64,000 nt of DNA from Erwinia pyri (GTDB lineage: Bacteria; Pseudomonadota; Gammaproteobacteria; Enterobacterales; Enterobacteriaceae): positions 2,046,001-2,110,000 of the forward strand of contig NZ_CP132353.1 in assembly GCF_030758455.1 (NCBI RefSeq), read 5' to 3'. The number at the start of each line of letters is the position of its first letter. Positions within the stretch are counted from its first letter, which is position 1. Below, one piece after another: positions 1 to 64,000 of the stretch. The translations under genes and the position numbers were made by a program. The notes beneath the pieces were generated by a model. The model searched no databases. It worked only from the letters and a program-made list of their open reading frames with translations, and was not told the DNA's origin.

Positions 1-1449
1 CTGGACAATGTCTCCTTTGAGGTCCGGCCTGGCGAAATCATGGCGCTGCTGGGCGAAAATGGCGCAGGTAAATCCACCATCATCAAAGTGCTGACCGGTG
101 TCTATAAGCGGGACAGCGGTTCCGTGACGCTGGACGGCAAAGCGATTCACCCGCAAAGCACCGCCGAAGCTCAGGCGATGGGTATTGGTACGGTTTATCA
201 GGAAGTGAATCTGCTGCCCAATATGTCGGTAGCGGATAATCTCTTTATTGGGCGTGAGCCGCGGCGCTTTGGGCTGATTGACCGCAAAACGCTGGTGCGT
301 AAAGCGCAGGCTTTGCTGCGAGGCTACGGCTTTGAGCTGGACGTTACGCGCCCTCTGGGCCAGTTTTCGGTAGCGATGCAGCAGATCATTGCCATCTGCA
401 GAGCGGTGGATCTCTCCGCGAAAGTCCTGATCCTTGATGAACCCACCGCCAGTCTGGATGCCAGTGAAGTTGAGATGCTGTTTACGCTGATGAATCAGCT
501 TAAAGCCAGCGGGATGAGCCTGATCTTTGTGACCCACTTCCTGGACCAGGTTTATAAAGTCAGCGACAGGATCACCGTACTGCGCAACGGGCAATTTGTT
601 GCCACGCGCGAAACCCGTGAGCTGCCTCAGATTGAACTGATCAAACTGATGCTGGGGCGTGAGCTGCTGGAGACGGCGCTGCAACGCGCGGGCAGCACGC
701 TGAAAAGCAATCAGCCGGTGGTGGAGTTTAAAGATTACGGCAAAAAAGGCACCATTGAGCCATTCAGCCTCAGCGTTCGTCCCGGTGAAGCCGTGGGACT
801 GGCTGGCCTGTTAGGCTCGGGCAGGACAGAGACCGCCGAGCTGCTGTTTGGCATCAGACGTGCCGACAGCGGCACCGCCTTCATCAAAGGAAAAAAACGC
901 ACTATTCGCACGCCAGCTCAGGCATCGCGTCTTGGGATGGGCTTCTGTCCGGAAGATCGCAAAACGAACGGCATCGTCGGGGCGGCATCGGTGCGTGAAA
1001 ATATCATCCTTGCGCTTCAGGCGCAGCGCGGCTGGCTGCGGCCGATTAAACGCCGTGAACAGCAGCAGATAGCAGAGCGCTTTATTAAAAGCCTGGGCAT
1101 CCGTACCCCCCATGCAGAGCAGCCGGTTGAACTCCTTTCCGGGGGCAATCAACAAAAAGTCCTGCTCTCCCGCTGGCTGGTGACGAAACCTCAGTTCCTG
1201 ATCCTGGATGAGCCTACGCGTGGCATCGACGTCGGTGCGCATGCAGAAATCATTCGTCTGATTGAATCACTTTGCGCCGACGGTCTGGCACTGCTGGTCA
1301 TCTCCTCTGAACTGGAAGAGCTGGTGGGGTATGCGGATCGGGTGGTGATCCTGAGAGATCGTCAGCAGGTAGCGGAAATCCCGCTTGAGCAGCTTTCTGT
1401 GGCCTCGATTGTTAACGCTATTGCGGCAGGAGGGGCGCAGCATGCTTGA
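1..1449 (+). CDS. ytfR: Galactofuranose ABC importer ATP-binding protein YtfR (5' end missing)
   Basis: Cytoplasmic ATPase with two fused ABC domains that powers the YtfQRT-YjfF furanose-sugar importer. The reading frame is open from base 1, so the true start lies left of the window; 482 residues are present against about 500 in E. coli, so roughly 20 are missing. The first Walker A (GENGAGKST) is at fragment residues 18-26 and the first Walker B reads LILDEPTASLD. The second half has the sugar-importer signature LLSGGNQQK and [15 protein letters not shown]. The first-domain signature is the degenerate FSVAMQQ form usual in sugar importers. Long stretches match my memory of E. coli YtfR. The last codons overlap the ytfT start by 8 bases, indicating translational coupling. 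The binding protein gene ytfQ should lie just upstream, outside the window. Confidence 0.95.
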   Translation: MDNVSFEVRPGEIMALLGENGAGKSTIIKVLTGVYKRDSGSVTLDGKAIHPQSTAEAQAMGIGTVYQEVNLLPNMSVADNLFIGREPRRFGLIDRKTLVRKAQALLRGYGFELDVTRPLGQFSVAMQQIIAICRAVDLSAKVLILDEPTASLDASEVEMLFTLMNQLKASGMSLIFVTHFLDQVYKVSDRITVLRNGQFVATRETRELPQIELIKLMLGRELLETALQRAGSTLKSNQPVVEFKDYGKKGTIEPFSLSVRPGEAVGLAGLLGSGRTETAELLFGIRRADSGTAFIKGKKRTIRTPAQASRLGMGFCPEDRKTNGIVGAASVRENIILALQAQRGWLRPIKRREQQQIAERFIKSLGIRTPHAEQPVELLSGGNQQKVLLSRWLVTKPQFLILDEPTRGIDVGAHAEIIRLIESLCADGLALLVISSELEELVGYADRVVILRDRQQVAEIPLEQLSVASIVNAIAAGGAQHA

Positions 1450-2461
1450 GTCACATCTGGTGCCGGGGAAGAGACCCATGTTAAAACGTAAACTGCCGGC
1501 AGGCATGCCGCAACTCGCCGCGCTGCTGCTGGTGCTGATTGTGGACAGCCTGGTGGCCAATAATTTCTTCGCTATTCATCTGCAGGATGGCCGCCTGTTC
1601 GGCAGCCCCATCGATATTCTTAACCGCGCCGCCCCCGTTGCGCTACTGGCGATTGGCATGACGCTGGTGATCGCCACCGGCGGGATTGACCTTTCTGTGG
1701 GGGCGGTAATGGCGATTGCCGGTGCAACGGCGGCCACGCTGACCGTGGCGGGTCACAGTATGACGGTGATTATTCTTGCCACGTTAGGAACCGGCATTCT
1801 TTGCGGTCTCTGGAACGGCATTCTGGTCGCACTGCTGAAGATCCAGCCCTTTGTCGCCACGCTAATCCTGATGGTGGCGGGGCGCGGAATAGCGCAACTG
1901 ATCACGCAGGGACAAATTGTCACCTTTGACAGTGAGTCGCTGGCCCATCTTGGAAGCGGCACACTCTGGCTGTTCCCGGTGCCGGTCTGGATCACGCTGG
2001 TCATGGCGCTGCTGGTCTGGCTGCTGACCCGTAAAACAGCGTTAGGCATGTTTATCGAAGCGGTAGGGATTAACCTGCGTGCGGCGAGAAACGCCGGGGT
2101 CAATGGCTGGCTGATTGTGATGACGACCTATGTCATCAGCGGCCTCTGTGCTGCGGTGGCGGGGCTGATTATTGCCGCTGATATCCGGGGCGCGGACGCC
2201 AACAATGCCGGACTCTGGCTGGAGCTGGACGCAATCCTGGCGGTAGTGATCGGCGGAGCTTCCCTGATGGGGGGACGTTTTAATCTGCTGCTCTCGCTGA
2301 CGGGCGCGCTGATTATCCAGGCGATGAATACCGGCATTCTGCTTTCCGGTTTTCCGCCAGAGCTGAATCAGGTAGTTAAAGCAGTGGTGGTGATGGCGGT
2401 ACTGTTAATTCAGTCGCCACGGTTTATTCAACTGTTCAAGCGAGGACGCAAAGGTGGTTAA
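1442..2461 (+). CDS. ytfT: Galactofuranose ABC importer permease YtfT
   Basis: Inner-membrane permease of the YtfQRT-YjfF importer, a polytopic member of the BPD_transp_2 sugar permease family. I chose the ATG at 1442 because a GCAGGAGG ribosome-binding site precedes it and it gives 339 residues, close to the 341 of E. coli; an upstream in-frame ATG at 1385 lies inside ytfR. The family core (IGMTLVIATGGIDLSVGAV, then the GADANNAGLWLELDAI region) is intact. It overlaps ytfR by 8 bases and the following permease gene by 8 bases, so the three genes form one coupled operon. Confidence 0.94.
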   Translation: MLESHLVPGKRPMLKRKLPAGMPQLAALLLVLIVDSLVANNFFAIHLQDGRLFGSPIDILNRAAPVALLAIGMTLVIATGGIDLSVGAVMAIAGATAATLTVAGHSMTVIILATLGTGILCGLWNGILVALLKIQPFVATLILMVAGRGIAQLITQGQIVTFDSESLAHLGSGTLWLFPVPVWITLVMALLVWLLTRKTALGMFIEAVGINLRAARNAGVNGWLIVMTTYVISGLCAAVAGLIIAADIRGADANNAGLWLELDAILAVVIGGASLMGGRFNLLLSLTGALIIQAMNTGILLSGFPPELNQVVKAVVVMAVLLIQSPRFIQLFKRGRKGG

Positions 2462-3440
2462 ACGTCATCTTCCCCTGATGATAACGCTGCTGGTGTTTGT
2501 AGCAGGTTATCTGTTTTGCCTCAGTCAGTTTCCCGGTTTCGCCTCCACAAGGGTGATTGCCAATATTCTGACCGACAACGCCTTCCTGGGCATTATTGCG
2601 GTAGGCATGACCTTTGTTATCCTTTCTGGCGGGATCGATCTGTCGGTTGGCGCGGTGATTGCCTTCACCGGCGTGTTTCTGGCCCGCGCCATCGGAGATT
2701 TTCATCTTAATCCCTGGGCGGCCTTTGCGCTGGTGATGGTCATGGGCTCGGCGTTTGGTGCCTTTATGGGCTGGCTTATCGACGCGCTGAAGATCCCGGC
2801 GTTCATTATTACGCTGGCAGGCATGTTCTTTTTACGGGGCAGCAGCTATCTGGTTTCTGAAAGCTCCCTGCCGATCGACCATCCGCTCTATACCACTTTA
2901 TCCAGCCTGGCGTGGAAGATACCCGGTGGCGGCAGGCTTAGCCTGCTGGCGGTAATTATGCTGGTGGTGGTGGCGTTTGGCATTTTGCTGGCGCACCGGA
3001 GCCGTTTTGGTAATCAGGTTTACGCTATTGGCGGTAATGTTACTTCCGCGCAGCTGATGGGAATTTCTACCCGCAGTACCACCATTCGCATCTATATGCT
3101 CTCTTCCGGGTTAGCAACGCTTGCCGGCATTGTGTTCTCTATTTATACCTCCGCAGGCTATGCGCTGGCGGGCATGGGTGTAGAGCTGGACGCGATTGCG
3201 TCAGTAGTGATTGGCGGCACGCTGCTTTCCGGCGGCGTTGGCACCGTGCTCGGCACGTTGTTCGGCGTACTGATTCAGGGGCTGATTCAAACCTGGATCA
3301 ATTTTGACGGCACGCTGAGTTCCTGGTGGACCAAAATCGCCATCGGTATTCTGCTGTTCGCCTTTATCGCGCTGCAACGTCTGCTGACGGTAATATGGGA
3401 TCGTCAGCAAAATGCGCCAGTAAAAAGGCTGGCCGGATAG
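2454..3440 (+). CDS. yjfF: Galactofuranose ABC importer permease YjfF
   Basis: Second inner-membrane permease of the furanose importer, pairing with YtfT. It has 328 residues and matches E. coli YjfF over its whole length from memory (for example the GGIDLSVGAVIAFTGVF region and the end near WTKIAIGILLF). Translation starts at a GTG that overlaps the end of ytfT, with GAGGACG just upstream. The stop codon is followed after only two bases by the first unit of a repeat array, so transcripts leaving this operon must run into the repeats. No separate hairpin-plus-U-tract terminator is visible between the stop and the array. Confidence 0.93.
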   Translation: MVKRHLPLMITLLVFVAGYLFCLSQFPGFASTRVIANILTDNAFLGIIAVGMTFVILSGGIDLSVGAVIAFTGVFLARAIGDFHLNPWAAFALVMVMGSAFGAFMGWLIDALKIPAFIITLAGMFFLRGSSYLVSESSLPIDHPLYTTLSSLAWKIPGGGRLSLLAVIMLVVVAFGILLAHRSRFGNQVYAIGGNVTSAQLMGISTRSTTIRIYMLSSGLATLAGIVFSIYTSAGYALAGMGVELDAIASVVIGGTLLSGGVGTVLGTLFGVLIQGLIQTWINFDGTLSSWWTKIAIGILLFAFIALQRLLTVIWDRQQNAPVKRLAG

Positions 3441-3442
3441 GG

Positions 3443-3609
3443 CAGGGAGAACAGGCTAAACCCAGAGAGACAAGTTGCCTGTGGGGCAGTGTTCCGGTCA
3501 GGGATATTGGCTGAACCCGGAGACACAAGTTGCCTGTGTGGTAGTGCTCAGGTCAGGGATAATGGGCTAAACCCGGAGACACAAGTTGCCTGTGAGGCGG
3601 TGCTCCGGT
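3443..3609 (+). repeat. Three tandem units of a 55-56 bp repeat abutting element A1
   Basis: Units begin at 3443, 3499 and 3554 (periods 56, 55), and the next unit start at 3610 is the first base before element A1. Each opens with a variant of CAGGGANAATGGGCT, continues through ACAAGTTGCCTGTG and ends near TGCTCCGGT. The opening of each unit is homologous to the 5' arm of the 101-nt element A, so this is an array of partial A starts. I saw no open frame of interest and no CRISPR-like constant repeat with unique spacers. Confidence 0.85.
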
Positions 3610-3610
3610 C

Positions 3611-3711
3611 AGGGAGAATGGGCTGAACACAAAAACGCCGTGAAATCATCCCTGATGGCTGCGAAGCGGCGTCCATGCCGCTTAGCTTTTGCTTATCAGC
3701 CCGTTCTCCCT
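3611..3711 (+). repeat. Structured repeat element A, copy 1 (101 nt)
   Basis: Four copies of exactly 101 nt occur in the window. A 16-base outer arm (AGGGAGAATGGGCTGA) pairs with the last 16 bases; here the pairing includes a T-G wobble. Inside are a 7-bp hairpin AAGCGGC/GCCGCTT with loop GTCCAT and a small ATCA/TGAT hairpin. It is followed by a conserved tail near TTCCCAATAGC and then by a CCAAAA tract. It lies in the yjfF 3' region. Function unknown. Confidence 0.85.
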
Positions 3712-3753
3712 TCCCAATAGCTGTAGCGTTGCCTGTAGATAAAAACCTACCTG

Positions 3754-3800
3754 CCAAAACCAAAACCAAAACCAAAACCAAAACCAAAACCAAAACCAAA
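3754..3800 (+). repeat. Tandem hexanucleotide tract (CCAAAA)8
   Basis: Eight back-to-back CCAAAA units, the last one base short, lie between element A1 and element B1. This is a simple-sequence tract likely to vary in copy number by slippage. A shorter, interrupted version occupies the same place between A2 and B2. Read on the minus strand the tract is G/T-rich and would encode repetitive Val-Leu, but nothing supports a real protein there. Confidence 0.9.
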
Positions 3801-3868
3801 GCTAAAGACCAAAACTATGCTTTTGACCTGTTTGAGCGCCGAACACACTGGCAAAGCTGAATCTGATG

Positions 3869-3984
3869 GGTGGCACCATAGAGCACGTTAGCCGAGTGTA
3901 TGCCGCAGGGATGCGGCATCCAAGTCTCCAGGGATGGATTCACGACGTCTCGGATAACGTGCTCTGTGGTGACGCCTTGCCACC
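3869..3984 (+). repeat. Structured repeat element B, copy 1 (116 nt)
   Basis: Outer arms GGTGGCACCATAGAGCACGT and its 3' partner, which ends GACGCCTTGCCACC, form a stem of more than 25 bp interrupted by an 8-nt bulge on the 3' side. Inside is a perfect hairpin TGCCGCA-GGGA-TGCGGCA at 3901-3918. The copy is embedded in a 172-bp unit bounded on both sides by TTTTGACC. Four copies of exactly 116 nt exist in the window. Function unknown. Confidence 0.85.
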
Positions 3985-4165
3985 GTACCCGGTTTTGACC
4001 TTACTGCGTCTTAAATAATGTGCCCTGTGGTGACGCCTTACCACCGCACCCGGTTTTGACCTGTGTAAGTCTGAAACTTCCCAAAGTCGTACGCCTTTCC
4101 ACTACCAGTTTCGCGGTAAGGTGTGCAGAAAGGTCAGGACGTCTGTGAATTCAGGCGATCTGGTC

Positions 4166-4266
4166 AGGGAGAATGGGCTGAACACAAAAACGCCGTGAAA
4201 TCATCCCTGATGGCTGCGAAGCGGCGTCCATGCCGCTTAGCTTTTGCTTATCAGCCCATTCTCCCT
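4166..4266 (+). repeat. Structured repeat element A, copy 2 (101 nt)
   Basis: Second copy, 555 bp after copy 1. Its outer 16-bp stem is perfect (AGGGAGAATGGGCTGA with its exact reverse complement at 4251-4266), with the AAGCGGC/GCCGCTT hairpin at 4219-4238. It is followed by the same TTCCCAATAGC tail and CCAAAA tract as copy 1. Confidence 0.85.
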
Positions 4267-4299
4267 TCCCAATAGCTTTAGCGTTGCCTGTTTGAAAAA

Positions 4300-4347
4300 C
4301 CAAAACCAAAACCAAAACCAGATCCAAAACCAAAGCCAAAACCAAAG
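4300..4347 (+). repeat. Interrupted CCAAAA tandem tract
   Basis: About eight CCAAAA-like units with substitutions (CCAGAT, CCAAAG), at the same place relative to A2 and B2 as the perfect tract after A1. The interruptions suggest that this tract is older or less active in slippage. Confidence 0.8.
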
Positions 4348-4428
4348 TATTGCCCCGGCACACATTCGGCGCTGTCAGATTTTGACCTGTGCGAGCACTG
4401 AACTCACCGGCAACACCGAACATTTTGG

Positions 4429-4544
4429 GGTGGCACCACAGAGCACGTTAGCCGAGTGTATGCCGCAGGGATGCGGCATCCAAGTCTCCAGGGATGGATT
4501 CACGACGTCTCGGATAACGTGCTCTGTGGTGACGCCTTGCCACC
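4429..4544 (+). repeat. Structured repeat element B, copy 2 (116 nt)
   Basis: Same length and plan as copy 1. The outer arm here reads CCACAGAGCACGTTA and pairs perfectly with TAACGTGCTCTGTGG; the internal TGCCGCA/TGCGGCA hairpin is identical. It is followed at 4553-4620 by a 61-bp unit holding only the 3' arm of B, the same half-unit that follows copy 1 at 3993-4060. Confidence 0.85.
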
Positions 4545-4726
4545 GTACCCGGTTTTGACCTTATTGCGTCTTAAATAACGTGCTCTGTGGTGACGCCTTG
4601 CCACCGTACCCAGTTTTGACCTGTGTAAGCCTGAAACTTCCCAAAAGTCGTACGCCTTTCCACTACCAGTTTCGCAGTAAGGTGTGCAGGAAGATCAGGC
4701 CGTCTGTGAATTCCAGTGATCTGGTC

Positions 4727-4827
4727 AGGGAGAACGGGCTGAACACAAAAACGCCGTGAAATCATCCCTGATGGCTGCGAAGCGGCGTCCATGCCGCTTA
4801 GCTTTTGCTTATCAACCCGTTCTCCCT
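4727..4827 (+). repeat. Structured repeat element A, copy 3 (101 nt)
   Basis: Third copy, 561 bp after copy 2. The outer arm is GGGAGAACGGGCTGA, and its partner carries the matching change to GTTCTCCC, leaving one mismatch elsewhere. After it the array decays: there is no long CCAAAA tract and no intact B, only a degenerate B 3' part around 4890-4940. Confidence 0.83.
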
Positions 4828-5074
4828 TCCCAATAGCTTTAGCGTTGCCTGTTTGAAAACCCAAATCCAATTACAGTAATGAGATTGGTTTTGGCCTGTG
4901 GTGAAGCCTTGCCACTGCGCCCGGTCTTGACCTGTATGAATGCCAAATCCACCAGTAACGCTAAATTTCACAGGTGGTGCTCCGTAGTGCCAAAACATTA
5001 GCCTCTCTGACAATATTCCCAGAGCAACCGGAATACGTTAAGATGCCAGCCATTCTTATCAACAGGATGTTGTC

Positions 5075-5434
5075 ATGCTTAAACCTTTAATTCTTTTCAT
5101 TTCTTTATTTATTACTGCCTGCTCAACTACGCCAGTCATGCCTTCCGGGAAACCTGAAATAATCAAGCAAGTCAAACCAAACTATCCGGTTTACGCCTAT
5201 AAAAATCGTATCGCTGGGTTTGTGAAATTTGAATACGATGTCGGGGCAGACGGGAAAGTAAGTGAAATGCGGATTAAAGAATCGGAGCCTCAACACTTGT
5301 TTGATGACGCGGCGATTGCTGCAATGGGGCAATGGCGGTTTGAAACCAATAAACCTTACAAGAATCTGCAGCAGAAAATCATCTTCACCATTAACAGCGG
5401 CAACGATCCTGTTACTGGCGCGCTGAAACAGTAA
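5075..5434 (+). CDS. Lipoprotein with a TonB C-terminal domain
   Basis: A 119-residue predicted lipoprotein. Residues 1-15 form a short hydrophobic signal ending in the lipobox-like FITAC, so Cys16 would be lipidated. Residues about 30-110 match the TonB C-terminal fold: YPVYAYKNRIAG, then VKFEYDVGADGKV, then FDDAAIAAMGQWRF. There is no long proline-rich spacer and no ExbBD-interacting transmembrane helix, so it is unlikely to be a true TonB energy transducer and is better described as an envelope protein that reuses the domain. Start ATG 5075 follows a weak ACAGGA. It sits alone between the repeat array and the araBA terminator, and I do not know its partner. Confidence 0.8.
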   Translation: MLKPLILFISLFITACSTTPVMPSGKPEIIKQVKPNYPVYAYKNRIAGFVKFEYDVGADGKVSEMRIKESEPQHLFDDAAIAAMGQWRFETNKPYKNLQQKIIFTINSGNDPVTGALKQ

Positions 5435-5456
5435 CCCGGCGAACGGTCTGCGTTCA

Positions 5457-5482
5457 TAAAAAACGCCCACGTAAAGTGGGCG
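5457..5482 (-). terminator. Rho-independent terminator of araBA
   Basis: Perfect 7-bp stem CGCCCAC/GTGGGCG with loop GTAAA at 5464-5482. On the minus strand it is followed by a run of T (the A run at 5457-5463), and it lies 28 bases past the araA stop. No T run follows on the plus strand, so it serves araBA. Confidence 0.85.
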
Positions 5483-5509
5483 CTGCGGAAACTCAAAAAC
5501 GGATAACGG

Positions 5510-7015
5510 TTAGCGCTGATTCAGACGGTAAAATGCCTCGTTCCAGCGCAAAGCGTCTTTGAAACCGTGCAGCGTGGTTTCTTCATCAATGACCAGCACC
5601 TCAATACCATGCATCTCACCATACTGACGCATATCTTCCACCGTCAGCGCCTGGCTGAACACCGTATGGTGCGCGCCACCGCCCAGGATCCACGCCTCTG
5701 AAGCGGTTGCCAGCGACGGCTGCGCATGCCATAGCGCACGGGCTACAGGAAGCTTAGGCAGCGGTTTTGGCTGCTCGATCGCATCCACTACGTTTACCAG
5801 CAGACGGAAACGGTCGCCCATATCCACCACGCTGGCATTGACCGCGCGGCCCGCCGGGGAGGAGAAAATCATCCTGGCCGGATCGGCCTTGCCGCCAATG
5901 CCCAGATACTGCACGTCAATCAGCGGACGGCTCTCTTTGGCAATGGAAGGGCAGACCTCCAGCATATGCGAGCCTAAAACCAGCTCATTGCCCGGCGAGA
6001 AGTGGTAGGTGTAATCCTCCATAAAGGAGGTTCCGCCCGGCAGACCTGTCGCCATCACTTTGAAAATGTGCAGCAGCGCAGCGGTTTTCCAGTCGCCTTC
6101 ACCGGCAAATCCATACCCCTGCTGCATCAGACGCTGTACCGCCAGGCCCGGCAGCTGTGTCATGCCATGTAACGTCTGGAAGTTAGTAGTAAAGGCCATG
6201 CAGCCTTCATTCTGTAAAAAGCCTTTGATGCCCAGCTCAATCTTTGCCGCATCCAGCACGTTCTGACGCTTCTCGCCATTTACTGCGGCAGCAGCGGTGA
6301 ACTCGTACAGGCTCTCATATTCATCCACCTGGGCGTTAACATCACCCTCGCTGACAGCGTTGATAACCTCTACCAGATCGCCCACGCCCCAGCCGTTGAC
6401 CGAATAGCCAAACTGAATTTGTGCCGCGACCTTATCACCCTCGGTTACCGCTACTTCACGCATATTATCGCCAAAACGAGCGACTTTCAGCTGCTGGCTC
6501 GCCTGTTTTGCCGCCGCTGAACGCATCCATTTGCCCAGACGCTCCTGCGTGGTTTTATCCTGCCAGTGACCTGTAACCACGCTGTGCTGAAGACGCATGC
6601 GCGCGCCAATGAAGCCAAACTCGCGGCCGCCGTGTGCGGTCTGGTTCAGGTTCATAAAGTCCATATCCATGCTGTCCCACGGGATTTCAGCATTAAACTG
6701 GGTATGGAACTGCAGCAGCGGTTTGTTCAGTACCGACAGCCCGCCAATCCACATTTTTGCCGGAGAGAAGGTGTGCAGCCAGGTGACAATGCCCAGACAC
6801 TCTTCCGCATAATTGGCCTGACGGCAGAGTGCCAGCGCCTCATCGGGGCTTTTTACCAGCGGCTTCAGAACCAGCGTAAAGGGCAGATTCCCCTCGCGGT
6901 TCAGCCCGTCCACCACCTGCTGACCATGCTGTTCGACCTGACGAAGCGTTTCCGCGCCATAAAGATGCTGGGTGCCAATAACAAACCAGACGTTGTAAGA
7001 AGCAGGCTGAGTCAT
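5510..7015 (-). CDS. araA: L-arabinose isomerase AraA
   Basis: Cytoplasmic isomerase converting L-arabinose to L-ribulose, first step of arabinose catabolism. The product of 501 residues matches E. coli AraA (500) end to end from memory: N-terminal [12 protein letters not shown], then [31 protein letters not shown], and the active-site segments [34 protein letters not shown] and [10 protein letters not shown] chose the start at 7015 because AAGGAGAAC precedes it and the family begins here; the frame stays open to 7234 but would read into araB. It lies 10 bases after the araB stop, so the two genes form an araBA operon. Confidence 0.97.
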
Positions 7016-7025
7016 GTAGTTCTCC

Positions 7026-8708
7026 TTAAATTTGGGTCGGCTGAGCGGCAAACTGAGGTTCGGCCACTTCACACCACTGAAGATAACGTTGATAAAGTTG
7101 TTGATAGCGTTCGACGCGGGCGGCATCGGGTTGCAGAGTGGTGGCGATTGGGCTGGCCATTTTCTGCTGGGCAGAAGGGACATCGGGATAAACGCCCGCG
7201 GCAACAGCGGCAAAAATCGCTGCGCCCAGTGCACAACACTCGTCAGAGGCGACGATATCCAGCGGGCGGTTCATCACATCGCAACAGACCTGCATAATGG
7301 CGGGCGATTTTCGGGCGATGCCGCCCAGCGTCAGGATGCTCTCCACAGGAATAGACTGCTGCTCGAAGCACTCCATAATGGCGCGGGCGCCAAAGGCGGT
7401 GGCGGCGATAAACCCGCCAAACAGCGTTGGCGCATCGGTGCCAAGGTTGAGGTCGGTAATGACCCCCTGCAAACGTTGATTAGCAAACGGCGTGCGGCGG
7501 CCGTTGAACCAGTCCAGCACCACCGGCAGATGGTCGAGTTGCGGATCGTCTGCCCAGGCTTTGGTCAGATCGTTCAGCAGGGTTTTGCGGATGGCGTCAA
7601 GCTCTGGCTTCAGCTCAGGATGACGCTGGCCCGCCTGCTCAAGCGGCCAGCAGAGCAGACGGCTGAACCAGGCGTACATATCGCCAAACGCGGATTGTCC
7701 CGCTTCAAGACCGATCATCTCCGGCACCACGCTGCCGTTTACCTGACCGCAAATGCCTTTAATTGCCCGGTCGCCCACGCGCTCCGGATCGGCAATCAGA
7801 ATGTCGCAGGTTGAGGTACCGATCACTTTCACCAGCGTATAGGGGCCAGCTCCGGCTCCCACCGCGCCCATATGGCAGTCAAACGCACCGCCGGAAAGGG
7901 TCACGGTAGTGGGCAGGCCAAGGCGTTCTGCCCATTCGGCGGTGATCTGGCCCACCGGCAAATCAGCGGTCCAGGTCTCGTTGAACAGAGGGGTATCCAG
8001 GTGTTGGGTCAGCATCGGATCCAGCGCATCTAAAAACTCGCTGGTGGGCAAACCCTGCCACTCCGGGTGCCAGAGCGATTTATGCCCCGCCGCACAACGT
8101 CCACGGCGCATATCAGCCGGTGCGGTAGTGCCGCTCAGCAGCGCAGGTACCCAGTCACAAAGCTCAACCCAGGAAACGGCGGCTTCACGCACCGCACGAT
8201 CCTCACGGCTGACGTGCAGGATCTTGGCCCAGAACCATTCGGAAGAGTAAATGCCGCCAATAAAGCGCGAATAGTCTTCAAACTCTCCGCTATGGCAGAG
8301 CGTAGTGATCTCCTCCGCCTCTTTAATCGCAGTATGGTCTTTCCATAACACGAACATGGCGTTGGGGTTGTCGGCAAATTCAGGCCGCAACGCCAGCACC
8401 TGACCCTCGCGGTCAACTGGGGCAGGCGTCGAGCCGGTTGAATCCACGCCGATGCCGACAACGTTGTGCCGCTGTTCAGGGGTCAATTTGGTGACAACGT
8501 CACGTATGGCCTGCTCGAAGGCGTCTATATAGTCCTGAGGATGATGGCGAAACTGATTAATACGACTCTGACAATAGAGTCCTGCCTGCCAGCGCGGGTA
8601 GGCCACGACTTCTGCATATAACTCTTTGCCGCTGGCACAGTCTACGGCTAATGCCCGAACCGAATCGCTTCCGAAATCCAGGCCTATGGTGATGGCTCCC
8701 AACTGCAT
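7026..8708 (-). CDS. araB: Ribulokinase AraB
   Basis: Phosphorylates L-ribulose to L-ribulose 5-phosphate with ATP in the cytoplasm. At 560 residues it is of normal length for the FGGY kinase family. The N-terminal phosphate-binding segment [15 protein letters not shown] and the C-terminal [15 protein letters not shown] region are intact. The start at 8708 has GGAGATCAGAG before it. It is first gene of the araBA operon and diverges from araF across a 364-bp control region. In E. coli the operon continues with araD; here it ends after araA with a terminator, so the 4-epimerase must be encoded elsewhere if the pathway is complete. Confidence 0.97.
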
Positions 8709-9072
8709 TCTCTGATCTCCAGACGATATGGTTAATCCTGTCTGACTACCCTATGAAGTTGGCGCGGTTTCGGTTAGGCAAAGTACGCTGCAAATATGCA
8801 CTTTTCTGTCATCTCGGGAGAATATGTGACGCAGCTCAAATGTTACATGAAGGTTAATTTTGCTGAATGCATGGACGAAATCGCTGAAATCACAGGGTGT
8901 GATAGCGCTCTCCCTTTCCTTGCTAAGTTCCCGTTAAAACTAGCGCTCATCGGCACAGGTTTCGCTGTCCTGACCGAAAAACTTGCGCTTTTAAGCCCTT
9001 ACCTGGGCAGCAATCTGAATGATACCGTTTACATCACACCGCCTGAAAGCGGGTACTGAGCCGGAGAGCCTC
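8709..9072. promoter_or_regulatory. Divergent araB-araF control region
   Basis: This 364-bp gene-free stretch separates araBA from araFGHC and should hold both promoters and the AraC and CRP sites. By eye I see a partial CRP-like site TGTGA-N6-TCAAA at 8825-8840 and a perfect inverted repeat ATCACA-GGG-TGTGAT at 8889-8903. Two loosely similar tracts start at 8941 (TAGCGCTCATCGGCACA) and 8962 (TCGCTGTCCTGACCGAA), exactly 21 bp apart, the usual AraC half-site spacing, but their match to the AraC consensus is modest. I could not place confident -10/-35 boxes. A small open frame across 8796-9059 has no ribosome-binding site and I do not regard it as a gene. Confidence 0.5.
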
Positions 9073-10056
9073 ATGCACAAAATACCCTACGCACTGGCCG
9101 CAATTGGCCTCGCAGCCGTTATGTCACATTCAGCTATGGCTGAGACCATGAAACTCGGTTTTCTGGTGAAACAGCCGGAAGAGCCCTGGTTCCAGACTGA
9201 GTGGAAGTTTGCTGATAAAGCCGGCAAAGAGATGGGCTTTGAAGTCATTAAAATTGCCGTACCGGACGGCGAGAAAACGCTGAACGCCATCGACAGTCTG
9301 GCGGCAAGCGGGGCAAAAGGCTTCGTTATCTGTACGCCAGATCCCAAACTCGGCTCCGCTATTGTGGCTAAAGCACGCAGCTACGATCTGAAAGTCATTG
9401 CGGTGGACGATCAGTTTGTCACTGCCAAAGGCAAACCGATGGAGACTGTGCCGCTGGTAATGATGGCCGCCACCAAAATTGGCGAGCGTCAGGGACAGGA
9501 ACTCTATAAGGAGATGAAGAAACGCGGTTGGGAAGCGAAAGATACTGGCGTAATGGCGATCACCGCTGACGAGCTGGATACCGCCCGTCGCCGCACCGGT
9601 GGATCAATGGATGCGCTGAAAGCGGCCGGCTTCCCGGCAGATCAGATCTACAAAGTCCCTACCAAATCCAACGACATCCCGGGCGCCTTTGATGCCGGTA
9701 ACTCACTGCTGGTACAGCATCCGGGCGTGAAGCACTGGCTGATCCTGGGCATGAATGACAACACTGTGCTCGGTGGCGTTCGTGCGACGGAAGGTCAGGG
9801 CTTCAAGGCAGCAGACGTGATTGGCATTGGCATCAACGGTGTGGATGCCGTGAATGAACTCTCAAAAGGCCAGGCTACCGGCTTCTACGGTTCACTGCTG
9901 CCAAGCCCGGACGTGCATGGCTACAAGAGCATCCAGATGCTTTACAACTGGGTGACCAAAGATGCTGAACCAGCGAAGTTTACCGAAGTGACCGACGTGG
10001 TGCTGATCACCCGTGACAACTTCAAAACGGAACTGGCGAAAAAAGGCCTGATGTAA
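9073..10056 (+). CDS. araF: L-arabinose periplasmic binding protein AraF
   Basis: Periplasmic receptor of the high-affinity AraFGH arabinose importer. It has 327 residues with a Sec signal peptide of about 23 residues, cleaved near SAMA-ET. The mature protein follows E. coli AraF closely from memory ([38 protein letters not shown], the [16 protein letters not shown] end). The ATG at 9073 follows CCGGAGAG and gives the canonical MHK start; the frame is open further upstream, but that part lies in the control region. It is first in araFGH-C. A strong hairpin with a short T run lies between araF and araG, fitting the higher need for binding protein than for membrane parts. Confidence 0.96.
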
Positions 10057-10064
10057 CCCCGTGA

Positions 10065-10089
10065 GGACGGCGCCACGCGCCGTCCTTTT
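10065..10089 (+). terminator. Intercistronic hairpin between araF and araG
   Basis: Perfect 9-bp stem GGACGGCGC/GCGCCGTCC with a 3-nt loop, followed by TTTT. It starts 9 bases after the araF stop and ends 19 bases before the araG ATG. It resembles the partial terminator or 3' stabiliser that commonly follows binding-protein genes and lowers expression of the downstream ATPase and permease. Confidence 0.75.
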
Positions 10090-10108
10090 AAAGCTGGCAG
10101 GAGGAATA

Positions 10109-11632
10109 ATGAGTACGCAACCCGCCTATCTGAGTTTTCATGGCATCGGGAAAACCTTTCTCGGCGTTAAAGCCTTGCAGGATATCAGCTTTGAATGTGG
10201 TGCCGGAGAGATCCATGCCCTGATGGGGGAAAACGGCGCGGGGAAATCCACGCTGTTGAAAATTCTCAGCGGCAGCTATCAGCCCAGCAGCGGAGAGATC
10301 CGCCTCAAGGGGGAGCCCGTCAGTTTTACGCACACCACAGCCGCGCTGGATGCGGGGGTAGCCATCATCTATCAGGAGCTGCATCTGGTGCCGGAAATGT
10401 CGGTGGCAGAGAATATCTATCTGGGCCAGCTGCCGCAAAGAGCGGGCTTTGTTAACCGCAAGCTGCTGCGGTATGAGGCCGGAGAACAGCTGAAAAACCT
10501 GGGGATGGATATCGACCCGGATACTCCGCTTAAGTCACTTTCACTCGGCCAGTGGCAGATGGTTGAAATTGCCAAAGCACTGGCGCGTAACGCCAAGGTG
10601 ATCGCCTTTGATGAACCCACCAGTTCGCTCTCTGCCCGTGAGATTGAGCATCTGTTCCGCGTGATCCGTCAGCTGCGCGAGCAGGGCCGCGTGGTGCTGT
10701 ACGTCTCGCATCGCATGGAAGAAATTTTCGCCCTGAGCGATGCGATTACCGTGTTTAAGGATGGTCGCTATGTCCGCACCTTTAACGATGTCCCCAACAC
10801 CTCGCACGATGAGCTGGTGCAGGCGATGGTAGGGCGTAATATCGGTGATATCTACGGCTATTCACCGCGTAAAACCGGCGCGGTGCGGCTGCAGCTGAAT
10901 GAAGTGCAGGCCAAAGGGGTAAGGAAGCCAATTTCGCTTAACGTTCATGCTGGCGAAATCGTGGGGCTGTTTGGCCTGGTCGGGGCCGGTCGCAGCGAAC
11001 TGATGAAAGGGCTGTTTGGCGCCACCAAACTCACCGGCGGCGAACTACGTCTGGATGGCGAACCGATTGTGATTAAAGAGCCAGCCCACGCGATCCGCGC
11101 CGGGATCCTGCTCTGCCCGGAAGATCGTAAGGCGGACGGCATCATTCCTGTTCACTCGGTGCGGGACAACATCAATATCAGCGCCCGGCGCAATAACCTT
11201 ACCGCAGGCTGTCTGATCGACAATCAGTGGGAAGGTAAAAATGCGGCGAAGCATATTCGTTCCCTTAATATCAAAACGCCTTCAGCCGATCAGCTGATCA
11301 TGAACCTCTCCGGGGGTAACCAGCAAAAAGCCATTCTGGGCCGCTGGTTATCTGAAGATATGAAAGTGATCCTGCTTGATGAGCCAACCCGCGGCATCGA
11401 TGTCGGCGCCAAAAATGAAATCTATACCCTGATTTATGCGCTGGCGGAACAGGGCATTGCCGTGCTGTTTGCCTCCAGCGATCTGCCTGAGGTTATGGGG
11501 CTGGCGGACCGCATTCTGGTGATGAGAGAGGGCGAAATTGCCGGTGAGCTCAGCCATGACCAGGCCACGGAAGCGTTAACGCTCAGTCTTGCTATGCCAA
11601 AAACCACCCAACACACTGCCGCTGTGGCCTGA
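10109..11632 (+). CDS. araG: L-arabinose ABC importer ATP-binding protein AraG
   Basis: Double-domain ATPase energising arabinose uptake with AraH and AraF. The 507 residues are near the E. coli length of 504. Walker [10 protein letters not shown] is at residues 40-48 and the first Walker B region reads [17 protein letters not shown]. The second domain has [15 protein letters not shown] and [16 protein letters not shown]. The start at 10109 follows GGAGGAA; an upstream in-frame ATG at 10061 would translate through the araF hairpin and is unlikely. araH follows after 17 bases. Confidence 0.96.
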
Positions 11633-11649
11633 TTAGAAGGAGTATCGTT

Positions 11650-12642
11650 ATGTCATCTTCCACCACGTCCTCTGCAACGCCACCGACGCCAGCCCGGCGG
11701 CGGGTGAATTTAAGCCGCATCTGGGATAATTTCGGCATGCTGGTGGTCTTCGCCGTGCTGTTTATCGGCTGCACCATTTTCGTACCGAATTTCGGTTCGC
11801 TGATCAATATGAAAGGCCTGGGACTGGCGATGTCGATGTCCGGCATGGTCGCCTGCGGCATGCTCTTCTGCCTGGCTTCGGGGGATTTTGACCTCTCCGT
11901 CGCTTCGGTTATCGCCTGTGCCGGGGTGACCACCGCCGTGGTTATCAACATGACCGAAAGCCTGTGGATCGGTATCGCTGCCGGTCTGCTGCTGGGTGTG
12001 GCCTGCGGCTTCATCAACGGCTTTGTAATTGCCAAACTGAAAATCAATGCGTTGATCACCACCCTGGCGACAATGCAGATCGTACGTGGCCTGGCCTATA
12101 TCTTCTCCAATGGTCAGGCGGTTGGGATTGAAGATGAACGCTTCTTTGCGCTCGGCTATACCAACTGGTTTGGCGTACCGGCGCCCGTGTGGCTGACTAT
12201 TGGCACCATGATCATCTTTGGTTTCCTGCTGAACAAGACCACCTTTGGCCGCAACACGCTGGCTATCGGCGGTAATGAGGAAGCGGCTCGCCTGGCGGGT
12301 GTGCCGGTGGTGCGGACCCGCATCATTATTTTCATCCTCTCGGGCCTGGTATCCGCCGCAGCCGGGATCATTCTGGCTTCGCGCATGACCAGCGGCCAGC
12401 CCATGACCTCCCTGGGCTATGAGCTGATCGTTATCTCCGCCTGCGTATTGGGTGGCGTCTCGCTCAAGGGCGGCATCGGCAAAATCTCCTATGTAGTAGC
12501 AGGTGTGCTGATCCTGGGGACCGTTGAGAATGCGATGAATTTATTGAATATCTCGCCTTTCTCACAGTATGTGGTGCGCGGTCTGATACTGTTAGCGGCG
12601 GTTATTTTCGACCGTTACAAACAGAAAGCTAAAGCGGCCTGA
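11650..12642 (+). CDS. araH: L-arabinose ABC importer permease AraH
   Basis: Inner-membrane permease of the AraFGH importer, 330 residues, about ten hydrophobic segments, BPD_transp_2 family. A proline- and threonine-rich cytoplasmic tail of about 20 residues precedes the first transmembrane segment. The core reads [19 protein letters not shown], and the second half has [15 protein letters not shown] and [19 protein letters not shown]. The start follows AAGGAG. The araC gene begins 11 bases after its stop on the same strand. Confidence 0.95.
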
Positions 12643-12653
12643 CAGGAGGCGTT

Positions 12654-13565
12654 ATGTACCATCGTTTAGCGCCGGTGGCGCAGTCAAACCCGCTCTTACC
12701 CGGTTACCAGTTTACCGCATGGCTGGTCGCCGGTATGACGCCAATCAATGCCGGGGACGGGCTGGACTTTCTTATTGATCGTCCGCAGGGTATGAAAGGT
12801 TTTATCATCAACCTGACCACCAAAGGTCGTGGTCAGGTCTTTAATAATGAACATGCGTTTGACTGTGAACCGGGTGATTTGCTGCTTTTTCAGCCCAAAA
12901 CGCCCCATTATTATGGCCGATCGCCGGAAAGCGACTGCTGGCACCATCGCTGGATCTACTTCCGTCCGCGCGCCTACTGGAGCGACTGGCTGAAGTGGCA
13001 GGATGAGAAGCAGGGGGTGGGCAGGCTGAGGCTGCCGGAGCGCCTGAGGGGAGAGTTTGAAAGGCTGTTTGCCAATATCGAACAGACGCATACTTCCGGC
13101 AGGCGGTTTGCGGAAGAGCTGGCGATGAACCTGCTGGAGCGGCTGCTGCTGCGCGCGGTGGAGGAGGATCCGCGCAGTCATCAGCAGATCCGCGACCCAA
13201 GAGTGATCGAGGCGTGTCAGTTCGTCACCAGCAACCTGGCGGGTGAGCTGAAAATTGATGAAGTGGCCAGCCACGTCTGTCTCTCTCCCTCACGCCTGGC
13301 GCATCTCTTTCGCGAGCAGATGGGGGTTAACTTGCTGCGCTGGCGGGAGGATCAGCGGGTGATCCGCGCCAAACTGCTGCTGCAAACCACACAGGAGCCG
13401 ATTGCCACCGTAGGGCGGATTGTGGGCTATGACGATCAGCTCTATTTCTCCCGCGTGTTTCGTAAACGCGTTGGCGTCAGCCCCAGCGACTTCCGCCGTC
13501 GTTCGCTGGATGCCCACGATGCGCTGGTGGCGCAGGAAACCTGGGACTTAAGCGCCATCAGTTAA
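12654..13565 (+). CDS. araC: Arabinose operon regulator AraC
   Basis: Arabinose-responsive activator and repressor of the ara genes, 303 residues against 292 in E. coli. The N-terminal cupin-like arabinose-binding and dimerisation domain covers about residues 15-165 ([19 protein letters not shown], then [18 protein letters not shown]). The C-terminal AraC/XylS DNA-binding domain has two helix-turn-helix units, around [19 protein letters not shown] and [19 protein letters not shown]. The ATG follows ACAGGAGG. Unlike E. coli, where araC diverges from araBAD, here it is the last gene of the transport operon, so AraC expression may be tied to the araF promoter, giving positive feedback. Confidence 0.94.
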
Positions 13566-13653
13566 GCGAAACGGGACAATTCAGCGCATTCCCGCTTGTC
13601 CTTACCCGGTTGATAGTCTTAAATCATCTGGGTAAAGGACAAGAGGAATGCAA

Positions 13654-14694
13654 ATGAGCGACAAAATACGTGTAGGGCTGGTGGGTTACGGCTTCGCCAG
13701 CAAGACCTTCCATGCGCCATTAATCGCGGGCACCGCCGGGATGGAACTGGCGGCCGTTTCCAGCAGCGATGCCGGCAAAGTGCACGCTGACTGGCCATCC
13801 ACCCAGGTGGTGTCAGACCCGCAGACCCTGTTTGACGATCCCACCCTGCAACTGGTGGTGATCCCCACGCCAAACGATACCCACTTCCCACTGGCGAAAG
13901 CCGCGCTGAATGCGGGCAAGCATGTGGTGGTGGACAAGCCATTTACCGTTACCCTTTCTCAGGCCCGTGAGCTGGATGCGCTGGCAAAAGCCAAAGGGCT
14001 GCTGCTTTCCGTTTTCCACAACCGACGCTGGGACAGCGACTTCCTGACGCTGAAAACGCTGCTGAGCGAGGGGACGCTGGGTGAAATCCGCTACTTTGAA
14101 TCCCATTTTGACCGCTTCCGCCTGGAAGTCCGTAACCGCTGGCGTGAGCAGAAGGGCGCAGGCAGCGGCATCTGGTACGATCTGGGGCCACATCTGATCG
14201 ATCAGGCTCTGCAGCTCTTCGGCTCGCCGGTTGCGATCAACGTCGATCTGGCTGAGCTGCGCCCGGGCGCGCAGACCACCGACTATTTCCATGCCGTGCT
14301 GACCTATCCTCAGCGCCGTATCGTGCTGCATGCCAGCATGCTGGTGGCCGCCGAATCGCCACGCTATCAGGTGCATGGCACCAAAGGCAGCTATGTGAAA
14401 TATGGTCTGGATCCGCAGGAAGATCGCCTGAAAGCGGGTGCCCGTCCGCCGCAGGAGGAGTGGGGTTACGATATGCGCGACGGCGTGGTGACGCTGACAA
14501 ACGGCGACATGATGGCGGAAGAGACGCTGCTGACCACCCCTGGCAACTATCCAGCCTATTACGCCGGGATCCGTGACGCTATCAACGGCGAAGGCAATAA
14601 CCCGGTTACCGCGGAAGAGGCTATTCAGGTGATGGAGCTGATTGAGCTGGGCCTGCAGTCGGCAGAGAAGCGTCAGACGCTGTCGCTGAAGTAG
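13654..14694 (+). CDS. ydgJ: Gfo/Idh/MocA-family NAD(P)-dependent oxidoreductase YdgJ
   Basis: Cytoplasmic dehydrogenase of the Gfo/Idh/MocA family with substrate unknown. The 346 residues match the length of E. coli YdgJ. The N-terminal Rossmann motif GLVGYGFASKTFHAPL and the family segment KHVVVDKPFTVTLSQARELD are intact, and the C-terminal half has the SGIWYDLGPHLIDQ segment typical of this subfamily. I placed the start at 13654 rather than the in-frame ATG at 13648, because AAGAGGA at 13641-13647 gives correct spacing only to the second ATG and YdgJ starts MSD. It is convergent with add across a bidirectional terminator, as in E. coli. Confidence 0.9.
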   Translation: MSDKIRVGLVGYGFASKTFHAPLIAGTAGMELAAVSSSDAGKVHADWPSTQVVSDPQTLFDDPTLQLVVIPTPNDTHFPLAKAALNAGKHVVVDKPFTVTLSQARELDALAKAKGLLLSVFHNRRWDSDFLTLKTLLSEGTLGEIRYFESHFDRFRLEVRNRWREQKGAGSGIWYDLGPHLIDQALQLFGSPVAINVDLAELRPGAQTTDYFHAVLTYPQRRIVLHASMLVAAESPRYQVHGTKGSYVKYGLDPQEDRLKAGARPPQEEWGYDMRDGVVTLTNGDMMAEETLLTTPGNYPAYYAGIRDAINGEGNNPVTAEEAIQVMELIELGLQSAEKRQTLSLK

Positions 14695-14737
14695 GAGAGG
14701 GGCGGCGCAGTGCCATCGGAAGGCGCTCCCGCTCCAT

Positions 14738-14775
14738 AAAAAACCCCGAGCAGGCAGTGCCTGACGGGGTTTTTT
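14738..14775. terminator. Bidirectional terminator between ydgJ and add
   Basis: Long stem AAAAAACCCCG/CGGGGTTTTTT with an inner CAGGC/GCCTG helix. The A run on one side and T run on the other let it stop transcription from both convergent genes. Confidence 0.88.
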
Positions 14776-14792
14776 ACTTTATCAGTCAGTTC

Positions 14793-15791
14793 TTAAGCGG
14801 CTACCCTCGCGCGTACCGCTTCTTTCTCCGCTTCCGTCAGAAACGCAATCTTCAGACCGTTCTCCTGCGCGGTGCGGATCTGCGCCGCGCTTAACCCCGC
14901 CTGCGGAGCAGCGACTTCATACTCGTGCGCCAGCTCAATGCCCTGTACAGCGGGATCGTCCGTGTTAATGGTTGCCAGAATGCCATGCTCCAGGAAGGTC
15001 GCCAGCGGATGATGCGCCAGCGAAGAGACGGTGCTGGTCTGAATATTTGAGGTCAGGCAGGACTCCACGCCAATCTGGTGTGCGGCCAGGAAATCCATCA
15101 GCGCCGGATCTTCTACCGCCTTCACGCCGTGACCAATACGCTCGGCACCCAGCTCGCGGATCGCCTGCCAGATGCTCTCCGGGCCAGCGGCTTCGCCAGC
15201 ATGTACGGTAATGCGGAAGCCAGCGTCGCGGGCGCGGGTAAAGTGGCTCAGGAACTGGCTGCCGGGGAAGCCCAGCTCATCGCCAGCAAGATCGATTGCC
15301 GTTATGCCGTCGCGGTGGGCAAGAAACCCTTCCAGCTCGCGCAGGCACGCTTCTTCACCAAAGGTCCGGCTCATAATGCCCGTCAGGCGAACATCAATGT
15401 TGTGCTGCTGGCAGCCGGCGCGAACGCCGTCAATAACCGCTTCCACCACGCCTTCTACCGGCAGGTTGTGGGTCATCGCCATATAGCCCGGTGAAAAGCG
15501 CAGTTCAGCGTAGTGGATCCCGGCGCGGGCTGCGTCTTCCACATTCTCCATCGCGATGCGACGGCAGGCATCAAGCGAAGCCAGGACTTTTACACCCCAG
15601 TCCAGCTTATTAAGAAAGCTCACCAGGTCGGGTTCGGTTTGCGTAACCTGAACGTGAGGACGCAGTAGCTCAAGCGTGGTGGCGGGCAGGGTGAGGTTAA
15701 ATTCACGCCCCAGATCCAGAATGGTTTGTGCACGAATATTGCCGTCAAGGTGGCGATGAATATCGGTAAGGGGAAGCTGGGTATCGATCAT
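14793..15791 (-). CDS. add: Adenosine deaminase Add
   Basis: Zinc enzyme converting adenosine to inosine in purine salvage. The 332 residues match E. coli Add in length. Metal and catalytic motifs are visible: His12 and His14 in [10 protein letters not shown], then [15 protein letters not shown], and the NTDDPAVQG segment. I chose the internal start at 15791 (MIDT) because the family begins there. The frame stays open to 15824, and alternative ATGs at 15824 and 15815 cannot be excluded, since no start has a strong ribosome-binding site. It follows malY in the same direction with 133 bases between them, the E. coli malX-malY-add order. Confidence 0.95.
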
Positions 15792-15924
15792 GTCGGCGCA
15801 CTCGGTTGTTTTCATAAAGTGCATAACAGTATAAAAACAATTTGCGCAACTCCGCCAGCGGTTTGCGCAATCCCGGCTGCAAGTGCTGATTATTTGCGCC
15901 GTCCAATGGCTGGAGAGCAGATTA

Positions 15925-17097
15925 TCAGAGCAAATTCTCTATTCCGGCGATCAGACGGTTGAGTCCCTCATCAACTTTACTGCGCGGACATCCCACATTC
16001 AGCCGGAGATAACCTTTCCCCTGCGGACCGTAGGTGTAACCCGGCATGATCGCTACCTGCTGCTGTTCAATCAGCTCCCGCTGCAGCGCATGATCATCCA
16101 GCCCCAACGGCGAGAGATCAATCCACGCCAGATAAGTGGCCTGAGGAGGTTGCCAATTCAGTGCAGGGAATGCCTGATTCAGCCGCGTCGCCACCCGTTG
16201 CAGATTACCCTTCAGGTACTCCCGCAGAGCATCCAGCCAGCTTTCGCCCTGCCGGTAAGCGGCAATATGCGCCGCTACGGCCAGTACGGCGGGGGAAGAG
16301 AGGCCGTCAGCTCCCTTCAGCGCCGTGAACCATGCCTGCCTATCCTGCTCATCGCTGATAAAGCCATACGCGCCGGTCAGGGCGGGGATATTGAAGCTTT
16401 TTGAGGCTGAGGTGAACAGCGCCCAGCGCTCGCCCGCGACCGCGCTCCAGGGAGTGTGCTGCCGATCGCCCATGATCATATCCATATGAATTTCATCACT
16501 GATCACCCGCACGTTATAACGCTGGCAAAGGGCTGAAATCGCCTCCAGCTCTTCACGCCGCCACACCTTGCCGGTGGGGTTGTGCGGACTGCAAAGAAGC
16601 AGGATCCTGCACTCATCGCGGGCCAGCATCGCTTCCATTCTCTGCATATCACAAAACCAATCATGCCCCCGCCGCGCAAGCGGCAGAGAGAGGACGCGGC
16701 GATCGTTCCCCTCAATCGCTTTATAAAACGCATCGTAGGCTGGGGTGTGAATAGCGACCCCGTCGCCGGGACGGGACCAGTGACGGATCATTTGCGCCAC
16801 CATATAGATCACCGACGGGCCGTAAACGATCTGCTGCGGATCAACGTTGGTGTCGAAACGGCGCTGATACCAGTGGCTGACAGCTGACAGAAAGTCCGGA
16901 TGCTGCCAGCGGCTGTAGCCGAGCACGCCATGCGCCAGGCGCTGCAAAAGCGCATCAGTCACGGCGGGGGCGGTGGCAAAATCCATATCAGAAATGGTAA
17001 AAGGCAGCAGATCGTCGCGGCCAAAGCGATCGGCGACGAAGTCCCACTGGGTAGACCAGCTGCCGCGCCGGTCGATAACTCGATCAAAATCAAACAT
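15925..17097 (-). CDS. malY: PLP-dependent cystathionine beta-lyase MalY
   Basis: Pyridoxal-phosphate C-S lyase of the class I/II aminotransferase fold. In E. coli MalY also binds and inhibits the maltose activator MalT. The 390 residues equal E. coli MalY. The N-terminal [12 protein letters not shown] segment, [26 protein letters not shown] and the PLP-lysine segment [11 protein letters not shown] are intact. I chose the start at 17097 because GGAGAAAG precedes it and the family begins MFDF; the open frame to 17193 is the malX-malY gap. Inferred partner is MalX; both should be controlled by MalI. Confidence 0.93.
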
Positions 17098-17210
17098 TTG
17101 CTTTCTCCGTGGTTGTACGCCAGCTTCCCTGCTGGTCTGCCATCCGTTCTTCTGAAACAGAGGCGGAGTGATGGGACAAGGTGAGGGCATCACGTACCCT
17201 CAGCCATGAT

Positions 17211-18797
17211 TCAGCCGGGCACCGTCGCCATCATGCTGGCCATCTCATCTTTCACTGACTGAACCTGCGGACCAATCACCACCTGCAGGCTGTGCTGATT
17301 CAGATGAACCACGCCAATCACCCTGTTCGCCTTAAGGGCGGCGTCATCTACCAGGCTCATCTCTTTGACCGTAAGACGCAGGCGGGTCAGGCAGTTATCC
17401 AGCGAGGTGATGTTCTCCATACCGCCCAGCGCCGCAAGAATAGCCGGAGTGTTGTAACCCGATTTACCCACCGTAGCAGAGAGGCTCTTTTCAACGGTGG
17501 TGGTATCGAGATCGCGGCCCGGCGTTTTGATATTGAAATGGGTAATAGCGAAACGGAAAATCAGGTAGTAACCCACAAACCAGACGGCAGCCACCACCGG
17601 CACGAAATACCATTTGGTGGCGAGGCCATGCAGGATGCCAAACACCACGAAATCGATAATGTTGCCGTCCGTATTGCCGATGGTCACGCCCAGTACCGCC
17701 ATCACGGTGAATCCCAGTCCGGTCAGCAGCGCATGGATCAGATAGAGCACGGGCGCCACAAACAGGAACAGGAATTCAATCGGTTCGGTGGTGCCGCCCA
17801 CCACGCAGGCCACCACCCCTGAAATCAGCAGCCCCTTTATTTTGTGTCGGTTTTCAGGACGGGCGCAGTGGTACATCGCCAGCGCTGCGCCCGGTAAACC
17901 GCCGAGGAAGGCGGGCATTTTACCCTGCGACAGGAAGCGCGTGGCGCTTTCAGCAAAGCCAGAGGTCTGCGGGCAGGAGAGCTGTGCCTGGAAAATGGTT
18001 AAAGCGCCGCTGACGCTGTGACCGCAAACTTCCATCGTGCCGCCCGCATCGGTAAAGCGGATAATCGCCACCAGAATATGCTGCAGGCCAAACGGCAGCA
18101 GCAGGCGTTCGCCGGTGCCGAAGATCATCGGGCCGAACTCGCCAGCGCCGTTGATAACCCAGCCAAGCCCGGTAATTGCCGCAGCGAACCAGGGCCAGAT
18201 CAGCGGAACCATCAGCCCGACCAGCCCCATGACCAGCGTGGTAATTATCGGTACAAAGCGCGTGCCGCCAAAGAAGGCGAGCGCGTCAGGCAGACGGATG
18301 GTATGGAAACGCTCATGCAGATAAAACACGATGATGCCCACAATGACCGCGCCGAGGATCCCGGTATCGATCGACTGAATGCCGATAATATTCTGGATGT
18401 TGTTGGCCTTGAGTAGCGCAGCATCGGTCGCCGGTAAAATCCCTTTCGCGTTAAGCCAGAAGTTCACCGCCAGATTCATCACCGCAAAGCCCACAAAGCC
18501 GGAGAAGGCGGCAACGCCCTTATTTTCCCGCGCCATCCCCAGCGGGATCGCAATGGCAAACATCACCGGCAGATAGCTGAAGGCAAACGATCCTACTTTG
18601 CTCATCCACAGGAAAATCAGCTGTAAAACCTGATTGCCCAGAAAGGGGATCAGCGTGATGACATCGTGACTGCTCAGCGAGCTGCCAATTCCCATCATGA
18701 TGCCGCAGAACGAGAGCAGCGCAACGGGAAGCATAAAAGTTTTGCCCAGACTCTGGAAAAATTCCCACAGCGTTATTTTGTGTTTAGTGGCCGACAT
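17211..18797 (-). CDS. malX: PTS glucose/maltose-type permease MalX (EIICB)
   Basis: Inner-membrane PTS transporter with an N-terminal EIIC domain of about ten membrane segments and a C-terminal EIIB domain. The 528 residues are close to the 530 of E. coli MalX. EIIC substrate-region motifs such as GGTTEPIEFLFLFVAPVLY are present, and the EIIB phosphorylation cysteine lies in TSLDNCLTRLRLTVK. There is no EIIA domain, so EIIA-Glc (Crr) would supply phosphate. GGGAGAG precedes the start at 18797. The physiological sugar is not established for the family; E. coli MalX can move glucose and maltose. Confidence 0.93.
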   Translation of the reverse strand: MSATKHKITLWEFFQSLGKTFMLPVALLSFCGIMMGIGSSLSSHDVITLIPFLGNQVLQLIFLWMSKVGSFAFSYLPVMFAIAIPLGMARENKGVAAFSGFVGFAVMNLAVNFWLNAKGILPATDAALLKANNIQNIIGIQSIDTGILGAVIVGIIVFYLHERFHTIRLPDALAFFGGTRFVPIITTLVMGLVGLMVPLIWPWFAAAITGLGWVINGAGEFGPMIFGTGERLLLPFGLQHILVAIIRFTDAGGTMEVCGHSVSGALTIFQAQLSCPQTSGFAESATRFLSQGKMPAFLGGLPGAALAMYHCARPENRHKIKGLLISGVVACVVGGTTEPIEFLFLFVAPVLYLIHALLTGLGFTVMAVLGVTIGNTDGNIIDFVVFGILHGLATKWYFVPVVAAVWFVGYYLIFRFAITHFNIKTPGRDLDTTTVEKSLSATVGKSGYNTPAILAALGGMENITSLDNCLTRLRLTVKEMSLVDDAALKANRVIGVVHLNQHSLQVVIGPQVQSVKDEMASMMATVPG

Positions 18798-18846
18798 AGA
18801 CTCTCCCGGGATAAAAAAAGCTCAGACCGCGCTGAGATAAAAAAAT

Positions 18847-18862
18847 GATAAAACGTTTTATC
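18847..18862. promoter_or_regulatory. MalI operator
   Basis: Perfect 16-bp palindrome GATAAAACGTTTTATC in the 199-bp gap between divergent malX and malI, 50 bp upstream of the malX start. To my memory it is identical to the E. coli MalI operator. A weaker second copy with the same ACGTTTTA core lies at 18926-18941 near malI. A weak CRP-like site, TGCGC-N6-TCACA, is at 18872-18887. Confidence 0.85.
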
Positions 18863-18996
18863 AGGTATTAATGCGCCATAAGTCACACTCTTCCCGGCAG
18901 TGCAGGTTTTATTTCAGGCCTCACAAGTGTAACGTTTTACCTTGTGGTTTCGACCAGGTTCACTAAACGAGTCAGCCAGGGCTGGCTGGAAATTTT

Positions 18997-20028
18997 ATGT
19001 CACTGAAAAAAAGCACCATAAATGATGTTGCGCTCGAAGCTGGCGTCTCCGTGACGACGGTCTCTCTGGTCTTGTCCGGAAAAGGGCGCATCTCCTCTGC
19101 CACCACCGAACGCGTTAACAAAGCTGTTCAGGCGCTTGGGTTTGTTCCAAATCGCTCTGCCACCATGCTCAGAGGCGGCGGCAGCGGGGTGGTGGGATTG
19201 ATCGTCCGCGATCTCTGCCATCCTTTTTACGCTGAGATGACCGCAGGCCTCAGCGAAGGGCTGGAAGCGCAGGGCAAAGTGCTGTTTCTGACGCAAAGCG
19301 GGCCGAAGGGCAAGCAGATTGACCGCTGTTTCGATACGCTGGTGGCGCAGGGGGTGGAGGGGATTGTATTAGGCGGCGGTGCGGAGAACGCCTCGCACCT
19401 TGTTGAAAAAGCGCGTGAGCAGGGGATCGCCCTGATCTGCGCCTCACGAGCCAGTAGCCTGGAGGAGACGGACTCTATCCGTCCCGATAATCTCCACGCT
19501 GCGCAGATTGCTACGGAGTATCTGATCAGGCGGGGCCACCACTGTATTGCCTGGCTCGGCGGCTCCGGCTCTTCCCTGACCAGAGCGGAGCGCATCGGTG
19601 GCTACTGCTCAACGCTGTTACAGTATGGTTTGCCGTTTCGCAGCGAATGGATTATCGAAAGCGGCCGCTATCAGCGGGATGTGGCTGAACTGACCGAAGA
19701 TCTGATCCATCATCATCCCACCATTACCGCGATCCTTTGCCACAACGCATCAGTAGCGCTGGGCTGCTATTTTGGGTTACAGCGCACGGGCAGAATCATC
19801 GGCAAAGGGGGGGTGGACAGCTACTACGGACAGCAAATGGCGCTGGTAGGCTTTGGTGACGCGCCGGAAGCGGAACTGACCGATCCGCCGCTGACCTTTA
19901 TCACCAGCTCGGCCAGAGAGATTGGGCGTACGGCGGCGCAAAGGCTGCTGCAGCGAATGGCCGATCCGGCCGGAGCTGTGCAAAACAGTATCCTGCCGCC
20001 GGTGCTTATCGAGCGCGGGTCTGCATAA
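18997..20028 (+). CDS. malI: LacI-family repressor MalI
   Basis: DNA-binding repressor of malXY and of itself. It has 343 residues with an N-terminal LacI helix-turn-helix (STINDVALEAGVSVTTVSLVLSGKG, residues 6-30) and a periplasmic-binding-protein-like effector domain. It diverges from malX over a gap holding a perfect palindromic operator and a weaker one. Its length and sequence fit E. coli MalI. The natural inducer is not known. Confidence 0.92.
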   Translation: MSLKKSTINDVALEAGVSVTTVSLVLSGKGRISSATTERVNKAVQALGFVPNRSATMLRGGGSGVVGLIVRDLCHPFYAEMTAGLSEGLEAQGKVLFLTQSGPKGKQIDRCFDTLVAQGVEGIVLGGGAENASHLVEKAREQGIALICASRASSLEETDSIRPDNLHAAQIATEYLIRRGHHCIAWLGGSGSSLTRAERIGGYCSTLLQYGLPFRSEWIIESGRYQRDVAELTEDLIHHHPTITAILCHNASVALGCYFGLQRTGRIIGKGGVDSYYGQQMALVGFGDAPEAELTDPPLTFITSSAREIGRTAAQRLLQRMADPAGAVQNSILPPVLIERGSA

Positions 20029-20081
20029 ATAAAGGGGCGGTAAAAGCCTGACTCAGATCGCCAGCGAGGCGGAGGGCAGAT

Positions 20082-20106
20082 AAAAAAGGGCGCGATAATC
20101 GCGCCC
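20082..20106 (-). terminator. Terminator of ydgA
   Basis: Perfect 8-bp stem GGGCGCGA/TCGCGCCC with loop TAA at 20088-20106. A T run follows on the minus strand, 18 bases after the ydgA stop. It separates ydgA from convergent malI. Confidence 0.82.
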
Positions 20107-20123
20107 TGATAAAAAACTCACCG

Positions 20124-21623
20124 TTATTGCGGCATCTCTGCTGGTGCCATGCCACCCAACATATAGCGCGCCAGGAACTGATCCAGCGCCATTTTTTCAC
20201 CGTTCATTGTTACCTGGCCCGTCGCATACTGTAGGCTGGTGACGATATTGTTATCCTTCCGGGTGGTCAGCTTAAACATCTGACCCATTGCCGCCACGCC
20301 TTTCACCTGCTGATCGGCCAGCTTCGCGGCATCCTCTTCTTTATAACCTTCCGCCATCGCCACGTGAGTCATCATCTCGGTCGCCATCGGCATTGAGATG
20401 CTCAGCTTGCCATCCAGCGTTTTCAGGACGTTATCCACGGCCTGACCGATGTTCTGCGGTTGAGCGGTGTTAGTGGAGGGATCCTTGAAGTGCACCGAGA
20501 GATTGAAGCTGCTCTCGCCTTTATCATTCTTCCAGCTGAAGGGGGCGATGTTAACTACCGGGTCGCCTTTCAGCAGCAGGGGCAGGTTAGCCGTCAGGAT
20601 CTGGCTCATGCGCTGCTGGTAAAGTGCCGGATTGTCGCCGATCCCGGGCTCATTCATCAGCGCCTGTACCTGGCTGTTGTAGTTGTCAGAGAAGGCCTTC
20701 ATGCCGTTGGCGTCAAACTGCGACAGCTTAATAGAAAGCTTACCTTCACCAAAGTTCTGGTTTTGCAGCTTCAGGGAATCCAGGGTGTAATCAATCGTCC
20801 CGGCGATCAGGCTCTTTTCAGAGTTGAAGGAGGATTTTCCCTTCAGGCCTTCAGCGATAAACGCTTCCTGGCCATTAACGGCGGCGGTGAGTTTCTGCAG
20901 ATTGATGCTCTGATCGCCCACGCGCATCCCTTCCGGACTGAGGTGGGTGGAGGCATCCAGCTTCAGGCCGTTAGCGGTAAACAGCACCGGCATGTCGAGC
21001 TGATTTTTGGTAGTCAGCACCAGGCTGTCCAGATTACCGCTGAAATCAACTTTGTCGCCCTTGTCATCCGCGCTGACGTTGAGCGTGCCGCCATTAGAGG
21101 CAAACCGCTCTCCGGTCTGGCTATTGTTGTAATCCATCGGCAGCAGATGAATGTCAGAAACGGTAGTGCCGCTGTAACCCACACGCGTTTCTGCCTGAAT
21201 AATCGACTGACCTTTGGTCATTTCAAACAGCTTCTTCACCGCATCGGTGTTTTCCAGCTGAGTGTGTACGGAAGCCATACTTGGGATCAGATTGAATTTT
21301 TTCAGCTGGGCAAAAGGGAAAGGGCCATGGTCAATCTTCTCGTTAAAGACGATGCTCTGGCCAGGCTTGATCAGGGCGTTATCTTCAGTCTGCGAGTTGG
21401 ACTGCAGCACAAAACGGGCAGTACTGCTGAAAACGCCGCGTCTGAAATCCTGATAGCTCAGCTTCAGGCGGCTTTCCGGCGCCATATTATTCATCTGGGC
21501 ATTCGCATTCTGCACCAGCCGATCCATATTCTTTTCCAGTTGTTTCCCGGTAAACCAGGCGGTTCCGGTCCAAATCACGCCGAGTGCGACTACTACTCCA
21601 ATCGCTATCTTTGTCTTTTTCAT
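20124..21623 (-). CDS. ydgA: YdgA family protein (DUF945)
   Basis: A 499-residue inner-membrane-anchored protein of the DUF945 family. Residues 3-23 form an uncleaved signal anchor (MKKTKIAIGVVVALGVIWTG); the rest is predicted periplasmic. Recognisable segments are SYQDFRRGVFSSTARFV, SIVFNEKIDHGPFPFAQLKK and NLIPSMASVHT, as in E. coli YdgA. Function is not established beyond an envelope association. The start at 21623 has AAAGGACG upstream; the open frame to 21659 was not used. It lies downstream of manA on the same strand, behind a terminator. Confidence 0.88.
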   Translation of the reverse strand: MKKTKIAIGVVVALGVIWTGTAWFTGKQLEKNMDRLVQNANAQMNNMAPESRLKLSYQDFRRGVFSSTARFVLQSNSQTEDNALIKPGQSIVFNEKIDHGPFPFAQLKKFNLIPSMASVHTQLENTDAVKKLFEMTKGQSIIQAETRVGYSGTTVSDIHLLPMDYNNSQTGERFASNGGTLNVSADDKGDKVDFSGNLDSLVLTTKNQLDMPVLFTANGLKLDASTHLSPEGMRVGDQSINLQKLTAAVNGQEAFIAEGLKGKSSFNSEKSLIAGTIDYTLDSLKLQNQNFGEGKLSIKLSQFDANGMKAFSDNYNSQVQALMNEPGIGDNPALYQQRMSQILTANLPLLLKGDPVVNIAPFSWKNDKGESSFNLSVHFKDPSTNTAQPQNIGQAVDNVLKTLDGKLSISMPMATEMMTHVAMAEGYKEEDAAKLADQQVKGVAAMGQMFKLTTRKDNNIVTSLQYATGQVTMNGEKMALDQFLARYMLGGMAPAEMPQ

Positions 21624-21690
21624 CTGTAAAGTCGTCCTTTTAGTCACTGGCGCCGGCAAATCGATGCTGGGGGCAAAGGCCTGGCGAATA

Positions 21691-21713
21691 AAAAACGCCC
21701 GGGGGCGTTTTTG
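21691..21713 (-). terminator. Terminator of manA
   Basis: AAAAACGCCC pairs with GGGCGTTTTT, giving an A-rich and T-rich flank on both strands. It lies 42 bases beyond the manA stop and ahead of ydgA. Confidence 0.85.
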
Positions 21714-21754
21714 TTTAATAATTTGATTAATAATAGCAATTGTGGCGCTTTACG

Positions 21755-22939
21755 TCAGCCGCAATCCTGCAGATCGTTAAAGACCCGCGCGACCCGTCCA
21801 TTGCCTGCCAGGGTAAGGGAAGAGTCCGTTGCCGGAACAAAACAGGACTCGCCGGGCTTAAGCGTCAGCTGCTGCTCACCCTGAATGACAACAGCCTGGC
21901 CCTCCACGCAGAACAGAATGGCGGCGCTTTGCTGGTGTATGGGAGCGGGCGTGGGGCTGAGCTGGTGCAGGGAAAAGGCAAAGTCATCCACCGGCACCGG
22001 GAAGTTCAGGGTGGTCCCCACCTGCTCCGGCTGGGTGAGCAGGCTGGCATAAGGTTTAGCCTCGAACTTCAGGTTGGCCAGCAGTTCAGGAATATCGATA
22101 TATTTTGGCGTCAGGCCGGCGCGTAACACGTTATCTGAATTTGCCATCACCTCCAGCGCCACGCCCTGCAGATAGGCATGCGGTGTTTCAGCAAACAGAA
22201 ACATCGCTTCGCCAGGCTGCAGCTCAATCACATTCAGCAGCAGCGGGGAAAAGAGTCCGCTGTCATCCGGGTAGACCTCCGCAATCAAAGCCACGGTCTC
22301 CCACGGCTCGCCTTTACGGCTTCTCAGTTCGCTCTTGAGCAAATCCAGCGCCAGGCTTTTTTGTTCCCCTTCCATCGACAGCAGGGCAGCAAACAGCGTT
22401 GAGAGGCCGCTCATCTCAGGTGACTGCAGGAAGTGGGCAATAGCCGGATGCGCGCCTGCTACGGGTTGCAGCAGAGAGATAATTTCATGGAGTTCACGAA
22501 ATCCGTTGATCGCCTTAAATGGAGTAAGGGCAAACACCAGTTCTGGCTTGTGGTTGGCATCTTTATAATTGCGGTTCGCTGCCGAAAGGGGAATACCGGC
22601 AGCATTCTCTTTAGCAAACCCCGCTTCGGCAGCGGCCTTGCTGGGATGAACCTGAATGGATAAAGGCTGGTCAGCGCAGAGTACCTTGAATAAGAAAGGC
22701 AGCTCTCCAAATCGCTCTGCCACGGCTTTACTTAATAAAGCCTCTTTATCTGCCTCTATAACCGTGCGCAGCGACTTTTTTTCACCGTCAACGTCAATAT
22801 AAGAGGGACTTTTAGGATGCGCACCCATCCAGAGTTCAGCCATAGGTTGCCCATCCGGATTGGCAATCCCATAGAGATCCGTCAGAGCCGTCGGGCTTCC
22901 CCAGGCGTAATTTTGCAGCGAATTGATCAATTTTTGCAT
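21755..22939 (-). CDS. manA: Mannose-6-phosphate isomerase ManA
   Basis: Zinc-dependent type I phosphomannose isomerase interconverting mannose 6-phosphate and fructose 6-phosphate. The 394 residues compare with 391 in E. coli. Zinc-site segments are present: SIQVHPSKAAAE near residue 97, NHKPELVFALTPF near 134 and ETPHAYLQGVALEVMANSDN near 255. AGGTGAG precedes the ATG at 22939. It diverges from fumC over 198 bp; in E. coli the order is manA-fumA-fumC-tus, so fumA is absent here. Confidence 0.96.
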   Translation of the reverse strand: MQKLINSLQNYAWGSPTALTDLYGIANPDGQPMAELWMGAHPKSPSYIDVDGEKKSLRTVIEADKEALLSKAVAERFGELPFLFKVLCADQPLSIQVHPSKAAAEAGFAKENAAGIPLSAANRNYKDANHKPELVFALTPFKAINGFRELHEIISLLQPVAGAHPAIAHFLQSPEMSGLSTLFAALLSMEGEQKSLALDLLKSELRSRKGEPWETVALIAEVYPDDSGLFSPLLLNVIELQPGEAMFLFAETPHAYLQGVALEVMANSDNVLRAGLTPKYIDIPELLANLKFEAKPYASLLTQPEQVGTTLNFPVPVDDFAFSLHQLSPTPAPIHQQSAAILFCVEGQAVVIQGEQQLTLKPGESCFVPATDSSLTLAGNGRVARVFNDLQDCG

Positions 22940-23137
22940 GTTAACTCACCTGTATTCCGATAATTTCTCGGGATATTAAAGCAGAAAACCGTGACGAAAA
23001 GACATTGCGGTGTGCAATAAGAGCGTATGGGTCCCATAATGTTAAATTATTGTATGACACACTACGCCCCGCGCTTTCAGCCCGGAAGGGTAAAAGAAAG
23101 GGTTAATATTCATATCATTGTGTAGAAGGAGAGAATC

Positions 23138-24535
23138 ATGGCTGCCAACCGCATTGAGAAAGATTCAATGGGTTCCATCGAAGTTCCTGCGGATAAACTC
23201 TGGGGGGCACAGACGCAGCGCTCCCTGGAACATTTTCGCATCTCCACGGAAAAAATGCCCGTTGAGCTGGTGCGGGCGCTGGCGCTCACCAAGCGCGCAG
23301 CGGCGAAGGTTAACAGCGATTTAGGGCTGCTTCCGGCTGAACGCGCCACCGCCATTATCAGCGCGGCGGATGAAGTCCTTGCCGACAAGCACAGCGCGGA
23401 GTTCCCGCTCGCTATCTGGCAAACCGGCTCCGGTACGCAAAGCAATATGAATATGAATGAGGTGCTCGCCAACCGTGCCAGTGAGATCCTGGGCGGCGTA
23501 CGCGGCATGGAACGTCTTGTTCACCCTAACGACGATGTGAACAAGAGCCAAAGCTCGAATGACGTTTTCCCGACCGCGATGCACGTCGCTGCCGTGCTGG
23601 CGGTGCAGGAGCATCTGCTCCCCGAACTGAAAACCCTGCAAACAACGCTGAATGAGAAAGCGGAAGCCTTTAAAGATATCGTCAAAATTGGCCGAACTCA
23701 CCTGCAGGACGCCACGCCGCTGACGCTGGGTCAGGAGATTTCCGGCTGGGTGGCGATGCTGGGGCACAATCTCAGGCACATTGAACAGAGTATTCCGCAT
23801 GTGGCTGAGCTGGCGCTGGGCGGCACGGCGGTGGGGACCGGCCTCAATACTCATCCTGAATATGCCGTTCGCGTGGCTGAAGAGCTGGCTAACCTGACCA
23901 GCCAGCCGTTTGTCACGTCACCCAATAAGTTTGAAGCGCTGGCAACCTGCGATGCGCTGGTGCATGCCCACGGTTCACTCAAGGGCCTGGCCGCCTCTCT
24001 GATGAAGATCGCCAACGACGTTCGCTGGCTCTCTTCCGGCCCGCGTTGCGGCATCGGAGAAATCTCCATACCTGAGAACGAGCCGGGCAGCTCAATTATG
24101 CCAGGGAAAGTTAACCCGACACAGTGTGAAGCCATGACAATGTTGTGCTGTCAGGTGATGGGAAATGACGTAGCCGTAAATATGGGCGGCGCTTCCGGTA
24201 ACTTCGAACTGAACGTTTACCGTCCGATGATTATTCATAATTTCCTGCAATCGGTGCGTATGCTGGCAGACGGTATGGATAGCTTTAATCACCATTGCGC
24301 CGTAGGGATAGAGCCGAACCACGATCGCATCTCTCAGCTGCTCAATGAATCGCTGATGCTGGTCACGGCGTTAAATACGCATATCGGCTACGATAAAGCC
24401 GCAGAAATAGCCAAAAAGGCGCATAAGGAGGGATTAACCCTTAAAGCTTCAGCGCTGAAACTTGGCTATCTCTCGGAAGAGGAGTTTGATGCCTGGGTAC
24501 GCCCAGAAGATATGGTTGGCAGCATGAAGTCATAA
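23138..24535 (+). CDS. fumC: Class II fumarate hydratase FumC
   Basis: Iron-independent TCA-cycle fumarase converting fumarate to malate. The 465 residues are near the E. coli length of 467. Active-site segments are intact: [35 protein letters not shown], the [11 protein letters not shown] segment and the superfamily signature [14 protein letters not shown] strong AGAAGGAGAG precedes the ATG. The neighbouring fumA seen in E. coli is missing, so FumC may be the main fumarase at this locus. It is convergent with tus across a bidirectional terminator. Confidence 0.97.
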
Positions 24536-24547
24536 CATTCTTACGAT

Positions 24548-24578
24548 AAAAAGAGCGGGGATCATCCCGCTCTTTTTT
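24548..24578. terminator. Bidirectional terminator between fumC and tus
   Basis: AAAAGAGCGGG pairs with CCCGCTCTTTT, followed by more T on the plus strand and T on the minus strand. It lies 13 bases past the fumC stop and 14 before the tus stop. Confidence 0.9.
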
Positions 24579-24591
24579 GCTTTTATCACGG

Positions 24592-25521
24592 TCAAACTTC
24601 CCTGTCGCTATATAAATGCAGCCTTGGGATCACCGAAAAGAGAGGTTTAGCCTGAGGCTTAAATTTGTGAACCACATTATCGGCATCATAATTGAGCAAC
24701 TCGCCTAATTTCGGCACGCTGGTTGCATCCGGGCAAAGAATCAGTAGCGGTGAAGGGCAGGCAAGCTGCGTTTGCTTCTGCTGCTGTTTATTCCATACGC
24801 GTGCAATGGGCTGCACCTTAACCGGGCGTTTTATCTTTAGCTTCACGGAAGCGGGCAGGGAATTAAGCAGCGCGATCTCTTCAGTGAGTTTTTCCGCCCA
24901 CTCTTCTCGCGTCCAGGGCGCCATTGACCGTCCCGCCTTGACGCTTTTATTCAGTTTTTCCAGCATCTCTTCGCGTGTGACATTTTTAATAATATGTTTG
25001 TTGGCCCAGCCAAAATGCAGGGAATCGGCTGAGTCCAGCAGGGTAATTGTCCTGTAAGCATTAAGCGTAATTAGCCCTTTCAGATGCGTATGGACAAATT
25101 CAAACCGCTCTTCACTCGGCACGCCAGATTCCACCGTAATAATCTGCTCAAGGCGCTGTTTAAGGCTATTTATGTGATCGATATGCTGGCGCACCCGCTG
25201 AGCTTGTTCAGGGCTGGCGGCAAAGCAGAGTGCGCCCGGTAAGCGAACCGCAGCTTTAGTACTTAACGACTCAGACTGATGCTGAATAAAAAGGCGCAGG
25301 TAGTGTTTGAGGGCAAGATCCAGAGCGGGTTGCGCCAGGTGCTGTCTGACCGGGATTTTACGCACCGGGTCATGCTCTTTGCCCTTAAGGACGGGCGGCA
25401 GCTCAAATACCCGGGCTACTAACAACCGCAGGTCAGGCAGGGAGTTGGTGAACGTTTTCAGCGCGGCCTCAAGGTCAGCCACGCAGCGGTGGAGATTATC
25501 TACGGCTTCATAACGACTCAT
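24592..25521 (-). CDS. tus: Replication terminus site-binding protein Tus
   Basis: Monomeric DNA-binding protein that halts replication forks in a polar way when bound to Ter sites. At 309 residues it has exactly the E. coli length. The conserved DNA-contacting and structural segments are recognisable: AAVRLPGALCFA, LKGLITLNAYRT, FGWANKHIIKN, APWTREEWAEKL, KLKIKRPVKVQPIARVW and GELLNYDADNV. A Ter site ends 9 bases upstream of its start codon and abuts the AAGGA ribosome-binding site, so Tus should repress its own synthesis as in E. coli. The location next to fumC is conserved. Confidence 0.96.
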   Translation of the reverse strand: MSRYEAVDNLHRCVADLEAALKTFTNSLPDLRLLVARVFELPPVLKGKEHDPVRKIPVRQHLAQPALDLALKHYLRLFIQHQSESLSTKAAVRLPGALCFAASPEQAQRVRQHIDHINSLKQRLEQIITVESGVPSEERFEFVHTHLKGLITLNAYRTITLLDSADSLHFGWANKHIIKNVTREEMLEKLNKSVKAGRSMAPWTREEWAEKLTEEIALLNSLPASVKLKIKRPVKVQPIARVWNKQQQKQTQLACPSPLLILCPDATSVPKLGELLNYDADNVVHKFKPQAKPLFSVIPRLHLYSDREV

Positions 25522-25530
25522 CTGGCATCC

Positions 25531-25546
25531 TTAGTTACAACATACC
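25531..25546 (-). other. Ter site 1 (Tus-binding, at tus promoter)
   Basis: On the minus strand the site reads GGTATGTTGTAACTAA, matching the Ter consensus AGNATGTTGTAACTAA at all fixed positions but the first. It lies directly before tus, like E. coli TerB. The CTAA end faces lower coordinates. From the known polarity of Tus-Ter this would block forks moving towards higher coordinates and let the opposite direction pass. Confidence 0.93.
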
Positions 25547-25660
25547 AATCAGTGACAGCATAATATAACAATGAGGGGCTTATAAAACGGAAAAATTAAG
25601 CGGTCAGGGATAATAAACCGGAAGGGGGCCACGCCAGGATAAGCTGACGTGGCAGGAAGA

Positions 25661-26062
25661 TTAAATCAGGAAATCTTCCAGTTTTTTACCCTGATCTAAT
25701 GCCTGCTTAATTACCGCTGGGGTACGACCCTGGCCGGTCCAGGATTTAGTTTCACCGTTTTCGTCGGTGTACTGATATTTAGCCGGGCGGGGAGCACGTT
25801 TAGCACGGGATTTGCCCGTAGTGGTTTCGGCCGCAGTCAGTTCGCTTAAATCAATACCGTCATCCAGCAGCATCTGACGATATTTCGCCAGCTTCTCTTC
25901 CTTTTCCTTGACTTCAGAAGCAATGGCCGCTTCTGATTCACGACGTTCATTCACTACCGCTTCGAGTTTTTCCAGCATCTCTTCAAGTTCAGTTAAAGAA
26001 ACTTCACGAGCCTGCGCACGAAGAGTTCGAATGTTATTTAATACTTTCAGAGTTTCGCTCAT
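25661..26062 (-). CDS. hns: H-NS family nucleoid protein
   Basis: A 133-residue H-NS/StpA-type DNA-bridging and xenogeneic silencing protein. Residues 1-65 form the coiled-coil oligomerisation region ([20 protein letters not shown], then [13 protein letters not shown]). A basic linker follows ([15 protein letters not shown]). The C-terminal DNA-binding domain carries the AT-hook-like core [11 protein letters not shown]. The N-terminus resembles E. coli H-NS, but the end, LEDFLI with no trailing KQ, is more StpA-like. In E. coli hns lies beside tdk/galU and not near tus, so this may be a second paralog; the symbol is tentative. It is expressed away from Ter site 1, with its promoter in the 700-bp gap that holds Ter site 2. 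Confidence 0.85.
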
Positions 26063-26770
26063 AAAGGAATCCGTAGCGTTGAGTGGTTTAAAAATTAAAC
26101 AGTCCAGGTAACAGGGCTCAGTGTACAGAGAAAATTCCCGGTAAAAAACAGTTAATGCGTAAATTCGTTATTTATTTTATGCGCCGTCACCTTTTTAAGC
26201 GAAAGAGCAGGGCGCCTGCATTAATATATTTACATTAATAAGACAAATCTTAACGGTGTATGAGCAGAAGTCTTGGACAAATGAACAAACGCCATTTTTG
26301 AAGAGAAAGGTAATTGCCGGAGAGATTCACACAGCTATATTCATCCGCTCCGGCAGGGCAGCACTTAAAAGCTTCAGAGCCACAGTTAATATGAGTGAGC
26401 GCCGCAATACTTCTGGCTGGTGAAAATTAGTCTGCTGACAGGGCGACAGTAATAACACCTCTCTACGGCAAGATTAAAAGCGGTTTATCTGGCTGACCGC
26501 CAGAGAGACTGAAAAGAAGCACCATTTTGCTGGAGTTTAAAAGCAGAGGCTTATTAAAGGGCCTGAAGTCAGGAAAGCGGACAAAAGGAGGGCGTTACAA
26601 ACAGAGTGCTGGCTGCATTTTAGTTACAACATGCTAATATGCATATTAACAAACCATCGCGATAAACCCGAGCTAATCTGAAGAAAAAAGTCGCTGTAAC
26701 TATGCCTGGCAGGCTGGAGATGAGCTGATAAAATGCGAAGGTTCGTGTTGAACGCCTCCTGGAGCTATAA
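26063..26770. other. Gene-free gap holding the hns promoter region and Ter site 2
   Basis: No credible open frame is visible over 708 bp. The left part should carry the hns promoter (minus strand) and is A/T-rich, as expected for autoregulation by H-NS. The right end holds Ter site 2 at 26620, a 14-bp palindrome next to it and the leader of the AbrB-type gene. A small RNA or further regulatory sites may hide here, but I see no terminator-like hairpin with a T run. Confidence 0.6.
26620..26635 (-). other. Ter site 2 (Tus-binding)
   Basis: On the minus strand AGCATGTTGTAACTAA matches the Ter consensus AGNATGTTGTAACTAA at every fixed position, with A/T-rich flanks like E. coli TerD. It has the same orientation as Ter site 1, 1,089 bp away, so the two would reinforce each other against forks from the left. 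Confidence 0.9.
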
Positions 26771-27847
26771 ATGAAAACACCCCGTATGCGCTGGTTCTGG
26801 CTGATTCTGTTTTCCGCTCTTACTGTAGTGGGGCTGGAGAGCCTGAATCTACCGGCAGCGCTACTGTTGGGCCCCATGGCGATGGCTATTGTTTTTGCAG
26901 CGCGAGACAAGCCATTGGTTATCCATCGCCAGCTCTTTTCTCTGGCTCAGGGGGTGGTAGGGGTGATGATTGCCAGAGCGATGCCAGCCTCGCTCTTTGT
27001 TGAAATAGCTAAGAACTGGCCGCTGTTTGTCGCCAGTATCTGTTCGGTGATTATTGCCAGTACATTTCTGGGGTGGTTACTGGCTCGCTGGCAAGTGTTG
27101 CCAGGTTCAACCGCTATCTGGGGATCGTCACCCGGTGCAGCCACCGCCATGACATTAATGGCAGAAAGTTACGGGGCCGACGTGCGGCTGGTCGCCTTTA
27201 TGCAATATCTGCGGGTAGTGATCGTAGCTGTAACGGCAACGCTGGTGGCACGTATCTGGGCGCCCGCAGCGCCTGCAGGCAGCATGACCTCAAGCTTTGA
27301 TATCATTCAGCCTGTGGCATGGGGCCATTTTTGTTATACGCTGCTGGTCATTGCCGGGGGGGTGCTGATAAGCCGTCTCTGGCGTATTCCGGCAGGGCCG
27401 TTACTGATCACGCTTGCGGGCGGGGCGCTCTTGCAGGATTTTAACGTTATTGCGATTGAACTGCCGCCAGCCTTGCTGATGATGGCTTATGCGATTATTG
27501 GCTGGAGTATTGGACTGCGCTTTAACCGGGCTATTCTGATGTATGTTGCAAAAGCCTTGCCGCGACTCTTGTTATCAATATTCAGTCTGGTAGCGATCTG
27601 CGGCCTGTTTGCTTTTTGCCTGGTCCATTTTGCCGGTATCGAGCCGCTGACAGCTTATCTGGCTACCAGTCCGGGCGGTGCCGACTCTGTGGCTATTATC
27701 GCTTCATCCAGCCACGTCGATATGCCGTTTGTGATGTCGATGCAAACCGGGCGTTTTATTATTGTGCTGCTGACAGGACCTGCGCTTGCAAGGTGGGTTG
27801 CCAACTCGATGGCGGCGAAACAACCAAAACAGCAGACCCCGCCCTGA
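26771..27847 (+). CDS. AbrB-family integral membrane protein (putative transporter)
   Basis: A 358-residue inner-membrane protein with about ten hydrophobic segments in two related halves. It belongs to the AbrB/ammonia monooxygenase-like family (E. coli AbrB type). The family motif occurs twice: LPGSTAIWGSSPGAATAMTL near residue 115 with GADVRLVAFMQYLRV after it, and TAYLATSPGGADSVAIIA near 295. The family is often annotated as a regulator of aidB from E. coli genetics, but the sequence is that of a transporter and has no DNA-binding domain. The ATG follows CTCCTGGAGC. It is convergent with betT across a bidirectional terminator. Confidence 0.85.
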   Translation: MKTPRMRWFWLILFSALTVVGLESLNLPAALLLGPMAMAIVFAARDKPLVIHRQLFSLAQGVVGVMIARAMPASLFVEIAKNWPLFVASICSVIIASTFLGWLLARWQVLPGSTAIWGSSPGAATAMTLMAESYGADVRLVAFMQYLRVVIVAVTATLVARIWAPAAPAGSMTSSFDIIQPVAWGHFCYTLLVIAGGVLISRLWRIPAGPLLITLAGGALLQDFNVIAIELPPALLMMAYAIIGWSIGLRFNRAILMYVAKALPRLLLSIFSLVAICGLFAFCLVHFAGIEPLTAYLATSPGGADSVAIIASSSHVDMPFVMSMQTGRFIIVLLTGPALARWVANSMAAKQPKQQTPP

Positions 27848-27852
27848 ATATA

Positions 27853-27876
27853 AAAGCCAGGCGTATGCCTGGCTTT
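27853..27876. terminator. Bidirectional terminator between the AbrB-type gene and betT
   Basis: Perfect 10-bp stem AAAGCCAGGC/GCCTGGCTTT with loop GTAT, with A/T flanks on both strands. It starts 5 bases after the stop of the left gene. Confidence 0.87.
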
Positions 27877-27895
27877 ATTACTGAACAAGAGGGCG

Positions 27896-29938
27896 TTATG
27901 AGACTTCGGGGAAAGGCATGGTGTTGCCCGGCGCTTCCCGATGAATATGCAGGAAGGTTAAATGACGCTCATACTGATCGAGAATGTCATTAATAATCTG
28001 CTCTTTGGTGTAATCCATCAGGTCATTGCCCTGCGTACCTTCAAGCAGGAATGTTTCCAGCCGGAAATAATCTGACTTGCCGCTGCGTGCCCGATAGGTA
28101 AAGGCGGGAACAGAGTAGCGCTGAGGCCAGATCTGGTAAAGGAAGCGCTGTTCTTCGCCCAGGCTAACTAACATCTCCAGATGATTCAGACGCTCATCTT
28201 CCAGCGGCGGCAACTCGTTGACCTGCACCTCGGCACCGCGCCTTTCCAGTTCCAGCGCTACCTCCTGCATGGCGGGCAGACAAACGGTATCCAGCATCTT
28301 TTTAGTGTGGGTGCTGCCAGGGTAATTCATCACGCGAGAAATACGCTGCTTCCAGTTCAGGCGGTCTTCGCGGGACACCGGGACGGGCGGGGTGCTGACC
28401 ACGCTGCTTGCACGACGGTGATCTTCCACACGCAGAGATTTATACAAACCGGCCATAACAAAGAAAATCACAAAGCTGAACGGCAGCCCCATAATCACCG
28501 TGGTTTTCTGCAGCGCCGTAACGCCATTGACCATCAGCATTCCCAGCGTGAGCAATCCAATAGCCAGTGACCAGAAGATCCGCAGCCAGTTTGGTGCATC
28601 GTTATTGATGTCACTGAGTCGTGAGGTGAAATTGCCCAATACCAGCGAGCCGGAATCTGCAGAGGTGACGTAGAACAGCAGGCCGGTAATGGTCGCCACC
28701 GAAGCGCTGAAGGTAAAGGCGGGATATTGCGCCAGCAGGCTGTAGAAGCCGCGCTCAGGATGCGCCAGCGTTTCCTGCGCAAAGCCCAGGTTGCCGTGGA
28801 TAATTTCATTCAGCGCGCTGTTGCCGAAAATCGACAACCAGAGCAGGGTGAAGATGAAGGGAATAGTCAGCGTGCCGACAACGAACTGTCGGATTGTACG
28901 GCCACGAGAGATGCGAGCCAGGAACAGGCCGACAAACGGCGACCAGGCAACCCACCACGCCCAGAAGAAGAGCGTCCAGTTGTTCATCCATTCTGTTGGG
29001 CGATCGAAGGCAAAACTGTTCAGCGTCATGCCCATAAAGCGATTGATATAATCCCCTACGTTGAGCACCAGCGCATTCAGCAGGAAACTGGTATCGCCCA
29101 TAAACAGCACAAAGAGGATCAGACCCAGCGCCAGCAGAACATTCAGTTCCGAGAGGATCCTGATCCCTTTATTCACGCCAGAGGTCACTGAAATAGTCGC
29201 CATAATCACTGAAAGGGCGATCAGCGCAGCCTGCGCCGTCAGCCCTTCAGGCACATGGAACAGCACATTGAGTCCATAGTTCAGCTGAACTACGCCAATC
29301 CCAAGCGTAGTGGCAATACCAAAAATGGTACCAATGACCGCAGCAATATCAACAGTGTGGCCAATCGCGCCATTAATACGTTTGCCAAATATGGGGTAGA
29401 GTGCAGAGCGGATAGTTAGCGGCAGACCGTAGCGGTAGCTGAAGTAGCCCAGAGCGATCCCCATCAGCGCATACATTGCCCAGCCGGTTAAACCGTAGTG
29501 GAACAGTGTCCAGACCATCGCCTGGCGCGCCGCTTCCATTGTCTGACCCTGGCCTTCAGGCGGCATCATATACTGTGTCACCGGTTCTGCTACCGAGAAA
29601 AACATCAGATCGATACCAATACCTGCAGCAAACAGCATTGCAGCCCAGCTCATCAGACTGAATTCCGGTTTGGACTGTTCCGGCCCCAGTTTGATAGAGC
29701 CAAAGCGGGAGGCAGCAATCACCACCACAAAGACGATATAAACCGTCGCGGCCAGCAGGTAATACCAGCCAAAGGTATTTGATACCCACTCCAGCGTTTT
29801 GTTAATCCACCGATCGGATAAGTCAGTAAAAAAAATGGTGGTTAAAGAAAACAGCAATATCAGCGCTGCAGAGGTGTAAAAGACCACGGGATTTATGCGG
29901 TCTTGTTGTTCTTTGCTGGATATTTCAGTCGTCGGCAT
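27896..29938 (-). CDS. betT: High-affinity choline transporter BetT (BCCT family)
   Basis: Proton-driven choline uptake system feeding glycine betaine synthesis in osmotic stress. The 680 residues include twelve membrane segments (about 20-500). The BCCT signature is in FFWAWWVAWSPFVGLFLARIS and ISRGRTIRQFVVG. A long C-terminal cytoplasmic domain of about 170 residues, typical of BetT rather than BetP/OpuD, follows. The start at 29938 follows GGAGAAGG; the open frame to 29980 has no better site. The E. coli neighbours betIBA are absent here, so the choline oxidation genes must lie elsewhere or be missing. Confidence 0.93.
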   Translation of the reverse strand: MPTTEISSKEQQDRINPVVFYTSAALILLFSLTTIFFTDLSDRWINKTLEWVSNTFGWYYLLAATVYIVFVVVIAASRFGSIKLGPEQSKPEFSLMSWAAMLFAAGIGIDLMFFSVAEPVTQYMMPPEGQGQTMEAARQAMVWTLFHYGLTGWAMYALMGIALGYFSYRYGLPLTIRSALYPIFGKRINGAIGHTVDIAAVIGTIFGIATTLGIGVVQLNYGLNVLFHVPEGLTAQAALIALSVIMATISVTSGVNKGIRILSELNVLLALGLILFVLFMGDTSFLLNALVLNVGDYINRFMGMTLNSFAFDRPTEWMNNWTLFFWAWWVAWSPFVGLFLARISRGRTIRQFVVGTLTIPFIFTLLWLSIFGNSALNEIIHGNLGFAQETLAHPERGFYSLLAQYPAFTFSASVATITGLLFYVTSADSGSLVLGNFTSRLSDINNDAPNWLRIFWSLAIGLLTLGMLMVNGVTALQKTTVIMGLPFSFVIFFVMAGLYKSLRVEDHRRASSVVSTPPVPVSREDRLNWKQRISRVMNYPGSTHTKKMLDTVCLPAMQEVALELERRGAEVQVNELPPLEDERLNHLEMLVSLGEEQRFLYQIWPQRYSVPAFTYRARSGKSDYFRLETFLLEGTQGNDLMDYTKEQIINDILDQYERHLTFLHIHREAPGNTMPFPEVS

Positions 29939-30414
29939 ACCTTCTCCGAAATTAATCAAGATTGAACCTGATATTCGCAAAGCGTGCCTTAGCGCATACT
30001 GGGAAAACTCCGCCGCATATCCGCTAACTACACTGGGGAAAACTCAGGTGTGTAAAGTTATCTTTTTGATTTAACTCTGTTAATTAACCATTTTTTCACC
30101 TTTTCAATAACATAATGTGCGAAAACTGGTAACCATCATAGTTTTTATTGATTGAGCATTCAATTAAAAATAACTTAAGTTCACAGGGTTAATTTATTTC
30201 CACACTAAGAGTAGATATATATTTCCACAGCTTATTTATGGGATATAAAACAGGAACCAGGATGATTTTTGAGGTGATTGAGCGCTGGTGAATTTGTGCG
30301 CAGAGTGCAGAGACGGAGAAAGTAAGGGAGGGGGAGAAGGAATATTTTCTTTGCCTGAGAGCAGAGAGATAACCGCCGCCAGCAGTTGAGCTGACGGCAG
30401 GGCGGCTGTCGAAA
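29939..30414. other. Gap between betT and the DUF1471 genes
   Basis: A 476-bp A/T-rich stretch, most of it upstream of betT. It should hold the osmotically controlled betT promoter on the minus strand. I could not place -10/-35 boxes with confidence. An 83-codon frame at 30189-30440 overlaps the end of the DUF1471 gene, has no supporting features and is not called. Confidence 0.5.
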
Positions 30415-30672
30415 TTAATTATAAATGATGGCGGTGCCATGCAGGTTGTTCTGACCAGAGGTCGAAGTGATGAGGAAAGATTTCGCGCCTGCCCCCTGAG
30501 CCTTTTCCGAGAGTTGTGCCTCCAGAGAAGCCAGGTTGGTACTGCCGGTTGCGCTGATCACCCCCAGTTTTTGCTGATTTGCCGGGGCGCTGGTAACCAG
30601 CTCTGCCGCCATGCTGCCAAAAGAGAGAGAACTTAAAACAGCTGCGGCGATAACTAATTTGATGTTTTTCAT
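30415..30672 (-). CDS. DUF1471 (YhcN/BhsA-type) periplasmic protein
   Basis: An 85-residue secreted protein. Residues 1-22 are a Sec signal peptide (cleavage near SMA-AEL), leaving the small DUF1471 fold, with the family-typical LGVISATGSTNLASLEAQLSE start and a last strand ending GTAIIYN. The family includes stress- and biofilm-linked E. coli proteins such as BhsA, McbA and YhcN; I cannot assign this one to a named member. AAGGG precedes the ATG. A second DUF1471 gene follows 52 bases upstream on the same strand, so the pair is probably an operon or recent tandem duplication. Confidence 0.87.
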   Translation of the reverse strand: MKNIKLVIAAAVLSSLSFGSMAAELVTSAPANQQKLGVISATGSTNLASLEAQLSEKAQGAGAKSFLITSTSGQNNLHGTAIIYN

Positions 30673-30724
30673 GACGATACCCTTAATAGTTTAAAATTTT
30701 ACAAACAAAGCTCATTCGGTGTAA

Positions 30725-30979
30725 TTACTGATAAATCTCTGCAGTAGCATGCATGCGGTTATTACCTGTGGTTGAGGTAATCCGGAATGATTTAGCGCCT
30801 GCGGCATCAGCTTTAGCAGCCAGTTGAGATTCCAGTGAAGACAGATTGCTACCTGTAGCACTTACCACGCCTACCTGCTGCTGGTTCATCGGTTCCTGAG
30901 TCACGCTATCGGCCGCAAAACTGGCAAACGAGACAGAGGTCAGTGCGAGGGCTGCAAGGATCATTTTTAAGTTTTTCAT
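30725..30979 (-). CDS. DUF1471 (YhcN/BhsA-type) periplasmic protein
   Basis: An 84-residue paralog of the next gene downstream, with the same plan: signal peptide of about 22 residues (SFA-ADS), then VGVVSATGSNLSSLESQLAAK and a C-terminal strand HATAEIYQ. AGAGAAT lies before the ATG. Its upstream region contains two near-identical 16-bp operator-like sequences in opposite orientation, shared with the divergent TetR gene, so this pair may be part of the TetR regulon. Stress induction is inferred from the family, not seen. Confidence 0.87.
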   Translation of the reverse strand: MKNLKMILAALALTSVSFASFAADSVTQEPMNQQQVGVVSATGSNLSSLESQLAAKADAAGAKSFRITSTTGNNRMHATAEIYQ

Positions 30980-31295
30980 GGTTCAGATTCTCTCTTAATT
31001 CGGTTAAGTTGATGATTGCGTCGTTATTAGTTAACGATCGATAACTAAATGGTATTCCTGGCCCGGACATTCGTCAACAGCATTTTGTTATCGATCGTTA
31101 ATTTAATAGCTATCACATTGATTTTTAAAATTTTATAATACGAAAAAAAATTAAAACCTCGCCTGAAATCTGCGCTTGCCCCCTTTAACTCTTTTTGCTT
31201 CAGGAATGTGATAAAGAGACTCGACATCGCAGCCTGAATGTTTTTATAATGATCGGTAATTTAATCAGCTAGTGCTGTGTCAACAGAGAGGACTT
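30980..31295. promoter_or_regulatory. Divergent control region with repeated operator-like sites
   Basis: Two near-palindromic 16-mers occur in opposite orientation: GTTAACGATCGATAAC at 31030-31045 and GTTATCGATCGTTAAT at 31087-31102, the second matching the reverse complement of the first at 15 of 16 positions. A third, weaker relative, AATGATCGGTAAT, lies at 31248-31260 close to the tetR start. These are good candidates for binding sites of the TetR protein encoded next door. Confidence 0.6.
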
Positions 31296-31937
31296 ATGAC
31301 TGATCAGGACATCTGCACACGTAAGGGCCGGGGACGGCCAAAAACGTTTAACCGCGAAGCTGCCCTGGATAAGGCGCTTGAGCTCTTCTGGCAACATGGC
31401 TATGAAGCCACATCCCTGTCAGATCTGGTCGAGGCGACGGGCGCTAAAGCCCCAACGCTCTATGCAGAATTTACCAATAAAGAGGGACTGTTCCGCGCAG
31501 CCGTAGACAGATATACGGAGAAGTTTGCCGATCAACGGCAGGCGGCTTTAGCCTGTCCGGAGAACAGCGTTGAAAAAGGGGTAGAAAACTACTTTCGTTC
31601 AACCGCAGCCTGTTTTACCGACGGACAGAAACCAGCCGGCTGTTTCTTTATCTGTACTTCTACGGCGCTTTCAGCCGACTCTGCGGAGGTGGCGGATATG
31701 CTTAAAGCCCGCCACACCAGCCAGGAGAGCCATCTCCATCACTTCTTGCTTGCCCGTCAGGCTGCTGGCGAACTTGATGCAGAAACGAATATTGCCGCGC
31801 TTGCAGCCTATCTTGGTTGCCTGCTGCAGGGCATGTCGGTGCGCGCACGGGAAGGGGCAAGCCGGGAAGAACTGGATAGCATTATCGACACGCTTATGCT
31901 GCAATGGCCTGCATTAAGCCGGATCGGCTCTCATTAA
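31296..31937 (+). CDS. TetR/AcrR-family transcriptional regulator
   Basis: A 213-residue one-domain regulator. The helix-turn-helix is at residues about 20-65 (ALELFWQHGYEATSLSDLVE, then TLYAEFTNKEGLFRAAVDRY); the remainder is the helical ligand and dimer domain. It contains several cysteines (for example CFFICTSTALSAD), so redox or electrophile sensing is possible but unproven. The start at 31296 has AGAGAGGA upstream; an in-frame ATG at 31272 has no such site. msrA begins 28 bases after its stop, so the two are probably cotranscribed. Confidence 0.88.
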   Translation: MTDQDICTRKGRGRPKTFNREAALDKALELFWQHGYEATSLSDLVEATGAKAPTLYAEFTNKEGLFRAAVDRYTEKFADQRQAALACPENSVEKGVENYFRSTAACFTDGQKPAGCFFICTSTALSADSAEVADMLKARHTSQESHLHHFLLARQAAGELDAETNIAALAAYLGCLLQGMSVRAREGASREELDSIIDTLMLQWPALSRIGSH

Positions 31938-31965
31938 GTCCAGCAACATTAAAAGAGGAGTCACC

Positions 31966-32499
31966 ATGACAATTGAATATGCAACCATCGCCGGAGGCTG
32001 TTTCTGGTGTACTGAAGCGGTCTTCAAACAAATTAACGGTGTGGTCTCGGTAGAAAGTGGTTATATCGGCGGCCATACGGCTAATCCCACTTACCGCCAG
32101 GTTTGTGAGGGCGATACGGGCCATGCTGAAGCGATCCGCCTGGGCTTTGATCCTGAAAAGGTGAGCTACGGTGACCTGCTGGATATCAGCTTTGCCACAC
32201 ACGATCCGACCCAGCTTAACCGCCAGGGTAACGATATCGGGACTCAGTATCGTTCCGCTATTTTCCCCGCTGATGATGCTCAGGCAGAAGAAGCCAGGGC
32301 CGCTATCGTGCGGGCGCAGGAAGATCACACCAGCCCCATTGTGACCACCATTGAAGGGCCAGCGGAGTGGTATCCGGCCGAAGATTATCACCAGAATTAC
32401 TGGGAAGGCGAAGGGCAGCAGAACCGTTACTGCCTGGCAGTTATTCCCCCTAAACTGCAAAAACTGCATAAACGCTATGCGGACCGTACTAAAGCGTAA
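31966..32499 (+). CDS. msrA: Peptide methionine (S)-S-oxide reductase MsrA
   Basis: Repairs methionine S-sulfoxide in proteins using thioredoxin. The short form of 177 residues lacks the N-terminal extension of the 212-residue E. coli MsrA. The catalytic motif GGCFWCTE is at residues 10-17 with Cys12 as nucleophile. Other family segments are GYIGGHTANPTYRQVCEGDTGH, FATHDPTQLNRQGNDIGTQY and AEDYHQNYW; a C-terminal Cys in NRYCLAVI may resolve the sulfenic acid. AAGAGGAG precedes the ATG. Linkage to the TetR gene suggests regulated, stress-responsive expression. A housekeeping msrA may exist elsewhere. Confidence 0.93.
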   Translation: MTIEYATIAGGCFWCTEAVFKQINGVVSVESGYIGGHTANPTYRQVCEGDTGHAEAIRLGFDPEKVSYGDLLDISFATHDPTQLNRQGNDIGTQYRSAIFPADDAQAEEARAAIVRAQEDHTSPIVTTIEGPAEWYPAEDYHQNYWEGEGQQNRYCLAVIPPKLQKLHKRYADRTKA

Positions 32500-32523
32500 G
32501 CTTGTACGTGCAGGCAGATCGGA

Positions 32524-32548
32524 GAACGGGCGCAAGGCCCGTTCTTTT
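32524..32548 (+). terminator. Terminator of tetR-msrA
   Basis: Perfect 8-bp stem GAACGGGC/GCCCGTTC with loop GCAAG, followed by TTTT. It starts 25 bases after the msrA stop and overlaps the stop of the convergent ynfM by two bases. Confidence 0.87.
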
Positions 32549-33797
32549 ACAGCTGTTTACTCCTGAGACGTACCCCCACCAGCAATGCCGCCGTCAGCAG
32601 TAGAGTGATAAAAGCGGTAATCCCCTGCCAGCCTAACTGATGCCAGAAGACCCCGCCCACCGTCCCGGCCACGCTGGAACCCAGATAATAACTGAACAGA
32701 TAGAGTGAACTGGCCTGGCCCTTAGCCCTTCTGGCACGCGGGCCGATCCAGCCGCTGGCCACCGTATGCCCGGCAAAAAAGCCGGCGGTAAACAGCATCA
32801 TACCTGGCAGGATCAGCCAGACGGAGCTGAACAGCGTCATCAGCACGCCCACGATCATCATACCAATCGCAAACAGCAGCACCGGGGCACGACCAAACTT
32901 AGCCGTCATCAAACCCGCTTTTGGCGAACTCCATGAGCCGGTGAGATAGACCACTGAAAGCAGGCCGACAATGGCCTGACTCATAAAGTAAGGCGGTGCC
33001 AGCAGGCGATAGCCGATGTAATTAAACAGCGTGACAAAGGCACCCATCAGCAGAAATCCCTGCGCAAACAGTAGCGGAAGACCGTTATCGCGCCAGTGCA
33101 GCCTGAAATTAATCAGCAGACTGTGGGGTTTCAAGGAGGCGGGACGGAAATGGCGCGAAGGCGGCAGGATTTTCCAGAACATCAGGGCAGAGGCGAGAGC
33201 GAAACAGCCGATGACCGTTACAGCCACACGCCATGAGCTGAAATCGGTGATCACGCCGCTTAGCAGCCTGCCGCTCATTCCGCCGATAGAGTTACCGCTG
33301 ATATAGAGTCCCATCGAGAAGGCGATGACTCCGGGGTGCATCTCCTCACTGAGATAGGTCATGCCCACCGCAGCCACGCCGCTTAGCGACAAGCCGATAA
33401 GCGCCCGCATAATCAGGATCCCATGCCAGCTGGTCATGACGGCTGAAAGCAGCGTACAGCATGCGGCCAGAAGCAGCGCGGTCACCATCACGGATTTCCG
33501 CCCGACGGCATCAGAGAGCGGCCCCGTCACCAGTAAACCCAGCGCCAGCAGCACGGTAGAGAGCGAGAGCGAAAGGCTGCTGGCGGCCGGTGAAACCCCA
33601 AATTCATGCGACAGCACGGGCATAATGGGCTGTACGCAATAGAGAAGGGCGAAGGTAGCCAATCCGGCTGAAAACAGGGCCAGCGTCACGCGCACGTATT
33701 GCGGAGTACCGCGCTCGATATATTCACTATCGGGAGCAGGTTGCTGATTATGCTTAACGCGATCGTCCAGCGTCGCAGAAGATGATAAGCGATTCAC
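32547..33797 (-). CDS. ynfM: MFS transporter YnfM
   Basis: Major facilitator family inner-membrane protein of 416 residues with twelve predicted membrane segments. It is close to E. coli YnfM over its whole length, for example ALFSAGLATFALLYCVQPIMP, GLYISGNSIGGMSGRL and GQASSLYLFSYYLGSSVAGT. The MFS motif A region is GPLSDAVGRKSVM. Substrate is unknown, although this subfamily is often listed among arabinose or drug effluxers. Translation starts at GTG 33797 with AAGGA upstream. It diverges from the LysR gene ynfL over 96 bp, as in E. coli, so YnfL is its likely regulator. Confidence 0.92.
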   Translation of the reverse strand: MNRLSSSATLDDRVKHNQQPAPDSEYIERGTPQYVRVTLALFSAGLATFALLYCVQPIMPVLSHEFGVSPAASSLSLSLSTVLLALGLLVTGPLSDAVGRKSVMVTALLLAACCTLLSAVMTSWHGILIMRALIGLSLSGVAAVGMTYLSEEMHPGVIAFSMGLYISGNSIGGMSGRLLSGVITDFSSWRVAVTVIGCFALASALMFWKILPPSRHFRPASLKPHSLLINFRLHWRDNGLPLLFAQGFLLMGAFVTLFNYIGYRLLAPPYFMSQAIVGLLSVVYLTGSWSSPKAGLMTAKFGRAPVLLFAIGMMIVGVLMTLFSSVWLILPGMMLFTAGFFAGHTVASGWIGPRARRAKGQASSLYLFSYYLGSSVAGTVGGVFWHQLGWQGITAFITLLLTAALLVGVRLRSKQL

Positions 33798-33893
33798 TGC
33801 AAATCCTTTCAGGAAGTTAAATCATCATTTACTGTAATAAGCGCTCAGTATGATGTCTAATCTATTAATAATCTTAAATGAGACTTTAAAGAT

Positions 33894-34805
33894 ATGAATA
33901 TTGAGCTGCGCCATCTGCGCTATTTTATTGCCGTAGCGGAAGAGCTCCATTTTGGCCGGGCGGCACAGCGTCTTAACATCTCCCAACCTCCGCTCAGCCA
34001 GCAGATCCAGATCCTTGAACAGCAGATCGGTGCACGACTCTTCGCCCGCACCAACCGAAGTGTTCAACTTACCGCAGCAGGTCTGCAGTTTCTTAATGAT
34101 GCCAGGCAGATTATGCAGAGCGTAACGCAGGCTGCGGATAAAGCCGCCCGTCTGCACCGGGGAGAAGAGGGCGAGCTGCGGATTGGTTTTACCTCCTCCG
34201 CTCCCTTTATTACCGCCGTATCGGATGCCCTGTTCACTTTCCGTCAACGTCATCCGGGCGTCCATATTCAGATGCAGGAGATCAATACGCGTCAGCAGCT
34301 TGACCCCCTGAATGAGGGCCGGCTGGATCTGGGGGTGATGAGAAATACGCCGCTGCCGGAAACGCTTGCCCATCAGCTGATGCTGCGTGAACCGCTCTGT
34401 GCGGTTTTGCCACGCGATCATCGCCTGGCGGGTAAATCTGCAATCTCAGTCACGGAGCTGGCGCAGGAACCCTTTGTCTTTTTTGACCCGCAGGTCGGCA
34501 CGGCGCTCTATAGCGAAACGCTCGCTCTTCTTCAGCGTTACGCTATTGCGCCTAATATTGCGCAGGAAGTGGGAGAGGCGATGACCATTCTTGGGCTGGT
34601 CGCCACGGGGTTAGGCATTTCAATTCTTCCTGCCTCCTTCAGCCGTATTCGTCTGGATGATGTCCGCTGGGTAGCGTTGAAAGAGCAGGATGCCTGGTCC
34701 GAAGTCTGGCTGGTCTGGTCGCGGCGGCGCGAGACCACTGCGATCACAGAACAGATGAAAACCCTGCTGCTGGCGTCAACCGTTGGCGGTTTAACCGGCA
34801 GCTGA
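33894..34805 (+). CDS. ynfL: LysR-family regulator YnfL
   Basis: LysR-type regulator of 303 residues. The N-terminal winged helix-turn-helix (ELRHLRYFIAVAEELHFGRA, then LNISQPPLSQQIQILEQQIG) is followed by the periplasmic-binding-like effector domain starting near GELRIGFTSSAPF. It matches E. coli YnfL, also divergent from ynfM. The effector is unknown. The 96-bp gap to ynfM has CATCA and TGATG arms at 33822-33853 that could belong to a LysR site, but I would not call the operator. Confidence 0.92.
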   Translation: MNIELRHLRYFIAVAEELHFGRAAQRLNISQPPLSQQIQILEQQIGARLFARTNRSVQLTAAGLQFLNDARQIMQSVTQAADKAARLHRGEEGELRIGFTSSAPFITAVSDALFTFRQRHPGVHIQMQEINTRQQLDPLNEGRLDLGVMRNTPLPETLAHQLMLREPLCAVLPRDHRLAGKSAISVTELAQEPFVFFDPQVGTALYSETLALLQRYAIAPNIAQEVGEAMTILGLVATGLGISILPASFSRIRLDDVRWVALKEQDAWSEVWLVWSRRRETTAITEQMKTLLLASTVGGLTGS

Positions 34806-34886
34806 GGCACTTTTATGTGCTGTAAATCACATTCCGAATCAAATATTTGACGGCATCCGTGAAGTGTTTCACCATGCAGATATGCT

Positions 34887-34908
34887 TTATTTTGAAGCGT
34901 GAAAATAA
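34887..34908. promoter_or_regulatory. Mlc-type operator in front of mlc
   Basis: Perfect inverted repeat TTATTTT-N8-AAAATAA, the form of the E. coli Mlc operator. It ends two bases before the AGGAG ribosome-binding site of mlc, so Mlc bound here would repress its own gene. Confidence 0.8.
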
Positions 34909-34921
34909 CCAGGAGCAGGGT

Positions 34922-36139
34922 GTGATAGTGGACGGCCAGCCAGGCCATATTGACCAGATCAAACAGACCAATGCAGGGGCCGTTTATCGCCTGATTGACC
35001 GTTGTGGTCCCATTTCGCGCATCGAACTGTCTAAAAAAGCGCAGCTCGCCCCCGCCAGCATTACCAAAATTGTGCGTGAGATGCTGGAAGCGCATCTGGT
35101 ACAGGAAACCGAGTTTCAGGAACCGGGAAGCCGCGGACGGCCTGCCGTTGGTTTGATCCTCGACACCAAAGCCTGGCACTACCTCTCGGTGAGTATTGGC
35201 CACGGCGATATCCTGCTGGCTTTACGCGACTTAAGCAATCAACTGGTTACTGAAGAGAGCTGCCCGCTGCCCGTGACGGAGAGCGAGCCGCTGTTAAACA
35301 GGATCATCGCAGAAATTGACGCTTTTTTTATCCGCCATCAAAAGAAGCTGGAGCGCCTTACGGCGATAGCCATTACGCTGCCCGGCATTTTAAACGCCCG
35401 CAGCGGCATCGTTCACCGCATGCCTTTTTATCACGTCACCGATATGCCTCTCGGACCAGAGCTTGAGAAACGCACCGGACTACCGGTCTATATCCAGCAT
35501 GATGTCTCTGCCTGGACGCTGGCCGAGTCGCTTTTTGGTGCTTCGCAGCAGGCCAGAGACGTCATTCAGGTCGTGATCGATCATCAGGTGGGCGCTGGCG
35601 TGATCACCAGTGGAAAGCTGTTGCATAACGGCAGTAGTACGCTGGTAGAGATCGGCCATACGCAGGTCGATCCTCAGGGTAAGCAGTGCTACTGCGGCAA
35701 TCACGGCTGCCTGGAAACGGTTGCCAGTAGCGATAGTCTGTTAGAGCTGGCCGAACAACGCCTGCGAACGGGTGAAGCAAGCAGCCTGCAGGGGCAGCCT
35801 CTGAGCATTGACCGGCTGTGCAAAGCGGCAATGCAGGACGATGCGCTGGCAAAAGAGCTGATAGCGGGCGTTGGGCAGAGCGTAGGGCGGATCGTCGCCA
35901 TCATGGTTAATCTCTTTAATCCACAAAAAATTCTGATTGGTTCGCCGCTTAATCAGGCCCAGTCAATTCTGTTCCCCGCCATCGCTGACGCGATTCATCG
36001 TCAGGCCTTACCTGCTTACAGCCAGCAGATTGAAGTTGAGCCTGCGTATTTCCATCAGGTTGGAACAATGCGGGGCGCGGCCCTGGTTAAGGATGCGCTT
36101 TATGATGGCACCTTGCTGGTAAAGCTGCTGCAGGGATAA
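34922..36139 (+). CDS. mlc: Glucose-responsive repressor Mlc (ROK family)
   Basis: Repressor of PTS sugar genes such as ptsG and manXYZ, inactivated when dephosphorylated EIICB-Glc sequesters it at the membrane. The 405 residues compare with 406 in E. coli. The N-terminal winged helix (IDQIKQTNAGAVYRLIDRCG, APASITKIVREMLEAHLV) and the ROK domain with the zinc-binding QCYCGNHGCLE are intact. I chose the GTG at 34922 because AGGAG stands 6 bases upstream and the family begins at VxxxQPGHIDQ; an ATG at 34847 would translate through the Mlc operator. The neighbours ynfL and bioD2 match E. coli. Confidence 0.93.
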   Translation: MIVDGQPGHIDQIKQTNAGAVYRLIDRCGPISRIELSKKAQLAPASITKIVREMLEAHLVQETEFQEPGSRGRPAVGLILDTKAWHYLSVSIGHGDILLALRDLSNQLVTEESCPLPVTESEPLLNRIIAEIDAFFIRHQKKLERLTAIAITLPGILNARSGIVHRMPFYHVTDMPLGPELEKRTGLPVYIQHDVSAWTLAESLFGASQQARDVIQVVIDHQVGAGVITSGKLLHNGSSTLVEIGHTQVDPQGKQCYCGNHGCLETVASSDSLLELAEQRLRTGEASSLQGQPLSIDRLCKAAMQDDALAKELIAGVGQSVGRIVAIMVNLFNPQKILIGSPLNQAQSILFPAIADAIHRQALPAYSQQIEVEPAYFHQVGTMRGAALVKDALYDGTLLVKLLQG

Positions 36140-36268
36140 ATATTCGCACTTAGTGAAAAAATGTTGCGCTAACGCAAACCGATCTCATCTCGCCTGACCT
36201 ACCATGCCTGCTCTGACAGTTAATGAAATTTAATTGATTGGCCAAACGGGGCCGATGGAGAGGGCATA

Positions 36269-36934
36269 TTGAAGCAGTTATTTGTCACTGGCACCGATAC
36301 CGAGGTGGGGAAAACAGTGGTCAGCCGTGCGCTTTTGCAGAAACTGACAGAAGGCAATAAACTCACCGTGGGCTACAAGCCTGTAGCCAAAAGCAGCCAG
36401 CAAACGGAGGAGGGGCCGCGTAATAAAGATGCGCTGATTTTACAATCTTCCTCTTCATTGCAGCTACCCTATGCCGCGATCAATCCGGTCACAGCACTGG
36501 ATGATGAGCTCAGCACCAGCCGCGATACCGCTATCGATTACTCCACGCTGAGCGCCGGTCTGCGATCGCTGGCAGCGCAGGCAGATTATGTGGTTGTTGA
36601 GGGAACGGGTGGCTGGCGAAGCCTGATGAACGATCTCAGACCGTTGTCGGAATGGGCTGTTGAAGAGAAGCTTCCGGTAGTGATGGTGGTAGGGATCAAG
36701 CTCGGTTGCCTGAGCCATGCGTTACTGACCGCGGAAGCTATCCAGAATGATGGCCTGCCGCTGTTGGGCTGGGTTGCCAACCGCATCAACCCTGGCCTGG
36801 CACACTATGCCGAGATCATTAGCGTGCTGAGCAGCAAAATTCAGGCGCCGTTGCTGGGTGAGCTACCCTATTTACCGCGTGCCGAAACGCGGGATCTGGC
36901 AAAATATCTGGATCTGAGTGCGCTGAAATTGTGA
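36269..36934 (+). CDS. bioD2: Dethiobiotin synthetase-like protein BioD2 (YnfK)
   Basis: ATP-dependent carboxylase-type P-loop enzyme, paralog of dethiobiotin synthase BioD. It has 221 residues, Walker A GTDTEVGKT at residues 8-16, the phosphate-binding VVEGTGGWRSLMN segment and GWVANRINPG, all as in E. coli YnfK. The reading frame begins at a TTG codon preceded by GGAGAGG; no ATG gives a full N-terminus. It follows mlc by 129 bases as in E. coli. Whether it makes dethiobiotin in vivo is uncertain for this paralog. Confidence 0.9.
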   Translation: MKQLFVTGTDTEVGKTVVSRALLQKLTEGNKLTVGYKPVAKSSQQTEEGPRNKDALILQSSSSLQLPYAAINPVTALDDELSTSRDTAIDYSTLSAGLRSLAAQADYVVVEGTGGWRSLMNDLRPLSEWAVEEKLPVVMVVGIKLGCLSHALLTAEAIQNDGLPLLGWVANRINPGLAHYAEIISVLSSKIQAPLLGELPYLPRAETRDLAKYLDLSALKL

Positions 36935-37003
36935 TAGCCCGGTTAGCTGCAAAGCCTGCCGATGAATGTATTACATCGACGAGCTTAACAGACACACTAT
37001 TAG

Positions 37004-37030
37004 CAGCCAGCGGCTAATCACCGCTGGCTG
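37004..37030. terminator. Hairpin between convergent bioD2 and osmV
   Basis: Perfect 10-bp stem CAGCCAGCGG/CCGCTGGCTG with a 7-nt loop, placed 70 bases after bioD2 and 6 before the osmV stop. No clear T run follows on either strand, so termination is plausible but not certain. Confidence 0.5.
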
Positions 37031-37035
37031 GATCG

Positions 37036-38175
37036 TTAAGCCAGATTCAGTACCCGGCGGGTACGGCCTGAACTCAGATAATCTGCAATATAGTCCTGCG
37101 AAATTTCTCCGCTGTACCGGCCTTCTTCATCCACAATTGGCATCCAGACCAGATTGTGCTCATAGAGCTTTGACAGCACAACGCGCAGGTTCTCTTCCGC
37201 GCGTCCGGTTACGGTAAATTTGTTCAGCATATCGGCACAGTGACCTGACGCGCCGCGAGCCTCACGACGTTTCACAAAGCCGAGCGGTTTGCCATCATCA
37301 TCCACTACCGTAATTGAGCGCATATCGTTATCGTCCATCATGCCGAATGCCTCAGAGAGCGGGGTGCTTTTCCTGACGGTGATGGTGGGTTGCTGGTCAG
37401 TTACGTCACCCGCCTGGACTAACAGCAGTCGCTTCAGGGTACGGTCCTGGCCGACGAAAGATCCGACAAACTCGTTAGCTGGTTTTGCCAGAAGCTCATC
37501 CGGGCTGGCGCACTGCACGATTTTACCCTGGCCAAATACCGCAATGCGGTCACCCAGCTTCAGCGCTTCATCAATGTCGTGGCTGACCAGCATCACGGTT
37601 TTCTTCAGCTGTCGTTGCATATCCAGGAATTCATTCTGGATCGCTTCACGGTTGATCGGGTCGACCGCGCCAAAAGGTTCATCCATCAGTAAAACCGGTG
37701 GATCGGCAGCCAGGGCGCGGATCACGCCGATACGCTGCTGCTGGCCGCCAGACAACTCGCGGGGGTAGCGATGCAGGAAGTTTTTGGGATCCAGCGCAAC
37801 CATACTCATCAGCTCACTGGCGCGATCGCGGCAACGTTTCTTGTCCCAACCCAGCATCCGGGGCACCACGGTAATGTTCTCCTCGATGGTCATATTCGGG
37901 AACAGACCAATCTGCTGAATAACATAACCTATGTTCCGGCGGAGGGTAACAGTATCCAGTCCGCTGGTATCTTCACCGTTGATCAGAATCTTACCGCTGG
38001 TCGAGGGGATCAGGCGGTTGATCATCTTGAGAGTGGTCGATTTGCCGCAGCCGGAAGGGCCGAGCAGCACGCACATTTCGCCTTCCGGCACGTTAAGGCT
38101 GACGTTGTCTACGGCGTTAAAAGTGTTGCCGTTTTTCTGGCTAAAAGTTTTGGTGAGGTTTTCCAGTTTTATCAT
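37036..38175 (-). CDS. osmV: Osmoprotectant ABC importer ATP-binding protein OsmV
   Basis: ATPase of a glycine betaine/choline-O-sulfate-type importer, 379 residues. The ABC domain has Walker A GPSGCGKST near residues 39-47, signature LSGGQQQRIGVIRAL and Walker B VLLMDEPFGAVD. A tandem CBS-domain region occupies about residues 250-379 (for example DDDGKPLGFVKRREA and VDEEGRYSGEISQDYIADYL), the usual ionic-strength sensor of OpuC/OsmU ATPases. It is the last gene of a four-gene operon and overlaps the osmW stop by one base (TAATG). The permease-binding protein-permease-ATPase order and length fit Salmonella OsmU (osmVWXY) better than E. coli YehWXYZ, whose ATPase is shorter. Confidence 0.85.
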   Translation of the reverse strand: MIKLENLTKTFSQKNGNTFNAVDNVSLNVPEGEMCVLLGPSGCGKSTTLKMINRLIPSTSGKILINGEDTSGLDTVTLRRNIGYVIQQIGLFPNMTIEENITVVPRMLGWDKKRCRDRASELMSMVALDPKNFLHRYPRELSGGQQQRIGVIRALAADPPVLLMDEPFGAVDPINREAIQNEFLDMQRQLKKTVMLVSHDIDEALKLGDRIAVFGQGKIVQCASPDELLAKPANEFVGSFVGQDRTLKRLLLVQAGDVTDQQPTITVRKSTPLSEAFGMMDDNDMRSITVVDDDGKPLGFVKRREARGASGHCADMLNKFTVTGRAEENLRVVLSKLYEHNLVWMPIVDEEGRYSGEISQDYIADYLSSGRTRRVLNLA

Positions 38176-38822
38176 TATCGAATCCCCTTCGGAGTCAGCG
38201 CCAGCTGCAGGCGGTGCAGCAGCCAGTCGAGAATAATTGCCAGCAGGCAGATCATCAGCGCGCCTGCAATCAGCATGCGGATATCGCTGCCGCTGATACC
38301 ATCCAGCAGCAGCAGGCCCAGTCCGCCGGCACCAATCACGGCGGCAATGGCCATTACGCCTACGTTCATCACTACTGCGGTACGAATGCCGCCAAAAATC
38401 ACCGGCAGCGCCATCGGGATCTCAACCCAGCGCAAACGCTGTGAGAAAGTCATACCAATCCCGCGACCCGCTTCGCGAAGTCCCGGTGGAATATTCTCCA
38501 GTGCCGTATGGGTGTTGCGCACGATAGGGAGCAGCGAGTAGAGGAACACTGCGGTTACCGCAGGCAACACTCCAATCCCCTGGCCCACCAGCGAAAACAG
38601 CGGGATCATCAGGCCAAACAGTGCAATGGAAGGGATGGTGAGCACAATGGTCGCCAGGCCGAGGACCGGTGTCGCCAGCCATTTATAACGAACGATAACA
38701 ATCCCCAGCGGCACGCCGATGACGATCGCCATGCCCACAGCCAGCGCCACAAGCCAGAGATGCTGGAAGGTCAGTGTGGCCAGATAGCTCCAGTTATCAA
38801 TAATATAGTGAAGGGTGTCCAT
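38175..38822 (-). CDS. osmW: Osmoprotectant ABC importer permease OsmW
   Basis: Inner-membrane permease of 215 residues with about six membrane segments, BPD_transp_1 family. The permease loop contacting the ATPase is in RNTHTALENIPPGLREAGRGIG and the segment after it. GAGGAG lies before the ATG at 38822. It is coupled to osmV by a one-base overlap and follows osmX by 9 bases. It forms a heterodimeric channel with the first permease of the operon (inferred from the two-permease layout). Confidence 0.85.
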   Translation of the reverse strand: MDTLHYIIDNWSYLATLTFQHLWLVALAVGMAIVIGVPLGIVIVRYKWLATPVLGLATIVLTIPSIALFGLMIPLFSLVGQGIGVLPAVTAVFLYSLLPIVRNTHTALENIPPGLREAGRGIGMTFSQRLRWVEIPMALPVIFGGIRTAVVMNVGVMAIAAVIGAGGLGLLLLDGISGSDIRMLIAGALMICLLAIILDWLLHRLQLALTPKGIR

Positions 38823-38831
38823 AGGGTCTCC

Positions 38832-39755
38832 TCAGATCAAACCTTTAGATTTCAGGAAATCACTTGCCACCTTCTGCGGAGACTGATGATCGATATCAAC
38901 GCGTTTGTTCATTTCGGTAATCGCATCATCGGTGATCAGTGGCGACAGGCTGTTAAGCGCTTCGGCCAAGCCGGGATGTGAATCGAGCGTGGCCTGGGTC
39001 ACTACCGGCGTAACGGCATAGCTTGGGAAGAAACCTTTATCATCTTTCAGGATTTTCAGATCGAAACCCTTCACGCGGCCATCGGTGGTGTAGACCAGCC
39101 CGGCATCCACAAAACCATCCCGGATAGCGTTATAAACCAGTCCGGGATCCATCTGCCGGATCTGCGGCCGATCCAGCGGCATGTTATAGGCTTTCTGCAA
39201 CGGCTTCATACCGTCTGAACGTCCGGCAAACTCCAGATCCAGGCCCAGCATCCAGTTATGGTCCGGGTCGTTTTTGCGGATATCTTCAATTTTGGCCACC
39301 AGCTGTGACATCGTTTCAATGTGCTCTACATCAGCACGTTTACGCTGCATAGCGAACGCATAGGTATTATTCATCGGCGCGGGATTGAGCCAGACCAGAC
39401 CCAGTTTGGCATCCAGTTTTTTCACCGTGTTATAGGCCTCTTCAGACGACATTGGCTTATTGATATGGTTGAAAATAATCAGCGAGGTGCCGGTGTACTC
39501 CCAGGTCATATCAATCTGCTTGTTGATCATCGCATTACGGCCAATAGTGGTGGCAATATTGGTTTTGGGCTCTACCTGGAACCCTTTTTTACGAAGATAC
39601 TGCGTGGTCAGGGCAGAGAGAATGTGCTGCTCGGTAAAGCTTTTGGTTGCCATTCTGATCGGTTCGGCCGCTGCGGTAGCGCTCATCGCCAGCGTGGCTC
39701 CCAGCGCCAGCGCGGTATATCTGACCCAACGGGTCATTGAGAAGGCCTTAGCCAT
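38832..39755 (-). CDS. osmX: Osmoprotectant periplasmic binding protein OsmX
   Basis: Periplasmic substrate-binding protein of 307 residues with a Sec signal peptide cleaved near TAAA-EP (residue 30). The mature part is an OpuAC/ProX-like fold: [20 protein letters not shown], then [30 protein letters not shown] and [13 protein letters not shown]. Probable ligands are glycine betaine or related quaternary amines, inferred from the family. AGGAGTG precedes the ATG. It is the second gene of the operon, between the two permeases. Confidence 0.86.
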
Positions 39756-39774
39756 GATTCACTCCTGATTATTC

Positions 39775-40491
39775 TTATACGGCCGTGTGAGGGCTTAAAA
39801 TACGGCCCAGGCCAGCCAGCAGCATATCGAGGATCAGCGCAAATAACGCTGTTGCTGCGGCGCCAAGGATTAGCGTAGGGAAGTCATTAAGGTAAATGCC
39901 GGGGAAGATCAGCTCGCCATAGCTGCTGGCGCCAATCAGAAACGCCAGCGGCGCGGTGCCGACGTTAATAGCTGTTGCCACGCGAATGCCGGAAAGCATA
40001 ACCGGCCAGGCGTTGGGTAGTTCGACCTGGCGTAACCGCTGGCCTTTAGTCATGCCGATGCCCTTAGCCGCTTCAGTCAGAGAAGCAGGTACCGAGCAGA
40101 GACCGGAGTAGGTGTTACGGACAATTGGCAGTAAGGAAGCCAGGAACAGCGCGATAATGGCAGGACGATCGCCGATCCCCAGTACCACCATCGCCAGCGC
40201 CAGTACGGCAAGCGGCGGAAGAGTATTACCGACGTTGAAGATCTGCATGACATATTCAGCCCATTTGCGGGCGAAAGGGCGGCTGAGGAGGATCCCGCTG
40301 GGAATACCGACCAGCAGGGCGAAGAGCATTGACCAGAACACCAGCAGCATATGTTGCTGACCAAGGTAAAGCAGATCGACCTTACGGGCTTTAATCGTCT
40401 CAATCCCAAGGCCGTAAACCAGCAGGCCAATGACGACAGCGATAAAGATCACGGCGAGTAGAGCGCGCCGGAGCAGAGTATGATGTTGCAT
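39775..40491 (-). CDS. osmY: Osmoprotectant ABC importer permease OsmY-type
   Basis: First gene of the osmoprotectant operon, a 238-residue permease with about six membrane segments. The ATPase-contacting loop is in RNTYSGLCSVPASLTEAAKGIG. I chose ATG 40491 (MQHH) because AGGGAGA is correctly spaced to it but too close to the ATG at 40500; the frame is open to 40560. In Salmonella OsmU this position is named osmY; it is not related to the E. coli periplasmic protein of the same name. The upstream 407-bp gap should hold the osmotically induced promoter. Confidence 0.8.
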   Translation of the reverse strand: MQHHTLLRRALLAVIFIAVVIGLLVYGLGIETIKARKVDLLYLGQQHMLLVFWSMLFALLVGIPSGILLSRPFARKWAEYVMQIFNVGNTLPPLAVLALAMVVLGIGDRPAIIALFLASLLPIVRNTYSGLCSVPASLTEAAKGIGMTKGQRLRQVELPNAWPVMLSGIRVATAINVGTAPLAFLIGASSYGELIFPGIYLNDFPTLILGAAATALFALILDMLLAGLGRILSPHTAV

Positions 40492-40898
40492 GAATCCCAT
40501 TCTCCCTGACAATCCCAAAGGGATAGTGCTAATTAACAATCTGGCCATTTCAGTGCGCAAAAGAGGCGCGTTGCCAGAAAACGTCTTACTTTCTCAAAAC
40601 CAGACAGATGAGCTGAAAAAGTGTGACGTTTAACGCTTTTTGTTGATAAAGGGTCTGAAAGCGCCTTCAATCTATAGCAGCCTTGAACAGGTAATGCCAA
40701 GTTTAAGGCTTAAAATCAGAGGCATAGTTTTGATGAACAGGGCGCTCAAACCCTTACCGGTACTGGCCTGAGTTCAATGAAAATATTTTATCGATCAAAA
40801 AGTGACACCGTCACAATTAGTGCTCAGTAAAAAGCACTTTTCGGAAACTGTTGCCCCCATTCCAGGCCAGAATAAAGGAAGCTTACTCAAGGAGACTT
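40492..40898. other. Divergent gap between the osmoprotectant operon and the DHA2 exporter
   Basis: A 407-bp A/T-rich stretch with no credible gene. A short inverted repeat, GTGAC-ACC-GTCAC, lies at 40802-40814 upstream of the exporter gene; its spacing does not fit CRP. Promoters for both flanking units must be here, but I could not place them with confidence. Confidence 0.5.
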
Positions 40899-42353
40899 AT
40901 GTCTGATACAGCTCAACACCAGGTGACGCATCGCCACTGGATCCTGGTTGCCGCTATGCTGGCGATGTTTATGGCGGCCATTGAGGTGACCATCGTCGCT
41001 ACGGCGATGCCGACCATTATTGCTGAGCTCGGTGGGTTTTCGCAGTTTGGCTGGGTTTTTTCCATCTACTTGCTGACCCAGGCAGTAAGCGTGCCTGTTT
41101 ATGGCCGTCTGGCAGATTTGTGGGGCAGAAAGCGAGTCTTTTTCATCGGCACCTCGCTGTTCCTGGCAGGCTCTGTTCTTTGCGGCTTTGCCACTAACAT
41201 GGCCTGGCTTATTCTGTTCAGGGCTTTCCAGGGACTTGGCGCCGGGGCGATCATGCCACTGACTTCCACCATCATCGCCGACGTCTATCCCCCTAAAGAG
41301 CGCGCCAGCATTCAGGGCTGGCTCTCCAGCGTCTGGGGCATAGCCGCTATAACCGGCCCGTTAACGGGCGCGTGGATTGTGCAGCACTTCAACTGGGCGC
41401 TGATCTTCTGGGTCAACGTGCCCATTGGGATTGTCTCCATGCTGATGCTGGCCCGCTGGTTCCCTGAATCCCACAATGAGAAGGCGCAAAAGCTGAACCT
41501 GGCGGGTAGCGCCTGGCTGATGCTGACCGTCAGCGCGTTGCTGACTGCGTTATTACAGGCGGAATCACTGGGTTACTGGGCTTTCGTGCTGATTGCGGTG
41601 GCTTTGTTGGCGGGAATAGCGCTGTTGCGCCATGAAAAAGGGGCCGATGAACCGCTCTTTCCGATGGCGATCTGGCGCAGCCGTACGCTGGTGGCAGGCA
41701 ACGCCGGCAATCTGGTTATCGGCGCTGCCATGATGGGGATCAGCGCCTTTTTACCTACCTGGATCCAGGGCGTAAACGGCGGAACGCCGCTCCAGGCGGG
41801 GAGCGCGCTAGCAATGATGTCCATTGGCTGGCCGCTGGCCAGTACCCTGAGCGGACGGCTGATGCAAAAAACATCCTACCGTTTTACTGCCCAAACAGGG
41901 GCCGTACTGCTGATTCTGGGAACCTCATTACTGTTAACCCTGCACAGCAGCAGCTCGGTTCTGCATGCCGCACTCTCTGCTTTTGTTATTGGCACTGGCA
42001 TGGGAATGACCAGTACTACCTTCCTGATTGCCGTGCAGAATACGGCAGAGTTCTCTATCCGGGGTATTTGCACCGCATCCATTATGTTCAGCCGTATGCT
42101 GGGTTCAGCGCTGGGAACGGCAGTGATGGGGGCAGTACTGAATTACAATCTGATGGTTCGCCTGCCGGGGCATGACGATCCGGTACAGCAGATCATGTCC
42201 CAGCCGCAGCGCGATGCGCTCGGTCAGGGGGTGCTGCATTCTATGGTGAATGAAGTCGCGCATTCACTGCACTGGGTTTTTGTGGTATCGGTAGGGATCG
42301 CCGTGGCCAGCCTGCTGATCGCTCGCTGGGTTCCTGCAACCAAGCCGCATTAA
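40899..42353 (+). CDS. DHA2-family (EmrB/QacA-type) multidrug exporter
   Basis: MFS proton-drug antiporter of 484 residues with about fourteen membrane segments. Motif A is present in VYGRLADLWGRKRVFFIG, the first-segment acidic motif in AMFMAAIEVTIVATAMPTI, and the DHA2-typical ASIQGWLSSVWGIAAITGPL after it. AAGGAG precedes the ATG at 40899; an in-frame ATG at 40851 has no such site. No EmrA-type membrane fusion protein is adjacent, so it probably acts alone in the inner membrane. Substrates unknown. Confidence 0.86.
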   Translation: MSDTAQHQVTHRHWILVAAMLAMFMAAIEVTIVATAMPTIIAELGGFSQFGWVFSIYLLTQAVSVPVYGRLADLWGRKRVFFIGTSLFLAGSVLCGFATNMAWLILFRAFQGLGAGAIMPLTSTIIADVYPPKERASIQGWLSSVWGIAAITGPLTGAWIVQHFNWALIFWVNVPIGIVSMLMLARWFPESHNEKAQKLNLAGSAWLMLTVSALLTALLQAESLGYWAFVLIAVALLAGIALLRHEKGADEPLFPMAIWRSRTLVAGNAGNLVIGAAMMGISAFLPTWIQGVNGGTPLQAGSALAMMSIGWPLASTLSGRLMQKTSYRFTAQTGAVLLILGTSLLLTLHSSSSVLHAALSAFVIGTGMGMTSTTFLIAVQNTAEFSIRGICTASIMFSRMLGSALGTAVMGAVLNYNLMVRLPGHDDPVQQIMSQPQRDALGQGVLHSMVNEVAHSLHWVFVVSVGIAVASLLIARWVPATKPH

Positions 42354-42459
42354 AAGTGGTGGGCAGGAACGGGTGATCGCAATAAAGCTCCATCAAAAGG
42401 GCCGGAATAGAATAAGGCATGCGCAAACAAAAATGCAGAAAGGACCAACTGGCAGGATG

Positions 42460-42490
42460 AAACATGGGGGCGAGAACCACCCCCATGTTT
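42460..42490. terminator. Hairpin between the exporter gene and the DUF1161 gene
   Basis: Perfect 11-bp stem AAACATGGGGG/CCCCCATGTTT with a 9-nt loop, ending one base before the stop of the minus-strand gene. The T run is short, so the strength is uncertain; it suits both convergent genes. Confidence 0.65.
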
Positions 42491-42491
42491 A

Positions 42492-42785
42492 TCAGGAGGC
42501 AGGGGCATCCTGAGAGGTTCCGGTGCTGGCCGGGACAGATTCGCTCTCTGAACCGTTGCGCTTATAAACGATTTTTTGCGTATCGTTCGCGCAGTGCCCA
42601 ACAACCTGTCCACCCGCCTGATCGACCTGATCATTTGGCACAACATCCAAGGTAAAATCACCGGCGGCAACGCCGTTATTAATGATTTTCTGATTAATGT
42701 CCGCTTTTACCGTCTCGCAGGAGGCCTGTACGGCCAGCGGCGCGGCGATCATCACTGCGGCTAACATCCACGAATACTGTTTCAT
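42492..42785 (-). CDS. DUF1161 family periplasmic protein
   Basis: A 97-residue secreted protein. Residues 1-21 form a signal peptide (cleavage near VQA-SCE). The mature part carries the DUF1161 pattern: a CETVKADINQKIINNGV helix, then DFTLDVVPNDQVD and VVGHCANDTQKIVYKR, with two cysteines that could form a disulfide. The last 20 residues are Ser/Glu/Thr-rich. It may correspond to E. coli YnfD, which lies in the same chromosomal neighbourhood, but I am not sure. AGGGATGACAGG precedes the ATG. Function unknown. Confidence 0.8.
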   Translation of the reverse strand: MKQYSWMLAAVMIAAPLAVQASCETVKADINQKIINNGVAAGDFTLDVVPNDQVDQAGGQVVGHCANDTQKIVYKRNGSESESVPASTGTSQDAPAS

Positions 42786-42847
42786 CCTGTCATCCCTCTG
42801 TTTACTGGAGCTGTTTGCTTCGGGCTAACTATAGCAGTTCTTATCGA

Positions 42848-43195
42848 TCAGGGAGCAACCGGACGGCCAGTACGACGGTCGAGGCAGCGGAGGGTGTTCG
42901 GTTCCCAGTAAGCATTAACGTTAAGGCTCTGGTCGCAGGCGTCACGGGTATCAACGGCGCGGTCTGCTTTATCAAAGTTCTTTTCAACGCGCGTGTTTAC
43001 TTTACTGCGTAGCCGGTGAGTTTCATCCCACTGCTCTTTCTCCTGACGCGCCTGCTCGTTACTTAATGCGTTATCGCCATCCTGAATAATTAAGCGATCG
43101 GTTTTGGCCTGAGCACTCTGCTGTATGCTGAACAGGGCGCCAAAAAGCACCAGCGGCAGAGCGGCCTTGCTCAGATGTTTTTGCCATTGTTTCAT
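42848..43195 (-). CDS. ynfB: UPF0482 (DUF1283) protein YnfB
   Basis: A 115-residue secreted protein with a signal peptide cleaved near AQA-KTD. The C-terminal [20 protein letters not shown] block is the hallmark of the YnfB family, and the [18 protein letters not shown] segment also matches E. coli YnfB. I chose the ATG at 43195 because AGGAA is too close to the ATG at 43201. It diverges from ynfA, as in E. coli. Function unknown. Confidence 0.9.
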
Positions 43196-43323
43196 CGACA
43201 TTTCCTGATTTCCTCTGTTTTCGCTATTCTTGAAGGCTCATACGTCCAGTAGTGAGTATATCATCTGCCGGAAATGTGTAACCAGTGAGCCGCCCCTTCG
43301 TTTATCTTTCTGAGAGTAAGTTC

Positions 43324-43656
43324 ATGCTGTTTTTCAAGACCACCTTGCTGTTTTTCCTCACGGCCATCGCCGAGATTGTAGGCTGTTTTCTGCCCTGGTT
43401 ATGGCTCAAAAAGAGCGGCAGCATAATCCTGTTAATTCCTGCGGCATGCAGTCTGGCCTTATTTGTCTGGCTGCTTACGTTGCATCCGGCAGCCAGCGGC
43501 AGAGTTTACGCGGCCTACGGCGGTGTTTATGTGGTCACGGCATTAATCTGGCTGCGGTTTGTGGATGGCGTGAAGCTCACGCATTACGACTGGCTGGGTG
43601 CTACCGTAGCGTTTTGCGGCATGCTGATCATTGTTGCCGGGTGGGGAAGGGCTTAG
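43324..43656 (+). CDS. ynfA: YnfA family inner-membrane protein (UPF0060)
   Basis: A 110-residue protein with four membrane segments, related to small multidrug resistance proteins. Recognisable segments are [36 protein letters not shown] and [11 protein letters not shown], as in E. coli YnfA. I chose the internal ATG at 43324 because the family starts there and GAGAGTAAG precedes it; the open frame to 43285 would add 13 residues. A copy of repeat element A begins 42 bases after its stop. Confidence 0.92.
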
Positions 43657-43697
43657 CGATAAAAAGGGCACTTTGTCTGAAGGTTTGGGGCCAGGTC

Positions 43698-43798
43698 AGG
43701 GAGAGCGGGCTGAACACAAAAACGCCGTGAACCCTTCCGTGGGGGCTGCGAAGCGGCGTCCATGCCGCTTAGCTTTTGCTTATCAGCCCGCTCTCCCT
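43698..43798 (+). repeat. Structured repeat element A, copy 4 (101 nt)
   Basis: Same length and strand as the three copies 39 kb to the left. The outer arm GGGAGAGCGGGCTGA pairs perfectly with TCAGCCCGCTCTCCC, so two base pairs have changed on both sides relative to copy 2. The small inner hairpin is CCC/GGG in place of ATCA/TGAT. The central AAGCGGC/GCCGCTT hairpin is unchanged. Confidence 0.87.
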
Positions 43799-43914
43799 TC
43801 CCCTCAGCACCAGTGTTTTCTGTTAGAGAAAAACAAACCAACTTCCAAATCCAGCATCAAATCTGGTTTTGACCTGTGTGAACGTCGAAATCAAAGACAA
43901 CACCGCATGTTCTG

Positions 43915-44030
43915 GGTGGCACCATAGGGCACGTTAGCCGAGTGTATGCCGCAGGGATGCGGCATCCAAGCCCCCATGGACGGGTTCACGGCGCCTCGGA
44001 TAACGTGCCCTATGGTGACGCCTTGCCACC
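43915..44030 (+). repeat. Structured repeat element B, copy 3 (116 nt)
   Basis: Outer arm ACCATAGGGCACGTTA pairs perfectly with TAACGTGCCCTATGGT, a compensated variant of copy 2. The inner TGCCGCA/TGCGGCA hairpin is identical. The segment between hairpin and 3' arm differs from copies 1 and 2 (CCCCCATGGACGGG in place of TCTCCAGGGATGGA). Confidence 0.87.
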
Positions 44031-44085
44031 GTACCCGGTTTTGACCTGTGCGAGCACTGAACTTACCGACAACGCCGGATTTTTG

Positions 44086-44201
44086 GGTGGTACCACAGAG
44101 CACGTTAGCCGAGTGTATGCCGCAGGGATGCGGCATCCAAGCCCCCATGGACGGGTTCACGGCGCCTCGGATAACGTGCCCTATGGTGACGCCTTGCCAC
44201 C
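44086..44201 (+). repeat. Structured repeat element B, copy 4 (116 nt)
   Basis: Direct tandem neighbour of copy 3 (period 171 bp). Its 5' arm is the copy-2 type (CCACAGAGCACG) and its 3' arm the copy-3 type (CGTGCCCTATGG), leaving two mismatches, as if it were a recombinant of the two variants. It ends 23 bases before the ydfG stop. Confidence 0.85.
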
Positions 44202-44224
44202 ATACCCGGTTTTGATCTTTCCGC

Positions 44225-44971
44225 TTATGCCTTATGGACCTTCAGGCCTGCCAGCGTCTGGCCCACCGGCATCATCTCCAGCGTGTTGATGTTGACATGC
44301 TTCGGCAACGTCGCCACCCAGTAAACGGCTTCGGTTACATCTTCTGGGGTTAATGGCTCAGCACCGTCATAAACGCTGCCTGCTTTGGCATCATCACCTT
44401 TGAAACGCACATTTGAAAACTCTGTTCCGCCTACCAGCCCCGGTTCAATATCGGTGACGCGCAGGGCAGTGCCGTGCAGATCGGTACGCAGATTCAGGCT
44501 GAACTGACGGACGAAAGCCTTGGTAGCGCCATACACGTTTCCACCAGCGTAAGGCCAGCTGCCAGCGATCGAACCGATGTTGATAATATGGCCGACATTT
44601 CTTTCCACCATGCCAGGCAGCACTGCGCGGGTCATGTACACCAGACCTTTATTATTGGTGTCGATCATCAATTCCCAGTCATCCAGGCTGGCCTTATGCG
44701 CCGGCTCAATGCCAAGCGCCAACCCTGCATTGTTCACCAGAACATCAATATTGCGCCATTCAGCAGGCAGACTTGCCAGCGCTTCTTCAATACCCGCACG
44801 ATTGCGCACGTCCAGCTGCAGGGGATAGAGTGCATCGCCCAACTCCTCTTTTAATGCCTGAAGCCGCTCCTGACGACGGCCTGTCGCCACCACTTTATGC
44901 CCATGAGCAATGAACCGACGGGTGATGCTTTCTCCAAAGCCAGCGGTGGCACCGGTAACGAATACAATCAT
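44225..44971 (-). CDS. ydfG: NADP-dependent 3-hydroxy acid dehydrogenase YdfG
   Basis: Short-chain dehydrogenase of 248 residues, the same length as E. coli YdfG, which oxidises L-allo-threonine, serine and 3-hydroxy acids and reduces malonic semialdehyde. The Rossmann motif TGATAGFGESI is at residues 7-17, the NNAG segment follows, and the catalytic Ser-Tyr-Lys lies in NIGSIAGSWPYAGGNVYGATK. GAGGAA precedes the ATG at 44971. In E. coli ydfG sits next to divergent dcp; here dcp is 18 kb away with the same relative orientation. Confidence 0.93.
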   Translation of the reverse strand: MIVFVTGATAGFGESITRRFIAHGHKVVATGRRQERLQALKEELGDALYPLQLDVRNRAGIEEALASLPAEWRNIDVLVNNAGLALGIEPAHKASLDDWELMIDTNNKGLVYMTRAVLPGMVERNVGHIINIGSIAGSWPYAGGNVYGATKAFVRQFSLNLRTDLHGTALRVTDIEPGLVGGTEFSNVRFKGDDAKAGSVYDGAEPLTPEDVTEAVYWVATLPKHVNINTLEMMPVGQTLAGLKVHKA

Positions 44972-45170
44972 CTTACTGTTCCTCAACACATTTTGGATTT
45001 AAGTCACCATACCACTTCAAACCGAAGCTGATAAGGATGAAAAGGTTATCAATTATTGATAGAGGTAAAGCGCACGCCGATGGTGCATCACAGCGTTAAA
45101 ACGCCTTAATAAGGTGCAGGATTTTCCCACGCCGCCGCTCTTTTTCATCACCGAAAGAATTGTTTCCGTA

Positions 45171-45218
45171 ATGCAACCGTTTGCTAACGTAAGCAACCGT
45201 TTGCGCATACGTTTCCCT
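45171..45218. promoter_or_regulatory. PurR-like operator boxes upstream of guaD-xdhABC
   Basis: ATGCAACCGTTTGCTA (45171-45186) and AAGCAACCGTTTGCGC (45191-45206) each fit the E. coli PurR consensus ANGCAANCGNTTNCNT at 10 of 11 fixed positions. They lie exactly 20 bp apart. A third, overlapping box GCGCATACGTTTCCCT (45203-45218) fits at 9 of 11. Regulation of a purine-degrading operon by PurR or another LacI-family protein would make sense, but the site lies 55-100 bp upstream of the candidate -10. Confidence 0.65.
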
Positions 45219-45345
45219 GCCGCCGCGCTCACAAAACAGGCTCTGAATAATTTAACTTACTGATAATTAACTATAATAATTGTCATATTGAACTGGCATA
45301 ACAATTGCTACCTTATTTAAAGGTTTTAACCTGCATTTAACACCC

Positions 45346-45364
45346 GAGAGAGTAAAACTCTCTC
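45346..45364 (+). other. Leader hairpin directly before the guaD ribosome-binding site
   Basis: Perfect 7-bp stem GAGAGAG/CTCTCTC with loop TAAAA, ending one base before CACAGGA. It could modulate initiation or simply stabilise the message. It has no T run and is not a terminator. Confidence 0.5.
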
Positions 45365-45377
45365 CACAGGAATCGCT

Positions 45378-46709
45378 ATGTCAGTTACCTATACTCAGGC
45401 ACTTCGCGGCAGTTTTTTTGATATTACTGCGGTCGTGGATAATCCTCAGCAGTTGCCCGAGCATGCCCGTTATATTGAAGATGGTTTACTGCTGCTGAAC
45501 GGCGGAGAGATCGTCTCCCTGCAGCCCTGGGAAGAGGGAAGCCGTCTGCTGCCTGAAGGGGCCGCCGTGCTGGACTATCGCGGTAAGCTCATCGTGCCGG
45601 GCTTTGTCGATACGCATATCCACTATCCGCAAACGGAGATGATTGGCGCCTATGGCGAGCAGCTGCTGGAGTGGCTACAGCAATATACCTTCCCGGTCGA
45701 GAGTCAGTATCACTGCCCGCAGCACTCGGCAAAAATGTCCGCATTCTTTCTGCATCAGTTGCTGAGCAACGGCACCACCACTGCACTGGTGTTTGGCACC
45801 GTGCATCCCGAATCCGTTGATGCCCTGTTCCACGCCGCCGATCGGCTTGGCATGCGCCTGATCGCCGGAAAAGTGATGATGGACCGCAATGCGCCGGACT
45901 ATCTCACCGAAACGCCTGAACAAAGCTACCGGCAAACCCGCGAACTGATCCAACGCTGGCATAACCATGGCCGGCTCAGCTATGCGTTAACCCCACGCTT
46001 TGCGCCAACCTCTTCACCCGAGCTGCTCTCTAAAGTTCGTCAGCTAAAGGAGGAGTTTCCGGATACCTGGGTACACACCCACCTCAGCGAAAACCCACAG
46101 GAGGTAGAGTGGGTTAAATCGCTGTTCCCGGAACATAAGGGCTATCTGGACGTTTACCATCACTATCAGCTCACCGGCCCACGCAGCGTATTTGCCCACT
46201 GCATTCATCTTGAGGAAGAGGAGTGGGACTGCCTGCATCAGACCGATTCTGCCATCGCTTTTTGCCCTACCTCTAACCTGTTTCTGGGCAGTGGGCTGTT
46301 CAACCTGAAAACCTGCTGGGACAAAGGGGTGAAAATGGGCATCGGCACCGACGTGGGGGCAGGCACCACCTTTAATATGCTGCAAACGCTGGGCGAAGCT
46401 TACAAAGTCGGCCAGCTCCAGCGCTACAGGCTGGCGGCGTGCGAAGCGTTTTACCACGCCACGCTCGGTGGCGCGAAGGCGCTGAATTTGGAAAACCGCA
46501 TCGGCAATTTTGCTGCGGGCAAAGAGGCGGACTTTGTGGTGCTGGATCCCGCTGTTTCGGCTCTGCAGCAGATGCGTTACGCCAACAGCCGGGATATCTG
46601 GGAAAAACTGTTTGTTCTGATGACACTGGGCGATGACCGAAACATCGCCGCCACCTGGGTTAACGGTGAATGCGTCTGGCAATCACACAGCGAGGAAAAA
46701 GCAGCATGA
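45378..46709 (+). CDS. guaD: Guanine deaminase GuaD
   Basis: Zinc amidohydrolase converting guanine to xanthine, 443 residues. Metal-binding motifs are visible in order: DTHIHYPQ near residue 79, VHTHLSENPQE near 235, FAHCIHLEEEEW near 275 and GIGTDVGAGTTFN near 325. The ATG follows CACAGGA. The stop overlaps the start of xdhA (ATGA), so the product feeds directly into the xanthine dehydrogenase made by the same operon. It is first gene of the accessory block between ydfG and dcp. Confidence 0.93.
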   Translation: MSVTYTQALRGSFFDITAVVDNPQQLPEHARYIEDGLLLLNGGEIVSLQPWEEGSRLLPEGAAVLDYRGKLIVPGFVDTHIHYPQTEMIGAYGEQLLEWLQQYTFPVESQYHCPQHSAKMSAFFLHQLLSNGTTTALVFGTVHPESVDALFHAADRLGMRLIAGKVMMDRNAPDYLTETPEQSYRQTRELIQRWHNHGRLSYALTPRFAPTSSPELLSKVRQLKEEFPDTWVHTHLSENPQEVEWVKSLFPEHKGYLDVYHHYQLTGPRSVFAHCIHLEEEEWDCLHQTDSAIAFCPTSNLFLGSGLFNLKTCWDKGVKMGIGTDVGAGTTFNMLQTLGEAYKVGQLQRYRLAACEAFYHATLGGAKALNLENRIGNFAAGKEADFVVLDPAVSALQQMRYANSRDIWEKLFVLMTLGDDRNIAATWVNGECVWQSHSEEKAA

Positions 46710-48151
46710 TCCAATTCTTACTTAATCAGACGCTGGTGACAGAACACGCGCTGGATCCTAATCTCACCGTCCTGAATTATCTGCGCCAGAATCAACGGCG
46801 CTTCGGCACCAAGGAGGGATGTGCCTCTGGCGACTGCGGAGCCTGCACGGTCACGCTGGGCCGCGTTGAAAAAGGGGAGATGGTCTATGAAACGGCAAAC
46901 AGCTGCCTGACGTTTGTCAGCAGCCTGCAGGGCAAACAGCTGATTACGGTGGAAGATCTCAGGCAGGGCGACAAGTTACATTCGGTTCAGCAGGCGATGG
47001 TGGATTGCCACGGTTCGCAATGCGGATTCTGTACGCCTGGCTTTGTTATGTCGCTTTTTACGCTGCAGAAAAACAGCAGCGGCTGGCAGCATAAAGAGGC
47101 GGAGCAGGCGCTGGCCGGTAACCTTTGCCGTTGTACAGGCTATCGTCCCATTGTTGATGCTGCCCGCCAGGCTTGTGAAAATCGGCAAGAGGACAGCTTC
47201 CGGCAGCAGGCGGCAGTCACCGCCAGACGTCTTACCGCGCTGAAAAATGGCGATCTGCAAACGCTGGCGTTCAACGGCAAGGCCTGCTTTATGCCTAAAA
47301 CGGTGGCACAATTATCCCTGCTGCTGAAGGATAATCCTGAAGCGAAATTGCTGGCCGGGGGAACGGATCTGGCGCTACAGGTTACGCAGCAATATAAATC
47401 GCTGCCGGCGGTCATCGCGCTGGAGCAGATTGATGAACTGAAAGTCTGCCAGATTAATAAACATGAAATTGTGCTCGGCGCTGGTGCTTCACTGCATCAC
47501 TGTTATCAGCTGCTGGCGGATGAGATCCCAGCTTTTTCCGCCATGCTGGAAAGGTTTGCCTCGTTACAGATTCGGCATCAGGGCACGCTGGGCGGGAACA
47601 TCGCCAATGGCTCACCCATCGGCGACACGCCGCCGATGCTGTTGGCGCTGAATGCGACGCTGGAACTGCAGCAGGGTGATACTCTCCGTCGCCTGCCGCT
47701 GGAGAAATTCTTCCTGGCGTACCGGAAAACGGCGCTCAGGCAGGGGGAATTTATTCGCAACATCATCATTCCCAAGGTGACAACGTCACAAATATTTCAG
47801 GCATGGAAAGTCTCAAAACGGCTGGAAGATGATATTTCCGCCGTTTTTGCCGCTTTTATGATCGAAACTGATGAAGCGGGTGTGGTTACACAGGCGCGTA
47901 TTGCCTTTGGCGGTATGGCTGAAACAGCCAGACGCGCAGCAAAGTGCGAGAATCAACTCAAAGGCAGAGCGCTTACCGCAGCCAGCGTCGAGCAGGCCTG
48001 CGCGGCGCTCTCTGAAGATTTCACGCCGTTAAGCGATTTCCGTGCCAGCGCGGATTACCGCCTGCAAATCGCAAAAAACCTGCTGCGCCGCTATCACGCC
48101 TCATGTTCTGGCGAACTCAATCTCCTGGAGGTATCACGCTATGTCTCATAA
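46706..48151 (+). CDS. xdhA: Xanthine dehydrogenase small subunit XdhA (2Fe-2S and FAD)
   Basis: Electron-transfer subunit of xanthine dehydrogenase, 481 residues. The N-terminal plant-type 2Fe-2S cluster lies in GCASGDCGACTVTLG and the second, helical 2Fe-2S domain in SQCGFCTPGFVM and LAGNLCRCTGYRPI. The FAD-binding domain follows from about residue 190 (LLAGGTDLALQVTQQ, then HQGTLGGNIANGSPIGD). I chose the ATG at 46706, which overlaps the guaD stop and has GAGGAA upstream; the frame is open from 46670. The fused FeS-FAD layout is the XdhA type seen with separate XdhB and XdhC. Confidence 0.93.
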   Translation: MIQFLLNQTLVTEHALDPNLTVLNYLRQNQRRFGTKEGCASGDCGACTVTLGRVEKGEMVYETANSCLTFVSSLQGKQLITVEDLRQGDKLHSVQQAMVDCHGSQCGFCTPGFVMSLFTLQKNSSGWQHKEAEQALAGNLCRCTGYRPIVDAARQACENRQEDSFRQQAAVTARRLTALKNGDLQTLAFNGKACFMPKTVAQLSLLLKDNPEAKLLAGGTDLALQVTQQYKSLPAVIALEQIDELKVCQINKHEIVLGAGASLHHCYQLLADEIPAFSAMLERFASLQIRHQGTLGGNIANGSPIGDTPPMLLALNATLELQQGDTLRRLPLEKFFLAYRKTALRQGEFIRNIIIPKVTTSQIFQAWKVSKRLEDDISAVFAAFMIETDEAGVVTQARIAFGGMAETARRAAKCENQLKGRALTAASVEQACAALSEDFTPLSDFRASADYRLQIAKNLLRRYHASCSGELNLLEVSRYVS

Positions 48152-50510
48152 TCGACCTGTTGTGGCTGAAGAGGTGATTGCAAGCCAGTACCGCGAGGGG
48201 ATCCAGAGCGGCGTCGGCAAAAGCAACAAGCATGAAAGTGCGGAAAAACATGTCTCCGGCGAAGCTCTCTACATCGATGACAAGCTGGAGTTGCCCGGGA
48301 TGCTGCACCTCTGTCCAAGGCTGAGTGAGCATGCCCATGCCCGCATTCTCTCTCTTGACGTAGAGCCTTGCTACGCCATACCGGGCGTGGTGCAGGTACT
48401 GACCTGGCAGCAGGTGCCGGGCGAGCTGGATATCGGACCGCTGGAGCCAGGCGACCCGTTGATGGCTAAAGATCTGGTGGAGTATGCAGGACAGGTGATC
48501 CTGGTCGTGGCGGCGGAAACGCCTGAAGCGGCACGTCTTGCAGCGGAAGCCGCCATCATCGAATATGAAATCCTTACGCCAATGCTGGACGTAAAAGAAG
48601 CGCTGGAAAAGCAGCATTTTGTGCAGCAGCCTCACGTGCATCAGCGCGGTGATGCTCTGGCTGCGCTCGACCGCGCCGTGCATCGCCTGCAGGGGGAATT
48701 CCATATCGGCGGGCAGGAGCATTTCTACCTGGAGACACAGATAGCGATGGTCATCCCTGGTGAAGATCGCTCTTTACAGGTCTTCTCCTCCACGCAAAAT
48801 CCCACGGAAGTCCAGAAGCTGGTGGCCTCGGTGATGGGCATCACCATGAACAAAGTGACAATTGATATGCGTCGCATGGGGGGCGGTTTTGGCGGCAAAG
48901 AGACCCAGGCGGCGGGTGTGGCCTGCCTTTGCGCCGTAGCCGCCAGACTCACCAATCGCCCGGTAAAAATGCGCCTGGCGCGGCGGGATGACATGCGCAT
49001 TACCGGCAAACGCCATCCGTTTTATGTGCGCTATGACGTAGGCGTGGATGAGGAGGGACGGTTCTGCGGGGTAAAAATCGATCTGGCGGGCAACTGTGGC
49101 TATTCGCTTGATCTTTCAGGCTCTATTATCGATCGCGCCATGTTCCACGCGGACAACGCCTATTATCTCGGCGATGCACTGATCACCGGTTATCGTTGCC
49201 GCACAAATCTGGCGTCCAACACCGCCTATCGCGGCTTTGGCGGACCGCAGGGAATGGTCGCCATTGAGCAGATTATGGATCATATCGCCCGCGAACTGCA
49301 TCTTGATCCGCTGGAAGTGCGTAAGCGGAATTACTACGGCAAACATGAGCGTAACATCACGCATTATCACCAGCAGGTGCAAGACAACCTGCTGGAGGAG
49401 ATGACAGAAACGCTGGAGGTCAGCGCCTCATATCAGGCACGTCGTGAAGAAATTACCGCATTCAATGCCGGCAGCCCCTATCTGAAGCGGGGATTAGCGT
49501 TAACGCCGGTAAAATTTGGCATCTCCTTTACCTCAAGCTTCCTGAATCAGGCGGGTGCGCTGCTGCTGATTTATACCGACGGCACGGTGCAGCTCAACCA
49601 TGGCGGGACGGAGATGGGCCAGGGGCTGAACACCAAAGTTGCGCAAATTGTCGCTGAAGTGCTGCAAATCGATGTCGATCAGATCCAAATCACCGCTACC
49701 GATACCGGCAAAGTGCCTAATACCTCGCCCACCGCCGCCTCCAGCGGTACTGACCTCAACGGCAAGGCGGCGCAGAATGCCGCTGAAATTCTGCGTGACC
49801 GTCTGATCGACATGCTCTGCAATCTCTATCACTGTTCCCGCGATGAGGTGAACTTCAGTAACGGCATTGTCCGGGTCAAAGATCGGCACTTTACCTTCCC
49901 GGACGTGGCGCAGATGGCGTGGCTGAATCAGGTACCGCTTTCCGCAACCGGCTACTACAAGGTGCCTGGCATCCATTACGATCGCGAGGCGGGACGCGGT
50001 ACGCCTTTCTACTATTTTGCATTTGGCGCCGCCTGCGTTGAAGTGATTATCGACACCTTAACGGGCGAATACCGCCTGCTTCGCGCTGATATTCTGCATG
50101 ATGTAGGGGCCTCGCTGAACCCGGCAATTGATATTGGCCAGGTGGAAGGGGGATTTGTACAGGGCGTGGGCTGGCTCACCTGCGAGGAGCTGGTGTGGAA
50201 CGAGCAGGGTCGACTGATGACCGACGGACCGGCCAGCTACAAAATTCCGGCAATTGGCGATGTACCTGCCGATATGCGGGTCACGCTGGTCGAAAATCGT
50301 AAAAACCCTAAGGATACGGTATTTCACTCGAAAGCCGTTGGGGAGCCGCCGTTTATGCTGGGGATAGCGGCCTGGTGCGCCCTGCAGGACGCGGTCTCCA
50401 GCGTCAGTGAGTATCAGCAGCATCCTCTGCTGGATGCGCCCGCCACGCCTGAGAGAGTCTTCTGGGGAGCAGAGCGGCTGAGAAAGGAGGGCGTGAATGC
50501 GATCGGATGA
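48141..50510 (+). CDS. xdhB: Xanthine dehydrogenase molybdopterin-binding subunit XdhB
   Basis: Catalytic molybdenum subunit oxidising hypoxanthine and xanthine to urate, 789 residues. N-terminal aldehyde oxidase/xanthine dehydrogenase a/b hammerhead (about 25-140), then the molybdopterin-binding region with MRRMGGGFGGKETQ, SNTAYRGFGGPQGM, NHGGTEMGQGLNTK and GEPPFMLGIA. The ATG at 48141 has GGAGG upstream and overlaps xdhA by 11 bases; the longer open frame from 48042 lies inside xdhA. Needs cofactor insertion by XdhC, encoded next. Confidence 0.94.
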   Translation: MSHNRPVVAEEVIASQYREGIQSGVGKSNKHESAEKHVSGEALYIDDKLELPGMLHLCPRLSEHAHARILSLDVEPCYAIPGVVQVLTWQQVPGELDIGPLEPGDPLMAKDLVEYAGQVILVVAAETPEAARLAAEAAIIEYEILTPMLDVKEALEKQHFVQQPHVHQRGDALAALDRAVHRLQGEFHIGGQEHFYLETQIAMVIPGEDRSLQVFSSTQNPTEVQKLVASVMGITMNKVTIDMRRMGGGFGGKETQAAGVACLCAVAARLTNRPVKMRLARRDDMRITGKRHPFYVRYDVGVDEEGRFCGVKIDLAGNCGYSLDLSGSIIDRAMFHADNAYYLGDALITGYRCRTNLASNTAYRGFGGPQGMVAIEQIMDHIARELHLDPLEVRKRNYYGKHERNITHYHQQVQDNLLEEMTETLEVSASYQARREEITAFNAGSPYLKRGLALTPVKFGISFTSSFLNQAGALLLIYTDGTVQLNHGGTEMGQGLNTKVAQIVAEVLQIDVDQIQITATDTGKVPNTSPTAASSGTDLNGKAAQNAAEILRDRLIDMLCNLYHCSRDEVNFSNGIVRVKDRHFTFPDVAQMAWLNQVPLSATGYYKVPGIHYDREAGRGTPFYYFAFGAACVEVIIDTLTGEYRLLRADILHDVGASLNPAIDIGQVEGGFVQGVGWLTCEELVWNEQGRLMTDGPASYKIPAIGDVPADMRVTLVENRKNPKDTVFHSKAVGEPPFMLGIAAWCALQDAVSSVSEYQQHPLLDAPATPERVFWGAERLRKEGVNAIG

Positions 50511-51282
50511 CTGGATAGCCGTGCTGGCAAAATTACGCGAAAAGCGTGAGCCATGTGTTCTGCTGACCGTGCTGGAGGAAAAAGGCTCGGTGCCGCGCGA
50601 TCGCGGCAGCAAAATGGTGGTCACGGCGGACAAAACATATCTGACCATCGGCGGCGGGCATCTGGAGTTTCACTCTGTCGCTATCGCCAGAAAAATGCTG
50701 GCGGAGCGCCATTCCCATCCGCTAAGCGAACAGTTCAACCTGGGGGCAAGGCTGGGGCAGTGCTGCGGCGGAATGACCACGGTGTTTTTTGAACCGCTGA
50801 TTCAGGTTCAACCGCAGATTGCGGTGTTTGGTGCCGGGCATGTTGGCCAGGCGCTGGTTAATCTGCTCTCTACGTTACCCTGTCACGTTTTTTGGGTGGA
50901 TGAACGGCGTGAGCAGTTCACGCATGTGCCGGATAACGTTACCGTATGCTGTCTGGAAGATCCTGTGGATCAGGTGAGCCTGATGCCAGCGGCAAGTTAC
51001 TTCGTGGTGATGACTCACCATCATCCGCGTGATTTTGAGCTGTGCGAAGCCATTCTTAAGCGGGGTGATTTCCACTATTTCGGCATGATCGGCTCGGCAA
51101 CCAAGCGCCAGCGTTTTGACTATCGCCTTGAGGGCAAAGGCTTCAGTCGCGAGCAGCTTGACCGACTGCGTTGCCCGATAGGGCTGGCAGATGTCACCGG
51201 CAAATTGCCTGCTGAGATTGCCGTGGCGGTAGCGGGTGAAATAATCGCAACCTATCAACGGGCTGCTGTTAAAGCTGAGTAA
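50497..51282 (+). CDS. xdhC: Xanthine dehydrogenase accessory protein XdhC
   Basis: Binds molybdenum cofactor, promotes its sulfuration and delivers it to XdhB. The 261 residues include the N-terminal XdhC/CoxI domain (VLLTVLEEKGSVPRDRGSKM, then LTIGGGHLEFHSVAIA and LGQCCGGMTTVFFE) and a C-terminal Rossmann-like domain (IAVFGAGHVGQALV, HFGMIGSATKRQRF-like segment). It overlaps xdhB by 14 bases. Its last 24 codons and the region after it are duplicated at 54863. Confidence 0.92.
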   Translation: MRSDDWIAVLAKLREKREPCVLLTVLEEKGSVPRDRGSKMVVTADKTYLTIGGGHLEFHSVAIARKMLAERHSHPLSEQFNLGARLGQCCGGMTTVFFEPLIQVQPQIAVFGAGHVGQALVNLLSTLPCHVFWVDERREQFTHVPDNVTVCCLEDPVDQVSLMPAASYFVVMTHHHPRDFELCEAILKRGDFHYFGMIGSATKRQRFDYRLEGKGFSREQLDRLRCPIGLADVTGKLPAEIAVAVAGEIIATYQRAAVKAE

Positions 51283-51298
51283 ATTGTTAATACTAAAC

Positions 51299-51327
51299 AA
51301 AAAAGGCCGCCTACTGGGCGGCCTTTT
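51299..51327 (+). terminator. Terminator of guaD-xdhABC
   Basis: Perfect stem AAAAGGCCGCC/GGCGGCCTTTT with loop TACTG, 18 bases after the xdhC stop. It is part of the left 184-bp repeat. Confidence 0.9.
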
Positions 51328-51351
51328 CAGGTGCTGTCTATAAACTAATCG

Positions 51352-51390
51352 TTATTTGTACAGCTCTGCAGTCATCTACACGCCGTTATT
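51352..51390 (-). pseudogene. 3' remnant of a DUF1471 gene
   Basis: On the minus strand these 39 bases encode the last 12 residues (ending AELYK) and stop of the DUF1471 gene at 55008, then lose similarity. It is the truncated partner of that gene in the left direct repeat. Confidence 0.8.
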
Positions 51391-51542
51391 CCACATTACC
51401 CCGCTCCAGAGCGCACAGAACCGTCTCCGGGTAATGTGCCTTATTCGGTTATTTTGGTGAAAAATTCTTCACCAAAAACCTGAAATTTTTCTGCGCCATG
51501 CCGATATCAGTAATATTAATCAATCACAGTGGTAAATCATCT

Positions 51543-53087
51543 ATGAAAGTATCGACCCGTCTTGCCGGAGGCTTCGGCCTCATGGTGTTGCTGTTAGCGC
51601 TTTGTGCCGGGGTGGCCATAAATTCCCTGAACCATGCCCGGGAAGATATGAACGACGTAGTTAACGTCAAGATGAAGAAATATCAGCTCATCCTTGATAT
51701 GCGCGGCAGCGTGCGGGATTTAGCCATTGCGGTGCGCAACCTGGCGCTGCTGAGTGATCTGAAGGATATGCAGCCTGAGTGGGAGCGAGTGCAGAAACAG
51801 AAACAGCTTTTCATCCATAACCGCGAAGAGCTGGCGCAGATGATACAGAGAAATGCGGTGCCGGCTGAAACGGCGGCGTTCAGTAAAATCCTCGAAAGAG
51901 AAGGACCCGCAATGTCTGGCTTTGAAAAGGCGGCTCAGCTCGGGCTTCAGAACCTGCAGCAGGAGACGGTTCCCTACCTGTTGAATGTGTCCCGCCCGAC
52001 GCAGCGGGCGCTGCAGGATGCACTTAATGCCATGACGGCTATACAGATGCAGAATGCCAGCGGAGCCATGGAAGAGAGCAGTAACGAAAGTCTGGATGCC
52101 ACTATTTTGCTTGCCGTACTGGTTGCCGTCTCTGTTCTGTTCGCAGCGGGTATTGGCTTTATGACCCTGCGGGTGCTGATGCGTCAACTGGGCGGTGAAC
52201 CGGCGCAGGCGCAGGCCATGGCAGCGGCGATCGCTGAAGGAGACCTGACCTCACGCATGACGCTGCGTAATGGCGACACCATGAGCCTGCTGGCATCGCT
52301 GGCCAGGATGCAGAGCGGACTCGGAGAGATGGTAAAGCAGATTAAAGAGGCCTCAACATCCGTTGCGCTTGCCTCCGATGAAATTGCCCGGGGTAATACC
52401 GAGCTTTCAGCCCGAACCGAGCAGCAGGCCGCGGCGCTTCAGGAGACTGCCGCCAGCATGGAACAGTTGACTGCCACAGTGAAAAGCAATACCGCAGGTG
52501 CCAGTCATACGGCGGGCTCGGCCCGTGAAGCCGCGGTGCTGGTGAGGGATGGCGAAGAAAACGTGCGCAAAATGACAAAAACCATGGCTGATATTTCATT
52601 GAGCGCCGCGAAGGTCGGAGAGATTACCGGAACCATCGAGAGCATTGCGTTTCAGACCAATATTCTTGCTCTCAATGCTGCGGTAGAGGCTGCCCGCGCC
52701 GGTGAGCAGGGTCGCGGATTTGCTGTAGTGGCCAGTGAGGTGCGTACTCTGGCACAGCGCAGTGCAACGGCAGCCAGGGACATTAAGGGGCTGATTGAGG
52801 CGACAACCATGCGGGTAAATGAGGGTGTGACGGTAGCCGAAAGCACGGCGGAAAATATCTTGTGTGTGGTGGCGCGAGTCAGCGATCTGGCCGGGGCGAT
52901 GGATGAAATTGCGCTGGCGTCAAACGAACAGATGCAGGGCATTTCTCAGGTTACCGTGGCCGTTGGCCAGATGGATGGCGTGACCCAGAGCAACGCCGCA
53001 CTGGTGGAAGAGTCAACCACGGCTTCACAGTCGCTTGCGGAGCAGGTACATGCGCTGCGGGGAATGGTGGATACATTCCGCATCTGA
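51543..53087 (+). CDS. Methyl-accepting chemotaxis protein
   Basis: Transmembrane chemoreceptor of 514 residues. TM1 is at about 10-30, a periplasmic four-helix-type sensor runs to about 185, TM2 is at about 188-208 and a HAMP domain follows. The signalling domain contains the invariant hairpin tip IESIAFQTNILALNAAVEAA and AGEQGRGFAVVASEVR. The protein ends MVDTFRI with no NWETF-like pentapeptide, so it lacks the CheR/CheB tether of major receptors. The ATG at 51543 has no strong ribosome-binding site; the frame is open from 51498. Ligand unknown. It lies in the segment bounded by 184-bp direct repeats, followed by a diguanylate cyclase gene. Confidence 0.92.
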   Translation: MKVSTRLAGGFGLMVLLLALCAGVAINSLNHAREDMNDVVNVKMKKYQLILDMRGSVRDLAIAVRNLALLSDLKDMQPEWERVQKQKQLFIHNREELAQMIQRNAVPAETAAFSKILEREGPAMSGFEKAAQLGLQNLQQETVPYLLNVSRPTQRALQDALNAMTAIQMQNASGAMEESSNESLDATILLAVLVAVSVLFAAGIGFMTLRVLMRQLGGEPAQAQAMAAAIAEGDLTSRMTLRNGDTMSLLASLARMQSGLGEMVKQIKEASTSVALASDEIARGNTELSARTEQQAAALQETAASMEQLTATVKSNTAGASHTAGSAREAAVLVRDGEENVRKMTKTMADISLSAAKVGEITGTIESIAFQTNILALNAAVEAARAGEQGRGFAVVASEVRTLAQRSATAARDIKGLIEATTMRVNEGVTVAESTAENILCVVARVSDLAGAMDEIALASNEQMQGISQVTVAVGQMDGVTQSNAALVEESTTASQSLAEQVHALRGMVDTFRI

Positions 53088-53262
53088 AAATGAGCTTCCG
53101 CCCATGCTCTCCGGGTGGAAAAGTACAGGGTCAGGCAGCAAGGCTGACCCGTGTAACTCCCCCGTCTTTCATCAGAGCCGATGAGTCAATGACGCACTCA
53201 ACTTGTAACCCTGCCATTCATAAATTACGCTTCAGTATAATAGTGCAACGGGAAAACCGCAT

Positions 53263-54813
53263 TTGAACACTCATTCAGGCAACTCCTCCTCTCCGCTGAT
53301 GCGCACTGCCCTGGGCAAAAGTATGGCGGTGTTTTTGTTTATAACGGCTCTGGCCGTCACGGGAACTAACGCCTGGTCACTCTGGAATGGCTGGCAACAC
53401 AGGTTGGCAGAGCGTGAGGATGATGCCCGTAACCTCTCCGTCTCGCTGGCGAAGCAGGCAGGGGATGCCTTTCTTCAGGTAGACATCACGCTGGCTGATG
53501 CAGTCAGGCAGCTCAGACAGAACGGGATAAGTTATGCCGCCACGCCCGCTTTTACCCGCCAGATCAGGGAGCAGCACGGTAAACTTCCCCAGCTGCACGG
53601 CCTCTTTATCTACGATGTGAAGGGTAACTGGGTTGCCACGTCGGGGAACTATGTTCCGGCTAAGGCCAGCAATGCGGATCGGGATTACTTTATCTGGCAC
53701 CGCACTCACACCGGTACGGAAGTACTTGTCAGTCACGTCATCCGCAGCCGCTCTACGGGTGACCTGGTCATTCCGGTCTCCGTGCGGCTGAACGACGAAG
53801 CAGGTAACTTTGCCGGTGTTGCGCTGGCCACGGTGAAGGTCGACTATTTCAGGCAGTACTACAGTTATTATACGCTGGGTGACCGCGACGTACTGGGCCT
53901 TATTCTGGCCGATACTACTGTGCTCTATATCCGCCCCATGCCGGATTCGGTCATCAACCAGAGTCTTTCTGCCAGCCCGCTGTTCAGGACTGCACTTAAA
54001 GCCTCTGACAGTGGCAGCGCAACGTGGCGCTCGGCGCTGGACGGTATTGACCGTATTTACGGCTACGCCCGTCTTCAGCAGTATCCGCTGATCGTCACAG
54101 CCGGTTATGAGCGTGACAGAATATGGAAGGAGTGGCTGACTGCGAATATGACTGATGCTCTGCTTAATCTCGTATTGCTGGTGATGATAACGGGCATGGG
54201 AATTTTCGTGCTGAAGCAGGTCAGGGCCAACGTCAGGAATCAGATTGAACTGACCCAGGTCAGGGATGAGCTGACTACCATCAATCATACGTTGCAGTCA
54301 CTGGCTCTGATTGACGGCCTGACCGGCCTGGCCAACCGCAGGCAGTTTGACGCAGTCCTTGAACAGGCTCAGCTGCGATCCAAAAAATCTGGTGAGCCCC
54401 TGTCGCTGATTATGATAGATATCGATTATTTCAAGCGTTATAACGACACCTATGGACATGTGGCGGGCGACATGTGCCTGAAGAGAGTCGGTGGATTACT
54501 GAAGGGGGTCACGCACCGTCATGCTGATTTGGTGGCGCGCTACGGCGGCGAAGAATTTGCCATTATTCTCCCCTTTACCAGCGCACCTGATGCCAGACTG
54601 ATGGCCGAGCTGGCCGTCAAGAGTGTCAGGGAGGCAGGCATTGCTCACACCACCACGGAGCTTCCCGGCCAGGTCGTCACCATCAGTGCCGGATACTGTA
54701 CGATAATTTCCGATGGTCAGGAGGGGGAAGCGGAGCGGCTGAAGGAAAGGGCGGACAAGGCGCTTTACGAAGCAAAGCGCAGCGGACGCAATTGTGTTCA
54801 GGGAGAAACCTGA
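53263..54813 (+). CDS. Membrane diguanylate cyclase with periplasmic sensor domain
   Basis: Makes cyclic di-GMP from GTP. It has 516 residues: TM1 at about 20-42, a periplasmic dCACHE-like sensor (about 45-285, with GLFIYDVKGNWVATSGNYVP), TM2 at about 295-315, then a C-terminal GGDEF domain (from about 345, DGLTGLANRRQFDAVL). The active site reads RYGGEEFAII, an active GGEEF form. The inhibitory site RxxD is present five residues before it (RHAD), so product feedback inhibition is likely. Translation begins at TTG 53263, after a weak GGGAA. Signal unknown. It is paired with the chemoreceptor upstream, both concerned with motility or surface decisions. Confidence 0.91.
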   Translation: MNTHSGNSSSPLMRTALGKSMAVFLFITALAVTGTNAWSLWNGWQHRLAEREDDARNLSVSLAKQAGDAFLQVDITLADAVRQLRQNGISYAATPAFTRQIREQHGKLPQLHGLFIYDVKGNWVATSGNYVPAKASNADRDYFIWHRTHTGTEVLVSHVIRSRSTGDLVIPVSVRLNDEAGNFAGVALATVKVDYFRQYYSYYTLGDRDVLGLILADTTVLYIRPMPDSVINQSLSASPLFRTALKASDSGSATWRSALDGIDRIYGYARLQQYPLIVTAGYERDRIWKEWLTANMTDALLNLVLLVMITGMGIFVLKQVRANVRNQIELTQVRDELTTINHTLQSLALIDGLTGLANRRQFDAVLEQAQLRSKKSGEPLSLIMIDIDYFKRYNDTYGHVAGDMCLKRVGGLLKGVTHRHADLVARYGGEEFAIILPFTSAPDARLMAELAVKSVREAGIAHTTTELPGQVVTISAGYCTIISDGQEGEAERLKERADKALYEAKRSGRNCVQGET

Positions 54814-54862
54814 CCTGGCAAACAGCCAGGCCAATGTTAACCGGCATTTAAATCGTCAGCCT

Positions 54863-54938
54863 GCCTGCGGAGATTGCCGTAGGGGTAGCGGGTGAAATAA
54901 TCGCAACCTGTCAACGCGCTGCTGTTAAAGCTAAGTAA
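54863..54938 (+). pseudogene. 3' remnant of xdhC
   Basis: Encodes 24 residues and a stop matching the XdhC C-terminus (AEIAVGVAGEIIATCQRAAV against AEIAVAVAGEIIATYQRAAV) in an unbroken frame. There is no start or upstream part. It is the truncated partner in the right direct repeat. Confidence 0.85.
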
Positions 54939-54956
54939 TTCGTTAATACTAAACAA

Positions 54957-54983
54957 AAAAGGCCGCCCAGTGGGCGGCCTTTT
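54957..54983. terminator. Terminator of the DUF1471 gene
   Basis: AAAAGGCCGCC/GGCGGCCTTTT hairpin, the copy of the xdhABC terminator in the right repeat. It lies 24 bases past the stop of the minus-strand DUF1471 gene, with T runs on both strands. Confidence 0.85.
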
Positions 54984-55007
54984 CAGGTACTGTCTTAAAA
55001 CTAACCG

Positions 55008-55223
55008 TTATTTGTACAGCTCTGCAGTCATGTACACACCGTTATTGGTATAGGCGCTGGTGATTTTGTACTGGTCGCCGTGCTGTTGTGCCTGTGCGGC
55101 GATTTTGGCTTCAGCACCGTCCAGCGTTGAGGCGGTAGCGGAAACGCTCTGGGCGAAACTACCAAATGAGATCAGCGAGAGAGCGGCTACAGCAGCAAGT
55201 GACAGAGTTTTCATGGTTTTCAT
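55008..55223 (-). CDS. DUF1471 (YhcN/BhsA-type) periplasmic protein
   Basis: A 71-residue secreted protein, shorter than the two DUF1471 proteins at 30.4-31.0 kb. Signal peptide about 1-24 (cleavage near SFA-QSV), then a compact domain ending in the NNGVYMTAELYK strand. Three in-frame ATGs cluster at the start (55229, 55223, 55214); I chose 55223 because AAGGA is best spaced to it. Its 3' end lies in the right 184-bp repeat and a truncated copy remains after xdhC. Stress-linked function inferred from the family only. Confidence 0.85.
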   Translation of the reverse strand: MKTMKTLSLAAVAALSLISFGSFAQSVSATASTLDGAEAKIAAQAQQHGDQYKITSAYTNNGVYMTAELYK

Positions 55224-55442
55224 GGTCATAATCCTTCATTTGTATGGTGAGGAGGCTGTACGCCTCCGATGAAAATATTATACCCCTGGTTACTATTAAC
55301 TTGCTAACTATTGGTGTGATAGGATGCGCCAATAAAAATCTTGATTTAAGGCCGCCTGGTTTGTATTTAACAATCTTCCTGCGCATTTTCAGCTTCGTTG
55401 TATTGTTAAAGCCCTGACAGGGATTTATCAGAGGGAGTTTTT

Positions 55443-55982
55443 GTGTACACACCCGTTTCATTAGAAGAACTTGGTCCACGTATAGCTATTATGGGCCCTT
55501 CAAACAGCGGAAAATCAACGCTGGCTGACGCTATTTCTCGCAAGAGGGCGTTGCCAGTGGTTCATCTCGATCAGCTTTATCACCTTCCTGACACCAACTG
55601 GATCCCCCGTGACCAGTCAGAATTCTTTCGCTTACATAGCAATGCTGTCAGCCAGGAACAATGGATCATGGAGGGTAACTATACGAAATGCATAGAGGAG
55701 CGACTCGCCCGGGCTACGGGAATGATCCTGCTGGATGTGCCGGTAACGCTGGGCCTGCTGCGATACATTCGCAGATGCTACTCATCTTCTCCCAGGATTG
55801 GCGGTCTCAGAGCAGGTCGGGAAAATATTACCTGGGAGATGATTAAATACATTACTTTAGTGGCTCCTCAAAACCGTCTGCGCCACAAGATGTTGTACAA
55901 TCGCGTCAATCTTCCAAAGCTGCTGCTGATGTCTCCTCAGGATGTTAAAGCTTGTCTTAAACGTTGGGATTTACAGATATAA
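55443..55982 (+). CDS. P-loop NTPase, adenylate kinase/FlaR-like
   Basis: A 179-residue soluble protein. Walker A GPSNSGKST is at residues 18-26, followed by ALPVVHLDQLYHLPDTNW and WIMEGNY, the pattern of the small adenylate kinase-like/topology modulation (FlaR-type) P-loop proteins. An LID-like basic stretch follows (RYIRRCYSS). Substrate and role unknown. It starts at GTG 55443 with AGAGGGAG upstream. It stands alone in its direction between the DUF1471 gene and the IclR gene, and no partner is obvious. Confidence 0.75.
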   Translation: MYTPVSLEELGPRIAIMGPSNSGKSTLADAISRKRALPVVHLDQLYHLPDTNWIPRDQSEFFRLHSNAVSQEQWIMEGNYTKCIEERLARATGMILLDVPVTLGLLRYIRRCYSSSPRIGGLRAGRENITWEMIKYITLVAPQNRLRHKMLYNRVNLPKLLLMSPQDVKACLKRWDLQI

Positions 55983-56061
55983 ACGAATCGCTTAGCTATT
56001 AGGGTATGACGGCTAACGTAGAATATTTTGTGCTTCACACCCTGAGGTCTGCTTATGCCCG

Positions 56062-56772
56062 TTATGTTTTATAAAAATCCTCACACTTAATTTTAGGTGC
56101 GCCTAATTTAAGGGAAAGGAGGTAGGCCGTATCTTTCATTAATTTACCTGTACCACTGGTACGCATCGACTGTGTTAAACGTGATGAAGGGCCGGTTAAT
56201 GCCAGAGCCGCAAGCAGTTTGTTACCCTCGCCAAATACCGGTAGCGAGAAAGCGGCAATATGCGGATCGCGTATTCCGGAAGTGAAAAGCGGCAACTCTG
56301 GGGCGGAGGCGAACAGCGGTTCGTTAAGCCCCCAATAGCGAAGCACCTGTCCAATTGCTGAATTGTCCAGCGGCAAAAATGTCCCGGGTAAACGTGTTTC
56401 CCGTAGCCCTTCTGATGGCTCAGCTCTGAACAGGCAAAGCCTTTGACCGTTTTCAATCACATACCATGTGGCGCTTTCGCCCGTTGCAGTAGCCAGCGCA
56501 TGGAGTTCAGGCTGAACAATACTGGCCAGATGAAAGGACTGTTCATAAAGCTTACCCAGATAAAGCAGTCTCGGACCCAGTGTGTAGACTCCGTTGTCGC
56601 GCCTGATAACGTAGTTCATGCGTTCAAGTGAGTTCATAAGACGATAGACCGTCGTTTTATGGTAACCCGAAAGTTGAGCAAGCGCGGTGAGCGTTAACGA
56701 TTCTTCGCCTGGCTTGAAACAATCCAGTAACGCCAGCGCTTTTTCTACGGCAATTACGCCTTCATTACCCAT
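56062..56772 (-). CDS. IclR-family transcriptional regulator
   Basis: A 236-residue regulator with the N-terminal winged helix-turn-helix (KALALLDCFKPGEESLTLTA, then LSGYHKTTVYRLMNSLERMNY) and a C-terminal GAF-like effector domain (about 75-235). AGGAGAAG precedes the ATG at 56772. It diverges from the aldolase-dehydrogenase-lactonase-MFS genes over 171 bp, so it is the probable local regulator of that catabolic operon. The effector would be a substrate or intermediate of the pathway, not identified. Confidence 0.9.
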   Translation of the reverse strand: MGNEGVIAVEKALALLDCFKPGEESLTLTALAQLSGYHKTTVYRLMNSLERMNYVIRRDNGVYTLGPRLLYLGKLYEQSFHLASIVQPELHALATATGESATWYVIENGQRLCLFRAEPSEGLRETRLPGTFLPLDNSAIGQVLRYWGLNEPLFASAPELPLFTSGIRDPHIAAFSLPVFGEGNKLLAALALTGPSSRLTQSMRTSGTGKLMKDTAYLLSLKLGAPKIKCEDFYKT

Positions 56773-56900
56773 CAGTATCTTCTCCTGTTTGCAACGATAG
56801 AGAGTTTACCGTGCAATTTGTGATTCACATCTTATTTACATTACAAAGGCACGCTTAATGCTGGCATGACCTGAAATACCCCTTATAGTAATTTTATATC

Positions 56901-56917
56901 GTACACCATAGTTGTAC
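56901..56917. promoter_or_regulatory. Candidate IclR-family operator
   Basis: Inverted repeat GTACA-N7-TGTAC in the gap between the divergent IclR gene and the catabolic operon, 27 bases upstream of the first operon gene. The position fits repression of the operon; the identity of the binder is inferred. Confidence 0.45.
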
Positions 56918-56943
56918 CAGGTAAAACAATACAGAGGTCATTT

Positions 56944-57636
56944 ATGCCACATTCAGATAATAACTTCATCAGACGCGACATTATCCGTATTGCTCCGGAA
57001 CTGGTAAAACAAGCTGCGGAATACCAGGCCGCGATTCTGGCGGATGTAGCGGGGCGTCGCGGTACGCTGCACGGCCGCATAAAACCGGTCGCTCCCACTA
57101 TGAAAGTTGCCGGCCCTGCAATCACCGTTGAGGTCCGGCCCGGAGATAACCTGGCGATTCATGCGGCGCTCGCTATTGCTCAGCCCGGCGATGTCATCGT
57201 GGTTGACGGCAAAGGTGATATCAGTTGCGCCCTGATTGGCGAGATCATGTCCACACAGGCAGAAGCATCAGGTATTGCAGGCATCATTATCGATGGGGCA
57301 GTACGTGACGCCGACGCTCTGTGTGAAAACGGCTTCCCGGTCTTCTCGGCGGGCCTGAATCCTTGTGGCCCGACAAAATCTGTGGCGGGACGCGTTAACT
57401 ATCCTGTCTCCGTTGCTGGTGCGGCGATCCAGCCTGGCGATCTGATCATCGGTGATGTTGATGGCGTGGTGGTACTGCCGCGTGAAGCCGTGCCTGCTCT
57501 GCTGGAACTGGCGAAGAAAAAGCTGGATGCCGAAACCCGGCGTATTGCGGCCATTCGTGATGGCGATGTCCGCGCCCCGTGGTTAGAAAAGACCCTGCTT
57601 ACCGCTGGCATGCTGGTCGAAGGAGAGGATCTCTAA
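56944..57636 (+). CDS. RraA-like/HMG-CHA aldolase family protein
   Basis: A 230-residue member of the RraA/4-hydroxy-4-methyl-2-oxoglutarate aldolase fold. The active-site loop is present: VRPGDNLAIHAALAIAQPGD, then the IIDGAVRDADAL motif whose Arg and Asp bind oxoacid and metal. The N-terminal extension and the retained catalytic Arg-Asp point to an aldolase or decarboxylase rather than the RNase E inhibitor RraA. First gene of a tightly packed operon; its stop overlaps the next start by one base (TAATG). Likely substrate is a 4-hydroxy-2-oxoacid giving pyruvate, inferred. Confidence 0.82.
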   Translation: MPHSDNNFIRRDIIRIAPELVKQAAEYQAAILADVAGRRGTLHGRIKPVAPTMKVAGPAITVEVRPGDNLAIHAALAIAQPGDVIVVDGKGDISCALIGEIMSTQAEASGIAGIIIDGAVRDADALCENGFPVFSAGLNPCGPTKSVAGRVNYPVSVAGAAIQPGDLIIGDVDGVVVLPREAVPALLELAKKKLDAETRRIAAIRDGDVRAPWLEKTLLTAGMLVEGEDL

Positions 57637-58586
57637 TGACAACTTCTCATCCAGTGATTTTAGTGACCGGCAGCGATTTGGCGCAGGAAGCGCTGAACCT
57701 GCTGAAAGATTTTGAGATTATTTACGCAGGCAAACAACCCAGCGAAGAGGATTTATGTCAGCTGTGCCAGCAGCATGACCCTGTGGCGATTATCGTTCGT
57801 TACGGAAAAGTCAACGCCCGCATTATGGATGCAGCACCTCGCCTGCGGGTGATTTCCAAACACGGCAGCGGCATTGATGTTATCGATCAAAGAGCTGCCG
57901 CTGAGCGCCATATTAGCGTCCAGTCCGCGCCCGGAGCTAATGCGGCGGCGGTGGCAGAACATGCCTGGGCGATGATATTAGCCTGCGCCAAGGCGGTGCT
58001 TCCGCTCGATCGCCGTATGCGTGAGGGATATTGGGACAAATCGACCCATAAGTCTGTTGAGCTTGAGGGCAGAATGCTGGGTTTAATCGGGCTTGGCGCC
58101 ATTGGCGGACGCGTGGCCCGCATTGGCACAGCGTTCGGAATGAAAGTGATTGCCTATGATCCCTTTGCCAAAACTTTTCCCGACCAGTGCGAGTCTTCCT
58201 CGCTTGAGGCCTTGCTGCAACAGGCAGATGTCATTTCCTTACACTGTCCGCTCACCGAGCAGACAAAACATATGCTCAACAGTGAAACGCTGGCACTGTG
58301 TAAAAAAGGGGGGATTTTAGTCAATACTGCACGCGGTGGCCTGATTGACGATCGGGCGCTGTTAGCTGCCCTGGCTGACGGCACTCTCAGCTGGGCTGCG
58401 TTGGACAGCTTTGCTACAGAACCCCTCACTGCACCGCATCTCTGGCAGTCCATCGATAATGTCATCCTGTCACCCCATATTGGCGGCGTAAGTGACAATT
58501 CCTACGTGAAAATGGGCACGGCTGCGGCAAGTAACGTTCTGAAAGTGTTGGCAGAATCCTTTAATAGTCAGGATGCTCAGCCATGA
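57636..58586 (+). CDS. D-2-hydroxyacid dehydrogenase (phosphoglycerate dehydrogenase-like)
   Basis: NAD-dependent dehydrogenase of 316 residues. The NAD-binding motif GLIGLGAIGGRVARIG is near residue 150. The catalytic triad lies in VNTARGGLIDD (Arg), DSFATEPL (Glu) and LSPHIGG (His). It lacks the C-terminal ACT domain of SerA, so a catabolic role is more likely than serine synthesis. The ATG at 57636 overlaps the stop of the aldolase gene by one base; AGGAGAGG is upstream. The frame is open from 57579 inside the previous gene. Its stop overlaps the lactonase start by four bases. Confidence 0.88.
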   Translation: MTTSHPVILVTGSDLAQEALNLLKDFEIIYAGKQPSEEDLCQLCQQHDPVAIIVRYGKVNARIMDAAPRLRVISKHGSGIDVIDQRAAAERHISVQSAPGANAAAVAEHAWAMILACAKAVLPLDRRMREGYWDKSTHKSVELEGRMLGLIGLGAIGGRVARIGTAFGMKVIAYDPFAKTFPDQCESSSLEALLQQADVISLHCPLTEQTKHMLNSETLALCKKGGILVNTARGGLIDDRALLAALADGTLSWAALDSFATEPLTAPHLWQSIDNVILSPHIGGVSDNSYVKMGTAAASNVLKVLAESFNSQDAQP

Positions 58587-59518
58587 CCTTTCTCACTCAA
58601 CCAACGCTACGCGAAATGACGCTATTCAGTCGGCTTCCCGATCGGTTTCGTCAGCCCGATAAAAACAATCCCTGGTCTCTGGCTAACCGGGGCGGAGAGG
58701 CGGTGGACTCATTTCTGGAGGGGCCGGTATGGCACCCTTCGGGTTGCCTGTACGTGACGGACATTCCCTATGGACGCATTTTCAAAGTGGATATGCAGGG
58801 CAACTGGGAACTGATTGTCCAGTATGAAGGCGAGCCAAACGGTATGAAGCTGGTTGCGGAAGAGACGCTGATAATTACCGATTACCGCAATGGATTACTA
58901 AAACTTTCATTGAAAGAGCGGACGGTCACTCCGCTGCTGGCGCGCCGTAATAGCGAAAGCTTTCGCGGCGTCAATGATTTGACGACGGATAGCAAGGGCA
59001 ATCTCTTTTTTACGGATCAGGGTCAGACTGGATTACATGACCCAACTGGCCGCGTTTACCGCTTGTCACCCCGCGGTAAGTTAGATTTATTGCTGGATAA
59101 CTGCCCAAGCCCGAATGGGCTGGTCTTATCGCCAGATGAAAAAATTCTCTATGTTGCCATGACGCGCGGTAATGCTATCTGGCGTTGCCCGTTACAGCAG
59201 GATGGGTCAGTGAGCAAAGTAGGGCAGTTTTTTTCCTCACATGGCCCAAGCGGTCCCGATGGGATTACCGTCAATGCCGAAGGCGAATTACTGATCGCTA
59301 ATCCAGGCCTGGGACGCATCTGGCACTTGAATGACCTGGCCGAACCGGTGGAAATCCTTGTTAGTCCGCTGGGGAGATCGACCACCAACCTCTGCTATGG
59401 CGGCAATAATCTGTGCGAGCTGTTCGTAACCGAGTCCGTTTCGGGCGCTATTTTGACCAGCACTCTGTCAACACCCGGTAAATCCCTTCCCATCCCATCC
59501 GTCTTCAACCCTCGATAA
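58583..59518 (+). CDS. SMP-30/gluconolactonase family lactonase
   Basis: A 311-residue six-bladed propeller enzyme that would open an aldonolactone. Metal-ligand segments are in order: FLEGPVWHP (Glu), RGVNDLTTD (Asn), SPNGLVLSPDE (Asn) and SGPDGITVN (Asp). There is no signal peptide, so it acts in the cytoplasm. It starts ATGA over the dehydrogenase stop. Together with the dehydrogenase and aldolase it suggests a sugar-acid or hydroxyacid pathway: lactone to acid, oxidation, then cleavage. The actual substrate cannot be read from sequence. Confidence 0.87.
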   Translation: MTFLTQPTLREMTLFSRLPDRFRQPDKNNPWSLANRGGEAVDSFLEGPVWHPSGCLYVTDIPYGRIFKVDMQGNWELIVQYEGEPNGMKLVAEETLIITDYRNGLLKLSLKERTVTPLLARRNSESFRGVNDLTTDSKGNLFFTDQGQTGLHDPTGRVYRLSPRGKLDLLLDNCPSPNGLVLSPDEKILYVAMTRGNAIWRCPLQQDGSVSKVGQFFSSHGPSGPDGITVNAEGELLIANPGLGRIWHLNDLAEPVEILVSPLGRSTTNLCYGGNNLCELFVTESVSGAILTSTLSTPGKSLPIPSVFNPR

Positions 59519-59553
59519 TAAAGTTGCGTCTTCCGGACGCGCTGGAGATCGTC

Positions 59554-60906
59554 ATGACCCTGCAGACTTCTACTGAAAATAATATGGTGCAACTGCCGGA
59601 CCCACCCGGTGTGGCTGATACGATGAACAGGCAGGATTTCACTCTCAGTGAAGCCGCCGCTAAGAAAGCCTTTAAGCGGATATTGCCGTTCATTTTTATC
59701 TGTTATGTCGTGAGTTATCTGGACCGGACTAATGTCAGTTTCGCCGCATTAGGCATGAACAGTGATTTAGGTATAACCGCGGAGCAATTTGGCTTTGGTG
59801 CCGGGATGTTCTTTATCGGTTACTTCCTGTTTGAAATCCCCAGTAACCTGATCATGCAAAAAGTCGGCGCGCGTATCTGGATAGCCCGCATCATGATCTC
59901 ATGGGGCATTATTTCCATGGCGACGGCCTTTGTTACCGGCCCGGTCAGTTTTGCCTTCGCGCGTTTCCTGCTGGGCGTTGCGGAAGCCGGATTTACGCCT
60001 GGCATCTATCTCTTTTTTACCTACTGGTTTCCCGGAACCTGGCGCGCCAAAATCACGGCGGCATTTTTAGTCGGCATTCCTGTCGCCAATATTATAGGCG
60101 CGCCCATCTCTGGCGCACTGATGCAGATAACGCACCACGAACACATTCGCAACTGGCAGTGGCTGTTGCTGATTGAAGGGGTGCCAGCGGTAATACTGGG
60201 CATCATGTGCCTCTTTTTCCTTAGCGATAAGCCAGAAAAAGCCAGCTGGCTTAATGACAGTGAGAAAGAGTCACTGAGAAGACGCCTGGATACAGAGCAG
60301 AACAAGATTGCGGCCTCGCATGGATCCAGCCTGCGGGATGCCCTGAAAAACCCGCTGCTTTATCTGCTGGCGTTTATTAACTTCTGTGGGATTGTCGGTT
60401 CAATTGGCGTTGGTCTCTGGATGCCGCAAATAATAAAACAGCTTGGGGTCAGCCATACTCAAACCGGTTTCCTTACCGCTATTCCTTATATCTGTGGTGC
60501 GGTAAGTATGCTGCTGTGGGCACAACGCGCTAATCGCGCTAAAAACCGTATTGCGTGGATCGGTGGTGCATTAGCGATTGCGTCAATTGCCCTTGCGTGT
60601 AGCGCGGTCGTGGATGAGCCGGTATTAAAAATGATCGCACTTTGCTTTACGGTGAGCGGCATTCTCTCTTTCCAGGCGTCATTTTGGGCGCTGCCTTCCG
60701 GGTTTCTGACGGGAAGCGCCGCTGCAGGCGGTCTGGCGATGATTGTCTCAATTGGGAATCTGGGCGGCTTTTTTGGCCCTTCGCTGATTGGCTATATTAA
60801 ACAAATGACGGAAGGTTTTATGTGGCCGCTGCTGGCCGTTTCTGCTGTGTTGTTAACAGGGGCAATCGCCATTGCCTTTGTAAAAGATCCTTATCGCACT
60901 CTCTGA
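59554..60906 (+). CDS. MFS anion:cation symporter family transporter
   Basis: Inner-membrane carrier of 450 residues with twelve segments. ACS-family motifs are present: ICYVVSYLDRTNVSFAALGM near the first helix, GYFLFEIPSNLIMQKVGAR, and LLGVAEAGFTPGIYLFFTYW. Members import organic acids such as tartrate, glucarate, galactonate and phthalate. I chose the ATG at 59554, with TGGAGA upstream; an in-frame TTG at 59524 is less likely. It is the last gene of the IclR-linked operon, 35 bases after the lactonase, and is the likely importer of the operon's substrate. Confidence 0.88.
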   Translation: MTLQTSTENNMVQLPDPPGVADTMNRQDFTLSEAAAKKAFKRILPFIFICYVVSYLDRTNVSFAALGMNSDLGITAEQFGFGAGMFFIGYFLFEIPSNLIMQKVGARIWIARIMISWGIISMATAFVTGPVSFAFARFLLGVAEAGFTPGIYLFFTYWFPGTWRAKITAAFLVGIPVANIIGAPISGALMQITHHEHIRNWQWLLLIEGVPAVILGIMCLFFLSDKPEKASWLNDSEKESLRRRLDTEQNKIAASHGSSLRDALKNPLLYLLAFINFCGIVGSIGVGLWMPQIIKQLGVSHTQTGFLTAIPYICGAVSMLLWAQRANRAKNRIAWIGGALAIASIALACSAVVDEPVLKMIALCFTVSGILSFQASFWALPSGFLTGSAAAGGLAMIVSIGNLGGFFGPSLIGYIKQMTEGFMWPLLAVSAVLLTGAIAIAFVKDPYRTL

Positions 60907-60914
60907 TGAATTAA

Positions 60915-60941
60915 TGTCAGCACGGTAAAAACGTGCTGACA
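60915..60941 (+). terminator. Hairpin after the IclR-linked operon
   Basis: Perfect 10-bp stem TGTCAGCACG/CGTGCTGACA with loop GTAAAAA, 8 bases past the MFS stop. No T run follows, so it may be a weak or Rho-assisted terminator. Confidence 0.55.
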
Positions 60942-61115
60942 TTCTGGTCACAGTTATTAGGTTCTTTCCTTATTCTCTCCAGCCGCTTCGCGCAACTTCT
61001 CTTATAATGTCAGCCCCTTACAGCCGCCATCATGCCCTTTTAATTACGGTTGAGAGAGAAAGATAAGAGAAGTTTCCTGCAGGCGCTAAGATAAGAGCCT
61101 GCAGGCTTCGTTAAG

Positions 61116-62456
61116 TTATTTGCTCACCGGGGAAGGGCTATGTTCAACTTCGATTTTCACCTCTTTTTTACGGCCCATGATGAGCACTGCGATGCCACCA
61201 ATACCACACAGGATAGCCAGCGGTACCATGGCAAGGGTATGGCTGCCGGTGGCCTGGTTGATGATGCCGTAGACGTTAACCATCACGCCACCCCCAATCA
61301 GGTTAGCCATTGCGCCAATGGCTGCAAGACCTGCGGCAGCGGTAGTGGAAGACATCCAGCCAGATGCCAGCGCCCAGAAAGGACCTTTCATCGAATAGGC
61401 GCCTATTAACACCAGCGACAGAATAACAACGCTGCCCGTCAGGCTGTTGGTGATAAAGGCTGACAGCAGCCCCCCTGCGATTAAAAACAGCGTTAATGCA
61501 GTGTGCCAGCGGCGTTCGCCGCTACGGTCAGAACTTCTGCCCCATACAATCATCAACACAGAAGCCAGGCCGTAAGGAATTGCATTCACCAGCCCTGTTG
61601 TGACGTTATCCAGGCCGAATGATTTAAGCAGTTGCGGAGACCAGACGCTCAGCGTTGAACCCGCCGCTGAGGCGCCTGCATAAATCAGCGCCATCACCCA
61701 GATATGTTTATGACGTAGCAACTGCCATAAAGAGATATGACCGATTGCTTTCTTTTTAGCGTTTTCCGCCTCAAGCGTGGCATTCAGCCACTCTTTTTGT
61801 TCGCTGTTTAACCAACTGGCATTGGCTGGGCGATTGCTCAACATAAAGAAAGCGGCAATACCCAGAATAATCGCCGGAATACCTTCAAGGATAAATAACC
61901 AGTGCCAGCCGCGCATGCCGTACCAGCCATCTAATGACAAAATAAGACCTGAGATAGGGGAGCCGATAAAATTCGCTGCCGGGATGGCGACCATAAAGGT
62001 GGCAATCACGCGCGCACGGTATTTACCCGGAATCCAGTAAGTGAGATAAAGAATAACGCCAGGAAAGAATCCTGCTTCAGCCGCCCCCAATAAGAAGCGT
62101 AACAGATACAGCATATTGGCACTTTCGACGAAAGCAGTACAAACCGAGACAATGCCCCAGGAGACCATGATGCGAGAGATCCAAATTTTGGCACCAATTT
62201 TCTGCATCGCAAGGTTGCTGGGCACTTCAAACAGAAAATAACCCACAAAAAACAGGCTGCTTGCCAGACCAAAAACCGCTTTAGAGAGACCTAAATCTTC
62301 GTTCATCTGCAGCGATGCCATACCGATATTACCGCGATCGATAATCGCAATCAGATAACAGACGATCAGAAAGGGCAAAATGCGCCAGACCACCTTCTTG
62401 ACGGTCTGCTGCTCAATATCGGCAGAGAAAGTAGGGGTGTGCTTTTTCTCAGACAT
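61116..62456 (-). CDS. MFS anion:cation symporter family transporter
   Basis: A second ACS-type carrier, 446 residues, twelve segments: VCYLIAIIDRGNIGMASLQM, GYFLFEVPSNLAMQKIGAK and LLGAAEAGFFPGVILYLTYW. It is related to, but clearly distinct from, the carrier encoded convergently on its left. The frame starts at 62456 with GAGGATC upstream. No catabolic enzyme is adjacent on its strand, so it may serve the neighbouring operon or another pathway. Its promoter must lie in the gap before dcp. Confidence 0.87.
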   Translation of the reverse strand: MSEKKHTPTFSADIEQQTVKKVVWRILPFLIVCYLIAIIDRGNIGMASLQMNEDLGLSKAVFGLASSLFFVGYFLFEVPSNLAMQKIGAKIWISRIMVSWGIVSVCTAFVESANMLYLLRFLLGAAEAGFFPGVILYLTYWIPGKYRARVIATFMVAIPAANFIGSPISGLILSLDGWYGMRGWHWLFILEGIPAIILGIAAFFMLSNRPANASWLNSEQKEWLNATLEAENAKKKAIGHISLWQLLRHKHIWVMALIYAGASAAGSTLSVWSPQLLKSFGLDNVTTGLVNAIPYGLASVLMIVWGRSSDRSGERRWHTALTLFLIAGGLLSAFITNSLTGSVVILSLVLIGAYSMKGPFWALASGWMSSTTAAAGLAAIGAMANLIGGGVMVNVYGIINQATGSHTLAMVPLAILCGIGGIAVLIMGRKKEVKIEVEHSPSPVSK

Positions 62457-63184
62457 GATGATCCTCACAATTTTTCATGGCTTTACGTGATAAGCGTAAA
62501 ATGCTTTTGTTTTACTGTGTAAAACTTGAGTGTATTCAGTAAAACCATTATTACGATAATCTTTCCCGCCTGCCTGAAGATGTAATCAGATTGTGTCTAT
62601 TGTCACAAAAAGGTGTCTGGTACTTATCGTTTATGTGATGAGTATGGTTTTTCAGGGCGAGCGGATGCGCTCAGGCGATCGGGACAGCTGCCCCACGGAA
62701 AGCAACTGCTAAGCAGCCACAAAAATAAAACATTTCTTATAAATACCGGGCGAATTAATAGATTTTATTAAAACAGAGTAATTCCAATTCTTTATAGGGC
62801 TGAGTATCTGGAGGAAATCGAAAGTAACAGGGGGGAAACAGTCATAATCTTTATAATTTAAATTACCCATATATCCGCAGTCGAACTTCATGGCTTTTTT
62901 ATTTTCGGCAAAGAAAGCCAGAAAATCAGAGCGATGCAAAATGATTTAACGCCACGGCTTTTTGAATTTTGTCGTCGAAGTCTGCTTTTACTAAAGTACG
63001 TATTGATGATATTCGTTTTTTTCTCGTAGCCCATCAGCCACGCTTGTTTAATTCTGAAAAATTTCGTTGGAAACATTGTTCAAAAACAACCTTATGGCCC
63101 GGCATTTATCGTGCAGCCTGATTCAGTTGGCTTGCGCGGTCATTCGGCCTATGCTGAAGATCTACCGTGACAAGGAGAATACCG
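62457..63184. other. A/T-rich gap between the MFS gene and dcp
   Basis: 728 bp without a supported gene. The stretch 62700-63060 is clearly richer in A/T than its surroundings and carries only short open frames (for example 62709-62939 on the minus strand) with no ribosome-binding site or recognisable domain. It should contain the promoters of both flanking genes, including dcp. Confidence 0.55.
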
Positions 63185-64000
63185 ATGCAAGCCAATCCGT
63201 TCAGTCAGCCAAGTACCTTGCCCTATCAGGCTCCGCCGTTCGACAAAATAACGGATGAACATTACCGTCCGGCGCTGATCGAAGCGATAGCGCAAAAGCG
63301 CAGGGAAGTGCAGGCTATCGCTGATAATCGTGAAGAACCCAGCTTTGCCAATACTTTTGAGGCGTTGGAGAAATGTGGAAGTATGCTTCGTCGGGTGGAA
63401 AATGTGTTTGGAGCGATGACCTCCGCTAACACTAATCCCACGCTGCAGGCGCTGGACGAAGAGATGTCGCCACTGCTCGCCGCGCTGGATGATGATATCC
63501 ATCTTAACAGCGCGCTTTTCCGCCGCCTGAATGCTGTCTATGAGAAGCGCAACGCCGCAGGCCTTTCGCCGGAAGCTTTACGGCTTACCGAGGTGACGTG
63601 GCAGAGGTTTCAACTGGCGGGGGCCAGCCTTACAGAAGAGGCGAAAACAGAACTCAAAGCCCTGAATCAGCAGGCGGCCACGCTGAGCACACAGTTCACC
63701 AATCGTTTGCTGGCGGGTACCAAAGCGGGCGGCCTGAACGTTACCGATCCTGCATTGCTGGCTGGGCTTACCGACGCCGAACTCACCGTCGCCGCACAGG
63801 CTGCCGCTGAACGGGGCCTGGAGGGGCAATGGCTGCTGGCGTTGCAAAATACCACGCAGCAGCCGGTGTTGCAGGATCTCAGCAACCGCCAGACGCGGGA
63901 AGCGCTTTTCAGCCATGCCTGGCAGCGCTGCGAGAAAGACGATCTGAACGATACCCGTGGGCTGGTGACACAGCTTGCCGCTATTCGCGCGCAGCAGGCG
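63185..64000 (+). CDS. dcp: Peptidyl-dipeptidase Dcp (3' end missing)
   Basis: Zinc metallopeptidase (M3 family) that removes C-terminal dipeptides. The first 272 residues are present and the frame runs off the right edge; the HEXXH zinc site is outside the window. The N-terminal region matches E. coli Dcp from memory: STLPYQAPPFDKI, RRVENVFGAMTSANTN, LTEVTWQRFQLAGA, QFTNRLLAGTKAGGL, LALQNTTQQPVLQDL. AAGGAG precedes the ATG. In E. coli it is the divergent neighbour of ydfG. Confidence 0.94.
   Translation, partial: MQANPFSQPSTLPYQAPPFDKITDEHYRPALIEAIAQKRREVQAIADNREEPSFANTFEALEKCGSMLRRVENVFGAMTSANTNPTLQALDEEMSPLLAALDDDIHLNSALFRRLNAVYEKRNAAGLSPEALRLTEVTWQRFQLAGASLTEEAKTELKALNQQAATLSTQFTNRLLAGTKAGGLNVTDPALLAGLTDAELTVAAQAAAERGLEGQWLLALQNTTQQPVLQDLSNRQTREALFSHAWQRCEKDDLNDTRGLVTQLAAIRAQQA

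Follow-up and report, generated by a model that had tools for sequence, protein, structure and literature searches.

The 64,000-nucleotide stretch of Erwinia pyri DNA analysed here (the window) raises the question of what kind of element is represented by four copies of a 101-nt repeat, here element A, which of its two strands matters and what the folded form of that strand might do. The copies lie at 3611..3711, 4166..4266, 4727..4827 and 43698..43798, exactly where and as long as the original prediction had them, and share a mean column identity of 93% over 141 aligned columns (which extend 20 nt into either flank); genome-wide there are 21 copies, and their occurrence on both strands had been missed. 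With this copy number and the wider family described below, the pattern lies far outside what chance would produce. The pairing of the 16-nt ends was correctly recognized, with 16 of 16 Watson-Crick pairs in two of the four copies, a T.G at pair 13 in the copy at 3611 and a C.A mismatch at the same pair in the copy at 4727. Stem pairs 8 and 9 do read A-T/T.G, A-T/T-A, A-T/C-G and G-C/C-G in the four copies, and the matched change in the inner hairpin, from ATC/GAT to CCC/GGG, is likewise present. Folding z-scores range from -6.3 to -7.8 as RNA (four plus-strand and two minus-strand sequences) and from -6.0 to -7.4 as DNA (two sequences of each strand). The AAGCGGC/GCCGCTT hairpin, which had been described as fixed, is so in the recent copies only: it already differs in another copy of the same genome (L021), and across the family the stem varies freely while the loop is conserved.

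A second repeat, element B, which the original prediction had overlooked, is represented in the window by four plus-strand copies at 3875..3970, 4435..4530, 43921..44016 and 44092..44187, with ends drawn by eye, in the first copy at the outer-stem limits ACCATAGAGCACGTTA.../...TAACGTGCTCTGTGGT. The cores of A and B show 71-80% complementarity, and the minus strand of A and the plus strand of B follow a common plan, namely two hairpins inside one outer stem, each with an ANGGAN hexaloop closed by a C-G pair, with mostly 23 nt from one loop start to the next (and hence 20 nt separating the GGA triplets) and a tag, TYACGGCGTC, after hairpin 2; hereafter, we refer to this strand as the GGA strand. 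By inspection, ANGGAN hexaloops are present in all eight window elements: ATGGAC and AGGGAT in the first three A copies (3671-3676 and 3648-3653, respectively, in the copy at 3611), ATGGAC and ACGGAA in the fourth, AGGGAT twice in the first B copy (3907-3912 and 3930-3935), and AGGGAT and ATGGAC in each of the B copies at 43921 and 44092. The suggestion that a competing ACGCCG/CGGCGT pairing acts as a switch in element A is unsupported because this pairing is not conserved; it can form in 3 of 64 non-redundant elements with a clear tag (124 examined) and is absent from the B copy tested.

The same plan recurs throughout the family. In 120 non-redundant elements (less than 80% identical without gaps, selected from 210), hairpin 1 has an ANGGAN loop in 110 and C-G closure in 111, and its stem pairs 2-7 use all four Watson-Crick combinations. 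The loop starts are 22-25 nt apart in 115 of the 120, and exactly 23 nt apart in 93, with four elements having no second GGA loop and one a spacing of 15; hairpin 2, which was anchored on GGA, most frequently takes the form UAC-ANGGAN-GUA (46 of 116 read). Outer stems have a median of 20 positions and reach 34 (202 elements). A model-free pattern that specifies only the hairpin-2 loop and the tag gives 124 matches, after three duplicates and two matches near contig ends were dropped; hairpin 2 is fully paired in 108 of these, a good hairpin 1 is found in 87 of the 108, and among those 87 the hairpin 1 loop is ANGGAN in 77 and contains GGA in 8 more, with the 23-nt spacing in 73.

Covariation over many copies, named in the original prediction as its own test, is readily observed: in the A/B family, 24 of 26 stem pairs carry substitutions in both arms and the loops stay the same, with a covariation of 0.741 compared to 0.183 for shuffled and at most 0.105 for slid versions, and a second analysis gave similar results. 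Selection on a folded single-stranded form, originally proposed from four copies, is thereby strongly supported from hundreds. Moreover, because G-U outnumbers A-C when the pairs are read on the GGA strand, a single-stranded form of this strand, most likely RNA, seems to be under selection, and this extends to copies in which the strand lies antisense to the genes on either side. In the outer-stem extension outside the model, the counts are 113 G-U versus 21 A-C (202 elements); for the outer stem of loci recovered with a strand-neutral pattern they are 74 versus 9, for 128 non-redundant elements (117 counted) 58 versus 13, and for the whole outer stem of the 27 elements whose GGA strand is antisense to both neighbour genes 25 versus 0. 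The bias is not significant in the sense-sense setting (14 versus 7, p 0.19) or inside open reading frames (11 versus 4, p 0.12), and the hairpins themselves show little of it (24 versus 12 and 2 versus 3 in the 221 of 248 distinct elements parsed, the remainder comprising 10 without a clear hairpin 1 with a 6-nt loop and 17 of other length). The plus-strand reading of element A is therefore unsupported, given that the conserved ANGGA loops and the tolerance of wobble both fall on the minus strand. The wobble bias would also be consistent with folding of single-stranded DNA or with C-to-T mutation favouring one strand of transcribed DNA.

With respect to the possible ligand of such an RNA, the closest parallels are the sites of CsrA/RsmA. 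As described in PMC7652899, the hairpin in RsmE NMR structures has an ANGGAN hexaloop, SELEX with CsrA gave the consensus RUACARGGAUGU, mostly with a 6-nt loop, and CsrA bridges sites that are 10-63 nt apart, best above 18. The A/B elements have hexaloop hairpins of precisely this kind and a second site at a fitting distance, although the stems of hairpin 1, at about 7 pairs, are longer than those of most SELEX winners (PMC7652899). We consider it reasonably probable that A and B are repeats capable of insertion and that the RNA of their GGA strand serves as a putative two-site docking module for the CsrA/RsmA dimer. The long outer stem would present both ANGGAN hairpins at a spacing that a single CsrA dimer could bridge; a copy transcribed on the GGA strand, as part of a 3′ UTR, an antisense RNA or a read-through RNA, would be bound by CsrA, and the binding might protect or mark that transcript. 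Alternatively, dozens of copies might, in addition to CsrB, together sequester a share of the cellular CsrA. We infer the RNA nature of the single-stranded form, its transcription, its binding by CsrA and any downstream effects. GGA is also the core of the Shine-Dalgarno sequence, so that the loops could conceivably act as a decoy for the ribosome or for another RNA-binding protein, an explanation that appears highly improbable given that hexaloop size, the leading A, C-G closure and the pairing of sites match CsrA/RsmE in detail.

Several known RNAs bear on this proposal. The TwoAYGGAY RNA (RF01731), predicted in PMC2864571 and proposed to bind CsrA in PMC4333381, belongs to the same Rfam clan as RsmV (CL00106) and, like A and B, consists of an outer stem enclosing two GGA-loop hairpins. 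Members above the cut-off are found in 3 of 15 genomes, two of the same genus (G002 and G014) and G244; in the host genome, there is no match at E 0.1 and none above the Rfam gathering score. The loop starts are 23 nt apart in the G244 member (L241) and 30 nt apart in those of G014 and G002 (L239 and L240). The A/B elements differ in the TYACGGCGTC tag and in that their loops are ANGGAN rather than strictly AYGGAY, a criterion that we read from the name of the family: ATGGAC of hairpin 1 in A fits whereas AGGGAT and ACGGAA do not. Among the matches listed in the literature, with most subscription journals lying outside the scope, the TwoAYGGAY proposal is the only one that joins dispersed repeats to CsrA. 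The dedicated sponge RNAs CsrB/CsrC and RsmX/Y/Z similarly expose GGA in hairpin loops for CsrA (PMC7652899), but these are encoded by genes of their own with many sites per RNA, in contrast to the dispersed two-site repeats.

Ysr224 (RF02770), among the most often annotated bacterial 'sRNAs' (PMC9029176), belongs to the same family as the repeats, because the three Yersinia loci tested (of four), which were found by the repeat pattern and matched by model R1, score 94-126.5 bits against it; the best score in the host genome is 39.5 bits, below the gathering score of 70. Rfam annotates Ysr224 on the opposite, UCC strand, which would be expected of a base-pairing sRNA whose UCC loops pair with Shine-Dalgarno sequences. 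Such a role could be reconciled with its listing as temperature-responsive (PMC9029176), with the differing expression of its copies in Y. ruckeri, for which the source passage gives no strand (PMC12112432), and with a terminator-like hairpin and following AGCTTTT on the plus strand of A, located where the Ysr224 match has its 3′ end. Nevertheless, wobble is tolerated on the GGA strand and not on the UCC strand, and a scan of 3401-5100 found no terminator-like site on the minus strand of B, so that we regard an sRNA of the UCC strand as very unlikely.

Within the host's class, 49 of 274 genomes have matches to the model of A and B, and the pattern search returned at least 118 stretches, of which 80 were scored in one run and the other 38, with 55 further loci, in a second; copy numbers per genome are lower bounds, with at most 17 candidates scored in each. 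Outside long open reading frames lie 221 of 268 elements, and of 182 placed with a crude open reading frame picker, near-identical array copies being kept in, 72 are between convergent genes versus 24 between divergent ones. These preferences would suit a stable stem that protects mRNA 3′ ends or ends transcription, as would the five terminator-like sites in 3401-5100, against 2.1 expected, three of which are the plus strand of A; for that strand a terminator is a possible reading. Copies between tandem genes more often have the GGA strand antisense to the mRNAs (54) than sense (32), which counts against the docking proposal. As an account of the family, however, a 3′-end element leaves the conserved ANGGAN loops and their spacing unexplained and sits poorly with the strong wobble bias of copies whose GGA strand runs antisense to both genes; we consider it improbable. 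No sigma-70-like promoter was found in 3401-5100, which likewise counts against the docking proposal.

The copies are lineage-specific at the one site compared. An A-B-B composite insertion, of probable extent 43694..44217, is flanked by a short gene for a membrane protein and by an SDR gene. The gap between these genes measures 574 nt and holds three elements, whereas in 23 relatives it spans 28-197 nt and has no such hairpins; the ends of the insertion read GGTCA...TGATC/TGACC (TGATC in the window), and the flanks are too diverged to define a target duplication. Dispersal, the filled and empty versions of this site (lineage-specific insertion, as seen in MITEs) and the sequence of the composite ends would fit a MITE-like or REP-like selfish DNA, in which the hairpins would be relevant not in RNA but in single-stranded DNA, whether to a transposase or at a replication fork. 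Further compatible with selfish DNA are the divergent orientation of 33 of 60 neighbouring elements less than 500 nt apart, an array of 32 dual hairpins within 11.7 kb, and the wobble bias itself, since DNA folded from one strand would likewise favour G-T over A-C. We nonetheless judge this explanation unlikely. The loop sequence and spacing are accounted for by RsmE/CsrA, and we know of no transposase that would explain them. The REP/BIME repeats (GTAG, CGTC) are also dispersed, intergenic, arranged in inverted pairs and located between convergent or same-direction genes, and their GTAG family is associated with a RAYT transposase, but as defined in PMC3733652 each REP is a single hairpin of 20-40 bp with a terminal tag, which fits neither the 101-nt unit of A nor two hairpins within outer stems of up to 34 positions, so that CGTC-REPs were rejected as the identity of A and B; this comparison covers the REP definition, with YPAL, ERIC, RU and the stem-loop families of PMC2267715 outside it. 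Plasmid-borne spread was rejected as well: among 72,556 plasmid records, a single one matched the B core, at 84% over 56% of the core, which also speaks against selfish DNA.

Returning to CsrA docking, csrA is present in the host genome and in 58 of 62 element-bearing genomes tested (out of 65, those not included being G001, G011 and G013, which have 2-3 matches each). The statistical association is weak, with csrA in 45 of 49 genomes that have elements and in 190 of the 225 remaining ones (one-sided p 0.13), or in 39 of 40 and 173 of 196, respectively, among good assemblies (p 0.06), and co-occurrence is not decisive because csrA is too common, being found in 235 of 274 genomes. In one genome with at least 8 elements (G254, 98% complete, approximately 270 contigs), csrA was not found. 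CsrB is present in the host, and the idea that the elements stand in for it was discarded, as CsrB occurs in all 22 same-genus genomes (G000-G021), with and without elements.

Judged from sequence, these are short repeats scattered through the genomes of many gammaproteobacteria; their RNA would fold into a pair of hairpins resembling CsrA sites, and such genomes may therefore carry an insertable set of CsrA docking sites. If CsrA binds, insertion would supply a global regulator with dozens of lineage-specific docking sites, repeat dynamics would be linked to post-transcriptional control, two Rfam families would be joined, Ysr224 would acquire a likely correct strand along with a testable ligand, and the counting of G-U against A-C would become available as a simple strand test for repeat RNAs. 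A bolder and rather doubtful extension is that these are RNA-dependent selfish elements, spread across many gammaproteobacterial families, that persist or multiply through capture of CsrA by the folded GGA-strand RNA, with selection on the RNA even in copies antisense to both neighbours, and that would endow high-copy genomes with an evolvable, scattered CsrA-titrating layer beside CsrB. The window also contains truncated copies of element A, in the form of a plus-strand tandem repeat (3439..3628, 3.4 copies of a 56-nt unit) whose unit is the left end of the element.

Elements A and B share a genuine hairpin module that covaries strongly, is specific to one strand and is dispersed as an insertable repeat; it is most likely a paired docking site for CsrA/RsmA in RNA. 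The four 101-nt copies of A (window positions 3611, 4166, 4727 and 43698) exist as originally described: their 16-nt ends pair, save for one T.G pair (3611 copy) and one C.A mismatch (4727 copy), and all four combinations listed in the original prediction for stem pairs 8 and 9 were found. Six RNA and four DNA folds of A, covering both strands, were all far more stable than shuffled sequence; an Rfam scan of the window returned no family at or above its gathering score. Like A, a second repeat, element B, has four copies in the window; its complementarity to the core of A is 71-80%. The minus strand of A and the plus strand of B (the GGA strand) share one layout. A long outer stem encloses hairpin 1, whose loop is ATGGAC or AGGGAT, and hairpin 2, whose loop is AGGGAT, ATGGAC or ACGGAA, with a short linker between them; 3' of hairpin 2 stands a tag similar to TTCACGGCGTC. 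The Erwinia pyri genome contains 21 matches to A, 36 full or partial matches to B, and 50 to R1, a covariance model of A and B together. The B variants at loci L040, L041, L043, L045, L046, L047 and L049 of this genome retain hairpin 1 and have hairpin 2 exchanged for a segment beginning GGCTTGCGCTAATGCT, as if modules had been swapped. Between A and B lie CCAAAA (other strand GGTTTT) hexamer microsatellites, at window 3754-3815 (10.2 copies) and 4296-4346 (8.5 copies).

With respect to the stems, two-sided changes were found at 15 of 26 pairs among 31 own-genome elements (23 distinct). Because many of these changes separate A from B just once, the set was widened with a strand-neutral pattern comprising the hairpin-2 loop and tag only. 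This gave at least 118 stretches, which among the matches listed come, by their titles, mostly from gammaproteobacteria, and include Stenotrophomonas, Yersinia, Idiomarina, Marinobacter, Vibrio, Arenimonas, Alishewanella, Methylotuvimicrobium, Ectothiorhodospira, Pantoea, Erwinia and others. R1 matched 94 times in 80 of the pattern loci and 140 times in 93 loci (38 being the remainder of the pattern set), with two-sided changes at 24 of 26 pairs in both alignments. The predicted covariation is borne out over these many copies, at 0.709 and 0.741, respectively, far above shuffled alignments (0.187 and 0.183) and alignments with partners slid (at most 0.117 and 0.105). Both alignments are model-fitted and lean towards R1, whereas two pattern-based checks are free of this bias. 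First, the pattern left the outer pairs of hairpin 2 unspecified, yet these were fully Watson-Crick in 108 of 124 matches. The 16 failures include apparent chance matches in Mycolicibacterium, Streptomyces, Planctomycetota and Clostridiales, as well as matches in the gammaproteobacteria Alishewanella, Sedimenticola, Neiella, Methylomonas and Methylotuvimicrobium. Second, hairpin 1, which lies outside the pattern, had at least 5 of 6 pairs in 87 of the 108 matches with a fully paired hairpin 2; 77 of these 87 had an ANGGAN loop, 8 more a loop with GGA, and 73 the 23-nt spacing. Among the 16 failures, such a hairpin 1 was present in 7, with an ANGGAN loop in one.

The model-free check was made because R1 rewards GGA, a preference that also bears on the 120 R1-derived elements (pairwise <80% identical, ungapped) in which fixed and variable parts were compared. 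All four Watson-Crick combinations occur at pairs 2-7 of hairpin 1, and hairpin-2 stems (n=116) are UAC/GUA (46), CCC/GGG (29), UCC/GGA (17), CAC/GUG (9) or AUC/GAU (6) in most cases. The closing pair of hairpin 1 is C-G in 111/120 and its loop ANGGAN in 110/120, and the loop starts lie 23 nt apart in 93/120 and 22-25 nt apart in 115/120. Thus, the stems drift while loops and spacing stay.

When a transition hits one partner of a Watson-Crick pair, one strand is left with G-U and the opposite strand with A-C; an excess of either kind therefore indicates which strand has to fold. In the part of the outer stem that lies outside the model (its extension), the GGA strand shows 113 G-U vs 21 A-C pairs (202 elements), 74 vs 9 in pattern loci alone and 58 vs 13 in 128 non-redundant elements; over the whole outer stem, G-U prevails in 86 loci and A-C in 21. 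The hairpins hold few pairs of either kind (24 vs 12 in hairpin 1, 2 vs 3 in hairpin 2). Given that cruciform DNA would be alike on both strands, selection seems to act on the GGA strand in single-stranded form, for which RNA is the simplest reading. Folded one-strand DNA may also produce the bias, as may strand-biased C-to-T mutation on the transcribed strand. When whole outer stems were counted by gene setting (117 of the 128 non-redundant elements), G-U vs A-C was 25 vs 0 in 27 elements antisense to both neighbours, which is not expected if just a neighbour's mRNA mattered. The other counts were 29 vs 8 (convergent), 6 vs 2 (divergent), 14 vs 7 (sense to both), 11 vs 4 (inside long ORFs) and 16 vs 5 (near locus ends).

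As for what might bind such an RNA, the ligand in the RsmE NMR structures is an ANGGAN hexaloop hairpin, the CsrA SELEX consensus RUACARGGAUGU has mostly a 6-nt loop with AC/GU pairing, and CsrA bridges pairs of sites separated by 10-63 nt, working best above 18 (all as described in PMC7652899). The elements share loop, closure and spacing with such sites; most SELEX stems are shorter than their hairpin 1. Both csrA and CsrB are present in the host. In a class sample of 274 genomes (taken as Gammaproteobacteria), R1 matches occur in 49, own genome included, and csrA in 45/49 of these vs 190/225 others (one-sided p 0.13), or 39/40 vs 173/196 in good assemblies (p 0.06). This co-occurrence is in line with CsrA binding and decides nothing. 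The csrA search found none in G254, which carries 8 elements and is 98% complete; this reflects either a gap in the assembly or a genuine exception.

The Ysr224 model (RF02770), of an sRNA among the most often annotated in bacteria (PMC9029176), matches the window elements weakly. Three Yersinia loci fetched by the pattern and R1 are true Ysr224 members (94-126.5 bits), on the opposite strand. TwoAYGGAY (RF01731) is in the same Rfam clan, CL00106, as RsmV. Its prediction in 2010 drew on human gut, gammaproteobacteria and Clostridiales (PMC2864571), and in 2014 CsrA binding was proposed for it and for the reverse complement of Bacillaceae-1 (PMC4333381). At E 0.1, its model matched 52 and 87 times in two same-genus genomes (G002 and G014), and 12, 1 and 1 times in G244, G038 and G148, with no match in the remaining 10 of 15 genomes searched, own genome among them; three of the 15 had matches above the cut-off. 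In the TwoAYGGAY members L239 and L240 the loop starts lie 30 nt apart, and in L241 23 nt. On these grounds, A and B are described here as TwoAYGGAY-like and as one family with Ysr224, below the Rfam thresholds for both. As far as literature searches show, the following are new: the dispersed-repeat nature and breadth of this family; the tie of Ysr224, read on its opposite strand, to a two-hairpin architecture; the near-fixed loop spacing; wobble counts as a test of strand; and the lineage-specific insertion together with the arrays. Vibrio antisense RNA AS5 (RF02818) matched at 39-51 bits (cut-off 96) at L153:1903-2026, L153:6777-6900 and L094:7209-7330, three in one Yersinia proxima genome; these matches may mark a further dispersed repeat that Rfam lists as an 'antisense RNA'.

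Lineage-specific insertion is indicated at one site, a gap flanked by a short membrane-protein gene and an SDR gene and read at 30 loci. In the own genome this gap spans 574 nt with three elements (the A-B-B composite, probable extent 43694..44217 of the window), and in 23 relatives 28-197 nt without such hairpins. At six loci the left gene was not found within reach; four of these were not counted either way, and two (G035 and G002) had hairpins across the whole 1.5 kb read. In G002, 32 dual GGA hairpins lie within 11.7 kb (L272, G002:C1:2261500-2273200), in an array of roughly 10 kb adjoining the same SDR gene, with 23-nt spacing in 32/32, alternating direction in 29/31 neighbours and tandem units of 431-452 nt. 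Neighbouring elements <500 nt apart (n=60) comprise 33 diverging, 12 facing and 15 same-direction pairs. By crude gene calls, 221/268 elements lie outside long ORFs and, among 182, convergent settings outnumber divergent ones (72 vs 24). The composite has the ends GGTCA...TGATC, between flanks too diverged for a target duplication to show, and the G002 units bear GGTTTTGACC, as do the ends of B units. The window also contains a 185-nt direct repeat (51206-51390 and 54862-55046, 91% identical) and a 109-nt inverted repeat (59807-59915 and 62146-62254, 74% complementary, 2230 nt apart).
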